Part shown: one piece after another, positions 1-64,000 of the stretch | How positions within the stretch are numbered: the first letter of the stretch is position 1 | Layout: each line of letters begins with the position of its first letter | NCBI GenBank assembly: GCA_022225965.2 | Contig: JAKJXP020000034.1 | Location: 124,001-188,000 of the forward strand | Source of the DNA: Diatrype stigma | Taxonomy: Eukaryota > Ascomycota > Sordariomycetes > Xylariales > Diatrypaceae | Direction: 5' to 3' | Length of the DNA: 64,000 nt | Notes under the pieces: generated by a model | Databases searched by the model: none | Told to the model about the DNA's origin: nothing | The model's input: the letters and a program-made list of their open reading frames with translations, nothing else | Program-made: the position numbers and the translations under genes

Positions 1-464
1 CAACGTTCGGCTCGGCTGAGGAGCCATGCAACTATTGCAGAAGGTACTGCCGGCTCATAGGAACGAGCACCCCGGGCTGCTTGGCCTGGCACCCCTGAGC
101 ACATGAGCGCATTATTTATATTTGGTCTGCTTCCGCTCCGGAGCTTTTGACTGCTTCCTTCTTTTTCGACTCTTCATTGATGTTTCCCTTCGGGTTGATG
201 GATGTATTCACTTCCTTACATTGCAAGATCTCCCCAGAGTCCTTATAGCATGCTATAGTTCGCCGGAAGCAACAGTCCGAACCCTCCCGCTTCTCCCCCC
301 CGGCTCTACACTTGAAGCTTGACGTGCGCGCACCTAATCATCAAGTATTATAAGAAGCAGGCTTGAAGCTTACTTGACTTATTTGCTCCAACCTGCCTAC
401 CTGACCTTGGCATTTACAATCAAAACCGCCAGCCAATCTCAATTCAACCTCGGCAACGATAACG
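1..464. other. No gene recognised
   Basis: I see no supported coding region here. The stretch is the upstream region of the small membrane-protein gene that starts at 465. Confidence 0.5.
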
Positions 465-966
465 ATGACGCCGCACGCAAGCAAGTTCTACTCCACATCG
501 CAGGTCCACCCGACCTATCTCCCTGCTTTACACAAGTCAGGCCGGATAGAGAAAAAACTGTGAGTCAGCACCGTTTCATTATATCCTCTCTCGTTTATTT
601 CTCTATTATTCCATCTTATGCTCGGCATGTCGAGGGCTCCTGTATACATGTATACAGATGCAACCCCGGCAGCCCCGGTCCCCCGGTTCAACCTAGACTA
701 ACCTGCCCGTCCTCATTAGCGCCATTGCCGCCGTCGCCGCCGTCGGGGTAGGCTACGGCCTGAAGAAGTATAAGGAGATTCAGATCGACCGGCAAGAGCA
801 GTATGCCGCCCAGTCGATGTCGATGCGCGAGGCGGAGGAGCGCCGCAGGTCCGAGGCCATGATGATGGACGCCTACGGGGACCGATCGAGCCTGGACTCG
901 CTCGAGGCCGCTGTCAAGGCGTACGATTCGCAGCGACAAGCAACGTCGTCGCCGTCATCAAAATGA
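465..966 (+). CDS. Small single-pass membrane protein, function unknown
   Basis: Two exons, 465-559 and 720-966, joined by a GTGAGT...TTAG intron in phase 2, give about 113 residues. The N-terminal 32 residues are polar (start MTPHASKFYSTSQVH). The second exon opens with a short hydrophobic, Ala/Val/Gly-rich segment (AIAAVAAVGVGYGL, about residues 33-46) that can span a membrane. It is followed by a charged KKYKEIQIDRQEQY stretch and an Arg/Glu-rich, probably helical tail. The layout suggests a tail on one side of an internal membrane, perhaps mitochondrial, but no family was recognised. The start was chosen because it is the only ATG giving a continuous frame into exon 2. The intron is well formed and the downstream frame is clean to the stop. 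Confidence 0.65.
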
Positions 967-1964
967 GCTGAGCGGTAGCCAATGATGGACTCGGGGCTTA
1001 TGGTATTCAAAAAGACATGGGGGTTCATAATTGGGTTGGGCTGCGTTGTATTTCATAGCACGGTGTTCATTGGTGTCACGGTATGGGTAACCGCGGCGGC
1101 GGTGGCGGTGGCGGTGGCGATAAGATGGCGTTATAGGATACGGGGTAGTTCAAGCGATACACAAGGGTTACCATGTGAACGACGAAGTCACCATGCTTTC
1201 TTGCAGACTAGTTAGGTCTTGATCTATTACATGAACTATTACGTGCTTAGACGCGACCTGGAAAGACGAGGGCTGTTGATCTTTATGATCATCCAGCCCC
1301 TTACTAATGGACCCCTTACTAATGCGCTGGCATGGTAATCAGGTGTGTATGGCAGTGCCGTCGTGTAGGACTATGCATGCATGACCTAGTCTATACCTGT
1401 AAGCTCATTCATTATACATCGCGATTAAGAGTCTTTGGGTTCACGAGAGGCAGCTGCTACATATCCAACGACAGAACGGAATTTCAGATCCGTAGACCTC
1501 CTTACTTACACGAACCAGACTGACCCGATAGGGTTATCATAAGAGTCCATCAAGGATCGGGAGGCAATCTGCGATGGTAGCGAGGCAGGAATCTGACCAG
1601 GAGGCTGATGGTATTCCAAACCAGCTCTATCACATCTACGCCATGCAATGTACGACCCTTGCATCTTTTTCAGGGCAATGACTGTCACAGATGAGTCTTA
1701 AACCTGAATCCTGGAAAACATGCACATATAAACATTGATACGTGGAACGCAGAAATGTGTAATGAGAAGATATCGACGTCTGCGCCTTGGTATCAGAATC
1801 GAAACTGTATCACTCAATGGCCGTATCCTAACCTAACACTATCTCGATCAAACTACTACGCGAATAGAGATATAGGTTTCTGCAAAGCAGACCCGGGATA
1901 TAACTATTATATTCCAGTAGCCCATAGGATACAGAGCCTAGTGATAGATAGACACATCATTAAC
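967..1964. other. No gene recognised (1.0 kb)
   Basis: It holds only short open frames without recognisable domains. A run of GCG/GGC-type triplets (about 1093-1120) is simple sequence. It separates the small membrane-protein gene from the 3' end of the minus-strand secreted-protein gene. Confidence 0.5.
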
Positions 1965-2950
1965 CTAGGCAGGCCCTTCCAACACCACGGAATCAATAGT
2001 GCAGGTAACCACATTCCCGCTCACGCTCGCTTTTAACCCACTGATAGTGTATTTGCTGGCTGAGTTGTAGTTCTCGGGAGTAGTACTACACCAGCTGGAG
2101 TCGGTACCCGTACTTGTCTTGAGTAGTAGTTAGTGACTGTAGAGCATCATGATGAGGTTCTCAAGAACCTTTCAAAATTCTCGGGTAGCCTCTATCATAG
2201 GTAGAATACAGCTCCAACCTCAAGCCAAAGTGTGGGGGTAACGGGACCAGTAAACACTTACAATAACTACGTTTGTGAACCTCAACGGCCCAAAATTCCA
2301 ACTAACATCATACCTAGAAGAGTATTAGGCGGTGTCGAACCTAGACGATAGGTATACCGGACCAACTTACAGTTCAATAGCAAACAATGCTTGATTGAAC
2401 GACTTCGAACCTGCACAATGCCATACCATGGTCAGTCAGCATCGACTCCCATCTATAAGGACTTGCTTTCGGTTGTCACCAAGTCCATGGCTAGAAACCG
2501 GCAACAGCGGCAGCAGCAAGAGTGACTAAACTTACCAAGGGCGAAGTTGTCCGTAACGACCTCCCCTGAGCTCCGTCGCGTGAGGGTACTCGTCCACTGG
2601 TTACCATTAAGGACATTGCTGAAGGCGACCGTCTCGCCGCCATACGTGTTGAAACCGCCACCCCAGGGCAAACTTGGGTTGGAGCAGCACCACCCGGAGC
2701 CGATCCACCAGGTGCCGCTGCGGCCATCGAGCACATTCTGGTATACGCCGCTGCTGTCTGTGGGCTGCAACCCCGGCCACAGGTAGTAAACGCCTGCTGC
2801 CGGTAAGCTCGGAATCGCGATCTCCCCGGTGAACGATGTGAGTTTCGCGCCCGACGGCGTGTAGTACCGCAGGAAGTACCATGATACGGCCGTGGCTTGC
2901 CCGGCAAGGGAGGCCAGGGCAGCTAGGAAGAATGTGTGGAAATAATACAT
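1965..2950 (-). CDS. Secreted beta-rich protein, function unknown
   Basis: Four exons on the minus strand (2536-2950, 2371-2410, 2262-2313, 1965-2117) give about 219 residues. The introns have GTAAGT donors, and the last has a perfect CTAAC branch point 10 bases before its AG. The protein starts MYYFHTFFLAALASLAGQA, a clear signal peptide. The mature part is rich in Trp, Gly, Ser and Thr with alternating hydrophobic residues (GTWWIGSGWCC, LFAIELYDVSWNFGP). It has several cysteines, which suggests a secreted beta-sandwich, possibly of the concanavalin-like type seen in fungal lectins and G1 peptidases. I could not assign a catalytic motif. The TTG codon three codons upstream also keeps the frame open, but the ATG at 2950 gives the better signal peptide. 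The single long reading frame over exon 1 runs past the true donor, so exon structure matters here. Confidence 0.7.
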
Positions 2951-4365
2951 TTTGGCCAAAAAGTGCTAAAGTCCCGATCCCAGACACAAACGGGATCGAT
3001 GGACACCCGGAATATATGCTCGCTGATCTGGAATGAGTATATCCATCGGCCGGGTCATCGTTCATGACGGTGCTTGCATTCCTTGCACGGCCATTGGCGC
3101 GGATGGAAAATATCACCCCTATATAGGTAGAAATCGGGACTTGTTGAACCGAGCAGGCTTTCAAACTTAATCCTGATGGATCAAACGTACTTATCGTGTG
3201 CTAGTATATGGGATTCCATGTTGCTGGAGGCGGACTTGCTATCCCAGTTCGGCCTGGTGGTGGACGATTTCAGGGACGATAAGTCGATGTAACCCTGCTC
3301 GTGGAAGTGGCTTCGGCACTTCTTGGCCAATGCTTTTGATAATGTGCCCTCCAGATTAATTCCGAAATTACGGATTTATTGGGTGTTCACGATAAAGCCT
3401 GAATAGAACTTGATAAAAGGCTATGATCGATTTCACGTGGCATGGGGTAATCTAGATCAGGTAGGCCTGCCTACGTTCTAGAACCGACAGGGGGGATATC
3501 CGACCTTACTAGACTCTTTATATCTCCCAGGATTTGTCTCCATAACATAGGTTTCACATTCTTGGATTCTCTCAAGGGCCAAGAAATGTCGCCATACCCT
3601 ACGACTAAGGAGGTGGGTGTATTTCCGCGTCTCCTTGCAAGAGTGTACGATAGCAAGGTTGACACGACACTTTCTTTGGGGTGTCCATAGAGCAATAAGA
3701 ATCGATATAGAACGATATCAGGACTCTCTATACTTAGCGAGAGGACAAATACCCCTTCAAGGTCCTAGAACCGTAGAACGTCTTCGACGACGAGGCTGGA
3801 CAAGGGTTAACACAGCCATATTCTGATCGCACCGAGTTATCATTCCTACGGAGCCTAGAACTATAGTGGCTGATATCAGTGTATAGATCTAGCCTCGTCA
3901 CCTATTCCGTTACACATTGCTTAGTTATACTATCGAGTCGCCTCAGCTTCCTCCATGAAGGAGTATTTGAAAGCTTAGCTTGATATCTGTAGTTTTGACG
4001 GGTCGGAAGGAAGTATGCTCCTCCAGGTTAGGGAACAGGGACATGTCATTCGCAACTTGAGACATACAACGCTTTTTGACCTTAGACAGTGTACCTGTCT
4101 CACAAGATGACCTAAGAACGACAAAATCCCAAATGAAACGGTTCTATGACCCATTTGTGGACTGGTTGCCTACGTTGTCTTTGACGTAGGTGTACAATGC
4201 GTGGCCGAGGTGATGTAGAGGTCGCTGAAACACAAGAATGAAGAAATGAAATTTACTAAAGAATACGAAGGAAGAGGAAGAACGTAATAGTATGTATATA
4301 ATAAATGGTTTATCGTTATTTGTATAAATTAAAGGGCTAGCTTAGTATAAATGTTTAACAATTAT
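2951..4365. other. No gene recognised (1.4 kb)
   Basis: Only short overlapping frames are present. Base composition drops towards AT after about 4240, where the RIP-affected block around the transposon begins. Confidence 0.5.
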
Positions 4366-5007
4366 CAGAATATTAAGTAACATAACCTATATAACGTAAT
4401 ATTTATTATTTAATAAATATTACCCTTTGCAATTTATTTATTCGGAATTTTTCGAAATTGCGCAATTTATAACGCAATTTACGATAATTTCCTTTAATTG
4501 CGTAATTAATAGCAGGTTATAATAGCTGGTAATTATGACTAATATATACCGTTATATTAAGAATTATAAGAACTAATAAGAGTTAAAGTAAAGGCTAATA
4601 AAAAAGAGAAAAGGGGTTATTAAAAAGGAGGTACGTATTAAGAAAGGGATGCGTATTAAGAAGGGGATATATACTAGAAAAGAAGTACGTACCAGGAAAG
4701 GAATGCGTGCTAAGAAAGGAGTATATACCAGGAAAGGGGTATCAGGTATGGGTCGAATAGGTCGAATGGGTCGGTAATAGCTGCAATACGTTTCGAATAC
4801 GCCAAATAAACGTCCAAAATCCGTTTTACGACCTTTATATATGCCTTTATTTTTGCCCGATTTGGGTATTGCAATTAATGCAACGCTTTTATAATTTAGT
4901 TGCAATTGCGCAATTTTAATTCATTAAATTTAAGGTGCTAGTTGCAGTTATTGCAATCCATCCATTAAAGGGCTTGGTTATAATGAATTGCGTTGCTTAA
5001 TACCCTA
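4366..5007 (+). mobile_element. RIP-mutated TIR DNA transposon, non-autonomous
   Basis: This AT-rich block is a degraded copy of the element at 36292-36782, in the opposite orientation. Landmarks line up in order with only C-to-T or G-to-A differences: left end CAGAATATTAAGTAACATAA against CAGGGTGTCAAGCAACGCAA; middle GCTGGTAATTATGACTAATA against GCTGGTAATTGTGGCTAGTA; right end TTGCGTTGCTTAATACCCTA against TTGCGTTGCTTGACACCCTG. This pattern is expected from RIP. The copy is about 150 bp longer than its relative because an internal 18-bp minisatellite is expanded. No transposase frame is visible. Superfamily is unresolved; the CAGGG terminus is compatible with hAT, but no clean 8-bp target duplication is seen. 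Confidence 0.8.
4612..4743. repeat. 18-bp minisatellite inside the RIP-mutated transposon
   Basis: About seven imperfect units of roughly 18 bp, of the form GTACGTATTAAGAAAGGG, with RIP-type variants such as GTACGTACCAGGAAAGG. Because the unit is a multiple of three, the minus strand reads as a repetitive Phe-Leu/Ile-Arg frame, which is not a gene. The relative at 36.5 kb has only one or two units at the same place. Confidence 0.75.
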
Positions 5008-5139
5008 ATAACTACCCTAAGCAACGGATCTTAAATGGCCAAATAGGAAAACACGAAAAAAGCAAAGACAGCTGTCAATACCGATGGCCCCTAAGATCAT
5101 ATTCACATAGGCTCAATACCTCGTAAGTATCTAACCAAC

Positions 5140-5955
5140 CTACGAATACCCCCTCCCAGAGTCTGGACGTAAGAAGTCACTACGTCGATTTCCCAATGAC
5201 TCCAGCGAAGATGCTCCATAGTTATCGACCTCAATATTCTGTTCTCTCGCCTTCGCAGCATTATACCGCCTGAAGGCATTTTCCACTAGTAAGCCCACAT
5301 CCCTCCGATTGCGACCAATGACGCCGACAGCAAGCAGTGTTTCCGTCTCCTCAATCCAATCCTGCAGCTTTCTATAAGTCGTGCGGTCTCTCCCCAATCT
5401 TTGTGGCTGGCCCGACCCCTTGATCATAGCCAACATGCCAGCTAGGACAGTGTTTAGAGCACCTAGGACTGTGATGAGCAATCCGGGTTGTTCGGTCCAG
5501 GCCCCCGTAGCTGTCAAGGCGGCGCCAATGACTATCTGAGCGAAGTAGCATGTATAGATAAAGGCCCCCATCATTACATGTTGCATGTGCTTCCGTCTTT
5601 GAATGGTAATGGCATTTTTATAAACCCCAACAGCAGAGCTTTGCCCCTCTTCGAGCGTGCACCCGTCCGTGCCTTTTAGATGGTAGTTGATGCCGAGTGC
5701 TTTGCGGAAGATGAGTAGGTTCTCGTCGTTGGAGCCCCGCATCCGCAATCCGGCGGGATAGCCCCATGACGAATTGGTATCGGTTTTGGAAAGCCTTGCG
5801 CTTGTTGCAACGGGATGAGGACCCTCGGGTGAAAGGGGTGGCCCGGGGTGTGGCGTTGGGGATCTCAGGGGTGATGTGGCACCTATTTGTCCGGGATTTC
5901 CGGCTCTTGTCTCGAGTGGCATGAGAGGAGAATGTGCATCTTTCGGAGTGGACAT
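5140..5955 (-). CDS. Fungal SLATT-domain (two-TM effector) protein
   Basis: A single exon of 271 residues starting MSTPKDAHSPL. The first ~80 residues are Pro/Ser-rich and disordered. Then comes the fungal SLATT (SMODS and SLOG-associating 2TM effector) domain: a conserved FRKALGIN segment, a basic amphipathic stretch (YKNAITIQRRKHMQH), and two transmembrane helices (about residues 128-150 and 157-175) split by a short loop. A QPQRLGRDRTTYRKLQDWIEE helix follows. In bacteria SLATT proteins are proposed pore-forming effectors of nucleotide-signal conflict systems; the fungal branch has no established role. The frame stays open upstream to 6072, but the extra residues look non-coding and the ATG at 5955 starts the plausible protein. 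No partner sensor gene is adjacent; the neighbours are a transposon and a P450. Confidence 0.75.
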   Translation of the reverse strand: MSTPKDAHSPLMPLETRAGNPGQIGATSPLRSPTPHPGPPLSPEGPHPVATSARLSKTDTNSSWGYPAGLRMRGSNDENLLIFRKALGINYHLKGTDGCTLEEGQSSAVGVYKNAITIQRRKHMQHVMMGAFIYTCYFAQIVIGAALTATGAWTEQPGLLITVLGALNTVLAGMLAMIKGSGQPQRLGRDRTTYRKLQDWIEETETLLAVGVIGRNRRDVGLLVENAFRRYNAAKAREQNIEVDNYGASSLESLGNRRSDFLRPDSGRGYS

Positions 5956-6842
5956 CACGAACGAGACCTTGTTATAGTAGCCCACAGTATACAATGTACA
6001 GGGTGGATTCCCGTTAAATTTCATGTTAGTTGCCCAGCCAAGCTGGAGGGGACTACACTGATATATATACAATACTTATGTGTGGGATGTAACCCACTGT
6101 CCTAGCACACAGGTCGATCTTGAGGAAGGGGTAGCGTCTTGATTTCGGACCTTGCAAGATTCTAGCCTTGTCTCAAGTATGAAGTTCTTGGAGGGGACAT
6201 GCCGCGATCGAGATACACCGCGGTCGCCTTCAGTTGGTATCATAGCCTTCTTTGAACGGATGAATCTAGAGATTTCTACATATATACGCCACCATCATCG
6301 TCTTACAGCGATCTGAATCAGTGGAACGAAGATATGTCTCTGGTCAAACGAGCATACTGGGGGCCTTGTGTGCGTCCCAGACTACAAGCACATGTTGGAG
6401 TAGGTATGTTGTTGGGTGGCTAATATACCTTAGTCATCCTATCCACCCAGTATATAGGCTAGCTCTTACACTCAGCTTCACAGCTGGATCCTATACATAT
6501 ACACATACCGATTTCATTCATTCTTTCCCCTTCTTTCCTACAGGTGATTCCAGTATACTTGTAATATATGTCATAGCTAAGGCACCAGTAACTTGGTGAT
6601 GCCAAAATACGACATATCAAGCTTCTGTGAAGTATAGCGGGTAGCGTTTGATGTAGTGGAAATTGGGTGAATAGACTGAGATATAGAAATACTGGAAAAC
6701 TTACCCGACTGAGAAAACAGTGTTGCCTTTTCCATTAGTGAACTCTTCCACTTCCCCTAGATGAAACAAGCTATTCAAAGAAATACCACAAAACCCGCAG
6801 ACACCCTCCCCACAGACTCCTAACATCCACCCAAAAACAATA
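5956..6842. other. Intergenic, no gene recognised (0.9 kb)
   Basis: This is the promoter side of the minus-strand SLATT gene and the 3' flank of the minus-strand P450. No coding sequence could be supported. Confidence 0.5.
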
Positions 6843-8646
6843 TCAGCCACCGAGAGCCCCCTTTGTGACCATCATCATGAAATGGTCGATCTGAAAAGTC
6901 GTGTACGCCCTGCAATCCCAAGATGCCCCTGGATTGGCAATTTGAAAGTCGAATTCCCGCAAAAGCTATAGAACCTCCGTTAGCAACGACCCAACGAGCA
7001 GAGGTCCGACATTAGTATGAGCCACAGACCTGAACCACCACCTTGTGCAACTCCATCCAAGCGATCGTTTTTCCTAGGCATGACCAACGACCATGACCAA
7101 AAACTAGGTCGACGCTCTTGAGCCGCTTATCACATTCTAAGAAACGCTCGGGTCGGAAGACATCCGCATCTTCGCCGAACACTTCCTTATTTCGGAGCAT
7201 AAGCCAGGTGTTGAAGAAAATGTCGGTACCACCAGGAACGAATCTACCACAAATCGTATCTCCCTCGGGGGGCACCCTCTTGGGAAAGCCACCGATTGCT
7301 GGTGGAGTCAATCGAAGTCCTTCGTTGAGAACAGCCTGTGAACGTTCATTAACTATTAATACCCACCGTCCTCGCGTCAAGAAGACGGGAATGCCCCGGT
7401 GCTTAATAGCGACCCACCTGTAGATAGGGAAGCCGTTTGGCCTCTTCGTAGGTCACAGGGTCCGATATGCAGCCCTGCTGGATAGCCTCCGAGATCTCGC
7501 CCTTGAGCTTCTGATATGCGCATGGACTCGCGAGTAAATGGAGGAAAACGCTCTGGATTGCCGTTGTTGTGGTTTCTGCACCTGCAGGTATCTGTATGGC
7601 GAGCTCCAATTCGCACTCCTGGGGCGTCAAGCCCCTTTTAAACCATTCATCCTGCATTCATCAGTGCTTTGGCTCAGGCGAAGGCTTTATCGACGAGGTG
7701 GGTGTCGAATAGGGGTCAATTCACCAACAAACATGCGCGATCTCGCCCCTTGATAGGGCCATTATCAAAACGCGTTGACACCATCTGTTTGAGTAGCCTG
7801 AGAGTTCGCCGTGTCAGCTAGGGTTGGAATGTGAGACGAAGTCATCAGGTACAATTACCCTAAGAAGGCACCCACTCCTTTCGCATCGGTTTTTCTCGGA
7901 CCAGTCAAGATCAACCAAATTTTATTTGAGAAGATACTTCGAAGGAACGGGACCATCGGGAAAGAATGGAGAAATGGAACGAAGTCTGCAACGAAAGAAA
8001 TGAAGTCGAAGCGGTCAGTATCCGTTGTGAGATCCCCCCAAGGCTCACCAACGCCAATCAGCGTAATGAGATCGACCTGGAAGAATTTGATGAGACGACT
8101 GAAGTCCAACAGCCTGGTACCACGCGCCCCAGTATGTTTGCTTCTTAGGAAATCCGTCATGATTGCCACTTGTGAGTCAACATCCTTCTCTAGGTCCATG
8201 TCTCCCTTCCCGGCATATGCTGAGGTGATCTTGGCCTTCATCTTGTCATGTAGAGCTGTATCTGGCTGCGACAGCACGTCGTGTCCATAAGGGTTAAACC
8301 GCAAACTAGCATACCAAGCACCCCGTGAATATTTCGAGCGAGCTGCATTGACGTGCAGCATTGTCTCCGCATCGTAGAGCATAAGCTCATTAGGACCGAT
8401 ACGTATTATCTTGCCGTGTTTCATCTGCTCCTTAGAAAAGATGAAATGATTACGGCCTGACATCATAGTAGAGTATGCCCATAGGTTTGAGAACGAGGCA
8501 AATTTGGGGCCTGGAAATTGCCGGAGTCGAAACCATGCTATCGTTGCTGTGATGATGTACCACAGGATGTACGAGATGATGGCCCATATACCGATGAGAC
8601 CAGGGGTATTGGTCAGGGAAGTAAGTTTACTTCGAAGTGACTCCAT
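6843..8646 (-). CDS. Cytochrome P450 monooxygenase
   Basis: Five minus-strand exons (7859-8646, 7725-7797, 7418-7651, 7030-7335, 6843-6965) join in consistent phase to give 507 residues. There is an N-terminal membrane anchor (IGIWAIISYILWYIITATI) followed by the proline-rich hinge RQFPGPK. The I-helix oxygen-binding motif reads AGAETTTT, the K-helix ExxR is EGLR (about residues 370-373), and the PERF-type motif is FRPERF. The haem-binding loop is FGHGRWSCLG, with Cys at about residue 451 as the iron ligand. It should be an ER-bound monooxygenase that needs a P450 reductase. Substrate cannot be told; the style resembles fungal secondary-metabolism or catabolic P450s. No other biosynthetic enzyme lies nearby. 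All motifs are intact and all four introns are well formed, so the gene looks functional. Confidence 0.9.
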
Positions 8647-11600
8647 AACGCATAATCTCCTGGATCGACGTGGAAGCTTGGTATAGAAGGTCTAAGAAAG
8701 TACCAGTGGAACCCCTGATATATAGCGGAATTCTAGATATCTACCCTTGAGAAACAAAAGAAGAGAGCTTCAGTCGGAACTGATATACACGCATATTTAA
8801 ATCCTGACGACTCTTTCTGACCACGGGTGTATGCTAGCTTTACACACTGACCTAACCCCTTTTAGCAGTCCTTCCTGAGGGAGGTTCATCTTGGAAGTGT
8901 GAACTGCATACGCGAGACAACCAAAAAAGAACGAAAACCTATCTCCTGCATGTATCCATGTTACCGCGCAACTATAAACATAATTGTCAACGCTTCGCGT
9001 CATATGGTAGTATTCGAATAGTCATACTGCGACACACGCACACACACATCACAGTAAGCTACCTGACCAGACAGCTTCAACGACATATAGTCGTACTGTA
9101 CTCGATAACACCCTCACCCAATCAACCCGAAGAGCTGCCACACCTCTTTGGATCTTATGGCTCGAATGCTACCATAGTTGGTCAAATATGGGTGTGCCCA
9201 ATATCCCCCAGTCATGGATTGTTGGAGAAGTCCATTTGAAGTGTTGTAGGAAGCCCAGCTCAAAGGCCAATAGGGACAATGAAAGATCTGCTAGATACTC
9301 AGTAAATGGTGCAATCCGCACTTCGGAATCCATTGTGTACTTGTATCTTATCCAGAATGACTTTCGCTATCTTGACCTGAACTATGGGCTGATGAAGGAT
9401 GAAGCATCTCTCCACGCATTCCTAAGGTAGTAGCGATGCTAAATATAGGCCATTCGACTGTTGCTTACAGAGTCACTATCGGCGGTGACTATCGTTCGGG
9501 AGGAATGCTATGTTCGATATTGCTAGATGATGGAGACGGCTCTCAGCATCGTGACCTGGACAGTGTTTAGGAGAACTGACTGGTGGCATGATATGCCACG
9601 TATCTGCCTCGTATCAGCAAGACTAAAAGCGCCACACAGAAAGAAACAGAAAGATAGCTATCCATCATTAAAGATCTACCGTAATTCGCCTGTTCGATCC
9701 GCCACTACATCCATTCTAGATCGGGGGCACACATGTGTGTTGAGTCAAGTTGAGTAACTAAGGTTAAACATGGAAATAACAAGTATGTAACGTAACTATG
9801 GTTGAAAAAACCAGGTAGAACTTCAGGCCAATGTCTCAAGGATGATATAGATCAATACTAAAGGGTGAAATAAATAGCTTCCCAGCATATGGTGTTCCAG
9901 AGCGCCTATGCTTCGCGGGACGAAATAAGCGATGTGACCTGGGTTTTAGGTAAGCCCCTAAAAGGTGGCCCATCGAGACGTTTGTAATTCACCGGTATAT
10001 CTGGTTCTCATCGGAAACCGACAGATATCGAAGTATTGCAGCTTAGAAGGGGGAAGAAGAATAATCCCAGTTTGGAGGTCAGCTGATCAATGATACAGGG
10101 ATCATAGAGTGTTTCCTTTATATCAGGAAAGCATTGTCATTGTGGACCAATAAGATGGAGTCGCCGTGCTGGATCGATAGGCCGATTAAATTTCAAACTT
10201 TATGCATGGTAGTGTTCGATGCAGGCTTTGTCACATTAGAGCGAATTGCTATAAGTCGGCAACTCTGATATCTTTCTCCATGCAGTGTTACCTGGGTCTG
10301 CATGCTTGGATACTACTTTATGTACGGGACTATGTATGGGGGTTTTCCAAGTTCACAAGGAAAGGCAATGAAACGCGAGTTCGAGGATACAGACCTGGGA
10401 TCTGGGTAGAGTAAGGACATATATCGCTGCCGATTGCTGCCCGAACGATCGAATGCCTCATATTAGTGGCACACAACGTAATCTATGACTGCAAGCCTAC
10501 ATTCGTTATAACATATATATATATATATATATATATACGTTCCAGGTTCATGCTCGCCAATAGCAGGCCTCTCCGTTTGGTTGGTATGACAACTCTCGGT
10601 ACACAATCAGTTTAATTCATGAGCAACATGAGACTTCCCAACAACCATCCGCCCCCAGTCGGCCATTGGATACTGAAGTTATAAGAGCGATAAAGGCTGG
10701 TCGATGGGCAGGCCGCATTACCTTTTATATCCAGGACCGGCGATACCTTGGCAATGGTTACACGAGTAGACCTGGATAGGGACGACTGCGTGATTACAAT
10801 ATACTACTAAGTGGCGTATTTGTGTGTAAGCATTCCATAAGCAAGCGAAGAAGGATCTGCCAACTTTCTTGTCATAGTTACAATACCTTGGACCGCAAAC
10901 ATGAAGCATTCCATGGAGAAACTACAAATGCGTATCTGAGGCAGTCCAACCCGAGAGATTTCCATCCATGAGACTAGAGAACTCCATTCTGGTGACAAGC
11001 GTTAGGTGACGACTGGGAACTGATATACTCACTCGTACTACTGTACGAGTCGTACAGGCCTAGGCCTCTAAGGGGTGCCAGAGCGTTACCCTCTAGGCTA
11101 TGGTGACCCAGGGATAAATACCATGTTCGCTAAGGATGCGGGCGCTATAATCTGTGTTCTCGATGTCGCTTTGTCGGCCATGTGCATTGTGAGGTTTAAC
11201 TTTTAAGGACTCATAAGGACCGGGAAGAAGTCAAGTCTTAGTCACTTCTGACCCAAGCTTGCAGCGATCCCAATAGATCTTGTATATTCGCTATTAGGGT
11301 TTGGCTTGTGATAGACTGAAGCTAGTACCTACGTAATAGTCATTGAAAACAAAAGGGGGGAGCGTGTTTGGATATGCTACTAGGCTTGGAAAGGGGCTCC
11401 TTACTTGGAAGCACAGGCCACTTGACTACTAGTTAGTCAAGGTATGTACTTCGTACATACTTTGTACCCACATGTATGTGGGTATGTACATAGGTACGTA
11501 CACATAAGGAACTTACAGTGCTCTGCGCCTAATCAGACCCCACTAGATAAGCTTCAAGTAGCAACCAAGGCCCTGTACGACGCCCTGGGCCTTTGACCGA

Positions 11601-11821
11601 GCTTCACCTTGAAAAAGCGAACCACGCGATACGTACGGGCATTGCTCTACTTGGTTTACAACTGCATTACGCTATACTTCACGTTAAGCATAAGTTTCAC
11701 TCGAATAATAAGCCAACCAAACTCGACTCTTGTTTGCGAGTCTTATTTATTACGTTTCACCGTCAACAACGTGCTTGCATGCATTTCTATATAGAGGCCT
11801 GATTCCAACACGTTGCCCACT
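8647..11821. other. Gene-poor stretch (3.2 kb)
   Basis: No coding region is supported; open frames are below 100 codons and show no domains. It includes a dinucleotide microsatellite at 10511-10538 and a short palindrome-rich patch near 11440-11505. The last few hundred bases are the promoter region of the PRP4 gene. Confidence 0.5.
10511..10538. repeat. (AT)n microsatellite
   Basis: An uninterrupted run of about 13 AT units in otherwise mixed-composition intergenic DNA. Confidence 0.95.
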
Positions 11822-13483
11822 ATGATGCACCCATCGCGTCAGGCGTACGTGGAGGAGGCAGCAGAGTCCACGGTGAGTCTATCGTCCCCTAATCCATAAC
11901 TCTTCTAGGGTAAGACGCACCTACCTAACGCAGAGTCCCAACAGGATCGCGGTATCGGCCTAGACGAGATCCCCACAGACACCGACTATGACATACCAGG
12001 CGCCGGCGCGGGCATCGCTCCAGAGAAGGCTTCGGCCCTGCTCTCCCAGTTCGAGCGCAAGAGGCGCGCCGCTACCATGGCCGTGCCTACCGATGACGGC
12101 CGCGTGCGGGCGCGCCTGCGAGAGCTCGGGGAACCCATCACGCTGTTCGGAGAGGGCCCAGCCGACCGACGGGACAGGCTGCGAGAGCTGCTGACGGTGC
12201 TGGCAGAGCGGGGGGACGCGGCTATGGCGGGGACGGGGGAGGACAATGACATCTCCATGGAAGACGTGCCCGGCGAAGGCGAGCAGCAGGATGACCAGGA
12301 GGAGGAATTCTACACAACGGGCAGCGACGCGCTGCTGCGCGCCCGTCAGGACATCGCACGGTTTTCGCTGCCGCGGGCGCGGCGGCGCCTCGCGTTCCAG
12401 AAGCAGGAGGCCGCCATCCCGCTGCGGACGCACGTCAAGTTCCGCAAGCAGGTCAGGGAGCGGTTGCAGGCATTCGAGCTACAGGGCAGCCAGACGGCCG
12501 GCGACCGGAACGTCAGCATGACGCGGATCTCGCCGAACGGGGAGGTGGTCGCCGCCGGCAACTGGGGGGGCTCCATCAAGCTGATCGAGATCCCCTCGCT
12601 CGATGAGAAGATGACGCTGCGGGGCCACAACAACCGGGTCGGCGGCATCTCGTGGGCCCCCGGCGCCACGCTGCCAGAGAGCGGAGTCTCGCAGGACAGC
12701 GTCAACCTGGCATCCGGCGGCGCCGACGGCCAGGTCTACCTCTGGTCGCTCACGAAGGACACGCCGGTTGCGAGCCTTCAGGGACACGTGCAGCGGGTTT
12801 GCCGGATCGACTTCCACCCTTCCGGAAGATATCTGGCAACGGCGTCAGAAGACACTACGTGGCGGCTATGGGACGTTGAATCGACTACGGAACTACTACT
12901 ACAAGAAGGCCACTCCCGCGGTGTGTTCGCCGTCTCTTTCAATGGCGACGGGTCTCTACTAGCCAGCGGTGGCACCGATAGCATCGGAAGGATATGGGAT
13001 CTACGGTCTGGCAGGACGGTCATGGTGCTAGGACACCAGGACGGCCACATCAAGCCGATCCACGGCATCGACTGGGGCTCTGACGGCCACCGCGTACTCA
13101 CGGGGTCGGCCGACGGGTGGGTCAAGTGCTGGGACGTGCGCAAGGTGCAGATGGTAGGTGGCCTGGGTGCGCACAGCAGCGCGGTGTCAGACCTGCGGTG
13201 GTATAAGGGGCTGGATGACCCGATCTTGGGCACGGGACCGCCGGGCACGGACGACAAGGGCCAGCAGCTTCCGAAGAAGTCGGGCACGTTCTTCGTGTCG
13301 AGCGGCTTCGATCAGAAGGTCAAGGTCTTCTCGGCGGACGACTGGAGCCTCGTCCAGACCCTGCACGGACACACGGGGCCGGTGGCCAGCGTGGACGTCA
13401 GCCGAGACGGCCGGTGGATTGTCAGCGGGGGACACGACAAGACCGTGAAGCTTTGGAGCCGGCTGGATAACGAAGCGGTTTGA
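11822..13483 (+). CDS. prp4: U4/U6 snRNP WD40 protein Prp4
   Basis: Two exons (11822-11872, 11945-13483) give 529 residues. A short intron with CTAAC branch point separates the first 17 codons (MMHPSRQAYVEEAAEST) from the rest. Residues ~45-95 carry the conserved Prp4 splicing-factor motif: SALLSQFERKRRAA, then VPTDDGRVRARLRELGEPIT and LFGEGPADRRDRLRELL. The C-terminal ~340 residues form a seven-bladed WD40 propeller; repeats end in WGGSIKLIEI, GQVYLWSL, TTWRLWDV, SIGRIWDL, GWVKCWDV, QKVKVFS and KTVKLWS. Prp4 binds Prp3 in the U4/U6 di-snRNP and is needed for tri-snRNP assembly and pre-mRNA splicing in the nucleus. Length and motif order match the family. GC content is high compared with neighbours, as is usual for conserved genes here. 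Confidence 0.95.
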
Positions 13484-14625
13484 GCGCCGGGCAGGGAAGG
13501 CGGAAAACAAGATGGAAATCAAACCCGCCTAATTTGTTATCCGTGTCTTCGGTACATAGCCGATGGTCTGGGAATGAGTACCATAGTCATGATCAGAATA
13601 AGATACCCCAGTGCAATAATAAATTTCTTATCATATCTTGCAAGTACGTGAGGGTATTACCAAGGATCTCAGCTCTACCTCTTAGCAGCTCCCGGTGTTT
13701 ACTACCTACATATGTACGTACATCAGTATGGGGCCCTGCATGTGATGCGAAACCTGGGAGGACTCAAGAATGAGGTTAATTTGTACTTCGCAGTCAGCGA
13801 TACTCCCAGGTCTGTACCTTGGCTGCTTGGGTAGCTATTTCGTTTGTTCTGATTGGTTGACTGGATTCTGGCATGCAATGTCACCCACAGGCCACCAGCC
13901 CACCAAGCCCACCAAGCTTTCAAGGTACGGCACACATGTACATACATACATACAGCACACCCTGAACTGATAAGGACAAAGGCAACGACCGCTTCAACCC
14001 TTCAACCCTTCAACCCTTCAACCCTTGAACGCATCAACGCATCGATTCACCCTCAATCCAGGTCAAACCTACCTGCATCTCACTTCCCAAGTTCCTCAAC
14101 CTGGTTCGTAATTCCATCTTTGACACATTCAGTTGGCATCTTTAGTATTGCATGTTTGTATCATACTGCCAACGAGCGTCCCTATCTGTTCACCCGAGAA
14201 AGACAGGGCGTAGAACGAATCGCTGCATCATCGAGTCGCGTCCCTTTTCTGCCTTCCTTTGCCCTTGATTCCATTGCATGGGATTGATTACATGGAATCC
14301 CATTACATGGGGGCGACTGGAGCGACTGGAACGACAGATTACGTAGTACATACATCCACTACAAGACCCGGACGACGGGACTTCAGCACCTGAGCACCTC
14401 CAGTCGCAACGCTACGCTACTCGACTAGCATCCATTAGGTTTAACTCATTGGCGCCTCCACGCTCCAGCGCTCGACGCTCCACGCTCCACGAGTTAAACT
14501 TCCCGCCCCTGCTGCTTTGCGGCAGCGCCTCTAGTACTTTAGTGAACAAAAGGAAACCGCGCGCCTGCTCCCGCACCCGCACCCGCATTCCTTCTCTTAT
14601 TTCTTCTCAACCCAGCCGTGCTGTC
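13484..14625. other. Intergenic and 5' leader of the cyclin gene (1.1 kb)
   Basis: No gene is recognised. It holds an 8-bp tandem repeat at 13993-14024 and CT/AC-rich leader sequence before the cyclin ATG at 14626. The reading frame is open upstream of that ATG to 14449, but without a better start. Confidence 0.5.
13993..14024. repeat. TTCAACCC x4 tandem repeat
   Basis: Four uninterrupted copies of the 8-bp unit TTCAACCC in the intergenic region upstream of the cyclin gene. Confidence 0.9.
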
Positions 14626-16350
14626 ATGGCGAGCATAGACAGATATCGACCTCCTCCGCGCGAGGGCTACCAACCACCTGTTCTCCCTCCAAATCCCAAT
14701 CCCAATCCCAATCCCAATCCCAATCCCAATCCCACATCGGCATCCACATCCGCTGCTGTCGCCAACACCAACGCCAACGCCAACGCCAACGCCAACGCCA
14801 ACGCCACCCGTGACCGGCCTTCCAGATCGCCATCATCCGCAGCAAAGCGACGCGACGTTCCTCCTGCCGCTCCATCGCCACCTACCCATACATCGCGCAC
14901 ATCCCCTCCGAGACCCCAATCGCGACGAAGCGCACCCTCTCCCCCCTATTCTGCCCCGAAGTCGCCCGCCGCCATGGGCAATCAATGGTTCTTCACCCCC
15001 GATGAGGTGTTGAGTAGCCCGAGCATCCTGGATGGGCTATCGCCGACAGAGGAGAGATTGAGAAGAGCCAAGGGCGTGAACTTCATCTACCAAGCGGGTG
15101 TCTTGCTCGAGCTTCCCCAGACGACGCTATATGTGGCCGGCGTCTTCTTTCATCGGTTCTATATGCGGTGTAGTATGGTGGAGGAGAAGCATGGCATACA
15201 CCACTATGTGAGTTCAGTCTCGAATGCCAGGCAAGCGCCTTTCGGAAGTCATTTATTAGACAGGATGGATCTGGTGCATGACGGCCGAGCGGTGTTCGCG
15301 CCGGGGGGGAAAGATTTACGACGCTCTTTACATACACTAGGCAGCTCGCTAATGGCAACCATGGAACAGAATATCGCAGCTACAGCCCTCTTTCTCGCAA
15401 ACAAGACCGAAGAAAACTGCCGCAAGACAAAAGATATCATCATCGCTGTCGCCAAGGTCGCGCAGAAGAATGTCAAGCTCATCGTTGACGAGCAGTCCAA
15501 GGAATACTGGCGCTGGAGAGATAGCATCCTGATGTACGAGGAAGTTATGCTCGAGAACCTGACCTTTGACTTGATGGTCGACAACCCCCACATCAAGCTA
15601 TATGAACTCCTCGGGCAACTCAACGTCATCAACAACAAGGGGTTGCGACATGCGGCCTGGGCTTTCTGCAACGACTCGTGTCTAACGCCCCTGCCACTAC
15701 TCATGGACGCCCGCGACATCGCCATTGCTTCTATCTTCTTTTCCAGTACCTTCACGAACGATCGTCTCGATGATGTCAACGGGGAAGCGTGGTGGAAGTC
15801 GCTGAATGCCAACGAGGAACACTGCGTGAGGGCCATCAAGGTCCTTGCCGAATTCTATACAGAGAATCCCTTGCGCAAGCAAGAGAATCCGTACCAGGGC
15901 TCACCAAAGTTCGACTTTGAGAACACGCGCCGGAAGGCCGACGACTCTAGCACCAACGCGACACCACGGACGGACCCAGACCGGGGTACCACCCAGAGCC
16001 CTCCACGGCCTAATAACAAGGTGAACGGTACGGCCGGGGTAGCGGACACAGATACACATAGCAAAGACGCGGATAGCGAGACGACAGCTGCAACATCGGC
16101 GTCTAAAGCGGCACCGGGAGATTCCGATACGGTGCTAAAGGAGGCTGCAAACAACCCAGGCGTTCACCAGACCACAAGCGCTGCCAACGAGGAAACCCCC
16201 GCGGGATCGGCCCATGCAAATGGCAAGCGTAAAGAAGTCGAGAGCTTAGGTTCCACCGAAGGACCTGACCCGAAGCGACCGCGTGTAGATGGCGGTCGTC
16301 CTACAGCTGATGGCGATGACGATGATGATGAGGGCGAGGTGCATGAGTAG
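14626..16350 (+). CDS. pch1: Cyclin of the Pch1/cyclin K (P-TEFb) family
   Basis: Two exons (14626-15207, 15370-16350) give about 520 residues. The first ~120 are low complexity, with an Asn-Pro dipeptide run and an Asn-Ala run encoded by hexanucleotide repeats. The cyclin box follows: NQWFFTPDEVLSSPSILDG, then IYQAGVLLELPQTTLYVAGV and FFHRFYMR. After the intron come AATALFLANKTEEN and the second fold up to FYTENPLR. The C-terminus is an acidic, disordered tail ending in an Asp/Glu run. The motif order matches transcription-elongation cyclins that partner Cdk9-type kinases to phosphorylate the RNA polymerase II CTD and Spt5. The 162-nt intron is a multiple of three with no in-frame stop, so retaining it would insert 54 residues into the cyclin box. 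The intron was assigned because the known cyclin fold joins HHY directly to NIAATALFLA. Cyclin L or other CTD-kinase cyclins are the alternatives. Confidence 0.85.
   Translation: MASIDRYRPPPREGYQPPVLPPNPNPNPNPNPNPNPTSASTSAAVANTNANANANANANATRDRPSRSPSSAAKRRDVPPAAPSPPTHTSRTSPPRPQSRRSAPSPPYSAPKSPAAMGNQWFFTPDEVLSSPSILDGLSPTEERLRRAKGVNFIYQAGVLLELPQTTLYVAGVFFHRFYMRCSMVEEKHGIHHYVSSVSNARQAPFGSHLLDRMDLVHDGRAVFAPGGKDLRRSLHTLGSSLMATMEQNIAATALFLANKTEENCRKTKDIIIAVAKVAQKNVKLIVDEQSKEYWRWRDSILMYEEVMLENLTFDLMVDNPHIKLYELLGQLNVINNKGLRHAAWAFCNDSCLTPLPLLMDARDIAIASIFFSSTFTNDRLDDVNGEAWWKSLNANEEHCVRAIKVLAEFYTENPLRKQENPYQGSPKFDFENTRRKADDSSTNATPRTDPDRGTTQSPPRPNNKVNGTAGVADTDTHSKDADSETTAATSASKAAPGDSDTVLKEAANNPGVHQTTSAANEETPAGSAHANGKRKEVESLGSTEGPDPKRPRVDGGRPTADGDDDDDEGEVHE
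14694..14805. repeat. Hexanucleotide repeats coding for Asn-Pro and Asn-Ala runs
   Basis: CCCAAT units (about 14694-14734) and AACGCC units (about 14763-14805) lie in the first exon of the cyclin gene. They encode repetitive dipeptides in its disordered N-terminus and are likely length-variable between isolates. Confidence 0.9.
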
Positions 16351-17877
16351 GTATCGTGGATGAAGATGATGATGAGGTGCTTGAGGCTCTCGAGGAGGTA
16401 TGCTCCTCGAAGAGAGTCTCAGACCCAGAGGCGTCGATATTCTTAATCTCATTATCGTGGCTTGGCTTGGCTGTAGTACCATCGGCGTTGGTATTTGCAC
16501 AAAACGGATAGTGCATCAAGGGGCTGCTTTCTATACAGAGCAACCGAATTAGCATGAGGAGCTATATTTGTATTTGAGGGGAGGGGAGAAGAGACGAAGC
16601 GATGAGACCAGGAGGGAGAGGGCTCGAGTCGGCACCTACACATCTACAGTTCAGCAAAGACTTACTGAGGCCAGCTGAACAAGAAACCAGCCAATCAACC
16701 AACCAGGCAACCAGGAAAACAGGAAACTAAGCTGTACCTGGATTATAAGCGAATGGATAGGCTAGGCTACTTATTAGTTGCGAAAGAAGCAAAGAGAGAC
16801 GAGGAAACTCTCTGAACAAAGCGATTGATTTTTACAAACACTACTTGGACACTGGCTGGGCTGGACTAGGCAGCATAGCAGATGGTAGCATTGCAGGTTT
16901 CGTGAATCGGGATTTCGAATTCAAGAGAATTTTATTCATCCTGCCCCCGGGCATCTTTTATTCGGTACAACAACAGTACCCTACTGTTTTCAAACGAGGT
17001 AAACGGCTTTTGTTTTTCGACAGGTATCAAGGCGGTGGCAGCACAGCTGCCCGGAAGGCTTGCTTAGCAACCAGAAACCACAGCAGAGAAACCACAGCAG
17101 AGACACTGATATGGCATGACCTGACCTGGCAGGCAAGGCGGTGCAGGGTAGGGCAGTGAAAGGAGAAACAAGGGATGGGGACAGTCGCTTTGGCTGGATA
17201 GTTTATTCTTCTTGTCGCCATTCCGAAACTGCAACCTGGTTCTCATTGACCTTAAACATGAGGTCTGTTTCCCCTTTCGTCTTCCCATGTTCCATTGGCC
17301 TCTATAACACATATCATTTTTTAGATATGCCATGCCATGCCAACCAACATATGTGCGTCAGATAGATGTTGGAGGGTCTCTTTCCTGACTTCTGCATCGG
17401 TAACACCATGCCGTCGTCATCCATGCCTCATGCCTTTATTGCCTGTTGCATCTATCTACCCACGCAAATTTGCATCGCACGTTGTTTGTATTTCTGTTCT
17501 ATTTATGGTGGCTGTTGCATTTCCCACCATCTCGATAGGTCAGGCAGGCTGGTCAGGAAGAGCGTTAACCTAGGTGTACAATAACTATAGTATGGTGCGA
17601 TAGCGGAGGGCAAACCAAAAATGTGAGTCAAGTCGTCTACTTGAGCAGCTAATTTGGATTGCACCTTATGTATACATCGGCGTGCTTGAGAGCAAGCATC
17701 AATGCATACTACAATTACACATGGTGGTGTGATTCGGACTTCTGAGGCCTAGTTTCATTTGACTATAGTGCCGTCATCCTACCTGAGCTGCACGTGGGAA
17801 ATATATGCACCCAGCCATCTATCCATGGCCCGCGTATAAGGGTATCTCTGAATATAAAAAGCTATACACGCATGTAT
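16351..17877. other. Convergent intergenic region, no gene recognised (1.5 kb)
   Basis: It lies between the 3' ends of the cyclin gene (plus) and the DUS4 gene (minus). Only short frames occur, some rich in simple repeats. Confidence 0.5.
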
Positions 17878-19512
17878 CTATATATGATCCGCTACGCCAT
17901 CTTTACTCCTGCTACGTTCCCACCCTTCCACCCCCTCCCCTTTGCCCAGCCGAACCCCCTCAAGGAAATCGATAACATCGATCCAAGACTGGCACTCAAC
18001 AAGCCCCACGCGCTCCCGCTTCGTCAGCAGCGCCCGGGTCTGCTTCTCGGGCCCCAGGCCCGGACCGCACATTTCGGTGAGGTGGTGTATGCCTAGCTTC
18101 AGGGGCAGCGGCGCCCGCGCAACGTTCCGCATGAAGGTGTCGACGGCCTCCCAGGGACAGGCGTCGTAGCCGGCGAAGAGGGCCGGGTTGGCGAGGAGGG
18201 CGCGCGCCGACATCAGGCCGGCTAGGTTAGGTATTGGGAGCTTATCGGGCGGTTTCGGTCTGGCAAGATCGACGCCATCGGTGGGAGAGGGAGCGGAGGA
18301 AGGAGAAGAGGGAGAGGTGGTAGTGGTGAATGTAGGTTGAGGCTCAGGTAGCAGGTGCGACGACGTGTACGGCAGGCCGGAGAGCGTGAACACGTCCCCC
18401 GAGACGAGGATCGGGACGCGCTCCCCGAACTTCTCCGCCAGCAGCGCCAACGCCTCGAGGTTGATCGGCGTGCTGGACGGCGTAGATCGCGTGCGCGGAT
18501 GGACCGTGAGCCAGTCGATATTCCTACTCCACCCTCCCCCTCCACCATGATTATCCGCCAGCACCGTCTCGATGAAATCCACCGTCCTCCTCAAATCCGC
18601 ATGCACGCGTATCTTGATGCTAACGCTCCTGCCCCTCGGGCTCTCCACGTCCCCCTCCGTCATGCTGACAGCCCAGCCGTCGTCGGCGAGCCGCCGCCTC
18701 GTCGCAACCACCGCATCGCGCACGAGCTCGCGCCGCCCCATCAGCGCGGCCCCCAGGCCCCCCGCGCACGCCCACGACTGCGGACACCCGCAGTTGAGGT
18801 CGACGCCGTTGACGAAGGGGGCGACGAGCGAGGCGGCGCGTGCGAGCTCCGCGGGATCGCTGGCCCCGAACTGAGCGATCGTGGGGGGTTGCGGGTGCGA
18901 GGTGGACATGGTGAGGTCGCTGTCCCGGGCCACGCTGCTCCGGTTGAACTCCTTCGCTAGGATCATCGGCGTCCAGCAGAGGTCCGTTCCGTAGGCGTGC
19001 ACGGTCTGCCGGAAGGCGAGCTTGCTGTAGCGAACCACTTTTTTTTGTTGCAAGTAGACGTGGAGAGAAAGGGTCAGCCCGCCAGTCACCTCGGTGCCTC
19101 GCAGGCGTACGTGCATTGCATGTTGTTTACTCACTCGGCGCGCATGTGTATAGGTAGCGCTTCTGCGACTTGGCGAGGTCGAAGAGCTTCAGGGGGCTGT
19201 GGTTGTGGTTAGCGCTGTGCCAATGGGCGTGGGTATAGACATGAGAAAAAAGAAAAGGAGTGAGAAGACAGTAAATAGCGTCCTGTCTGATAATATCATC
19301 AATTGATGGGACTTCACGTTGTCGCATCCCCCCTGCAGTCTTAAACATCTTGAAGCGACATTCACGATGTCCATTTGTCCAATCTTGACATGTAGATGGA
19401 GCAGGGGGGGTTCCACCCATACAGTTGGGTTGAAGGTATTCGCTGAGACGATGGCTGATTGAACTTACTGAAGCTTTGGGTAGAGAGACTCATCTTCAGT
19501 CTCCGGATCCAT
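17878..19512 (-). CDS. dus4: tRNA-dihydrouridine(20a/20b) synthase Dus4
   Basis: Three minus-strand exons (19469-19512, 19135-19196, 17878-19037) give 421 residues. The joins rebuild a hallmark of the family: HPLKLFDLAKSQKRYLYTCAP in exon 2, then MVRYSKLAFRQTVHAYGTDL across the second intron. Next come CWTPMILAKEFNRS, QFGASDP, and DLNCGCPQSWA containing the catalytic cysteine. SIKIRVHADL and LTVHPRTR follow, and the phosphate-binding ILVSGDVF. FMN-dependent Dus4 reduces uridine 20a/20b in the D-loop of cytoplasmic tRNAs. An unusual Thr/Ser/Pro-rich insertion (about TTTTTSPSSPSSAPSP) sits between the ILVSGDVF strand and the NLAGLMSARALLANPALF motif, where the family normally has a tight loop. 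The acceptor before TGGTTCGC is an A-rich AAAAG, but it restores the conserved Met-Val and is therefore preferred. The gene is divergent from ADE2. Confidence 0.9.
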
Positions 19513-20072
19513 GTTGTCAACTGGGCTCCTGGACGAGCATTATGGTTGTTAGACAGCAGCTTTCAACGCAGCCTTATCAAAGGGGAATGACCGTCAGACC
19601 TTGCGACGAGTCCAAATAAAGGGATGGATGACGGAGTAGGTACTTGCTATAAATAGGAGGACTACCTACCAATAAGTAAGTACCTACCGTAGTTAATTGC
19701 AAGTACCTCCTTAATTACATGCATGTGTAGCTTCAAGGTGGGGGATGGAGGGGCAGTTGAGCATTCAACCTCACCGCTTACCGGGTTAGGCTAATCTATG
19801 GAAGTTCTGCCCGCTATAAGCCTTCCGATATCGTTATCGGCTTGTACCTTATAACTACTATTAGTGCTTGTGTGGATTGGATTGAGGGTATTTCCTGTTC
19901 AAGTAATCAGCATTTTTTTTTACAGACCTCATTAAGCAGGGGACCGTCTGCATTTCATGATACCCGTGCCTTAAGAATAAGGCCAAATCCGAGACCAACA
20001 GGGATCCTCGCGTTCTTTAGTGTCCGTTGCGAAACCCTCACTATCACCATCACGAACTCTGACAGGAGCAAC
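19513..20072. promoter_or_regulatory. Shared divergent promoter region of DUS4 and ADE2
   Basis: The 560 bp between the two start codons must hold both promoters, since the genes are transcribed away from each other. No specific binding site could be assigned from the sequence alone. Confidence 0.55.
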
Positions 20073-22310
20073 ATGTCTAAGAAGCCTGTTATCGGGTTGT
20101 TGGGTGGGTGAGTACTCCATACTTAAATCACGACTTTCGTGTCTTTTTTACCACCCACACGCACACACCATCGCATCGTTCATCATCGTGTGTGCGTGCC
20201 TGGAATTAGCCCTTTAAACTCAATCTCTCTTCTATGGCATAACGATACATAGCTAACCCCATGTATATAGGGGCCAGCTGGGGAGAATGCTGTGTGAGGC
20301 TGCGGGGCCTCTAGGGATCCAAATTGCAGTCCTGGATGCCGAGAATTGTCCCGCTAAACAGGCAAACCAGAACAATCTCCACATAACTGGATCTTTCAAG
20401 GACCCTGAGAAGATCAAGGCTCTAGCGGCACAATGTGATGTGCTCACTGTGGAAATAGAGCATGTGGAGACGGAGATACTGGAGGAGATTGCAACTAAGG
20501 GCATCGAGGTGCCAACAGCCGATGGAAAGGGGACCACGACCAAAAAGGTCCCCGTGCACCCGTCGTGGAAAACGATACGGTTGATCCAAGACAAGTACCA
20601 GCAGAAAGAGTACTTCGCCAAGAATGGAATCCCGGTCGCACCCCAGATGGCTATCGAGTCGGGCAATGCTCAACTAGATTCTCTGAGGGAAGCTGGACGG
20701 AGGTTTGGGTTTCCGCTCATGCTGAAGGGAAGCAAGGGGTCGTATGACGGAAGAGGAAACTTCAAGGTCACAGGCCCAGAAGACTTCGAAAAGGTTGCCG
20801 AACAAATGGGAGACCAGCCCCTTTATGCTGAGAAATGGGTGCCTTTTCAGCTGGAGCTATCCGCTATGGTCGTGCGGACGGAAGACGACGATGGCAACTT
20901 CAAGGCCGTTTACCCTTACCCAGTGGTTGAGACGATCCACGAGGATAGCATATGCACCAAAGTCTTCTATCCACCCCGGAACGTACCTGAAGACGTGACG
21001 GAGCGAGCTCAAAAGGTAGCCAGCGACGTCATTGCGAGCTTATGGGGAAGAGGCGTCTTTGCAGTTGAGATGTTCTTGCTTCCCGATGGACAGATCATGG
21101 TGAATGAAGTCGCACCTCGGCCACACAACTCTGGGCATTATACCATCGAAGCGGTACGACGGTTTCCAAAGTTACATGTAAACCGTGAAGTTTCTAACGC
21201 CATCGCAGGTTCCACAAATGTCGCAGTACAAGGCCCAGCTGTATTCGATATTAGATCGAGTCCCACTAGAAAGAGGCCTTAACTTAATACCAAGGGTCTC
21301 TTCATCGATAATGTTGAACATCCTCGGCGGAGCTGATGCAACGTCTCATGATCGATTGGTTGAGCTGGCAGATGAGACAACGGACGAATACGCGGATGTG
21401 TATGTACATCTGTACGGAAAAGACTCAAAACCAGGACGCAAGATCGGGCACATAACAGCCACCGGGTTCTCTTCTGTCAACCGCCTATCCGAGATCACCA
21501 GCCCGCTCATCAGATGCATGGACGAGATCCGGCTGGAGCGCATCGGATCAGATCATTCTGCTACTGTATCTCAAGTTGCGCAGCCCAAAGCTCTGCCGCT
21601 CGTTGCAGTAACGATGGGTTCCGACTCCGACCTCAATGTCATGAGCGCTGGATTGAAGATACTAGACGAATTCCACGTCCCCTACGAAGTTCGAATCACG
21701 TCGGCCCACCGGACGCCAAAGCACATGATGAAGTTCGCGGAGGAAAAGGCCGCCGAGGGCTGCAAAGTCATCATTGCTGGGGCGGGAGGTGCGGCACATC
21801 TCCCCGGGATGCTCGCTTCAGAGGTAAGCTAGCAAGATGCCAGCGATTCACTTTGTTCGCCATTAATGTCTTCCATTTTCTTGTGAACCGGTTGAGAACC
21901 CGCTTTCGACTTTGTATTTAGAATGCGATGACCCCAGATGCTCTTGACAGCGTCCCTTCCTCCTCGCTCTCTACCACTACCCCATTCCTCCACTGCAGGC
22001 CGGTTAATTAATATTGACGTCGCTATAGGTGCACATCCCCGTCATCGGCGTCCCGGTCAAGGCATCGCAGCTAGACGGGATGGACAGCTTGCTGAGCATC
22101 GTGCAGATGCCGCGCGGCATCCCGTGCGCGACCGTCGGCATCAACAACGCCACCAATGCCGCGCTCCTGGCCGTGCGCATCCTCGGCGTCGCGCTCCCCG
22201 AGTACGCGGGGCGCATGCGGGACTACCAGCGCCGCATGGAGACGGAGGTGCTGGCCAAGGACCGGAAGATTGTTGATGCGGGCTGGCGGGCGTATGTTGA
22301 GGGCATGTAG
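20073..22310 (+). CDS. ade2: Phosphoribosylaminoimidazole carboxylase (AIR carboxylase)
   Basis: Four exons (20073-20107, 20271-21153, 21209-21823, 22029-22310) give 604 residues. The N-terminal half is a PurK-type ATP-grasp protein: start [12 protein letters not shown], then [50 protein letters not shown] and [13 protein letters not shown]. The C-terminal ~170 residues are Pur[54 protein letters not shown] and [19 protein letters not shown]. The enzyme converts AIR to CAIR in de novo purine synthesis in the cytosol; loss in fungi classically gives red pigmented colonies. The intron after HYTIEA was chosen because it restores [13 protein letters not shown], whereas the unspliced frame runs to an early stop. 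Both catalytic halves appear intact. Confidence 0.96.
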
Positions 22311-23160
22311 ATAGCTACTCGGGTGTGGATATGGAAGAGGAGCGAGGTGGGGAGGGTAGTGTTGAGGGAGAGTTGGTTGTGTATTTATCGCGTCAATACT
22401 AGGTAGGCACTTAGATAAAAATAAAAAAAAGGGGGGGGGGGGGGGGGGGGCGGGGTAGGGCCGCATAACACAATATACCAATTTTAGCCTCAGCTCTTGC
22501 AGCGCTACGAAAGGGATAATGGGCGATAGGATCTCGTAAAGGGAGCATTCATATCATTGAGTTTCCGATAGTTCTTCTCAGAGCTTATCTATGGTTGCGA
22601 CCGAAGTTGCTTGATATAACTCATGAGCCTGCTCAAGGTAGTACGGACATAGTCTAGTGGGACGCCCTTATACCCACTTCCCTGGCTGTCATAGATCTCT
22701 TCGCCTTCATTACACGGCGAGTACAGCCTCCGGTGGTTCTTGGTCGTCTCGAATCTCAAACTCTGACATGTCCTCCAACCGTGCATCTCTGTGAATTTAT
22801 ATCTTTTTCATCTCGGTATGAGGGTTAGCCTGATTCGCAACCGTTCAACGCCAACTACTTTGTACTCAGGGGTAAAGGGTGAATGCGGGGCGGTGGCTGA
22901 AATCATGACCTACTAAACCAAGTACGAAGTAGTTACTGTGAGCCCCGACCGTCCGCGGATCTCCGCCCACTCTTTCGGGCTTTGCTGCAGCTTACCCCCC
23001 CTGCCCCCATAGACCTTTCGAGCCTCCGCGGCGTGAGACTAGGCTGGGCCGTTATGTCCTGGAAGCTGCACCGTAGCATTCAGGCCTGGCCGATACAGCG
23101 TATCGGAGCAGGAAATAGAAGAATACTGCTTGTTATAAATAACTAGTTCGATCCCAAGCG
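22311..23160. other. Intergenic region with a long poly-G tract
   Basis: The 850 bp between ADE2 and the Zn2Cys6 gene contain a run of 20 G at 22431-22450, preceded by eight A. No gene was recognised. Confidence 0.6.
22431..22450 (+). repeat. Poly-G tract (20 G) downstream of ADE2
   Basis: An uninterrupted 20-base G run, followed after one C by GGGG. It lies about 120 bp past the ADE2 stop. Confidence 0.95.
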
Positions 23161-25870
23161 ATGGACGTGTCGGAGGGTGACACCACGGCAGGGCCGCATG
23201 CATCGGCCCAAGAGCCAATACCTCCGGACGCCATGGCCGGCCGACCGCGACCGCCTCCCGCGAGACGTCGAGACAAGCCCCAGCTCAGTTGCAATGCCTG
23301 CCGCAAACGGAAGTGAGTATTTCTGCGTTTCCTTTATCAGCCAATGGTTCAATCCAATGATTCACTCCAATGTCTGCTGACTGATCTCAATGGATGGATA
23401 GGGTCCGGTGCGACCGCATGCACCCTTGCAACAACTGCTCAAGCAGGGGGCTTGGCTCGTCGTGTACCTACAGCACGACGACGTCCAGGCCGAGTGGACA
23501 GGCTCATGTGCAGGATCGAATCAATCAACTCGAGAACCTAGTCTTGAGCCTCATGCAGCAAAGTCCCGTGCATGCTGGTCCATCACCACCAGAGGATAGC
23601 CCACAGGCACAAGGCGCACTAGATAGGCTACCTGGTCAACACCGATCTCCACCGGACCAGACTTCAGGGCAGCAGCTCTCGGAGCAACCGAGGGCATCCA
23701 GGCCTAGGACACAGTGTGGGGTCTCTCCATCTCCATCTGACCATGGTAGTCTCAGCATCCGAGAATCGGGTGTGGCCTATGTCAGTAGCGCGCATTACGG
23801 CGCCATCCTGGATAGTATCGCGGAACTGAAGCAACATTTTGCTCAAGAGGACGAAGAGGACGACTCTGCGCCGGATCCCGTGCAGCCGGAAACCAAGTTT
23901 CCTGTACCTCACCTTCTATATAGTAACCGCCCTATGCCGGGAACCCGTGGATCCATCCTTGCGACTATACCACCTCGGCCCGTTGTAGATAGACTAGTTT
24001 CCTGTTGGTTCAACTCCCTAGATCTAGCTCCAGGTAAGCTTTCTAGTCAGCCGAGTTTCCCTTCACCTCAAAATTTGTTGGCTCTTTATGCAAACCTTGG
24101 TCCGGTATCCCCAGATGTACTCTTCGCGTGACTAACAGAAGGCTAGGCACGATACACAGCGGCAAGTTCCTTCGAGAGGTACGCATAAAGTACAACCCAC
24201 AATCCACGATCCATGATGTCGAAACATCAGCGACAAAGCCCTATATATTCTATAACAGCTCATTCATCCATTTCTCTACTGTATCAAGATTCTTTATCGA
24301 AGACGTACTGACGGTGGGCAACAGTATGAAAACTTCTGGAAGTCGCCCCAAGATGCACCAATCATATGGGTTGGCATGCTTCTTAGTATGATATGTGTTT
24401 CGACACAGTTTCGGAATGCCTTTCTTATCGCTGATTATACGCCGGGCCCGAGTGACTTCCCGGACGAACCATCGATAACCACTGATAGCCAGTTTTCAGT
24501 GGACACGTATCGAGAGAAGATCATACAGTGTTTGACCCTTGGTCATTATATAGAAGGCGGGCCGTACGTGCTGGAGACCATGGTACTCTATCTGTTAGCG
24601 GAAATGTTCTTTCTCAAAGATGTCGACACCGGCATATGGGTGCTATCGGGGAACATCGTCCAGGTTGCCTTACATATGGGGTATCACCGCGATGCCAAAA
24701 ACTTTCCCAGTATCTCACCCTTTGCGGGAGAGATGCGAAGGCGTGTCTGGGGAATGGTAACGATAATAGACTATAGCGCTTCGACTCAGATTGGCATGCC
24801 TAGGCTGGTCAGAGAAACGCAGTGCGATACGGAGCCACCTCGCAACCTTCTTGATTCAGACTTTGACGAGCATACGACCGAACTGCCCCCTTCTCGGCCA
24901 GAGACCGAAATGACGCCCTTGCTCTATGTCATGGCGAAGCTGAGGCTACTCCCGGTCGGAGTCAAGATCGCCGATATGGCCACATCGCCGCACCCACATT
25001 CATACGCCGAGGTTTTGGACCTGGACAAGCAGATCGACGAAGCCCGCAAGTCGCTACCGGCCCACCTGAAGTGGTCAAGCCTGGCAACCTCGCTCCACGT
25101 CCAACCCCAGGTAATCATGGAGAGGATCTATCTGGAGGTGTCCCTCCAGCGGCTCACGATCGATCTGCACCGAAAGTTTCTGGAGCCATCGCGCCTCCAT
25201 AGGCAATACGCCTACTCGCGGAAGACATGTCTCGCCGCCGCGATGCGGATCCTGGAGTTCCAGCACCTCGTCGACGAGGAGATCCGGGTGGATGGCCGTT
25301 TGTACCAGAGCCGCAAGAGGTTGTCCAGCGCCTACATCTACGACTTCCTGCTTGCCACTAGCATCCTGTGCTTCTACCTTCAGGCAAGAGTCGAGGCACA
25401 GAAGAAAGGGCACGCTAATGCTGGTGAGAGAGGCGACGAAACGATCTCGGTCGATGGTATCCAGCAGCTCTTGAGGAAATCCCAGGTCATCTGGGTTAGG
25501 TCAGCTGCTACCAACAAGGGGGCCCGGAAGGCCGCCGCAGCTCTCCGGTACATTCTTGGGGACGCCGGAGGTGAATCTAACCCTTTCAACTTTGATGCAC
25601 AATACTTCCCAGGTGAGTTTATGTCTGTGCAGGGCTTTTCGCAGTGCTGTGCCCAAAATTTTAGGTTTCAGGGTGAAGGAAGTAGGTGGTGTAGGAGCTA
25701 ACCCGCCGTCAGGATTCACGGATTGGATGCCAAGCGACGATTTCCCCAGCTTACGACTCGAGTCCATAAGTGAAAACCCGGCCTGGCAGCGATTTCAGAT
25801 GAACTTCAACAGCGATATTGAACAATGGCCCGCGATGGACAGCCTCGATCAGATAGACCCACCATTGTGA
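23161..25870 (+). CDS. Zn(II)2Cys6 transcription factor
   Basis: Five exons (23161-23312, 23402-24033, 24147-24178, 24325-25612, 25665-25870) give about 769 residues. The binuclear zinc cluster is CNACRKRKVRCDRMHPCNNC followed by SSRGLGSSC, split by intron 1. The spacing C-x2-C-x6-C-x5-C-x2-C-x8-C is canonical. A short coiled coil follows (VQDRINQLENLVLSLMQQ). The central region is the fungal-specific transcription factor domain: WVGMLLSMICVSTQFRN, the LETMVLYLLAEMFF helix, VQVALHMGYHRDAKNF and FAGEMRRRVWGMVTIIDYSA. The small 32-bp third exon restores GTIHSGKFLRE before YENFWKSP. It is probably a nuclear DNA-binding activator with a short C-terminal acidic tail. Its position about 640 bp upstream of an MFS permease on the same strand suggests it could control that transporter, but this is inference. 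Confidence 0.9.
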
Positions 25871-26511
25871 TTTTGGGGTTTCATCTGGTTTGGTTTAGGA
25901 ATCGTTGCTTCGAGGCAATAGGGGCAATCACAGCTGGAAATGGTCTCCGCAAAGGTGTCCTGAGTACGGGAGCATAATGACACACTGAACTAGGTGAATA
26001 GGGATAATAGTTATAGCTCAAGATAGTACGTTAGTCTTCCATTCTTCGTCGACACATAGCAGAGACCCCAGATTTCCCCAGAATTTCTCCACAATAAGGA
26101 AGCAACAGGATCACCAACCCATATCATTCAATGTCAAGCGAATACACAACACAGAAGATAATGAATTCTCGTAATGTACGTCTGTTTCTTTTGTATTGCG
26201 TGAGACGGGTACTTGAAGGGCGCTGGCTAGTTTGTTGGGTCAATCGAGTAGTGCCAAGGGGGTTAAGGGATTAAGGGGTTAAGGAGGAATCTCTCAAGCC
26301 ACGATCCCCGATCCGTTCTAGGGCGCCGTAATCGGCTTTCCGCTATTACCCGACGCTTGTAAACCAGAGTAAATTTTCTAAGGGCATGCTCATTGCGCCC
26401 AACTTTCCTTATTAGACAAGGAGAAGTTTCAAGTCAATTGGCATCTTTAGATGTGTTCGTACGCTCGGATTTGATGTAATAAAGACGCAAACCCCTGTTA
26501 GATCACGAAGA
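25871..26511. promoter_or_regulatory. Intergenic region upstream of the MFS permease gene
   Basis: It holds the 3' end of the transcription factor gene and the promoter of the permease. A TTAAGGGGTTAAGG-type direct repeat occurs near 26260-26285. No coding sequence is seen. Confidence 0.4.
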
Positions 26512-28422
26512 ATGATGCAACGTCCCACCGTATCTTCCACCGCGGCCGCGGTCCCCGGTTCGGCCCCGCCCGGCCCCGATACAATCCCAGACCACGGCGA
26601 AAAGGACGTGGCGATACGGATGGTCGGGTTAGAAAGCCATATTGTCGACCCCGCTGTAACAGCTCGTGCTGTGCGTAAGATCGACTGGTTCTTGATTCCC
26701 GCTATGACGGTTGGCTGTACGTTGCATTTCCTCGACATCGCCTGCCACAGCATTGCGCATCTTCGTTCGAGAGGAGCCGAGCCGAACTGAGCTGATAGCA
26801 AAGTGACCTACTACTTGCAACGGATCAGATGGTCTCGTCTACTATGACAAGGTGAGTACCTAGTCAAATCTTTCCCCAGGCAGCTCATGCAACAACCTCG
26901 AAGTTCATCTTCGTGGGTTGACTAATCTATGTACGCACCCATAACCAGGCTATTCTCGGATCCGCCGTCCTCTTCGGCATGACGGGCGACCTGCAGCTGA
27001 GCGTGTCGGACCCGCAACACCCAGGCACCGTCGATACGTCGCGGCTCAGCTGGGCTACGTCGCTCTTCTACTTTGGCATGCTCGCGGGCCTGTACCCGCT
27101 GTCGTTCGCGCAGCAGCGGCTGGGTGTCGGCCGCGTGCTCGGCGCCGTCGTGTGCGTCTGGGCCGTGACGTGCGCGGCAACGGCCGGCGCGACCTCCCAC
27201 CGCGGCCTATACGCGCAGCGCTTCGTGCTCGGTTTTGTCGAGAGCGCCATCCCCACCGGCTTCATGTGCATCGTGAGCGGCTACTACACGCAGGCCGAGC
27301 AGTCGCTGCGCCAGAGTTGGTGGTTCTCCGCCACGGGGCTCTGGACCATTGTCGGCGGCGCCCTCAACTACGGCTTCTCCCAGATTCGCGGCGGCACCCT
27401 ACGGCCCTGGCAGTACATATACGTGTTTGCGGGAGCTTTGACCTTTTTGTTCGGTCTGTGCTGCTTCGCTGTCCCGAGCTCGCCTGTCTCAGCCTGGTTC
27501 CTGTCCGAGGAGGAGAGGTTCGCTGCCGTCGAGCGCCTCCGCCGTGGCCAGACCGGCGTGCGCTGCTCCCAGTTCAAGCCCGCGCAGCTACGGGAGGCGG
27601 TCCTTGACGTCAAGATCTGGCTCATCGCCGTCATGATGGCGTCGGCGTACACAGTGAATGGGGCCGTGTCGGGGTTCGGCCCCTTGATCGTCTCCACCTT
27701 CGGCTGGAGCTCCCTCGATTCCATCCTCTTCCAGTTCCCACTGGGAGGTCTTTGCTTCATTGCCATCCTGCTCACCGGCTGGCTCGGTTCCCGAATCCCC
27801 GATATCCGGATCATTATGTTGATCATCTGCTGTCTCCCGGTGATTGTTGGCTGCGCTGTCATCTGGAAGAGCGAATGGACCTTTCATGCTGCTGCCCCTG
27901 TGGTTGGGTACACACTCACGGGTACCTTTGGTGGCGTTGTGAGTCTGATTATCACTATTGGTATGTCCAACGTCGCTGGGCATACGAAGAAGAGCTTCAC
28001 GTCGGCTACAATATTTGTTGCTTATTGCGTGGGTACGTATACCTCTTCCCTCCCTCTGCGTGAAGCGATATCTGGCATGGAACTCTGATGTCAAGACTAG
28101 GCAACATCATCGGTCCGCAGTTGATCAAGTCGCAGACGAAAGTTGATCATTACCCGGAACTCTGGCTCGGGCTCATCATCTGGTAAGACTTCCTATCTGC
28201 ACCCTTTATCTCATGATGAACATTCAATTCTAGCCTTGGCCACTGACCAAGTACCGCAGCTACTGCATCACTATTCTGTCCTCCGTCGCATTATTCCTCG
28301 TGCTACGCAGGGAGAATAAGAAAAGGGAGGCGACGGTGGTCGAAGACGAGACGGAAATGGCAAAGCTTGCCTTCTTGGACCTCACTGATAAAGAGAATTC
28401 GTACTTTAGATACGTAATGTGA
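26512..28422 (+). CDS. MFS permease, anion:cation symporter (allantoate permease-like) family
   Basis: Five exons (26512-26716, 26829-26851, 26949-28032, 28101-28182, 28260-28422) give about 518 residues. The tiny 23-bp second exon completes VGYGLVYYDK at the end of the first transmembrane helix, a signature of the ACS/Dal5-Tna1 branch of MFS carriers. Further marks are RLSWATSLFYFGMLAGLYPL, RFVLGFVESAIPTGFMCIVS, YYTQAEQSLRQSWWFSATG, WFLSEEERFAAVERLRR and a conserved NVAGHTKKSFTSATIFVAY. About 12 transmembrane helices are visible. Members take up small organic anions such as allantoate, nicotinate, pantothenate or vitamins at the plasma membrane; the substrate here cannot be told. The gene lies downstream of a Zn2Cys6 regulator on the same strand and converges on a rhodopsin-domain gene. 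Confidence 0.9.
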
Positions 28423-28525
28423 GATGTAGGCGCCAGGCGAAATCTGTCTTAGCTGAAACTCACGATATGGCCCGTAATAATCCAATTATACGACATCTAA
28501 TGATATTTTGGTGTGATTATCCCAG

Positions 28526-29796
28526 TCATGACCTCGCCAATGCCTCGGGTGGTCGCTGAGGTAAACCCGCCTCTTCGTCCAAAGAACGTCGATCATGGTT
28601 CGTAACGTACTTCCCAGTCGCTGTTCTCGCCTCGATCAACTGAATCTCCAAACTGTTGGAAGCTGGTCTTATCGAGTACCCGCCTCGCCGACTTTCGTCT
28701 AGCCTTCTGCTCCGCGCCTGTCTTGACTTCCGCCATGTCCTTCTCCTACTATCGAAGGACAGTTTATCGGAGATGTACCTCCTCGAATTGGAAATACGGA
28801 AATCAATGTTTTTTGCCAGTGGTCGGAGTGTTGCAATGCTACCAGCCATGATCCCAAGCCCCGGTTCGAGAACCGACCAGATAGCGACGCCACTTTCAAA
28901 ACTGGTTAGCTCGACGTCAATGTTCCCGGGCCCGATCAACTTACACAGTCTCGTAGAGGAAGTCAACAGATATCGCAAGGGTCTTGATGAACGGTATACG
29001 AATGATCAAGGCAGTACCAGCGCTAGGCGTGTCAGCTCATTCTATCCGAGACCTACACACAGTTGGAGCTACCTACATGATACCCATGCTAAGAAGGGCG
29101 GCGATGCCGAACTTTGTGCGTCGACTGATTTGAACGTTCCATAGCAGCACTATCGGGAACAGGCCCAGAACCCAGTCGCAAATAGCACTAATAACGCCAT
29201 GGATAATGGCTGAAAGGGGGACAATGGCGGGGTTCATGCAGGAACCCTCGGCCCCCACGATTTGCTTCCAGAAGTATGACGGAGGGAGACATTGAATGGC
29301 CATGGGAACGAAGAACCCGACCGATATTACCCATGTGATACCGATCACGATGTATATCGTCCACTTATGCCATCTCCGCATTGCTAGCCGGAGGAGGAAA
29401 ACGGCGATCGAAGTTCGGATGCACGCCGACATAGGGGCGTAGAGGACCTCGCACAGATACCATGCTCGAAGGGAAACCTGTGCGCCTTCGAGGGTGAGTT
29501 CACTCGTGTGCCTGCCTGTGCCGCCCACGGCGATGCTATGCAAGACGATAATGCCATACGCGGTGTAAAATAGCTACTCATGCATTAGGAAAGACTCAGA
29601 TCGGAGACTATGGTAAGCGTACCAGGGCTGCTAGCATCCAGTAGTCGTCTGGTGTCACCTTCTTGATCATGCATAGTTTGACATAGGCGCGTAGCAACAA
29701 CGTTATCCACGCCGCGAGTAGAAAGACCAGTTGGACGAGAAAGAGTTTGGTGCCTCCACTGTTGATATCGAACCCGATATTGCTGTCGGAAATCAT
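28526..29796 (-). CDS. Rhodopsin-domain integral membrane protein (PTH11-like)
   Basis: Four minus-strand exons (29623-29796, 29077-29573, 28945-29022, 28526-28901) give about 374 residues. It has the seven-helix fungal rhodopsin-domain architecture without a CFEM domain. Helix 1 is KLFLVQLVFLLAAWITLLLR, then KKVTPDDYWML, YTAYGIIVLHSIAVGGTGRH, LYAPMSACIRTSIAVFLLRL and WTIYIVIGITWVISVGFF. The CDWVLGLFPIVLLWNVQIS motif, IRIPFIKTL and FESGVAIWSVLEPGLGIMAG follow. The last motif is strongly conserved in this family. The C-terminal ~90 residues are basic and cytoplasmic. Members include plasma-membrane receptors such as PTH11-class proteins, but most have no known ligand. The 28945-29022 exon was placed by protein continuity across a GTAGGT donor. 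It ends 103 bp from the convergent MFS gene. Confidence 0.88.
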
Positions 29797-31116
29797 GGTC
29801 GCAGTCGGTCGAATGCGAAAAGCAATTGCTCCCCTCCTTCCAGCTTCAGCAAAGGTACAACTCCAAGAGATAGCTTGTATTGGCCCTCAAACCAGCTCCT
29901 GACCCGAATCGATCTGATCATCGAAGTCCATCGTACTTGAGGGCGACTGAGAAGTATAAGTAGCCATCTAGAAAGAGGGGGAGTGGTAAGCCACACCATC
30001 TATGTTTATTGATACAGTGGTAGATGAGGGGTGGTAAATCTCTTATTTACTTTCTTTTCATTTTCGCATAGCGTTACGTGTGTGATCGGGGTGATCGAAG
30101 CGCCTCACTCTGCGTTCTGCGTGTCATGTTGATCCGAAGGGTATCTCACCAGGGGTTGTGTCAGATCCGCGGCCTATCAGATCATAGGGGGCGTGGTACC
30201 GATGCAATGCCGGGCAACGGCCGACGGACCAGCACCCCACGATTCAAGACACCGAAGAGGAATGTGCCCAACGCAGGCTTCCCAGTACGTAGGTACTTGG
30301 CAAGGTAACCTTGTCTCTACTGGAACCATGCTCCAATCCTTCGTCACAGTAGATTCGGTAGAAAAAGGAGAGTTCCTCCCTTTGCCCTCTCTATTGAGTA
30401 ATAAACGCGCCTGGGGAACGGACGCGGAATCGTGGTATGATAAGATATAATGTAGTGCAAGGGAGGGGGGTTTCCTTGCTTCTGACGGGCTCTAAGTTTC
30501 TGATGTCGATCCTTCGTAACCTGTATACGCTCGATCCAATCGCCTCGTGACATCTTCCGCAATGTTGCAGCGAATGGGCCTCTCGCCACCCCCTGTGGCG
30601 TCAACAACGTCAATGGGTCGGGAATTATAGAGGAGTGTAGAAAAGCAGGGAGTTCACTGTCATAAGTGCGTATGACTCCCAAAGGTCCTAGGTAAAAGGA
30701 AAGAATGTATGCATCTCGCCGCGCGCACTAGATCTAAATTGGTCCCGCGCAGGGTGCAGCCGAGAAATTGCGTAGTAGCAACAAGCAATCATACTTTTAA
30801 CGTATACGTGTGGTAGTATCAGTCCCCTGGCGACAAGCCACTATGCATTTATCATCTGCAATGTAAAGACATACATGTCCACCAACCAGACCCGGAGAGT
30901 AATGGGTATTTATCTCGGTTCATGTTTCCAGATATTCGAGTCGCATCGGCTAGGTATGATTTATCGGGACTGTATATGCTCCAGATCCCAAGACACCCGA
31001 TAGGCCAGAAGTCATTCTGGGCCCCTGGGAGCCAAGTGCACATTTCGCTGCTGCTTGAGTAGTTATTATATACCCTAGTTCCTTCCCCGTGGGTTACCGT
31101 GTATACACATCCTAGA
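29797..31116. other. No gene recognised (1.3 kb)
   Basis: This is the upstream region of the rhodopsin-domain gene followed by gene-free sequence. Short frames occur on both strands without domains. Confidence 0.5.
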
Positions 31117-31785
31117 TTATAGGGGTAACCAGCATTTCCATATGATCCATCCAGTAAGACGGCCGGGTAGGGATATCGGAACCGGTATCTGCGACGAGAA
31201 GTTCGGCCCGCGGATCATTCGTGAAATCTTAGTCTGGGGGCCTTTATCCTCAAGCTGTGAGTCTTTAGACCCTTGTACGCGAACGATGCTGGCTCTGGTG
31301 CCGTCGCATCGAAATGTATCATGGAGCCTCCAAGACACTTCAAAGTACAACACCATGCTCCACAAGGCTAGGAAGGATAGGAGGTGCAGAATTTCGTTCA
31401 TATCTTCATTTCGCCTGACTGACATCCGTAGTCTGGTATGTAAATTTACCAAGAACGGCCATTCCAAGCATGGAACCGAGAAACTGATATTCCTGCTGCT
31501 ATCCCTGTTGAAACCATAGTCAACCAGAATCAGCCTGCTGTGTAAGGACCGAAACAAAACAAAAGTAATGGGTATTTGAACCACAATACAGATTAGCAAG
31601 AAATAAAGAAACATGAATGAAAGGGGAATGGGAGGGTTTCGCCAAAGCTTGGGTATCATAAACGTGGAAGTAAGGCTAACCAGCCAGCAAGCAATCCACC
31701 ACCAATTTCTGAGGAACCAACGTCGAACTCTAGGATTAGCTGGAAAAAGGGACAAATTCCTACTGGCTACGGAAGATTCCAGCAC
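31117..31785 (-). pseudogene. Possible remnant of a membrane-protein gene
   Basis: An open frame of 222 codons on the minus strand lacks an upstream ATG in frame; the first ATG of this frame lies about 40 codons in. It encodes three hydrophobic segments (WWWIACWLVSLTSTFMIP, SFMFLYFLLICIVVQIPITF and LLSFLALWSMVLYFEVSW) and a hydrophilic C-terminus. I recognise no family. An ATG at 31797-31799 is in a different frame and meets a stop after ten codons. It may be a 3' exon whose 5' part is lost, or belong with the decayed membrane-protein gene just upstream at 32.1-33.9 kb. Confidence 0.35.
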
Positions 31786-32110
31786 CTTTTAGACCGCATA
31801 ATAACGTAATTATATAATTACGAACTTACGTAGCTATAGGGGTTTTGCCCCTGGACAAAACACACTAAGCCTAAAATGGAACAGCTGCTGGAGAATAGGG
31901 GGGCCCGTCCCCTTATCCAGAAAATTCTACAACCTTCCACAGCCTTCCATAACTCCCTATAAGCCTAATACCTACAGCGGCCCATCCAGTATAAATACAG
32001 GTGCCTGCCGCCTACAGATAGCTGTAATATAGTGAATAAAATCACGGAAAATCGTACATACAGACTTGTCCATATACAGTATTCACAGTGAAATCCTTAT
32101 ACTCTTTTGC

Positions 32111-33873
32111 TTACCCTATACAGCTAGAATTCTTCCACTGCCTAGATCTTATACGAACGCCTTTTCGGAAACTATGATTCTGTCCCATAAACGTACCACT
32201 AAACTTTACAGCCCCGCCTTGAAGCCGTGTTCGAATCTCGGCTTCCAGCTCTGTATCGGTTAGTGAATAGGGATCTATGTTTGCTTCCACCAATTTGTTT
32301 CTGATGATTCCCCTAGCATAATAACACATCTCCAGCCTCTAGGGACCTCGGGATAGTGCAGTAAGGGCAGTCTGAAATGAGCTTTAAGCTACATCAGAAG
32401 AATTCCCCCAGTCCATGCTAAAAGGCATAAAGTGGCCGCGAGGACCTGTAGGAAGGAAAATCCCCATTGGAATCTCTGTGTCACTAGTTAGTCACAGGCT
32501 ATTTGGATCGAAAGATTAAAGCTTACCAAATCGCCATTCTCGTCTATATCTGGCTGACAGACTCCATTTTTGTGCAGATATGTGAGATTATACATGGTAA
32601 GAGAAGTCGACTCGAAATATAACGGAGCGTTGCTGATTATATCCCTTACGGGCGCATCGTTATCATATCTTGTAAAAGACGATGTTATATTGAGTGTTGG
32701 TGGTGCCATATGGATACCCATGAATTCAGAACTCCGATCAATATTCGATCCATATGTTGCAACATCTGAAATAACGATCAATGAAAAGTTGCAAAGACGC
32801 AGAGATGGAAAAGGGGATAGCTGGTACCAGCTGTAGTTTCTTATATTGATATACGTTATTTGGTAACTCACACTGAGAATCTTCGGAATGCGGGGACAAC
32901 CGCTGTCCATGAACCTCAAAGCAATTGGAAAATGGCATGGAACTACATTCTGTGAGAAGGGTCTGGTCTAGAGCTGGTAAGCCTTAGAATAAATACATGG
33001 GTGCATATGAATTACCTGAGCAGGTTGTATCCCCATGATAGGGAACTGGGTATTCATCCGTTCTGTTAACCCTGCTTCCATAGTGAATAATGAATGGCAC
33101 TGGACAGACATCAACATACTAAACCAAGTCATGAGCATAGTCTCTCATAAAGGCTCGATTATTTGGTGAATAACCTATCATAGACCCAGCTAGTGTTGGC
33201 CAGAGAAGAATGAATGGCATACTGCTGATGATGAACGTCATAGCACGCTTAGATTGAAGTGCACGTTGGGAATAAAAGTCTGGGGTTAATCGGAACAACG
33301 AGAAAACATTTGGCTCTTCCTCCAAGTATATGGTGAAGAATGTTGTATAATTCAAAGGTGTCGTGATCATACACGAAGCGATGTAGTTGCAGACTGATCT
33401 GTAAGAGATGAAGGCAAGTATCATCTGACCTAGCCGGCCTATCACCTAAGAAGACAGTAAATACGTTAGCATATATCCGGTTTCAGTCAGTATAGTCACT
33501 TATAACGCACAACATCCCATGCGATATCAACAATTTTCGCTTGGGTGAAGGTGAGGGAGCCGAACGACAAGGTAATTTGGAAAACCCCATCCAATGACCA
33601 CCAATTGTAACTACTTTCGAATGGACTAAAGGAGCCGTCTGGCTGACAACCGGATGACATGGGTTCTTTGTGTAGCCTATAATAGAGCAGACCCCATTGA
33701 AGCAAGATCGGTGATATAAGGCAATATAGCAACCCCCCGATCCAAGAGAGACATATGAGCCATAAGCCAGCTGTACGACAGCAAATTGAACGTATATCTT
33801 CCCATGCTTCCGTATGGCCATCGACCCAAATCTTTGAGATGGAATGGCGTAGGTTGGCTAATAAAGTCGACAT
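32111..33873 (-). pseudogene. Decayed fungal multi-TM protein gene
   Basis: The pieces of one gene lie in order on the minus strand but are broken. Exon 1 (33511-33873) encodes a start MSTLLANLRHSIS, two membrane helices and TFTQAKIVDIAWDV. It splices at GTGCGT to VIGRLGQMILAFISYR, matching a fungal family of uncharacterised multi-membrane proteins whose signature reads WDVVVGRGGQ. The frame then hits TAG at 33119-33121, although family-like sequence (FIIHYGSRV..DEYPVPY) continues beyond it. Later pieces (NYSWYQLSPFPSLRLCNFS; FQWGFSFLQVL; IDPYSLTDTELEAEIRTRL) carry a second TAG at 32389-32391, where the family usually has Trp. A frameshift lies between EVPRGW and the YYARGIIRN segment. A TGG-to-TAG change is compatible with RIP. 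The gene is probably non-functional. Confidence 0.65.
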
Positions 33874-34138
33874 TCTTCGAGTTCGTCTCCAAAGCTCAGT
33901 GTGCAAAGGATTCTAGGTGTAGTCGCGAAATAGATTGGATGCAAAGAAGCCTGGGCGGTAAAAGGTAAAGCTATACAAGAAAGAGCCAAAATGAAGGTGG
34001 GAAACAATAAAGGGGTGGAGGGGGCGTGGTATGTTGTTAGAAGAAACGATATAATGGGCCAAGAGTGGCAGTCGTATTACACTTTATAATTAAACAATTC
34101 ATGCGGTAGAAATCCTGATGCTATTACATCCTGCAAAC

Positions 34139-34206
34139 TATCGCATCACAAAAACGGAACCGTTATTGCTTTAGTGGCAATAACGCTATATATACTGACT
34201 GCGACA
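34139..34206 (-). repeat. 3' LTR of the 403-bp element
   Basis: A 68-bp copy matching 34474-34541 at 66 of 68 positions. It contains the hairpin CGTTATTGC / GCAATAACG with a 7-base loop. Confidence 0.9.
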
Positions 34207-34473
34207 CACCCCCCAGATTTTGGCCCTTCTTTGGCCAGGATCTGCAACTTTCGCAGTCCTTTTGTTGGGTGTTCGTCCCGAGCACTAGCAACTGGCTCTG
34301 GCAACTGGCTCTGGCTCTCGCTTTTTGGCTCTCTTTAGGGATCGAATCCATACCCTTGGGGTGGTCCTTCTTGCAGAGTTTCGTACAGGGAACGTGTTTA
34401 TACGAAAATAACGCATTAACCACTAAACGATGCGAGCATCTCTTGGCAGTCTAACGCAAACCGGGCGCATAAC

Positions 34474-34541
34474 TATCGCATCACAAAAACGGAACCGTTA
34501 TTGCTCTAGTGGCAATAACGCTATATATACTAACTGCGACA
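34474..34541 (-). repeat. 5' LTR of the 403-bp element
   Basis: A 68-bp LTR starting TGTCGCAG on the minus strand. It lies directly against RIP-mutated Copia sequence with the 5-bp flank ATTTT. Confidence 0.9.
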
Positions 34542-35418
34542 AAAATAAAGAAATAATAAATACGTTACTAAAATTTGATAACGAAAAGGGATAACCGAAT
34601 AATTCGGATATGTAATTTGGATTTTCGTTGTCGTCGTTTATAAAGTATATAATTATGAATTATAAAAATGTTTGGACAAAATAAAGAAAGTTTCGTTCGT
34701 TAAGAAATTTAAAAAATTAAGGTTTTGCCATAAAGCGAATTCTTAGGTTATATCTTTGTTTTTTATTTATATTATCGTTTAATAAATTTATCGTAACTTG
34801 TTATTATTTTATCCGTTGCCTTGGTAACGAATAAAAATAAAAATAAAGCGAATAAATTCGTATTTTCGTTTTATTGCTTTTAAATAAAATAATTTCGGTA
34901 AGTTCCTTAATTCCGACGTTATTATTTAAAATAAAAAAGTAATAATAATAATATGATATATATTTAATGGATTTTATAATAAGATTTTGATTTAAATGGG
35001 ATAATTCATTATTATCGTACGAATAGGATTTTTAAAATAAGTACGAATAAAGTACGGATAACGGCGTTTCTAATAAATATAATATATATTCGTAAAATGC
35101 CGTATATTATTTGATTTTTAATTAAGTTGCATTAAGAATTCCTCGTTTATAGCAAAAAACGCAGCAAGTCGGTTTATTAACGTTTATGTAATGTAAATAA
35201 ATTTTAAATAAATAAGTAAGTTTGTAATAAGGAATTCCTTATAAGCTTTATCGGGTTCATAACTTATTAAATATAAACGTAAGTTATGAGGTATATTGTA
35301 TTAGGTTATTTAATATAATAGGAATATGCTTTATAGGCAGATGAGGGCATTCCATATATATAGCCACAGGTGTGGGTCGTCCCTAGCCACCTGGATTTCC
35401 AGCTACCGTATTCCAACA
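34542..35418 (-). mobile_element. 5' part of a RIP-mutated Copia element
   Basis: Very AT-rich sequence whose outer 154 bp (35265-35418) are an LTR matching the one at 61418-61571 in opposite orientation. On the minus strand the order is LTR, then AGTTATGAACCCG (the half-tRNA-Met primer site with one RIP-type change), then about 720 bp of degraded internal sequence. The internal part stops abruptly at the 403-bp element. It has no pol domains because those are in the other fragment at 55404-61571. Confidence 0.8.
35265..35418 (-). repeat. 5' LTR of the split Copia element
   Basis: A 154-bp LTR starting TGTTGGAATACGG on the minus strand, the same start as Ty1/copia LTRs, and ending TTTAATA, a RIP form of TTTAACA. 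Outside flank in element orientation is AGTGA. Confidence 0.85.
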
Positions 35419-36213
35419 TCACTTATCCGACAGAATGTCTCCGCATTTTAAACCCGGCGCAACGACGCAGATGACCGGCGTTGCACTTACGATACTACGG
35501 ACTACAGAGTCACCCTGAAGCCAAACTAGACACCAAACTATGGCTTATCTATCTCCCAACCAGTCCAATACTTGTGCGGGACATGTTCCGGGACCTGCAG
35601 CTGTTAGCCGCCTCATCCACTCAAATGTTAGTCTGCATAAGTTAAGTAAGAGATAACAATGGTTGAGAAGAGTTAGGGGCGAAGGCACAAGATTACGATC
35701 AAATCCGAAATCCAAAGAAATACTAATTAACGATTCGACTTAATTCCCAGCTACATGTATTACATCGCAAACGACCGGCCATTAGTAACGACTTCCGCCT
35801 TGCAAGCTAATATCCACTTCAACTCCAGGCTATCCCGTTTTCAGGTCGTATTTCTGCTGGTGCGATTGTACACTTAAGGCTATTCACTATATCGTTATGC
35901 AACATGTTGAGATGTGCTTTTGTGCGTGGATGGTCACAGTTTAATAGCTATGACACAACTACCCTGGGAAACAGTCAGCACTGTGACAAATTGTAGAGGA
36001 ATTCGTATCAGTTTCATCACCATGACCGTATAATACGAACCTAGCAACATACACCAAACAATGGTCTTTATCGACTTATATTCATCGATCTTGAACGCTA
36101 TTCCAACAGCTGACACTGGCATACTCGAGTCCAATGATCTAGGTTCGGAGGAAGAGGAGATGTTGTTCCAGCTGGTGTGCCGACCAGAAGACGAGTGCGT
36201 TTTAAGGATGTGT
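35419..36213. other. No gene recognised (0.8 kb)
   Basis: A minus-strand frame runs through part of this stretch, but it depends on transposon sequence at 36292 and above for its start and shows no domain. Confidence 0.4.
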
Positions 36214-36291
36214 CTAACGAGCACAATCCGTGAACAGATTGTCAACCTGAATATTACATAGCTCACATAGTCTGTATGACAACATCCCAAG

Positions 36292-36782
36292 CAGGGTGTC
36301 AAGCAACGCAATCCACTGCAACCAGCACCCTGGATTTGGTGGATTGAAGTTGCGCAACTGCAACCAAATTGCAGCGGCGTTGCACTGGTTGCAGTAACCA
36401 AATCGGGTTAAAGTGAGGGCATATACAATGGTCGTAAAGCGGAGTTTTGGCGTTTATCTGGCGTATCCGAAGCCCATTATTAGCAGCCCTGCCTAATGGA
36501 AGGTTCCGACCCATACCTGGCAACCCCCCTCCTGGCAATCCCCCCCCGCCTAGCCTTCACTTTGACCCCTACTAGCCCCTATAATCCTTGATGTGGCGGT
36601 GTATACTAGCCACAATTACCAGCCACTGCAACCTGCCACCAGTTGCGCAACCAGGTGAAGTTATCGTGAATTGCGTTGCAGGTTGCGCAATCTGGAAAAA
36701 TCCCAAATGGATGGATTGCAAAAACTGGTGTCCACCACATGGTGGACATCATGTTGCACAGGTTGCGTTGCTTGACACCCTG
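36292..36782 (-). mobile_element. Intact TIR DNA transposon (MITE-like, 491 bp)
   Basis: The ends are inverted repeats: CAGGGTGTCAAGCAACGCAA at 36292 and its reverse complement ending at 36782. Inside are many GTTGCA/TGCAAC motifs, a typical subterminal-repeat pattern. There is no transposase. Its GC content is normal, in contrast with the RIP-mutated relative at 4366-5007. Extending the termini by six imperfect bases leaves ATGT on both sides, a possible short target duplication, but this is uncertain. Confidence 0.8.
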
Positions 36783-36874
36783 GTTAGGACATCACAGTCG
36801 CGGACTCGAAGCTCAGCTGGTGCAGCAACAGCCACGGCTGATAGAGCTGCGGCGAGGAGGAAAATAAACTGCAT
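36783..36874 (-). pseudogene. Signal-peptide end of a small secreted protein gene cut by the transposon
   Basis: On the minus strand an ATG at 36874 begins MQFIFLLAAALSAVAVAAPA, a textbook fungal signal peptide, followed by ELRVRDCDVL. The reading frame then enters the transposon end at 36782 and stops 11 codons later. Beyond the transposon (36291 downwards) a frame of 25 codons with three cysteines is open to a stop at 36214-36216. It could be the displaced C-terminus of a cysteine-containing, effector-like protein of about 50-60 residues. The join is inference because the exact target duplication is unclear. Confidence 0.5.
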
Positions 36875-38746
36875 GGTGTTTGTTTCTTGGTAGTAACGTT
36901 TTGTTTCGTCGGGGTATAGGGCTGTGCAACTGGTGGTTCAAGCTCTGGTCGGCTGTAGAAACTGCTAACTATACTCAGAAGTATTACCCTCGTCGTGTGG
37001 AATAACCGTGACTTATATAGACACAAGAGTTTCACAGACCCCTCTAAGTCCATTGTGACCATATTCTATGTGCTAGATACAGCACCCTGGAACAATACCT
37101 GGGCTCCGAGTCCTCGATCTATGTATCTAAGTCCCATATTCGTGCTGTTATTGGGAGTTCGAGACTTCGCCATTTTGGAAGCAAGGTTGATAGGGGATAG
37201 GGGCTGCTGCGAGGCTTATTTTCAGGGTGCCTTAGGAGCGGAGCAATCGTACACCTTTGATATCGTGGAGACGCCTTCGCTTTTACGTAAATTTAATACT
37301 AGTTGAAGTGCATGATTATATTTGGAAGCTTTTGGCAAAAAACACCGTCTGATTGACATAGCTCTAACTCTGGTAGGCAGTAGGGAAGCGAGCCGCATGG
37401 TGGTAAAACGGATATAGTGGCATGTCTAAGATAGCTGGCGGTAACCGTACGTGACCAATTGCTTGGGACACTTTATTCCTGCGCCCACATGGTTGATCCG
37501 GGGTGAAAGCCACTTAATGTCGATCACCGTATCAGATAATCAAGCTTTCACCTAGCCCCTATATCGCAACATTTCGACCCATAATAATACGGTAGTAATC
37601 TTGTGGATAAGATAAGGGGCTAGGGGGCCACGGGTTAGACTATAGGGGCAAGTTTTTATCATCAGTATTTGTATTTAAGTAGCTGGCTCTCTGTCGTTGT
37701 AGCAGTCAATTTCTTTCTTTCTTTCCCTAAATTAATAACATAGTACGTTGATTCTCAGCAAACAGCAGAATGCGCCGTTCTCCTGCCAACGCCCACATAC
37801 ATAAAGTGGCCTACAGAGAAAGGGCTTCACGATTGTCCGATAACCGTGGGCAATGGCATTTGTAGGTGCCGGGCCAACAGGGTTAGAGAGTCTCACAACG
37901 TGAACTAAGGTAAGTAAATTAGGAGACAATTGTTGGGTTCTATTTTGACATATGCGGCTACGCGCTATCCTGTAGGTATATAGGATAGCCTCATAACTGC
38001 AGTCGTAGATGACATTGATGCCAAAACAGCGCGTGCATCAAACCGCATCAAACCGCATCAAAACGTTTTAAGTGTTGCTTGACTCGGTAGGTGTAGCGTC
38101 AAACGACCATAAAGACTTCACCATGGCAATCAGTTCTCCGGCTCCATGCTACAAACCACATACGTAAGGTTTATATAAATACACACATGTAGTACACCCA
38201 TGTGCTCATGACTAGATACCGTCAGCAGTTAACTACCTTTTCCTGATATACCGTGATGCACTTGACTAAGTCTATATACTAATAATCGTAAAGTTGAACG
38301 TGTTCAGCCTGGCGATAGGTCTCACCAGATTCACTCCTTACGTTGTCCGGCAAGGTAGCCAACTGCGTTGATAGGTCTGCTTCTTCATCAGCAAGACATC
38401 TATTTGCCAGGGAACCGATTCATTTCCGGTGAATACACATATACAGTACGGCTGAGCGTCCCCCACTAGGGAAATCTGTACGGTTGACTAGTTCGGCTGG
38501 TTGCTCAGCACTATTTATCCATCGCACCAACCACCCTATCCCTACTTCCAATCTTTATCTTTTCCACTATCTTTATTCCCTTGCCAATTCACTCCCTCGC
38601 CTTCGTTATCTGCCGACCTTCCCGATTTTCTCAACACTTCCTCCTCGACCTCTTCGCCCAAACCATCCCGGCTACGATACTTTTCTTCGAGATTCTCTTG
38701 TTTCCTCTATCAATCGATTGGCATCAGTATTGTTCCGGCTGCCGAA
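36875..38746. other. No gene recognised (1.9 kb)
   Basis: No coding sequence is supported. A short CATCAAACCG repeat occurs near 38036-38060. The last 300 bp are pyrimidine-rich (CTTTATTCCC, TTCCTCCTCG), as in many fungal promoters and leaders, and precede the HMG-box gene. Confidence 0.5.
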
Positions 38747-39739
38747 ATGGAAGTAAATCACGGTCTTAACAATGACCCCGAGATCAATGAGGTCTTGGGC
38801 ACTTGGAGATCACTGGAGGTCCAGCTGAATGAATTCAATCAAATAACCTCGATCCCAGTCAATCGATTCGCCAAGTGGAATACCTTTACCAGAGACGCGG
38901 GAAAGGTTCTCATGGGGTAAGACTAATCCTTTTATCCAAGTTCTTCCGCGATGTTCTGTACTTGTGTCTGCTGATAATCAGACACCACATCCTGTTTTTA
39001 TCTCAATGAATACGATCCAAAACATCATGAACTTCGTTGCCCTGCATCACTAGCCGCACCCATCACACCGCCACGTTAGGAAACTGGCCCATATAGATGA
39101 AGTTCTCATTTCACTAACTTCTCATTCTACATCAGGAATGCCATCCAAAAAGATGACGTGGTGTATGCTAGTGAAACTGGCATTCAAGATCGGATCTACC
39201 TGGGCTCTCGGCAGGAATTAGAGTTGCTTGGGTTCCGAGTTTTCGCTGTAGCCTCCCAGGAATTGCTGGTAATGACCACCCAGCACGCACCAGTTGCTCA
39301 TGCCAACATCCCGGCCCCTCCGGCAATGCCGAACAATTCATCCCGTGCTAGCGAGAATGTTTATGGTAATAATATGGGCCACTATAATGGCGTTACCATC
39401 ACTGCTACTCGGGGTTAGGTACCCCCCAGTAGCGGTGCGTCCGGTCGCGCCATGACTACTCATGAGACTACTCATGAGGAGGGATCCCACGATGGAATCG
39501 AGACCCATGCAGTCCCGGCCATCCCCGTTGATGATGCAAATAGGACCAGCAAGACTACAAAAACAGCATCCAAGTCGAATGCTGGGAAAAGTACCACGAA
39601 AACTGCCAAGAGTAAAACAAAGGAACCAGAATGCGGGATTCGTCGTCCAAAGAATTCATATCTGATTTATCGAGTCGACGTTGAGCCGCGTCTTTGCAGA
39701 GAATTTCCCAACCTATCTTTTGTGCAGAAATGTGAGGAA

Positions 39740-39779
<40 letters not shown>

Positions 39780-40546
39780 NNNNNNNNNNAAACCCCCCCC
39801 CCCCCCCCCCCCCCCTTCTACTATCGGGATGGCTTGGATTCAATTCGCTAGGTCTGCCTGCCAATTCACAACTAAATTATTCGCCTGCATGTACCTGATC
39901 TCATGCCATAATATCTTGTCTTCATTTCAATCTACAATGTCGATTCAGTGTTAACTCTTCACTTATAGCCAAGGTCGCAGGTCGTAGATGGAGAGCTTTA
40001 CCTCAGGCGCAGAAGGACGAGTACAAGATGAGAGCTGCTGAGGAGAAACGCGTTTTCGACATCCTTCACCCAAACTACAAATACAGTCCTCGACAATCCT
40101 CACAAATCCGGGAGCGAGGAGGCAGCAAGAAAGCGGCTTCGGTCAAGAAATCACAACCCGTCACCACTGGAAAGCAATTGACGAGAGTGGACAGTGGAAA
40201 GGATACTGTGGAGACTGGGGGTCCCACCAATATCTCTACGAAGTCAAGCGGTGATCACGATCGTCATGAGGATCATCCAGCTGGACATCTCCATGATGGA
40301 CAGCTACCTGAGAGACAGCTCGCCCTTCCAGGAGACATCCTTGTCGGACAGGTCTACGACGCTCAGCTCCCTGGTGGTCAGCTTCATGATGGGGAGATAT
40401 ATGACGGGCAGGTCTATGAAGAGCAAGTTGCAAACATTGATTTCTCTGCCGGTATCACAAACTTTCAAGAGCTCTTCGAACAAGAACACCAGAAAGGAAA
40501 TCAGCCAGCCAACCAGTACAGCCTGTCTTCCTGGGATTTGTTATAG
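38747..40546 (+). CDS. MATA-type HMG-box protein, MAT1-2-1-like, with gap and frameshift
   Basis: Exons are 38747-38916, 39136 to about 39731, and 39969-40546. The N-terminal part has the layout of MAT1-2-1 proteins (WRSLEVQLNEFNQITSIPV; later LELLGFRVFAVASQELLVM). The HMG box begins RRPKNSYLIYR, continues as REFPNLSFVQK, and after the intron as KVAGRRWRAL, EYKMRAAEEKR and HPNYKYSPRQSSQIRER. The intron splits a Ser codon in phase 1, exactly the conserved intron position of MAT1-2-1 HMG boxes. Two problems exist: the frame meets TAG at 39416-39418 beside a GGGG run, and the downstream frame resumes with a one-base shift; the intron also holds an assembly gap. A paralogous MATA-HMG regulator is the alternative, since none of the usual MAT neighbours (APN2, SLA2) is in the window. 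As MAT1-2-1 it would be a DNA-binding regulator of mating identity. Confidence 0.65.
39741..39815. other. Assembly gap flanked by poly-G and poly-C
   Basis: 39 G (39741-39779), ten N (39780-39789), AAA, then 23 C (39793-39815), all inside the HMG-box intron. G on the left and C on the right is what two-colour sequencers produce when reads run off into dark cycles from both sides, so the homopolymers are probably artefacts. Confidence 0.9.
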
Positions 40547-41645
40547 TGGGACGATGAGAAGGAACTTCGATGTGTCCTCGGAAACAGGCAACATGTTTGT
40601 TAAGGTATCTTGGTGGTGTTCAACATTTTAGTCATCCTTGATGTCCGATGGAGAGGGAGAGGCCTCTGGGAACGGAAGATATATCTGATAATGGTCATTC
40701 CAGTCGATCTCTTGAAAAGAGCCTCCTTTCACGCTTCTCCCTTTTAAAGCTGTACCCAGTTCCAAAAGTACACCTAAAGTACGGAGGTCGCAGCCATAGC
40801 TGCTGATAACACGCACATATCTGGGTTGTGCGAATAACAAATGGCATACAAAGGGTATTATATTAAGGCTTGGCGCTTTCGGTGAGTTCAAGCCATTACA
40901 GAGTAGGGGCTTACACGTAGTCAACGGCAACATGCAAATCATCGGCTCCGATTCAAGCCATTCCCAAGCGATACTGAGAAATCTAGCTAGACTTCCGTAA
41001 ATGATGATTAATACATGTTCATGCTCTCCGAATTCATTACGTACTTGGAAGACAATGCCGCTCGAAGCCGGATCCGCTCGGGTTTAACTCGTCACTTACC
41101 CCTGACAATCCTGGCTCTCCAGGCTTGGCACCCCGCGACTTACCCGTCTTCGTCGCTTCTCCTCCCACGGCCCTCCCGAAAATGACCCGATGATGTCCAG
41201 ACCCCGGAAAGTACCCAGACTACCTCATAGTCGCCCCAACGACCGATCGGCTAGTAGCTCCGACCGGCACTGCACACTTTGCCGAAGGTGGGGAAGGGAG
41301 GGGGAGGGAGTTCGTCCGGTTCTGTCCTTGCTTGTAACTATGTACCGTTCATGACTTCCGAACAGCCCTGCGTCCAGTCCACCTAGAAACCAAGACATAC
41401 GGCATCACAAGTTACTGGGCCAAACTTAGTCCTTGCCTTCAGTTCAAGTCGTGAAATCGGCTTGTCGTCTGGTGGGTCTCCGCAGCTTCCCCCCTTTACG
41501 ACCCACAAATAAACAGGGGTGGCTCGCGGATAAGTATAACTATAGTATATTGTCCCTCCTGTCCACCCAGGGCGCTGGGTTACTTGACTGGTGTTAAAAA
41601 AACACCGGGTCTCTTACAAGAGAGCACCCTGAGAGACCCCCGAAG
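40547..41645. other. Intergenic, promoter region of the GH3 gene (1.1 kb)
   Basis: No gene is supported. The part nearest the GH3 start is GC-rich and includes CCCCTTTACG- and GGGGTGG-type motifs that could bind carbon-catabolite regulators, but no site can be assigned with confidence. Confidence 0.4.
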
Positions 41646-44154
41646 ATGCTGAGCGTGATAAATGTTCTTCGAGCGCTTGTAGGGCTTGCAGTAGTCTGTG
41701 CTGCTCAGACGACTGGCAAGCCCCCAGCGAACGAATCCGACTCTCAGTTTTACGGGCAAAGTCCTCCGGTCTATCCATGCCGTACGCCATATCCCCGCTC
41801 TGTAATATACCATCAGGACTAACGATGGGCTAGCTGTCGCGAATGGAAGTAGCAGTGAACCTTGGACGCATGCGTTTGAACGTGCGAAAGACCTCGTGTC
41901 CCAGATGACCGTCGAGGAAGTCGTCAACATGACGAATGGCTTTCCCGGCGCGTGCATCGGGAACACTGGGTCCGTCCCGCGTCTCGGTATTCCGCCGCTC
42001 TGCCTAGCCGACGGTCCCAGCGGCGTCCGTGGCCAGGAGTTCGCCTCGGCGTTTCCCGCCGGCATTCACATAGCTGCTACGTTCGACCGCACCATGTGGT
42101 ATGAGTACGGCCGCGCACTTGGGTCCGAGTTCCGCGGTCTCGGTGTGAACGTCGCTCTCGGCCCTGTTGCCGGGCCTCTTGGCCGCATCGCCGTCGGCAG
42201 TCGCAACTGGGAGGGCCTGAGCAACGATCCATACCTTGCCGATGCCGGAATGGCGGGCATTGTGAGGGGGATCCAGGACTCGGGCGCCATGGCGTCCATC
42301 AAGCACTGGCTGCTGAATGAGCAGGACTTCCGCCGCAACCCGAGCGAGATGGGCGAATCGCTGAGCTCTAATCTGGACGATCGCACGCTGCACGAACTCT
42401 ACGCGTTCCCCTTCATGGGCGCGATCCGAGACGGCGCTAGTAGCGTCATGTGCTCGTATAATCGCGTGAACAACTCATATGCCTGCCAGAACTCCAAGCT
42501 GCTGAATGGAGTGCTCAAGACCGATCTTGGCTTCGAGGGCTTCGTCGTGAGCGATTGGGGCGCCGGCCACACGGGAATCGCGTCTGCGAATGCCGGACTG
42601 GACTTGATTATGCCCGACGAAGGATTTTGGGGACCCAGGCTAGTAGAGGCGGTCAACAACGGGAGTGTAGCGCTGGAACGGGTCAGAGACATGGCCAGTC
42701 GGATTTTGGCACCCTGGTTCCGCCTGGGTCAGGATAAAGACTATCCTCGAGTGGCCATCCAGAAGAGCAGTCTAGATACGAGCGAGCCTGTCGATGTGCA
42801 AAATGGACATGGAAAATTAATACGAAAAATGGGCGCTGCTGGACACGTGTTGGTGAAAAACAACGGCGCCTTACCGTTCCGCAAGCCAAAATTCCTTTCC
42901 ATCTTTGGCTACGACGCGGATGTTCCCAGTGACCCCTGGCACAGCTATAACGTGTTCGGCGCCTATAAACCTGTCGGCCTCGTGCCGGAGGACGACGTCT
43001 ATGCGTCCCCCAAGCTTCAGAACCTTAACGGAACTCTCATCACAGCCGGGGGTTCGGGCAGCACTACGCCGCCATACGTGATCAGCCCCTTCCAGGCCTT
43101 GCAGACAAGGATCGCGGATGATGGAGGCGTGATCCGATGGGACTTTTATAGCGTCAACCCAACCCCTTGGTACCGAAGCGATGCTTGCCTAGTCTTCATC
43201 AACAGTTACCCTGACGAGGGTTTCGATCGTATAGGCTTACGGGATGAACTCAGCGATCAGCTTGTGGATAACGTTGCCTCTAATTGCAGCAATACTATCG
43301 TCGTTATACACTCCGCCGGTATGTTTTGGGTTTCTCGTCTTCGAGCGTATTTCGCGCAACGGTGTTCACAGGACCTTCTTATACCATTTTACGTGCGTCG
43401 TTAACCAGAGTAAACAGGCATTCGGCTGGTCGACCCTTGGGTTAATCATCCCAACGTTACAGCTATCATCTTCGCTGGTTTACCCGGACAGGAAACCGGA
43501 CGAGCCCTAGTCGACATTCTATACGGTGACGTCAACCCAAGCGGCAGGCTACCCTACACTGTGGCGCTCAAGGAGTCTGACTATGGACACCTCCTCAACT
43601 ACACGCGGGACACTAGCTGGTTTCCGCAAGACAATTTCACCGAGGGTCTCTTCATCGACTACCGGGCCTTCGACCGCGACGAGATCGAGCCACGCTATGC
43701 GTTCGGCTTCGGCCTGTCCTACACGACCTTCGAGTACGCCAAGCTCAGCCTGCACCCTTTCAGCACGGTGTCACCCGGCGGACTTCCCGACCCCGAGATC
43801 CGCATCATCCAGGGCGGCCATCCGCAGATTTGGGACACGGTTTACACGGCCACGTTCGAGATTCGGAACACAGGCGACGTCTACGGCGCCGAGGTGGCGC
43901 AGCTGTACCTCGGCATCCCCGTGGAGGGCACGCCTGCGCGCCAGTTGCGGGGTTTCGAGAAGGTGCCACTGCAGCCGGGAGAGGGAAAGACAGTTACTAT
44001 CGCTTTGACGCGACGGGACTTGAGCTTCTGGGACGTTGAAGCTCAGCAGTGGAGGATCCCCGAAGGTGTTTTTAACGTTTACGTCGGCGCTAGCAGTCGG
44101 GACCTGAGGTTGAATGGGACTTTCAGGATAGGGGATGGGATCTCGGATCTTTGA
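41646..44154 (+). CDS. Secreted GH3 beta-glucosidase
   Basis: Three exons (41646-41781, 41834-43318, 43418-44154) give 785 residues. The protein starts MLSVINVLRALVGLAVVCAA, a signal peptide. Intron 1 has CTAAC nine bases before its acceptor and its removal joins YPC to PVANGSSSEPW. The N-terminal TIM barrel shows RAKDLVSQMTVEEVVNMTNG, LCLADGPSGVRG, FPAGIHIAATFDR, NVALGPVAGPLGR, GSRNWEGLSNDPYLA, KHWLLNEQDFRR and VMCSYNRVNNSYACQN. The nucleophile Asp lies in GFVVSDWGA (about residue 286). The alpha/beta sandwich domain (HVLVKNNGALPF ... IIFAGLPGQETGRALVDI) and the fibronectin-like C-terminal domain (RYAFGFGLSYTTFEY, LRGFEKVPLQPGE, YVGASSRDL) complete the usual fungal layout. It should hydrolyse cello-oligosaccharides or similar beta-glucosides outside the cell. 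The acid/base residue cannot be assigned with confidence by eye. Confidence 0.93.
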
Positions 44155-44643
44155 CGAAATATTATAATACATTTTGCGTTTTCGAATAGTACGTCCGTCT
44201 ATACGTGATCGCGTGCGCTCTCGTTAGCTCATAACGGGCGAGATGACGCGCAGAAATAAGTATATGAGGGTATCAAACCTTGACGCCCATTGCGAATATG
44301 CCAGCTCGACTTGTTGGCTTTATCGCTCAAGGGTAGCATTATGATATGGTCGCTGAGTATGTGGATGCGAGTCTCGAATACCATTACACATCCAATGGCG
44401 CAAAGAATGAAACAAACACAGGGTATTCTAATTTGAGAGCTATTACTAGTTCGAAGCCCTCAATCGTCTTCCATCATCGTCAAGTTGAGGTATTTACCTA
44501 TGCCATCCCAACCACCTTTCACCGTACCAGCCATTTTGAAATCCATAAACTCCCGCCCGCAATGCGATCTTTTGTTCGTGAAGTCCCGTTATGAGACTAG
44601 ATGTATTGTGTGCACATAGAGCATAGTGAACTGACCGAGGAGG
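44155..44643. other. Convergent intergenic region
   Basis: It lies between the 3' ends of the GH3 gene (plus) and the TMA17-like gene (minus). Nothing is recognised. Confidence 0.5.
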
Positions 44644-45300
44644 TCACAAGTGCATGCCGCCCTCTGCGTCGCCATCTTCGTCGTCAAGAGGCATGCGTTC
44701 GGTGAGCTGTCGCAATAGGTCCTCATCGGTCATGCCGTGTATCGTGCCAGTCTGGAAGGTACCGTCGCGCCAGGCCTCATGTTGCTGCTGCTGTTGCTGA
44801 GTCCCATTCCCCCCAAATGCCACATGTCCATTCACGCCGTTCGCCAGGTCGCCAGCTGGTGCTGTAGTAGCCGGAGCAGGAGTAGTGCCGTTAACTCTCG
44901 TCTCTTCCGCCACCGGCCCCGCCCCCGCGTCCGCCACGACGTCATCCTCCTTGCCCTGGAACTCGCGCCAGTCCAGACCCCGGCGCTCGACTTCAGCCCG
45001 TATCAGTGAGATGCGCTCCTGCATGCTCTGGATGACGGCCTCATTTTCGGCTATGGCATCGATGCAGTCCTGATCCGGTTGGCCGCCGCCGCCGCCGCCG
45101 CCCCCAATGGCGTTGCTGTCGCTATTTTCGATAGCTGAGGCGGTGCCCTCGGCATACGGCTTCAGCTCTGCATTGGAATAGTCGAGGTGGGCTATGGAGT
45201 TGCGCAACTCCAGCACCTTGAGGGCGAGGCTGCTCGCGGGCAGGCCTTCCAGCGCCTCGGTGAAGCGGGCGGGCGTTATAGGTTGCGCTTCGGATGACAT
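44644..45300 (-). CDS. tma17: Tma17/Adc17-like proteasome assembly chaperone
   Basis: A single exon of 218 residues. The N-terminal half matches the layout of yeast Tma17: ITPARFTEALEGLPASSLAL, then VLELRNSIAHLDYSNAELKP. A glycine run and CIDAIAENEAVIQSMQERI follow, then LIRAEVERRGLDW. This forms a long two-helix hairpin. In yeast Tma17 is a stress-induced chaperone that helps pair Rpt ATPase subunits of the 26S proteasome base in the cytosol. The C-terminal half is longer than in yeast, with Ala/Pro and Gln runs and an acidic end, and is probably disordered. The Gly run is coded by a GGC/GGT microsatellite and may vary in length. Identification rests on the shared motif pattern only. Confidence 0.65.
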   Translation of the reverse strand: MSSEAQPITPARFTEALEGLPASSLALKVLELRNSIAHLDYSNAELKPYAEGTASAIENSDSNAIGGGGGGGGQPDQDCIDAIAENEAVIQSMQERISLIRAEVERRGLDWREFQGKEDDVVADAGAGPVAEETRVNGTTPAPATTAPAGDLANGVNGHVAFGGNGTQQQQQQHEAWRDGTFQTGTIHGMTDEDLLRQLTERMPLDDEDGDAEGGMHL

Positions 45301-45688
45301 TGTTCTTTCTTGTCTACCTTCCTTTGGGCGCCCTGTTGTTCTAGTGTATGTTTTGTTTGAAATAGGCTAACTGAGTGTCAGAGAATACGGAATAAAAGAA
45401 TTAATGCTTAAGTAAGTATGTATGTAAATTTTGAGTTTCCTTGGGGATCACTGGCTTCTGGCTGGCTGGTTGGCGCAATGTAACAGCTGCCCTTGCCTTC
45501 CAAGGTTGCCTGTGTGTGTTTGTGACTGCCTGTCAGCCTGTGAAGAATGACGTGGGGTCAAGTTTCATGTGGGGCCCTCGAACCAGGGTGCATTAGCTGA
45601 AGGACTTGAAGCTTGGGCCACCCAATGCGGGAGAAGGCAAGGGGAGTTGGGGGAGGGGCCGTAGAGGGGTTGTATGTATGTTATTCAC
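45301..45688. promoter_or_regulatory. Upstream region of the TMA17-like gene
   Basis: It is the promoter side of the minus-strand gene. Polypurine and TGTG-rich sequence occurs; no specific site is assigned. Confidence 0.35.
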
Positions 45689-45910
45689 TACCGCCTATTT
45701 CGACCTGTGAGTTATGGGTCTATACGGGCCTTTTTCTGGGGAGTAAATCACCTAAGCTGTATACAGTTTAGGTAATTTGTCAAATTATATACAAACTCTA
45801 CAGGGGAAGTGTGAAATGAGTGTTCCGCTATATCCAAGAATAGTTAAATGATCTACTCCCCAGAAAGAGGCCCGTGTAGCCCCATAACTCACAGGTCGAA
45901 ATAGGCGGTA
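45689..45910. mobile_element. Tc1/mariner-type MITE (about 218 bp)
   Basis: Terminal inverted repeats of about 60 bp: CCGCCTATTTCGACCTGTGA at the left and its reverse complement at the right, with a few mismatches. The core 45691-45908 is bounded on each side by TA, the Tc1/mariner target duplication. The interior of about 100 bp is AT-rich and non-coding. It lies between the TMA17-like and M20 peptidase genes. Confidence 0.85.
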
Positions 45911-46404
45911 CGTAGCAGTGCTGTATTTAGGCGGCTCTTGAGGTAAAGCTTCTCGAGCGCCCCCCGATGTTCGGCCAAAGTTCCTTGTTCACCTTCCCCA
46001 TCCTTGGATGGCGAACCGCGGCAGAGCGGGAACAGGGAACAGATAAGGAAGAACCACATCCAGTCGTCCCTGGAGTGGTATAACTCCATCCTCCAACTAT
46101 CTACAGGTGTCAGGAGTCAGGACATCCAGTGTTTTCAGGCATGCCGGTACTTACATGATAGGACCGGGGTTCTCTTGCATCGGCAGCTAACATGGTGTCC
46201 CTATCTTTCGAAGCGACACTGATTGGACTGGAAATGGACTGGGGCGATCCGCAGCATCTCCGCAGCACGCCATCAGAGACTTGGATTCGGTTCATATACC
46301 TGGTGGCAATTGAAATATAACACGGTTCTCTCATTGTTCTCTGACTTGAGCGACATAACCTCTACAGTGCGCTTTTCGTGATCGTCTCTCCCATAACATT
46401 TGGC

Positions 46405-48390
46405 ATGTGGTCGCCGTTGATATTGGTTACCGGCTCATTGTTGGCCCCTGTCACCAGCGCTGCTGTCACAGGCCTGGTGGTAGAAAGCCGGGGACAGCAA
46501 ATACTTGGGGATGCCACCGAAAACAACAACTTCGAATGCAATCTGCCACCGGCATTAAGCCCGTCAAGCGATGGGCTTCCCAGCGCTCAAGACATCTTCT
46601 CAGGAGAAGATGCGCTGTTGAAACAGGTTGAGAGACACAGCACAATCGTCAAGATACCGTCCATCTCCTACGACGACAATGGAGACCCTGGTGAAGACCC
46701 CAGGTGGGACGTGTTCTACGAGTTGCACAAAGCCTTTGCATACTTGTATCCCCATGTGTAAGTAGTTGGATCTGATTGGATCCACGGGGTGTTGTTACCC
46801 GAACACGAGGACCGCGCCAGCTAATGAGGGGCTATAACAGCCATCACCGAATGACTCGCGAATGGGTGAACAGTATCGGGTTGGTGTACACAATTCAGGG
46901 CTCCGATCCCTCTCTAAAGCCGCTCTTGCTAGCAGCTCACCAAGACGTGGTGCCCGTCGCGGATGCGGCCACCTGGAAGTATCCGCCATTCTCGGCACAC
47001 TTTGACGGGCGATGGCTATGGGGACGAGGCTCTTCTGATGACAAGAACAGCTTGACCGCCTTGTTCTCAGCTCTGGAAACGTTGTTGGGGAATTCGGAGT
47101 GGGTGCCGAAACGGACCATTGTCCTTGCGCTCGGGTTCGATGAGGAGTCGTCTGGCCGTCGCGGAGCTGGTACGATCGGCCCATTCCTCGAAGAACGATA
47201 CGGGAAATATGGAATAGCGCTCCTGCTCGACGAAGGGGGTATGGGCCTGGAGCTACTCGGCAACGATACTCTGTGTAAGTTTTGCATTAAAGGGCTGATA
47301 TTGGACATTGAATGTAGTCTAATAACCTGGCTTAGATGCGCTTCCTGCTGTTACCGAAAAGGGTCACATCGACATATGGTTAGAGCTTCACGTGAACGGC
47401 GGCCATTCATCGATCCCATTTCCTCACACCGGGATTGGTATCGTGTCCGATATCGTGAACCAGCTCGAGTCCAATCCCTGGGAGCCCAAGCTGGTCCAGG
47501 GATCGCCAATCCACAACCATCTGGTCTGCCAGGCCAAATACTCCCCTGACGCTTCGCCAAAGATCACCGATCTTATTAACAGCGGTGATCTCAAGACCCT
47601 CACCCAGGAGCTGGTATCCATCGACCGTCCGACGCAGTACCGCATCCAGACGTCGCAATCCGCAGACTATTTCCAGGGTGGCGTCAAGATTAACGCGATG
47701 CCTGAGTACATCAAGCTGGGTGTGAACCATCGGGTGGCACCGCACAACTCAATCCAAGAGGCCAAGGCCAACTTCGTCAAGCAGATCCAGCCGTTTGTCA
47801 AGAAGTTCAGCTTGACCGTCAAGGCGTTCGAGGGTGAAGACCACAACCCAGAGGGCCTCGGGCTGTTGCTAGATGAAGGGGATGTTGTGCCGATGTACGA
47901 TGTCGACTATAACGGCACGCTCATCCTCAGCTCGAGCCAGGTGACGCTAAACGCGCCGGTCTCGCCGACCTCCGGTCCTGTCTGGGACCTATTTTCTGGG
48001 ACCATCCAGCATAGCTTCGCCTTCGACGGCGGGAGGGTCGTTCCAGTCGGCGAGCTGATGACCGGTAACACGGATACGCGTCATTACCTCAGTAAGTATC
48101 GCCCCGGTCGGACCCCATTCCATCTTGCCTACAAACATATCTAGTTTCTAGTTTTGCTCTATATGAGAATGAGTAAAAAGCTGATAGCCGGTGGCAAAGA
48201 TCTCGCGACGCATATCTATCGCTGGACCCCCACGCGCCAGGGCGGCAACGCGAACGCGCACACTATCGATGAACGCATCGACATGTACGCGCATATGGAA
48301 GCCCTGAGGTTCTACTACAACTTGATCAGGAACTTTGACGCTTCCGATGTCGCTCAGGTGGAGCGGCAGAGTGACATCGGTGACCTGTAG
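46405..48390 (+). CDS. M20 carboxypeptidase (vacuolar Cps1-like)
   Basis: Four exons (46405-46757, 46841-47274, 47336-48091, 48200-48390) give 577 residues. The N-terminus MWSPLILVTGSLLAPVTSA is a signal sequence or anchor. The di-zinc M20 metal ligands are visible: LLAAHQDVVPV, WLWGRGSSDDKNSLTA, ALGFDEESSGRRGAG and LLDEGG. The dimerisation domain starts GHIDIWLELHVNGGHSSIPF. The C-terminal part contains INAMPEYIKLGVNHRVAPHN and, across the last intron, TDTRHYL joining NLATHIYRW, close to the TRFYLNLT motif of yeast carboxypeptidase S. HTIDERIDMYAHME follows. The enzyme should release C-terminal residues from small peptides in the vacuole or outside the cell. The intron with a TGGCAAAG acceptor was chosen because it restores that motif. 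Confidence 0.92.
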
Positions 48391-50411
48391 TTCATCACGT
48401 AGCCGAGACTGATGGGCAACTTGCTAGGGAGGTTCGGGATGATATCCTGGTGTTGGTTATGAGGTTACATCGGCGAGACCGTGTAAGGTCATGCAACAGC
48501 CGCGTACAATTATGGCACACTTACTGACCACCTCCAAATAATCGTGGTGCATAGGTAATACGGCACAATTGGGATGTTTCCAACAATTCAGACTTATTCA
48601 GGTATCGAATACGACTTATGCAACCCAGTGAAGTTCGAGTTGAGAGAAGGGCTCCAGAGAACACAAGCAGAACAGAAAGGGTACTGCATATTCCTAGCAG
48701 CTTGGCAAGGAATGGGGTCATAAGCAGCTTGAAGTCGAACATAGCTTGGCCCCCAAATATAAATATAAGTGGTGCTCAAACCCGCTTTGGATCAGACCCT
48801 ATTTGAATCGATTTCGTTGCAATGCTGACATTGACAATGCCGGCGGTCGGTTTCAGTCATGCATTCTGCCTACCTAGGCAGGACCTTCCTAGGTGGTCGT
48901 CGGTCACCCCATACCTATGACCCCTATTTGGCTGTTGAGCCGCTAGTCAGCATCCAGCAATTGGCCAAAATTCCCGGTTATTATGTTGGTTCTCTATGCC
49001 AAGCGACGACAATATATGGCTGAGATTCAGTAGTTCCAACGTAATGCCACATAAGAGGATTTGTATATAATACTAACATTATTAAAAGAATAAAAAGAAA
49101 TTAACAGATAAAATAAAAAACAGGGATAGTGAATATATAATATGAGAAGGCTCGAGACTGGAACCCCCTTTTATGCCACTAGAAAGTGGTTGTGGCGTAT
49201 AAGACTTCCGATGGTGAGCAGCCCATTGGGGACAATCTCACCGAAAACATGGCTCCTGACGCTTCACGGTGGTTTTGACGGAGTCTTCTCCTGGAGTCCA
49301 TAAGAGTTCGTCGGCCACGGCGTAGTCAATGACTCAATCGATTCTCTTAGGATCCGTGATAACTGAATATATGCTTCGACAACTCCGGTTTCATGTAGTA
49401 GATACCTTGTTTCAGTTGTCGCGTTACGCCCATTTCTATGGATGGGTTTCCCACCGAACGTGAGACTGACCAGTCTTCTTGATCATGTACAGACAAGAGC
49501 GCATTAGGTATTTTTATACATGATCAAGATGATACGGCTTGGCGTCGTCGGGTAGTCTACCCTTATTTTTGGCCCCCATCTCCACCTAGTCCCATTATAA
49601 GCATCCTAGGCCATAACTTGATATTCCCCGAATCCTTCCAATTCCCCCCTTCTTCACTACGAGGTCAGCATTCACCCCAGTCTGCTGGTCTATACATTGT
49701 GCCACTTGTATTGTGGTGTGAGGTCGAGTATCACAATCATTTGTCCCGGAGCCAAGGCTCCTTACAACAACAGACATCTAGAATACGATATCAAAATTAT
49801 AGAGCTTTACCTGACTCACATTATATTGCAAGATATCCTGCAAGGTACTTGGTCGGCGTCTTCGAGTGTTCTGTAAAAGCATGTCTAGCCAATCCAAAGC
49901 CCAAAACTATTCGTGTACGGCAGCGCACAAGTACACGCGATAGATATATGGAGCGGCATCTTCCGTATCCATCACAATGCATTGGCTGACACCCCAGCAT
50001 GAGAGAGGGTGGGATTGGCGGATCGTAAGTATGAATCCCAGCCAACCCCTTTGAATCAAGTCTCATTAATTATCGAAAATAAATCAAGCCCGTACAGATG
50101 CAGTAGGTAAGCGAAGTTGCGTCCGGCGCGAGACTCAGCCCAACCAGAGGGGCCACGTCTATGGGTATTCTCCACTTCGCCTGTCTGTCCCTGGTCTTCA
50201 AGGGCTCTGGCGGCTAGGGCAAGATTGGGGTCGTTGGGCTGTGCTGACAGTAGAGGAGCTGCTCGTCAAATAGTTATGTATGCATGGAACCCGTTAGCAG
50301 CCCATGGCCAGGATTTCCACCTTTTGTCTCTGAACACGACATCTGTATGTCTCACTCGTCAACATCAACGCTGATCACCAGCGCGCTCATCAGCGAACTT
50401 TCCAAGGCAAG
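48391..50411. other. Gene-poor stretch (2.0 kb)
   Basis: No gene is recognised. An AT-rich patch lies around 49060-49140. A plus-strand frame at 49618-49989 is open for 123 codons but lacks domains and has unlikely composition. Confidence 0.5.
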
Positions 50412-51530
50412 ATGGGAGGAAGTACGAATCTCGGGCCGCTGACTACTAACCGGCCGTTGGCCGAGAGCTGCGAGGCGGAGTCCAACACCGTCTACAAAAT
50501 CCATACGACGCCGGAAGGCTATTATTGGCTACAGGGTGGCCCTTTAGAGACGTCTTGTTTTCCAAGCGGCTACGCCGCTGCCACCGAGCAGTACTACTCC
50601 CCGGCAAGCTGCCCCTCTGGATATACGCCAGCCTGCCAGAGCACGAACGCAATAGGTACCGTGACCGAGACGATCCAAACTTGCTGTGCAACGTAAGAAT
50701 TCCCTGGTTGATTCCCCTCTGAAGATTTATCAGCAGCCGCCGGTGCTGCCGGAAGTTGTCTATTGTCGAAACACTCTTATTCTAAATTTGAACCAACAGC
50801 CAGTACAGCTATGTATGCCAAGATACCATCAGTTACGAGTGGGAAAAGACACTCGGGTGCATATATCCCCAGTCAGCAACTATACAGACGACGTGGACCG
50901 TCGTAACCATCTCAGACGGAACCACTGCCACACGTGTGTCGGCGGGTCTCGAAGGGGGGGTGAACGCGTACAGCATTCAAGTGCGCTTCCAGGATAGTGA
51001 CTTCGCCACTACCCCATCGGTAACAATCGAGGTATGCAGCATTCTGATAGATATAACTAACGCATTTTGTTGTTTGATGATGTGGGACGATTCGAACTAA
51101 CATCAAATCATGGCAGGCCTCTACAAGCGCCTCTACTAGCATATCTGGATCATCACCGCAGAGCACCGGCGACAGTGACAGTGACAACAACAACAGCCAG
51201 GGCGTGGTCATAAGCACCGGAGCTACGGTCGGGATTGCCATCGGCGCTGTTGCGGGACTAGCGTTCATAATCGGAGCTATAACCCTCTTCGCACGGAGAC
51301 AACGACGGAACAAGAAGCCACTACAGAATACTCCTGACCATCCGCAAGAATTAGCGGTGGGAGATGTAAAACATATGGATAATTCCGAGTACCATCCCCT
51401 CCCCCCGGAGCTCTATTCGCAACCCTCGGAGCTTTATTCGCCACCACCTGCTGCTGAGATAGATGGCAGCCCTGCTATGTCGTGGAGACCAGATGATAGA
51501 CAACGAGAAGGGGTCGACCCCAGAACTTAA
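50412..51530 (+). CDS. Single-pass surface protein with Cys-rich ectodomain
   Basis: Three exons (50412-50692, 50800-51031, 51117-51530) give 308 residues. The ectodomain begins MGGSTNLGPLTTNRPLAESC and has paired cysteine motifs (SCFPSGYAAA, SCPSGYTPACQ, TIQTCCAT, YVCQ, LGCIYPQ). This matches a common fungal family of uncharacterised cell-surface proteins that begin LGPLTT and carry the CPSGY...C...TCC pattern. A Ser/Thr/Asp/Asn-rich stalk follows, then one transmembrane helix (ATVGIAIGAVAGLAFIIGAI) and a basic stop-transfer RRQRRNKK. The cytoplasmic tail contains two near-identical PPELYSQPSELYSPPP motifs and is Pro-rich. No signal peptide precedes the ectodomain, so an unseen upstream exon or a signal-anchor topology is possible. 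Function is unknown; a wall-sensing or adhesion role is speculation. Confidence 0.75.
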
Positions 51531-52929
51531 CAGGACGGGGATAGTACGTCGGCCAATATATGGGATGAATAATGCTAGCGGTTACCAATAACTTTGAGAA
51601 GTCCATGACGGCGAGGACAATACTGCATTAGCCAGTGGAGCGATATTTGATAGAAAGGTTTGGATTTGAAGATACCTACCCGCTATAGCCACATCGTGTT
51701 AACAGAAGGTTCCACAATAAACTAATCTCATGTTAATTTTTACTGCCCTTGGCAATGGAGAGTGTCGGAGGGCGTCTGTGTTGCAATGGATGCAAGCTTG
51801 TCGGATTATTGATGTCATGGCATGACAGGTACACCACCTGGCATTGTAAAGAAAATAGAGTAATTTATGGCCACTACAAGCTATGAAGGGCCACCCTTTA
51901 AGCACAAATACGACGATGTTGTCCACGTTCATAAGGCTGACCGAAATCACGAATAGGGTATGACCTGCTGTTCAGACCAATGAGCCCTGGAGAGGCGCTT
52001 CACCATGTAAGGCGGTTTCCCCTATTCATGTGCCAAGAATATAAGAGCATGCAGTTGAGATTGCCCGCCACCAACGTCATAGTACAGCATGATACATAGG
52101 AACATGTAGGTGACTCAGCCTTCAATCTAGGAAGGTCAACCTAGGCCGATTTTGTGCTCCTTCAAATCAGGAACTCCATCTGAAGTAGGAGTCTCATAAA
52201 GCGATAGAGGGGGGGAACCGAGCCTCCTGAGCTCAACAGGCCAAGGAACTAGCATCCGATTCGATACTGGCTCCCTATGTGTAATCAAGTGTCCCTACTC
52301 TCCAGAGCCCCTTGGCAGACCCAGAAGATGTTGGTAGGGGTAGTGGATTATATAAGATGTGAATGGAGGCGTACGAGCACGTTTAAGTCCCGGCGACAAG
52401 CAGCTAACCGAGGAGAGTTGTGGCTCTTCAAGTCCATAGGGCTGAAATTTGAAAGTTTAAGTTGAGATTAGGTGCTTCATTGCAGTGCCGCGGCCTGATC
52501 ACAAGGGCCTTTGGTCTAGTCTCAAAGGCTCTTCAGACAGTGGCTTGGTGGCGTTGAGGTCTCAGCCCCTTTCCCCAAAGGCTCCAGCCACGCAAAATAC
52601 TACCTGGTATAGTAAATGCTATCCCCAAAGAGATCGTGGGGGTCATCCTGTATGTGGTAAACCTATAAGTTAACCTAAATTCAACGTAAGGGTGCTTTGT
52701 GATACGTTGGACGCACGAAAATCCCACAATCTAGGCATCGGTTCAATACACACAAGTGCAACACAAAACGGACCCCTTTAATTATCAGGTTACAATCTCA
52801 CTCTGTCAGAGTCACTGTAGGTATGTCGCAATGGGGCCCATGAATGTCTAGGACTGAGGCATACGTCTGGTTTCGAACACAATAAGATAAATTCGGCGTC
52901 GCAACCTCACTATTTTCACTTACCGTTTG
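51531..52929. other. No gene recognised (1.4 kb)
   Basis: Normal-composition sequence with only short frames, ending in GTTTG directly against the 5' LTR of the 2.5-kb element. Confidence 0.5.
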
Positions 52930-53126
52930 TGTCGCGACCAGAATGGGTATATTTGGAGCTGCTCTAGTGCCTTGGCAGGGGCCCCCCCTGGGGGGGTCCA
53001 TTTGGGCCTATATAGAGGTCCGATCTCCCCCCATACCTTCCGACGCTCCCTTCTTTCCTTTCTTCCTTAGAGCTTTAGCAGAGTGTAGCAAATACGTTAA
53101 TAAAAGGGCTATTCAGAAACGCGACA
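52930..53126 (+). repeat. 5' LTR of the 2.47-kb element
   Basis: 197 bp, TGTCGCG...CGCGACA. It contains a GC-rich internal palindrome around CAGGGGCCCCCCCTG. Promoter-like TATATAG lies downstream of it. Confidence 0.95.
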
Positions 53127-53140
53127 GTTATGAGCCCGGG
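53127..53140 (+). promoter_or_regulatory. Primer-binding site for half tRNA-iMet
   Basis: GTTATGAGCCCGGG lies immediately after the 5' LTR. The first 11 bases complement the initiator tRNA-Met anticodon stem-loop, not the tRNA 3' end, as in Drosophila copia. Confidence 0.75.
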
Positions 53141-54234
53141 TTCGCTACGGACTCGGTGCTTCCTTGAGCCAATTTCCGCTGCGCGTTAGCCCTTTTTTTT
53201 CCCGCTCGCACTCCGCGCGTGAAAGGATTCTTTTCCCGCTCGAGCTTCCAACAACGCTTGCGCGGTTCCTTCCGCTGAGCTTGCGGGAACTTTTCCGCTA
53301 CGCTTTGCTTTTCTTCTAGAGCTGGCGGGCTCTAGTATTTCTAAGGGTTGCAGAAGGACGTGTTCCCTTTTGACCCTATACGGAACAAGTCACTACAATC
53401 CTCTGGGAAATCGATTACCCTAGAAATGTGTAGCTGCTCGTTTTATGAGCTCGTACGCCGCCTTTGTATGAGCGACCCTTATTCGGCTACTAGGAACACG
53501 TGGATTGATTCCTTCGTAATCCCAACAGAAACTGGTCTGGGCGAAGGAAGTCTGTTTGGGAGAAGACGACTGGTTCCGAATAAGGAAGACGAGCGCGGTG
53601 CTCGTAAGAATCATTGTTCCCAGTTCAGAGGAATAATGCGTTATACCTTTCCGCCTTCGATTTCGGGGGTGGGCGAGCTTCTTTTTGCCCTCCAGCCAGC
53701 TCGACGAGATCTCGCGCGGGCTTTGCAGACGTCGAGTTGGGGGGTAGGCTAGACCCTGAGTCCTACGTTCGGCTCGGGTCGGTTTTTCGGGCTTCCTTCC
53801 TTCCATTTTTGGATTGGAGGGGCCCAGCTTTCGCGCTGGCGTTTTTCCTCCTTCGGATAAAGGAGCGGCGATCCCTTCCGGCAGGTCCTTGCAGATCGCC
53901 GAGACCGGTGGGGGCGCCAGGGAAGCGCCAGGGGTTTCTGCTATACTTCCCCTTATATTGTGGAGCGGCGAAGCTGTATGCAGACGATCCTTTTCCTGAT
54001 TAGGGCGGCCTCCTTTGTATAGGCCCTTGACGGTGGGGTAGAGGTAGCCATAGCCACCTAGGGACTGGAGTTATGTGCCGCCTAGAGTAGTAAGTGCTGA
54101 GCGTGGCACTGCCGATGCCGAAGAGGGGCGCTGGACTCGGTCGCCCTGATCTTCTTTATACTAACAGCCTGCTCCTACCCTAAGGGATCCCTCGGCTAAG
54201 GGCCCTCGGGATCGGGGGTGGGTACGGTTAGGAA

Positions 54235-54441
54235 GCTCGGCTGGTGCCTGCCCACGTTCGGGGGTGCCAGCCCGGGCAACTCAAAGCTCGGCTGGTGCCT
54301 GCCCACGTTCGGGGGTGCCAGCCCGGGCAACTCAAAGCTCGGCTGGTGCCCGCCCGCGTTCGGGGGTGCCAGCCCGGGCATTGCTTTGGAGCTCGGCTGG
54401 CGCCCGCCCGCGTTCGGGGGTGCCAGCCCGGGCCGAAGTAT
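54235..54441 (+). repeat. 51-bp minisatellite inside the 2.47-kb element
   Basis: Four tandem units of the form GCTCGGCTGGTGCCTGCCCA...GCCCGGGCAACTCAAA, starting at 54235, 54286, 54337 and 54391 (last spacing 54 bp). A fifth diverged unit lies near 54515-54555. The unit is a multiple of three, so all frames look open; this is not coding. Confidence 0.9.
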
Positions 54442-55193
54442 GGGCCGGCTCCTTCCCTCCTTTGCTTCTTCCCTTTCCAGGGGAGTGACGTCTGGGGCCG
54501 GCCCGGACCAGGAAAAGCTCGGCCGGTGCCTGCCTACGCTCGGGGGTGCCGGTTAGGTCCAGCAAAGGAGCTCGGCTAGTGCCACGGGGTGCTCGGTCCG
54601 GACCGCTCCGGTCTAGGTTTATTGGGTGCTTTTCCCATATTGGAAGGGGCACGTTGTGAGCTGGTGTTGTATACGGGCCAGTATGGGACGCTGTATTGCC
54701 GCTCGGGGCACAACACTAGGGGAGTGCCAGGACCTTTTCCTTTTCGATCAGGGTGGTTTCTTTTGTGAGAGCCCAAAAGTGGATGGTTATTACTCCGGCT
54801 AGTTGGAGCCGTTGCGGGTGCGTTGTATCACCTGTAGGTTGATCGTCGTTTAAGTGAAGCGCGAGAGTTCCCTTACTGGAAGAGGAGTACGACAACCACC
54901 GTTACAAAAGCGGTTCGGAATGCCACCTATCGGTACGAAGGAGTGCCGTTAGTATAGCGTCGTCGGAAGCCGCTCGCAGAGAGCGCGCGGGAAGGGTACT
55001 ATAGGTGCCCAGGGTGACTCTAGGGGGCTGCTCTACTTATCCGTCCTGATCTTTCCATGTAACGTATAGTCTCCTTGCCGGTCACGATAGGTAATCTCTA
55101 TATACCACTTCCGGGGATCACGCCATTTCGTGATCTCCCTATGTATGTAGCCTTGCTCGCTTCTTTTTCTTCTTGTTAGGTTGGAAACCTCCT

Positions 55194-55206
55194 AAGAAGG
55201 GGGGTG
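55194..55206 (+). promoter_or_regulatory. Polypurine tract of the 2.47-kb element
   Basis: AAGAAGGGGGGTG directly before the 3' LTR. The same GGGGGGTG precedes the 3' LTR of the 403-bp element. Confidence 0.8.
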
Positions 55207-55403
55207 TGTCGCGACCAGAATGGGTATATTTGGAGCTGCTCTAGTGCCTTGGCAGGGGCCCCCCCTGGGGGGGTCCATTTGGGCCTATATAGAGGTCCGA
55301 TCTCCCCCCATACCTTCCGACGCTCCCTTCTTTCCTTTCTTCCTTAGAGCTTTAGCAGAGTGTAGCAAATACGTCAATAAAAGGGCTATTCAGAAACGCG
55401 ACA
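55207..55403 (+). repeat. 3' LTR of the 2.47-kb element
   Basis: 197 bp, identical to the 5' LTR except for one base, which points to recent insertion. Confidence 0.95.
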
Positions 55404-58400
55404 ATTTTACGATTTAAACGAGGTCGATTTATTCGGACTTAAAGCAATTTTATTCGAATCCATACCTAAATATATATTTATATTTATTCCGGACTTTATA
55501 CGAGCATTTTCGTTTTTACTTTGTTTTATTCCTGAATTAAATCTAATCTTTAGCGCTTTTATCTTTTTTAATTCATCCAACGAACCCACTTACGGCCGTA
55601 CGCCTTTTTTTGAATTACCCGTTAAACCTCGTTTTAATATAAAACCTGCAATAAAGCTTAAAAAAATACGCAAATATTAAGTTAAGGTTTAAGCTTAAGC
55701 TTAAATCCAAGCCCATAATGTCGACCGAAACGAAAACCAGCTTATTCGATAATATAATAAAGCTCGAATCCCTTTCGGAATAAATCAGCTTTAAACGGGA
55801 AATAATAAATTATTTTTATATTTAAAAATACGGCCGCTTATTACCGAAAAAGAACGAAGCGAAAGGTTCCGACGTTACGGACCTAAGTAAGTTTAAAAAG
55901 GTTAAGAAAAAAAGAATTTAAAAGGATAAGCAGATTAAAGCATTCGGCTATATTCGATATAGGCTTAAAAAAAACCCTCGGTTCGAGATTAATAGCGATA
56001 AAAAGCTAAATACCCTGGTTACTATTTGGAAATATCTTATAAAATAATATCGATCCAAAAATAGCGCCGTTTTTTAATAGCTTTTATATTAATGGAAAAA
56101 TATTATCTTAATTATAAAAAATAACGTAATTATTTTAATAATTAAGTTACGCCAAATTAAAACGGATTTTATCGAATTTAACGAAAATTGTATCATTTTT
56201 ATTCCATATTTTATTAATAAGTTCTTTTCCGTATTCGGCCCGAATTACGCCATCTTTTTCATTATCTTTTACCAGTTTTATAGTATTATATCCGAACGAA
56301 AAAACAATAAAATTACCAAGGCTGCCGCAACTTTCGAAAAAACTTTGCAGCTAACCTTTTAAAAGGAATAAAATATACGGATTCGGAATAACAATGGAAT
56401 ATAAACCGGATTTTTTTAAATCTATCGTTTTAATAACAAAAATCAAAAAAACAAAAGCAAACGTAAAATATCCGATAACGCTTAATGCATTTATTGCGAG
56501 GCTATAAAACGTAAAATAATAAATTATTTCCCTAACGAATGCTTTTAGGAACATCCGGATAAGGCCCTTTTTTATTAGCGAAATAACAAAGCTTAATTAA
56601 AAAAGCAAAAAACTAACGATGCTATAGCCGTTTCTGTTAAACTAATATATAGAATTATTAATAATAACGATATCGAGATTATCATTAATACCTTTTTAAC
56701 GGCAAAAGATAATACCGCGAAATTACCATTAATAATAATATAGCCTAATATTTTATTACGTATTTTTAAAAACCTTTTATCCGGAATTAACCTTATAATT
56801 ATCCGGATACGGCTTAATAAGCAATTCGCGGAATTAATATCGGATTTTAAATATTTCATTAACGGAATTCCGGACATTTCCGAAACAAAACAACGACTAA
56901 TAAAATTAAGCCTTATGTTTTTATTTTAAAATAAAGCCATTGAATTAACAAAAAAGCTTTAAAAGGTATTGGTTTTAAATAATGGCTGCAGTTAAACTTT
57001 TTATTATAAACGCGAATTATTTAATAAGCTTCGGCCTTATAAAGGTTCATAAATTTACGGCATCGAAAGCAAGGTTTTGATATTCAAAAAAAAAGGCACC
57101 ATCGTTTTTTATATCCTAATTAACGGCAAAACAAAACGTATCCAAATTTAGGATGCGATTTATTGCCCGGAATTAAAAGCAAATCTTATTTCGATTATTT
57201 AGCTTATTAAGAAAGGTACGGAATTCTTATTTCGTATTAACGCCGCTTTCGGTATTAAAGGGAAATACATTTTCTTAATCGCGATAATATTATTAGGCCT
57301 ATACGTAATTGATTAATCCGGTAGCATTATTAATATAACTGGCCTTAATATGGCTTTTTATTTTTATTTTATTATAAACCTAAATATAATAATTTAATAT
57401 AAGCGATTAAAATACTTTAGCGAATAAAATATCCGCAAGTTAATAATTATATTTAATAACATAAAACCAATAAAATATTATTATTTTTGTAATAATTGCG
57501 TTAAAAATCGGCAATGGAAAAAACCATATAAAGGTAATTTAAAAAAGGGTATATATTACTTAAAGTTTTTATATTTCGACGAAGCAAACATGCCTAAAGG
57601 CATTATTGGCTACGGCAACGCTACGAAATGGCTAATCATAATATATAACCATTCGTAAATAAATTGGATTATTTTTATCAAATAGCTAAAAAAGTAATTT
57701 AAAGCCTTTAAAGAATTCTTGGTATATTAAGAAAAGCCTAAACGATATTGCCATTACGTAACGATAAATAAACTTAAATAACATCGCAGCGACGAATTTT
57801 ACGAATATTATATAATAAAAGGCATAGCCATTCGTTACTTTGTTATTGGCCAATACGAACAAAATGAAATTATCGAAAGCATTATAGGTTATTTTAAAAA
57901 ACATATTAAATCCATTATAAAAATAACCATTAAAACCGAAATATTAAAATATTATTGGCCATTTATCGTTAAAGTAATATTTTATTTTAGGAATAAAAAT
58001 TCATATTTTGCCTTCGAAATTATTCTTTATGAAACTTAATATAATAATAAGCCTAATTTATATTACTTAATTTATTTAAAAGCATCCGGTATATATAAGC
58101 TTAACAAAAAAGCGAATATTTTTAAATTTACCGGCATAGCTTATTAAATGTTAGGATATAATAGCGATAAAATAACGAATTACATTATTTTTTGACGAAA
58201 TACCAATAAAATAAAACACGCCAATAATGTAGTATTTAAAGAAAATTATTTCGTTTATTCGCAATGCCGAAGCTATAAAAAAAAACCAGTTATACTTAAT
58301 TTATTTACGGCTAAACCTTAAGATATATTTATTATTTTATTTGCTATAATATTAACCTTAAAATTAATTCGCTAAAGCAATAAATAAAAAAACAAACGAT

Positions 58401-61400
58401 TAAGTTTCGAATTATTACCGGCCATTACCGAAAAGGATAGCAGCTTATTCGATATTTACCCTATAGTTATTCGGAACCGGGCCGCTAAATAGCCCGATAT
58501 AGGCTTATCCTTTTAAGTTAATCCCGGCAAAAAACCATAAAACGATAATAATAATTCAGCTTAGCCTTATAAAATCCTACGTAACCTTAACGTTTTAACT
58601 TAATTTAATAATAACTTATGTAATTCAATTAACGTTATAGCTTTATTTATTAAATACATAAAAAACAACATATATTATAAAAATAATTCATTATTAAAAG
58701 TTCCTTATAGTTATAACCTTTATTTATGCATTAAATATAATTAAATTAATCGCTTTTAATTAAAGGCTATTCCGGCGTTTTATTTAGCCATAGCCATTTT
58801 AGAAATAATACTAATAGCTATAACGATTAAGCCTTGCAATTATTAACATATAAAACGAAACGTATAATGGCTTAAGTAATACAAAGCTATAAGCGACGAA
58901 TATTAATCGTTAATAAATAATAAGACCTAAACGCTTTATAAATTGCCTATTAAACGAAAGGCTTTATTTAGCAAATGGATTTATAAATTAAAGAAAGGTT
59001 TTAATGGTAAAATTATTCGATATAAAGCACGATGGATTATCCGTAATTTCGAATAGATTAAAGGCTTGGATTATATAAATACCTTCGCTTTAATGGTTAA
59101 ACTTATAAGTTATAAGGCGATTTTCGCTTTCGCCGCAGCATTGAATCTAAAACTGGAGCAAATGGACGTTAAAACGGCATTTTTATACGGGCCTATTATT
59201 AAAAAAATTTACGTTAAATAATTACCGGAATTTAACGACGGCATAATAAAGGTTTATAAGTTAAATAAAACGCTTTACGGTTTAAAGTAAGCTTTACGAA
59301 TATGGTATTAAACATTGGCTACTTTTTTCGAAAAATTAGGGTTTAATCCGTTAAACTTTAATATAAGGATGTTTTTAAAGGGATATCTTTATATAATAGT
59401 TTACGTAAATAATTTTTTAATTACTGGCCCTAATAAGGATAAAATTATTAAATTAAAAAAAGCCTTATTTAATAGGTTTGAAATATTTAATCTTAAATTT
59501 TATAATTATTATTTAAATATAAGTATTATCCGCAATCGTATTAATAAAAAGATTTACCTTAATTAAAAAGCTTACCTTGAAAAAATTATTAAGAAATTAA
59601 AATAATAAAATATAATACCTTATGTTATATCCATGGTAATCTTAAAAATCGACGAGCCGTCCGATAATTTCGAAGCTATTAAGGCAAACGTTTAATAATA
59701 TGCTAAAGCCATAAAATGCTTAATATATATTATAATAAGTACTCGTCCGGATATCGCTTATGTCGTTTTTTATTTTAATCGTTATATAAAAAATCCTATT
59801 ATCGCTTATTTCGCCGCCGTTAAACGTATATTACGATATTTTAAAGGCATATTCGATTATAAATTGATATATTAAGGTAAATTATAAGATTTAATTAAAT
59901 ATATTAACTTCGATTGGGCCGGTTATATATAATTTCGATATTTAATTGCTGGTTATATTTTTAATATCGGCAGCGGCGCTATTAATTGGTTTTTAAAAAA
60001 ACAATAAACGGTAGCCTTATCGTTTTATAAAGCTAAATATATAGGTTAAACGTAAGCAATAAAGGAAACAATTTAGTTACGGCAGTTATTAAAAGAACTT
60101 AACGTCGTTAAAAACGAAATAACTATTACGATAATATATGGGAATAATTAAGGAATATTTGCATTAATAAAAAATCCTTAATTTTATGTCCGTATTAAGC
60201 ATATTAAAGTATAACATTATTTTAACCGTAAAAAGCAAGCGAATAGTAAAGTTAATTTTCGGTATATTTATATTTTTAATTAAATCGTTAATAGCCTAAT
60301 AAAGCCTTTATTTAAAGATAAATTCGTTACTTTTAAAGAAGCCCTAAATATCTTGCTATAAAATAAATGGAAAAAATAAAACTGGGTCCTATAAGGGCAT
60401 TTTATTGCCAAAATATTATCTTTATTTTTAACATTTATATTAATAACCTTATTAATATTTTTTTTTTTATTCTTTATTATACGTTATATTAACTTTACGA
60501 TAATATCATTTTTTATGGATTTTTATTAATATATTTATTATTTTTTCTAAGGGATTTATAAAATTGACCCAATTAAATGGAATATATTTTTGCCCCAAGT
60601 GGAAATAAAAAATGTAGCCTTAATACTTATATATATGTATCCAATTAATTACTTTTTTTTTCGGGCCTTTTTTTTTTTTATTAATTCATATATATTATAA
60701 TGGCATTTATAGCATTATTTACGGCATTCGGTATATCCCCATTAAATCCTAATATATTAGGAATAAACTTAAAAGTTTTCCTATAATAATTTCGTAATTT
60801 AATAATTAATGATAAAGGCTTTTACGTTTATTATAAAGCCATTTTTTTCCATAACGAATAAAATAAAGTTAATTGATAATAATATATGCCTAATATTAGC
60901 GCTCGTAATATTTTCGAAAATTTCGCCGGACCATTTCCGAAATACGGCAAAAAAACCTAAATAAAACTATTCAGTACGTTTAACGGACCCTTAATTGGCG
61001 ATTAATAAAAAACACGAAAATAATATGTTTTCGTTATAGCCATTATTAATGGTTTTCGTAAAAAACGAATTTTAATTTAGGACTATAATCCGGTATTACA
61101 TATTGTTAAAACTAAACGATAAAGAAATGTATTATTCGAAAAACAACATTTTTTCGTTAAATACTTTTATAACAAACGATATATATCGAAAGCCGAAATT
61201 TAATATAATATCGACGATTCGAATAATAAAAAAAACAAATGTTTAATACTTTTATTACGCAAAATATGGGAATTAATTAATTTAAAAAACAGTAGCTATT
61301 AAGGCTTTAACGATTCCCGCTTTAAAGGTTATATTAAACTTAGATTTTAGGATTTTAGCAAAACAGGCTAACTTAACGATAATCTCGAATTATAGCTACG

Positions 61401-61571
61401 TATGGTTCGAATAGGAATGTTGGAATACGGTGGCTGGAAATCCAGGTGGCTGGGGACGACTTATATTTGTGGCTATATATATGGAATGCCCTTACCTGCC
61501 TATAAAGCATATTCCTATTATACTAAATAACCTAATATAATATACCTTATAACTTACGTTTATATTTAACA
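55404..61571 (+). mobile_element. 3' part of a RIP-mutated Ty1/copia retrotransposon
   Basis: A 6.2-kb AT-rich block with pol domains in Copia order on the plus strand, all riddled with TAA/TAG stops. Visible traces are a zinc-knuckle-like CIYCEA..CF.EHP near 56475-56560, a protease-like NNGCS near 56985 (DSG-type site with Asp changed to Asn), and integrase-like sequence over 57400-58040. Reverse transcriptase follows from about 58960: KARWIIRNFEQIKGLDY, LKLEQMDVKTAFLYG, and the catalytic YVDD changed to YVNN near 59400. RNase H is at about 59740-60170 (CLIYIIISTRPDIAY; later SFYKAKYI). Asp-to-Asn and Gln/Trp-to-stop changes are those expected of RIP. The 3' LTR is 61418-61571. The 5' LTR and leader are missing here and lie inverted at 34542-35418. 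The copy is dead. Confidence 0.9.
61418..61571 (+). repeat. 3' LTR of the split Copia element
   Basis: 154 bp starting TGTTGGAATACGG and ending TTTAACA, the same length as the LTR at 35265-35418. The following five bases, AATAA, differ from the 5' outer flank AGTGA only by two G-to-A changes. Confidence 0.88.
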
Positions 61572-61819
61572 AATAAATTGGGTCACTAATAATTCAGGGG
61601 CTTATTAAGCAATAATTACCTGAAATTGCGTATCGGACATTTCTGTACGTTCATTGGATGATTCGAAAAAAGCTCACTGGTTAGCGATAAGAATGCTCTC
61701 CGCCTAGGCATATAATTCTCTCAGAATCCCATATTTCCAATTCCGTTTGTATTGCCTTTTTAGCAGCATATCGTGAAATGGCCAGTCATAAGCCGTAAAC
61801 AATAATAAACCAGCCCAAC

Positions 61820-63405
61820 ATGAGTGCAGTTGGGACTCAAGTTCAACCACAGTTGCGGGAGACACATCCGTAAGTATACCTCTTATCTTCCCATCTTGTC
61901 CACTGTCTCAACCATGATAGGTGCCCTTTACTAGAGGAACGCTTCTCCGTCTTGAAACAGTCCATTATCAAGCCCGAAGATATAAATCGGGTTATAGAGT
62001 CTTATCACCGTCTCACCAAAGCTCTGGAAAAAAAAGCCGACCTGATCGCCCAGCGAGGACCCAATTCTATTCCGGAGATCAATTTTGCTGACCTGCAAAG
62101 TCACGGTGGCCTTCTCCCTGGGGATGTTGCGGATATTGCCAGGCAGGCAGGTTGTATTGTCATCCGCGGGGTAGTTCCGGAAGAAGAGGCATCGTCCTGG
62201 GAGTCTGAGCTCAGGAGCTACACTAAGAGGCACCCCAAGGTTATAGGGTTCCCCAAGCACGACCCTCAGAACTTTGGCCTGTTCTGGACCCGCCCGCAAG
62301 TCCAGATACGAAGTCACCCTAATGTCATGAAGGCGATGCAAGCTGTCAGCCATCTATGGCATATATCACGGGAAGACTCTCTGTTCGATCTATCAAGCCA
62401 GGCTATATATGCCGACCGTTTTCGAATCAGACACCCCTCTAAAGGTAAGTGCTCACCGGAAGCTGCTGTCAGTAGAGGGGACTATGTCCTTGATGTATGT
62501 GAGTCAAGGTTAACTTGAGATGTCAGACTTCGAGTATCCTCTCAGAGCTCATCAAGACAGTGGGTCTATGGAGCGTTGGGAAGATCCCCAATACCGCGCA
62601 TGCTACCAGAAGATATTTGATGGTAGATGGGAAGACTACGACCCATGGTGTGCCGATCACCGTTCTGAAGCCAAGACCGATCTGTATTCGACGGGAAGTG
62701 AGTGTCAACTGCGTACATAGTATAGCGGCGGGCGTGCGAAACTAACACAGAGCCGCAGAATCATGCTCCGCTTTCCGCTCTTTGCAAGGATGGATGAGCA
62801 TGTCGCACACTGGCACCGGGGAGGGAACCCTTCGCCTAGTACCTGAGCTCAAGCTCTCTACGGCCTATCAACTACTACGGCCATACTTCATTCTCGACGA
62901 GGAATTCGACGACGTGACACCCCTATTCCCCGGCGCATCACCAGGCAATCTACAGTTCCTACCGACAAACAAGCTACACCCCCACCTGCTCTTAGAAAAG
63001 AGCATGGTCGGCATCCCGCCCGTGAAACCCGGTGACTATGTCTTCTGGCACTGCGACCTCATTCACGAAGTCGACAGGTTCCACCCCGGTACTGTTGACT
63101 CCTCGGTCAGTTACAATGGCTGCGTGCCTTTGTGCCCTTACAATCTCGAGAACTTGGTGAGTATGCGGCAAAGCTTCTTAGATGGGAAACCACCGAAGGA
63201 CTTCCAGGACTACGAATATGTCGAGTTCGAGAAGGACCACGAAGATCATGGTGCGAGACGCGAGAATGTGCTATCCCTGGCGGGGTTAAGGGCGTTAGGC
63301 CTGGAGCCTTTTGATGAAGAAGAGGCCGGAATCACCTCGGGTCAGCGAGCAATGCGGAAGCTGGCTAATCAGAAACTTGGGTTTATCAAGGAGAGAAGTT
63401 CGTGA
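61820..63405 (+). CDS. DUF1479 protein, putative Fe(II)/2-oxoglutarate oxygenase
   Basis: Four exons (61820-61869, 61921-62444, 62527-62697, 62759-63405) give 463 residues. The DUF1479 pattern is clear: LKQSIIKPEDINRVIESYHR, ADLQSHGGLLPGDVADIARQ, GCIVIRGVVPEEEASSWESE, HPQNFGLFWTRPQ-type motif, then FRIRHPSK joined to DFEYPLRAHQDSGSMERWED. Next come FRSLQGWMSMSHTGTGEGTL and RLVPELK, and KPGDYVFWHCDLIHEVD. The HQD and later HCDLIH segments are likely iron ligands of a double-stranded beta-helix fold. Members include fungal proteins induced by glucosamine or stress; the substrate is unknown. The third exon was placed to continue SKDFEYPL, which needs an 82-nt intron ending TGTCAG. The start codon lies only 248 bp after the Copia LTR, so its promoter must be short or partly within the transposon end. 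Confidence 0.88.
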
Positions 63406-64000
63406 GTCGTGACGACATGCTATATGATGTCTCAGTCTTGGAAGACCGCCCCTATCCTAATAGTTAGAAATGCTACATAATTGGGTGGGTTCAGTGTGCA
63501 CAGTGCATTGCTCACCGCTGCCGATTTCTTGAGGCTATTCGCGATGCCTTGCTTGGTTTAGGTTGTCCTCCAAGTTCCAACACGATCCTCACTTGGCCTA
63601 ACTAGTGCCAATGTTGGCCTTATTCGTACAATCTAGATCACCTATTTCACGCCGCATTAGCTCCGCTGTGCCGCACCCGGGCCTATCACATAATAGCTCG
63701 CTGTAATCCATGTAACGTGATGGCAGTCTCAGACAGGGGTTCAAGGTTGTAAAGATAAGGAATTCGGCTGCCTAGAGAAACATGCAACTGCCAACGGTAT
63801 ACTTCGTACGAACGTAGCCACACTTACAGGGCGTCGATTGTTCTGATCTTGCTGTTTGTTGTGTATCATGGCTTAACATTCGATCCCCTTTGCGTGTTCA
63901 TCTACGTGTTAATGAACATCGCGACAAGTGGGCGACGTTAGAATGGATTGTACCTTTGAGGCCGACCGGTCTTTTGGCCCCTCCGTCTCCCAATGTCGGA
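63406..64000. other. No gene recognised at window end
   Basis: Short open frames only. Any gene here would extend beyond the window. Confidence 0.5.

Follow-up and report, generated by a model that had tools for sequence, protein, structure and literature searches.

The window analysed here comprises 64,000 nt of the Diatrype stigma assembly GCA_022225965.2 (contig JAKJXP020000034.1, positions 124,001-188,000, forward strand). Two LTR elements, E1 and E2, bound a segment of 18.4 kb within it. E1 (34139..34541, minus strand, 403 bp) is a TRIM-like non-autonomous LTR element, recognised from its ends, its LTR pair and a second genomic copy. Its LTRs are 68 bp each (5' LTR 34474-34541; 3' LTR 34139-34206; minus strand) and show 2 differences in 68 bp. 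The primer-binding site GTTATGCGCCCGG (34461..34473, minus strand) is complementary to the tRNA-Met anticodon arm at 12 of 13 letters. Typical of TRIMs, E1 is shorter than 1 kb and non-coding, with short LTRs, a primer site and a polypurine tract. One other full-length E1 copy was found (C87:77067-77469), which is 97% identical with 11 differing sites. Its ends are identical to those of E1, indicating that the unusual ...GCGATA end is genuine, and it is flanked by a perfect 5-bp duplication of its own (ATCAT), the TRIM feature that E1 itself does not display. Rfam returned no matches for the window or for E1, and ARAGORN returned none in the window.

E2 (52930..55403, plus strand, 2474 bp) is an LTR element without any ORF of at least 150 aa, recognised from its ends and LTR pair. 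The LTRs (52930-53126 and 55207-55403, plus strand) are 197 bp long with 1 difference, and the nearest copy within the genome, among at least 58 matches, is 81% identical. The primer-binding site GTTATGAGCCCGG (53127..53139, plus strand) is complementary to the tRNA-Met anticodon arm at 13 of 13 letters; tRNA-Met genes from the same genome were used for this comparison. The original prediction that each element keeps its own matched LTR pair agrees with these counts. The few LTR differences (2/68 and 1/197) suggest that both insertions are recent, and they are too few to date the two insertions apart.

E1 and E2 belong to different families without extended homology, and neither is chimeric. 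Their longest exact match is 14 bp, located at the 3' LTR edge, and the LTRs are nevertheless unexchanged. The two elements share functional signals. Both start with TGTCGC, both carry GTTATG[A/C]GCCCGG directly 3' of the 5' LTR, where the tRNA-Met match is 12/13 in E1 and 13/13 in E2, and both have the polypurine tract GGGGGGTG before the 3' LTR. No enzyme gene is present in the sequence of either element.

Neither E1 nor E2 has a 5-bp duplication of its own; the four flanks match reciprocally between them, and the plus-strand layout is CAAAC, E1, AAAAT ... GTTTG, E2, ATTTT. At site A, one duplication copy (CAAAC, 34134..34138, plus strand) adjoins the E1 3' end and the other (CAAAC on the minus strand, GTTTG on the plus strand, 52925..52929) adjoins the E2 5' end. 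At site B, one copy (ATTTT on the minus strand, AAAAT on the plus strand, 34542..34546) adjoins the E1 5' end and the other (ATTTT, 55404..55408, plus strand) adjoins the E2 3' end. Each target site thus holds a 5' (U3) end together with a 3' (U5) end, the same combination that a normal intasome pairs. None of the four element/flank junctions contains Ns. The element ends, the four flanks and their pairing between elements had all been predicted, and the flank sequences confirm them. Degenerate own duplications, as opposed to swapped ones, were rejected, since a transversion separates ATTTT from GTTTG.

Site B lies within an old Copia element, H, which is split in two. The 5' part (34542..35418, minus strand; 5' LTR 35265-35418) adjoins E1, and the rest (55404..61571, plus strand; 3' LTR 61418-61571) adjoins E2. 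The two H LTRs are oppositely oriented, 154 bp each, and differ at 13 positions, all transitions; H is RIP-mutated. The second piece contains an RVT_2 match (PF07727, 149.9 bits, window 58919-59635, 8 stops), so that a reverse transcriptase lies between the LTRs as in Ty1/Copia elements. The primer site matching the tRNA-Met arm is common to H, E1 and E2. In all nine aligned paralogues the H halves are contiguous, and the two pieces overlap by exactly 5 bp at site B, where the paralogues read ATTTT (n=5), ATCTT, ATTCT, ATCCT and ACCCT (n=1 each). Four further H matches (C1, C45, C84 and C50:248515) were left out of the alignment and judged by coordinates: in C1 the pieces likewise overlap by 5 bp, in C45 they are contiguous, and C84 and C50:248515 stop short of site B. 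Because the halves are contiguous with the 5-bp overlap in 9/9 paralogues, the alignment establishes the ancestral join at site B, where H was once continuous. The paralogues also speak against degenerate own duplications, since the ATTTT on both sides represents one site. The original prediction had described a split Copia with halves in opposite orientation, which the LTR orientations and the RVT_2 match bear out, and a restored order at site B, with which the paralogues agree. It had also proposed an open frame of about 40 and 90 codons across the join; the counts were 38 open codons ahead of the site and 91 beyond it, in one of three phases with the pieces counted separately.

The segment between the two elements (34542..52929) is 18388 bp as assembled and contains a scaffold gap of 10 Ns (39780-39789), which the original prediction did not mention; a long G tract lies on one side of the gap, and AAA plus a run of C on the other. 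The reading of an inversion rather than a reciprocal translocation rests on the scaffold join across these Ns, which suggests that sites A and B lie on one chromosome. In the genome search, the right side of site A matched only itself. The left side gave 40 matches besides itself, all within a repeat of ~425 bp around 31728-32157, ~2 kb away; contigs C31, C136 and C192 match this repeat at their first bases.

A genome survey of both families was performed. At least 58 E2 matches were merged into E2 and 35 other elements, and together with at least 19 E1 matches gave 55 elements in total. An element was scored as having its own duplication when its flanks were exact or differed by transitions only, and all 55 were compared for flank pairing. 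Every one of the 12 other two-LTR copies keeps its own 5-bp duplication (6 exact, 5 with one transition and 1 with two, the last a copy inferred from two LTRs ~25 kb apart on C61), so that 5 bp is the length duplicated when these families integrate normally. Single cross-flank identities occurred in 4 of 2970 comparisons over the 55 elements, and among their 1485 pairs only E1 and E2 form a reciprocal pair. The pairing of the E1 and E2 flanks is more than chance. The lack of a duplication is not in itself peculiar to E1 and E2, since 14 of the 53 other elements lack a clear one (5/35 in the E2 family, 9/18 in the E1 family and 0/12 among two-LTR copies). These are mostly short solo copies, the ends are unclear in 6 of the 14, and no crosswise pairing was detected among them when all 55 elements were tested.

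We favour, as somewhat more probable than all other readings combined, that two cDNAs of the different LTR families integrated crosswise at the two sites and flipped the intervening DNA in one event. One kind of primer would have served for reverse transcription of the non-autonomous E1 and E2, and a single integrase of the Copia type would have acted on both. The E1 3' (U5) end and the E2 5' (U3) end, held in one complex, would have been inserted at site A across a stagger of 5 bp, and a second complex containing the E1 5' end and the E2 3' end would have been joined likewise to site B inside H. These two reactions would flip the intervening stretch, divide each 5-bp duplication between E1 and E2, and cut H in two. 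All four ends are intact, the stagger is 5 bp at both sites, and each site holds a U3 and a U5 end. Two observations strengthen this model: the termini, primer site and polypurine tract common to E1 and E2, and the U3 and U5 end at each target site. Linked integration also predicts the nearness of E1 and E2, whereas copy number predicts only 0.018 E1-E2 pairs within 18.4 kb. Most likely, the rearrangement is real and was made by an integrase in one event; simultaneity, co-packaging and mixed-end complexes are what we infer. Against the model, this is a single case, and the final sequence could equally have been made by sequential steps through the terminal TGTCGC. The mixed-end synapsis proposed by the original prediction is therefore retained as the preferred explanation, with the shared signals and the U3/U5 pairing added to it and its exclusion of a crossover removed: the facing ends share the inverted TGTCGC, a match that the original prediction had overlooked, and an exchange there gives the same sequence.

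In that sequential scenario, which we consider unlikely but the most serious competitor, E1 inserted normally at A and E2 at B, in opposite orientation, and a later double break or exchange within the inverted TGTCGC flipped the segment, either by microhomology repair or because integrase acted again on the LTR ends in the chromosome. The two elements are oppositely oriented as it requires, the 6-bp inverted match of the facing 5' ends lies exactly where one is needed, each step is of a known kind, and all observed flanks, the swapped duplications and the unmixed LTR pairs would result. However, both breakpoints must then hit the terminal 6 bp, despite 237 same-orientation E1/E2 matches of at least 6 bp, up to 14 bp. 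Within ~1 kb around the inner ends there are 243 such matches. There is also no extended E1/E2 homology to support ordinary recombination, and two unrelated insertions within 18.4 kb are uncommon by copy number.

It appears improbable that assembly or scaffolding went wrong, or that another kind of real rearrangement took place. The assembler may have flipped a contig between two repeats, which would give the same crosswise pattern, or a wrong join at the Ns may hide a reciprocal translocation; the gap lies inside the segment, and contigs C31, C136 and C192 end inside a repeat. The junctions, however, are all free of Ns, the 6 bp common to the facing E1 and E2 ends are too short for read misjoining, and the 12 other two-LTR copies are unscrambled. 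With an 81% nearest copy for E2, and 11 differences plus its own duplication in the full-length E1 relative, a swap between the two is impossible; an assembly in which the two full-length E1 copies had exchanged phases was rejected because the C87 copy has a perfect duplication of its own. One point speaks against a mere orientation error, though not against a translocation: the H halves and the duplications pair crosswise whatever the gap join.

The capture of two cDNAs by integrase-free end joining at two staggered chromosome breaks seems very improbable. Ty1 cDNA capture at breaks is known and provides a precedent, but four intact ends and exact 5-bp duplications of the families' normal length are marks of an integrase, and no trimmed-end insertion with crosswise 5-bp flanks was seen in the survey of 55 elements. 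Least credible of all is ectopic recombination between same-family copies at the two sites, with one copy replaced afterwards: exchanged duplications are a known mark of it (PMC2775673) and are present here, but E1 and E2 are not homologous copies (at most 14 bp of exact identity between different families), neither is chimeric, and precise replacement at the element ends would need homology absent here. In the available text of PMC2775673 and PMC2603318, ectopic recombination leaves chimeric copies where duplications are exchanged, and by this published criterion the unmixed E1 and E2 argue against its ordinary form, which was rejected on the absent chimerism and the 14-bp longest match.

Mixed-end integration of two cDNAs resembles several known systems in part. 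No description of an LTR retrotransposon inversion made from two cDNAs by two mixed complexes was found in the open-access literature with the terms searched. According to the accessible parts of PMC2775673, Galileo inversions in Drosophila buzzatii likewise show opposite-orientation elements at both breakpoints, exchanged duplications and inferred single ancestral copies. The Galileo copies, however, are homologous, chimeric and cut-and-paste, whereas E1 and E2 are unmixed LTR elements of different families; the Galileo ancestral sites were sequenced, whereas here only the site B join is available, via paralogues. In hybrid element insertion, or reversed-ends (alternative) transposition, of P, Ac/Ds and impala, as outlined in the sections available of PMC2775673 and PMC8225341, the ends of two copies also cooperate, and one reaction rearranges the chromosome and leaves the elements unmixed. 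Ends of E1 and E2 similarly meet at each target site with a duplication of normal length. That process uses a cut-and-paste transposase and chromosomal ends of one family, whereas E1 and E2, each having a primer site and a polypurine tract, are LTR elements. The present proposal invokes a retrotransposon integrase acting on cDNA ends of two families, and apart from the 5 bp nothing would be deleted or duplicated.

In aberrant integration of HIV and avian retroviruses, faulty integrase chemistry also produces host inversions, deletions and duplications beside LTR ends; in the cases seen in the available portion of PMC5041404, integrase joins one end and host repair the other, with truncations and long duplications or deletions, in contrast to the four exact ends, 5-bp staggers and two elements here. 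Primate L1/Alu recombination-mediated inversions likewise have retroelements at their borders that have lost their matching duplications, but in the text at hand of PMC2603318 they involve non-LTR elements, whose homologous copies recombined into chimeras. Complete LTR elements with mismatched TSDs also occur among maize centromeric retrotransposons; these are termed chimeric and ascribed to break repair, and the part of PMC4806543 consulted contains no reciprocal pair around an inverted segment.

Taken together, the unmixed LTR elements and their reciprocal duplications bear on how such inversions are interpreted. Inversions with exchanged duplications are usually ascribed to ectopic recombination between homologous copies. 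A non-homologous, unmixed LTR pair with reciprocal duplications points to another route, in which an integrase uses the ends of two cDNAs. If true, hybrid element insertion would have its equivalent among retrotransposons, recognisable where unmixed elements are flanked by swapped 5-bp duplications, and retrotransposition would itself rearrange chromosomes directly, in addition to the rearrangements that repeats cause later. The signature of swapped duplications, exact ends and unmixed LTR pairs could then be searched for in any genome.

The apparently inverted 18.4-kb segment (34542–52929) is bounded by two LTR elements. E1, on the minus strand at 34139–34541, is 403 bp long and has 68-bp LTRs with 2 differing sites, and E2, on the plus strand at 52930–55403, has 197-bp LTRs with 1 differing site. 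The plus-strand flanks are CAAAC and AAAAT for E1, and GTTTG and ATTTT for E2. Read in its own direction, E1 follows ATTTT and precedes GTTTG, while E2 follows GTTTG and precedes ATTTT. The flanks are exactly reciprocal between the two elements, giving target sites A (CAAAC/GTTTG) and B (ATTTT/AAAAT), as stated in the original prediction. One other full-length copy of E1 was found in the genome, on contig C87 (97% identity; 11 differences, all transitions). It has the same ...GCGATA end and its own duplication, ATCAT, indicating that the E1 end is not mis-delimited. The E1 interior (34207–34473) contains stretches that resemble tRNA promoter boxes by eye; an Rfam search of this interval returned no match. 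Five GC-rich 51-bp repeat units were identified within E2 (54233–54565).

Site B splits an older, RIP-mutated Copia element, H, with one part starting at 34542 (minus strand) and the other at 55404 (plus strand). Its 154-bp LTRs (35265–35418, minus; 61418–61571, plus) are inverted relative to each other and show 13 differences, all transitions. The RVT_2 domain is located at 58919–59635. In 9/9 of the closest H paralogues in this genome, the two parts are contiguous with an overlap of exactly five bases at site B, showing that a single ATTTT is ancestral and that a 5-bp duplication was made at this site. Judged from coordinates alone, a tenth copy (contig C1) has the same 5-bp overlap, another copy is contiguous (C45), and two further copies stop short of site B. 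The two parts are complementary halves, as had been proposed. In agreement with the open frame predicted through their join (about 40 and 90 codons), 38 codons before site B and 91 after it are open in one phase, counted on each part separately. The outer flanks of H, AGTGA (35419–35423) and AATAA (61572–61576), would agree if two G had become A, as RIP would leave a duplication, and weakly suggest one.

The matches listed, at least 58 to E2 and at least 19 to E1, collapse to 55 elements, with E1 and E2 among them. The other two-LTR copies number 12: the C87 copy of E1 and 11 E2-family copies. One of these 11 is a putative copy whose two LTRs lie about 25 kb from each other on contig C61. All 12 carry a duplication of their own; 6 of these are exact, 5 differ by a single transition and 1 differs by two. 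Among the matches listed, exact or transition-only duplications flank 30/35 E2-family members and 9/18 E1-family members, E2 and E1 themselves excluded. The 14 copies failing this rule are solo or partial, with unclear ends in 6. E1/E2 is the only reciprocal pair among the 1485 tested, and contributes two of the four single cross identities in 2970. The outer flanks of the two C61 LTRs (C61:208352–233945) differ by two transitions alone; the pair may be a single element carrying a large nested insertion. A solo E1-family LTR (C6:806815–806880) has the duplication CAAAC, the letters of site A, probably by coincidence. Elsewhere in the window, a repeat of about 425 bp (31728–32157) looks like a solo LTR; it has 40 other matches in the genome, with copies up to 97% identical, some at contig starts. 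An inverted repeat at 45689–45910 has 67-nt arms, 91% complementary, with 88 nt between. One protein search places the host as a probable xylarialean-like ascomycete.

All element ends are exact, and the 5-bp stagger of normal integration is present at both sites, indicating that the joints were at some point the work of integrase. Both elements are non-chimeric, and at each site a 5' (U3) end of one element is paired with a 3' (U5) end of the other. Mixed-end integration would explain all these features in one event, and we consider it, on balance, the probable origin of the inversion. One complex would join the E1 3' end and the E2 5' end at site A, and another the E1 5' end and the E2 3' end at site B. 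With the cDNAs linked, the second target would stay nearby, fitting the 18.4-kb spacing; copy number predicts 0.018 E1–E2 pairs within this distance.

Exchanged duplications attributed to recombination in Drosophila (PMC2775673) and primates (PMC2603318) involve chimeric elements in the cases described there, unlike E1 and E2. The exclusion of a crossover in the original prediction was nevertheless too strong. In the uninverted order, the facing ends of separately inserted E1 and E2 are both 5' ends sharing an inverted TGTCGC, and a crossover at any point within this 6-bp match inverts the segment, leaving unmixed LTR pairs, swapped duplications and a final sequence identical to that from mixed-end integration. 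Such a sequence of events seems rather unlikely, as it needs two unrelated insertions close together and both breaks within 6 bp, although E1–E2 matches of at least 6 bp number 237, some longer, with 243 around the inner ends. The four junctions contain no Ns and offered the assembler nothing to confuse, since the closest E2 relative among the matches listed has 81% identity and the one full-length E1 relative is normal. The A–B linkage over 18 kb of one chromosome, however, depends on the join across the window's single run of Ns (10, at 39780–39789, in a scaffold gap at 39740–39825 with a long G tract, the Ns, AAA and a C tract), which lies inside the segment; were that join wrong, the same reciprocal pattern would point to a translocation. 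Misassembly or such a translocation is quite improbable.

E1 and E2 are, from their sequences, different families. No exact match between them in the same direction exceeds 14 bp; the longest lies at the polypurine tract and 3' LTR start. Both start with TGTCGC, end with GCGACA or GCGATA, and carry GTTATG[A/C]GCCCGG downstream of the LTR and GGGGGGTG upstream of the 3' LTR. Compared with the anticodon arm of this genome's tRNA-Met genes, the primer site agrees at 13/13 letters in E2, 12/13 in E1 and 11/13 in H, where both mismatches are G to A. Mixed-end integration would bring two families together in one event, and a single enzyme set may serve both E1 and E2.
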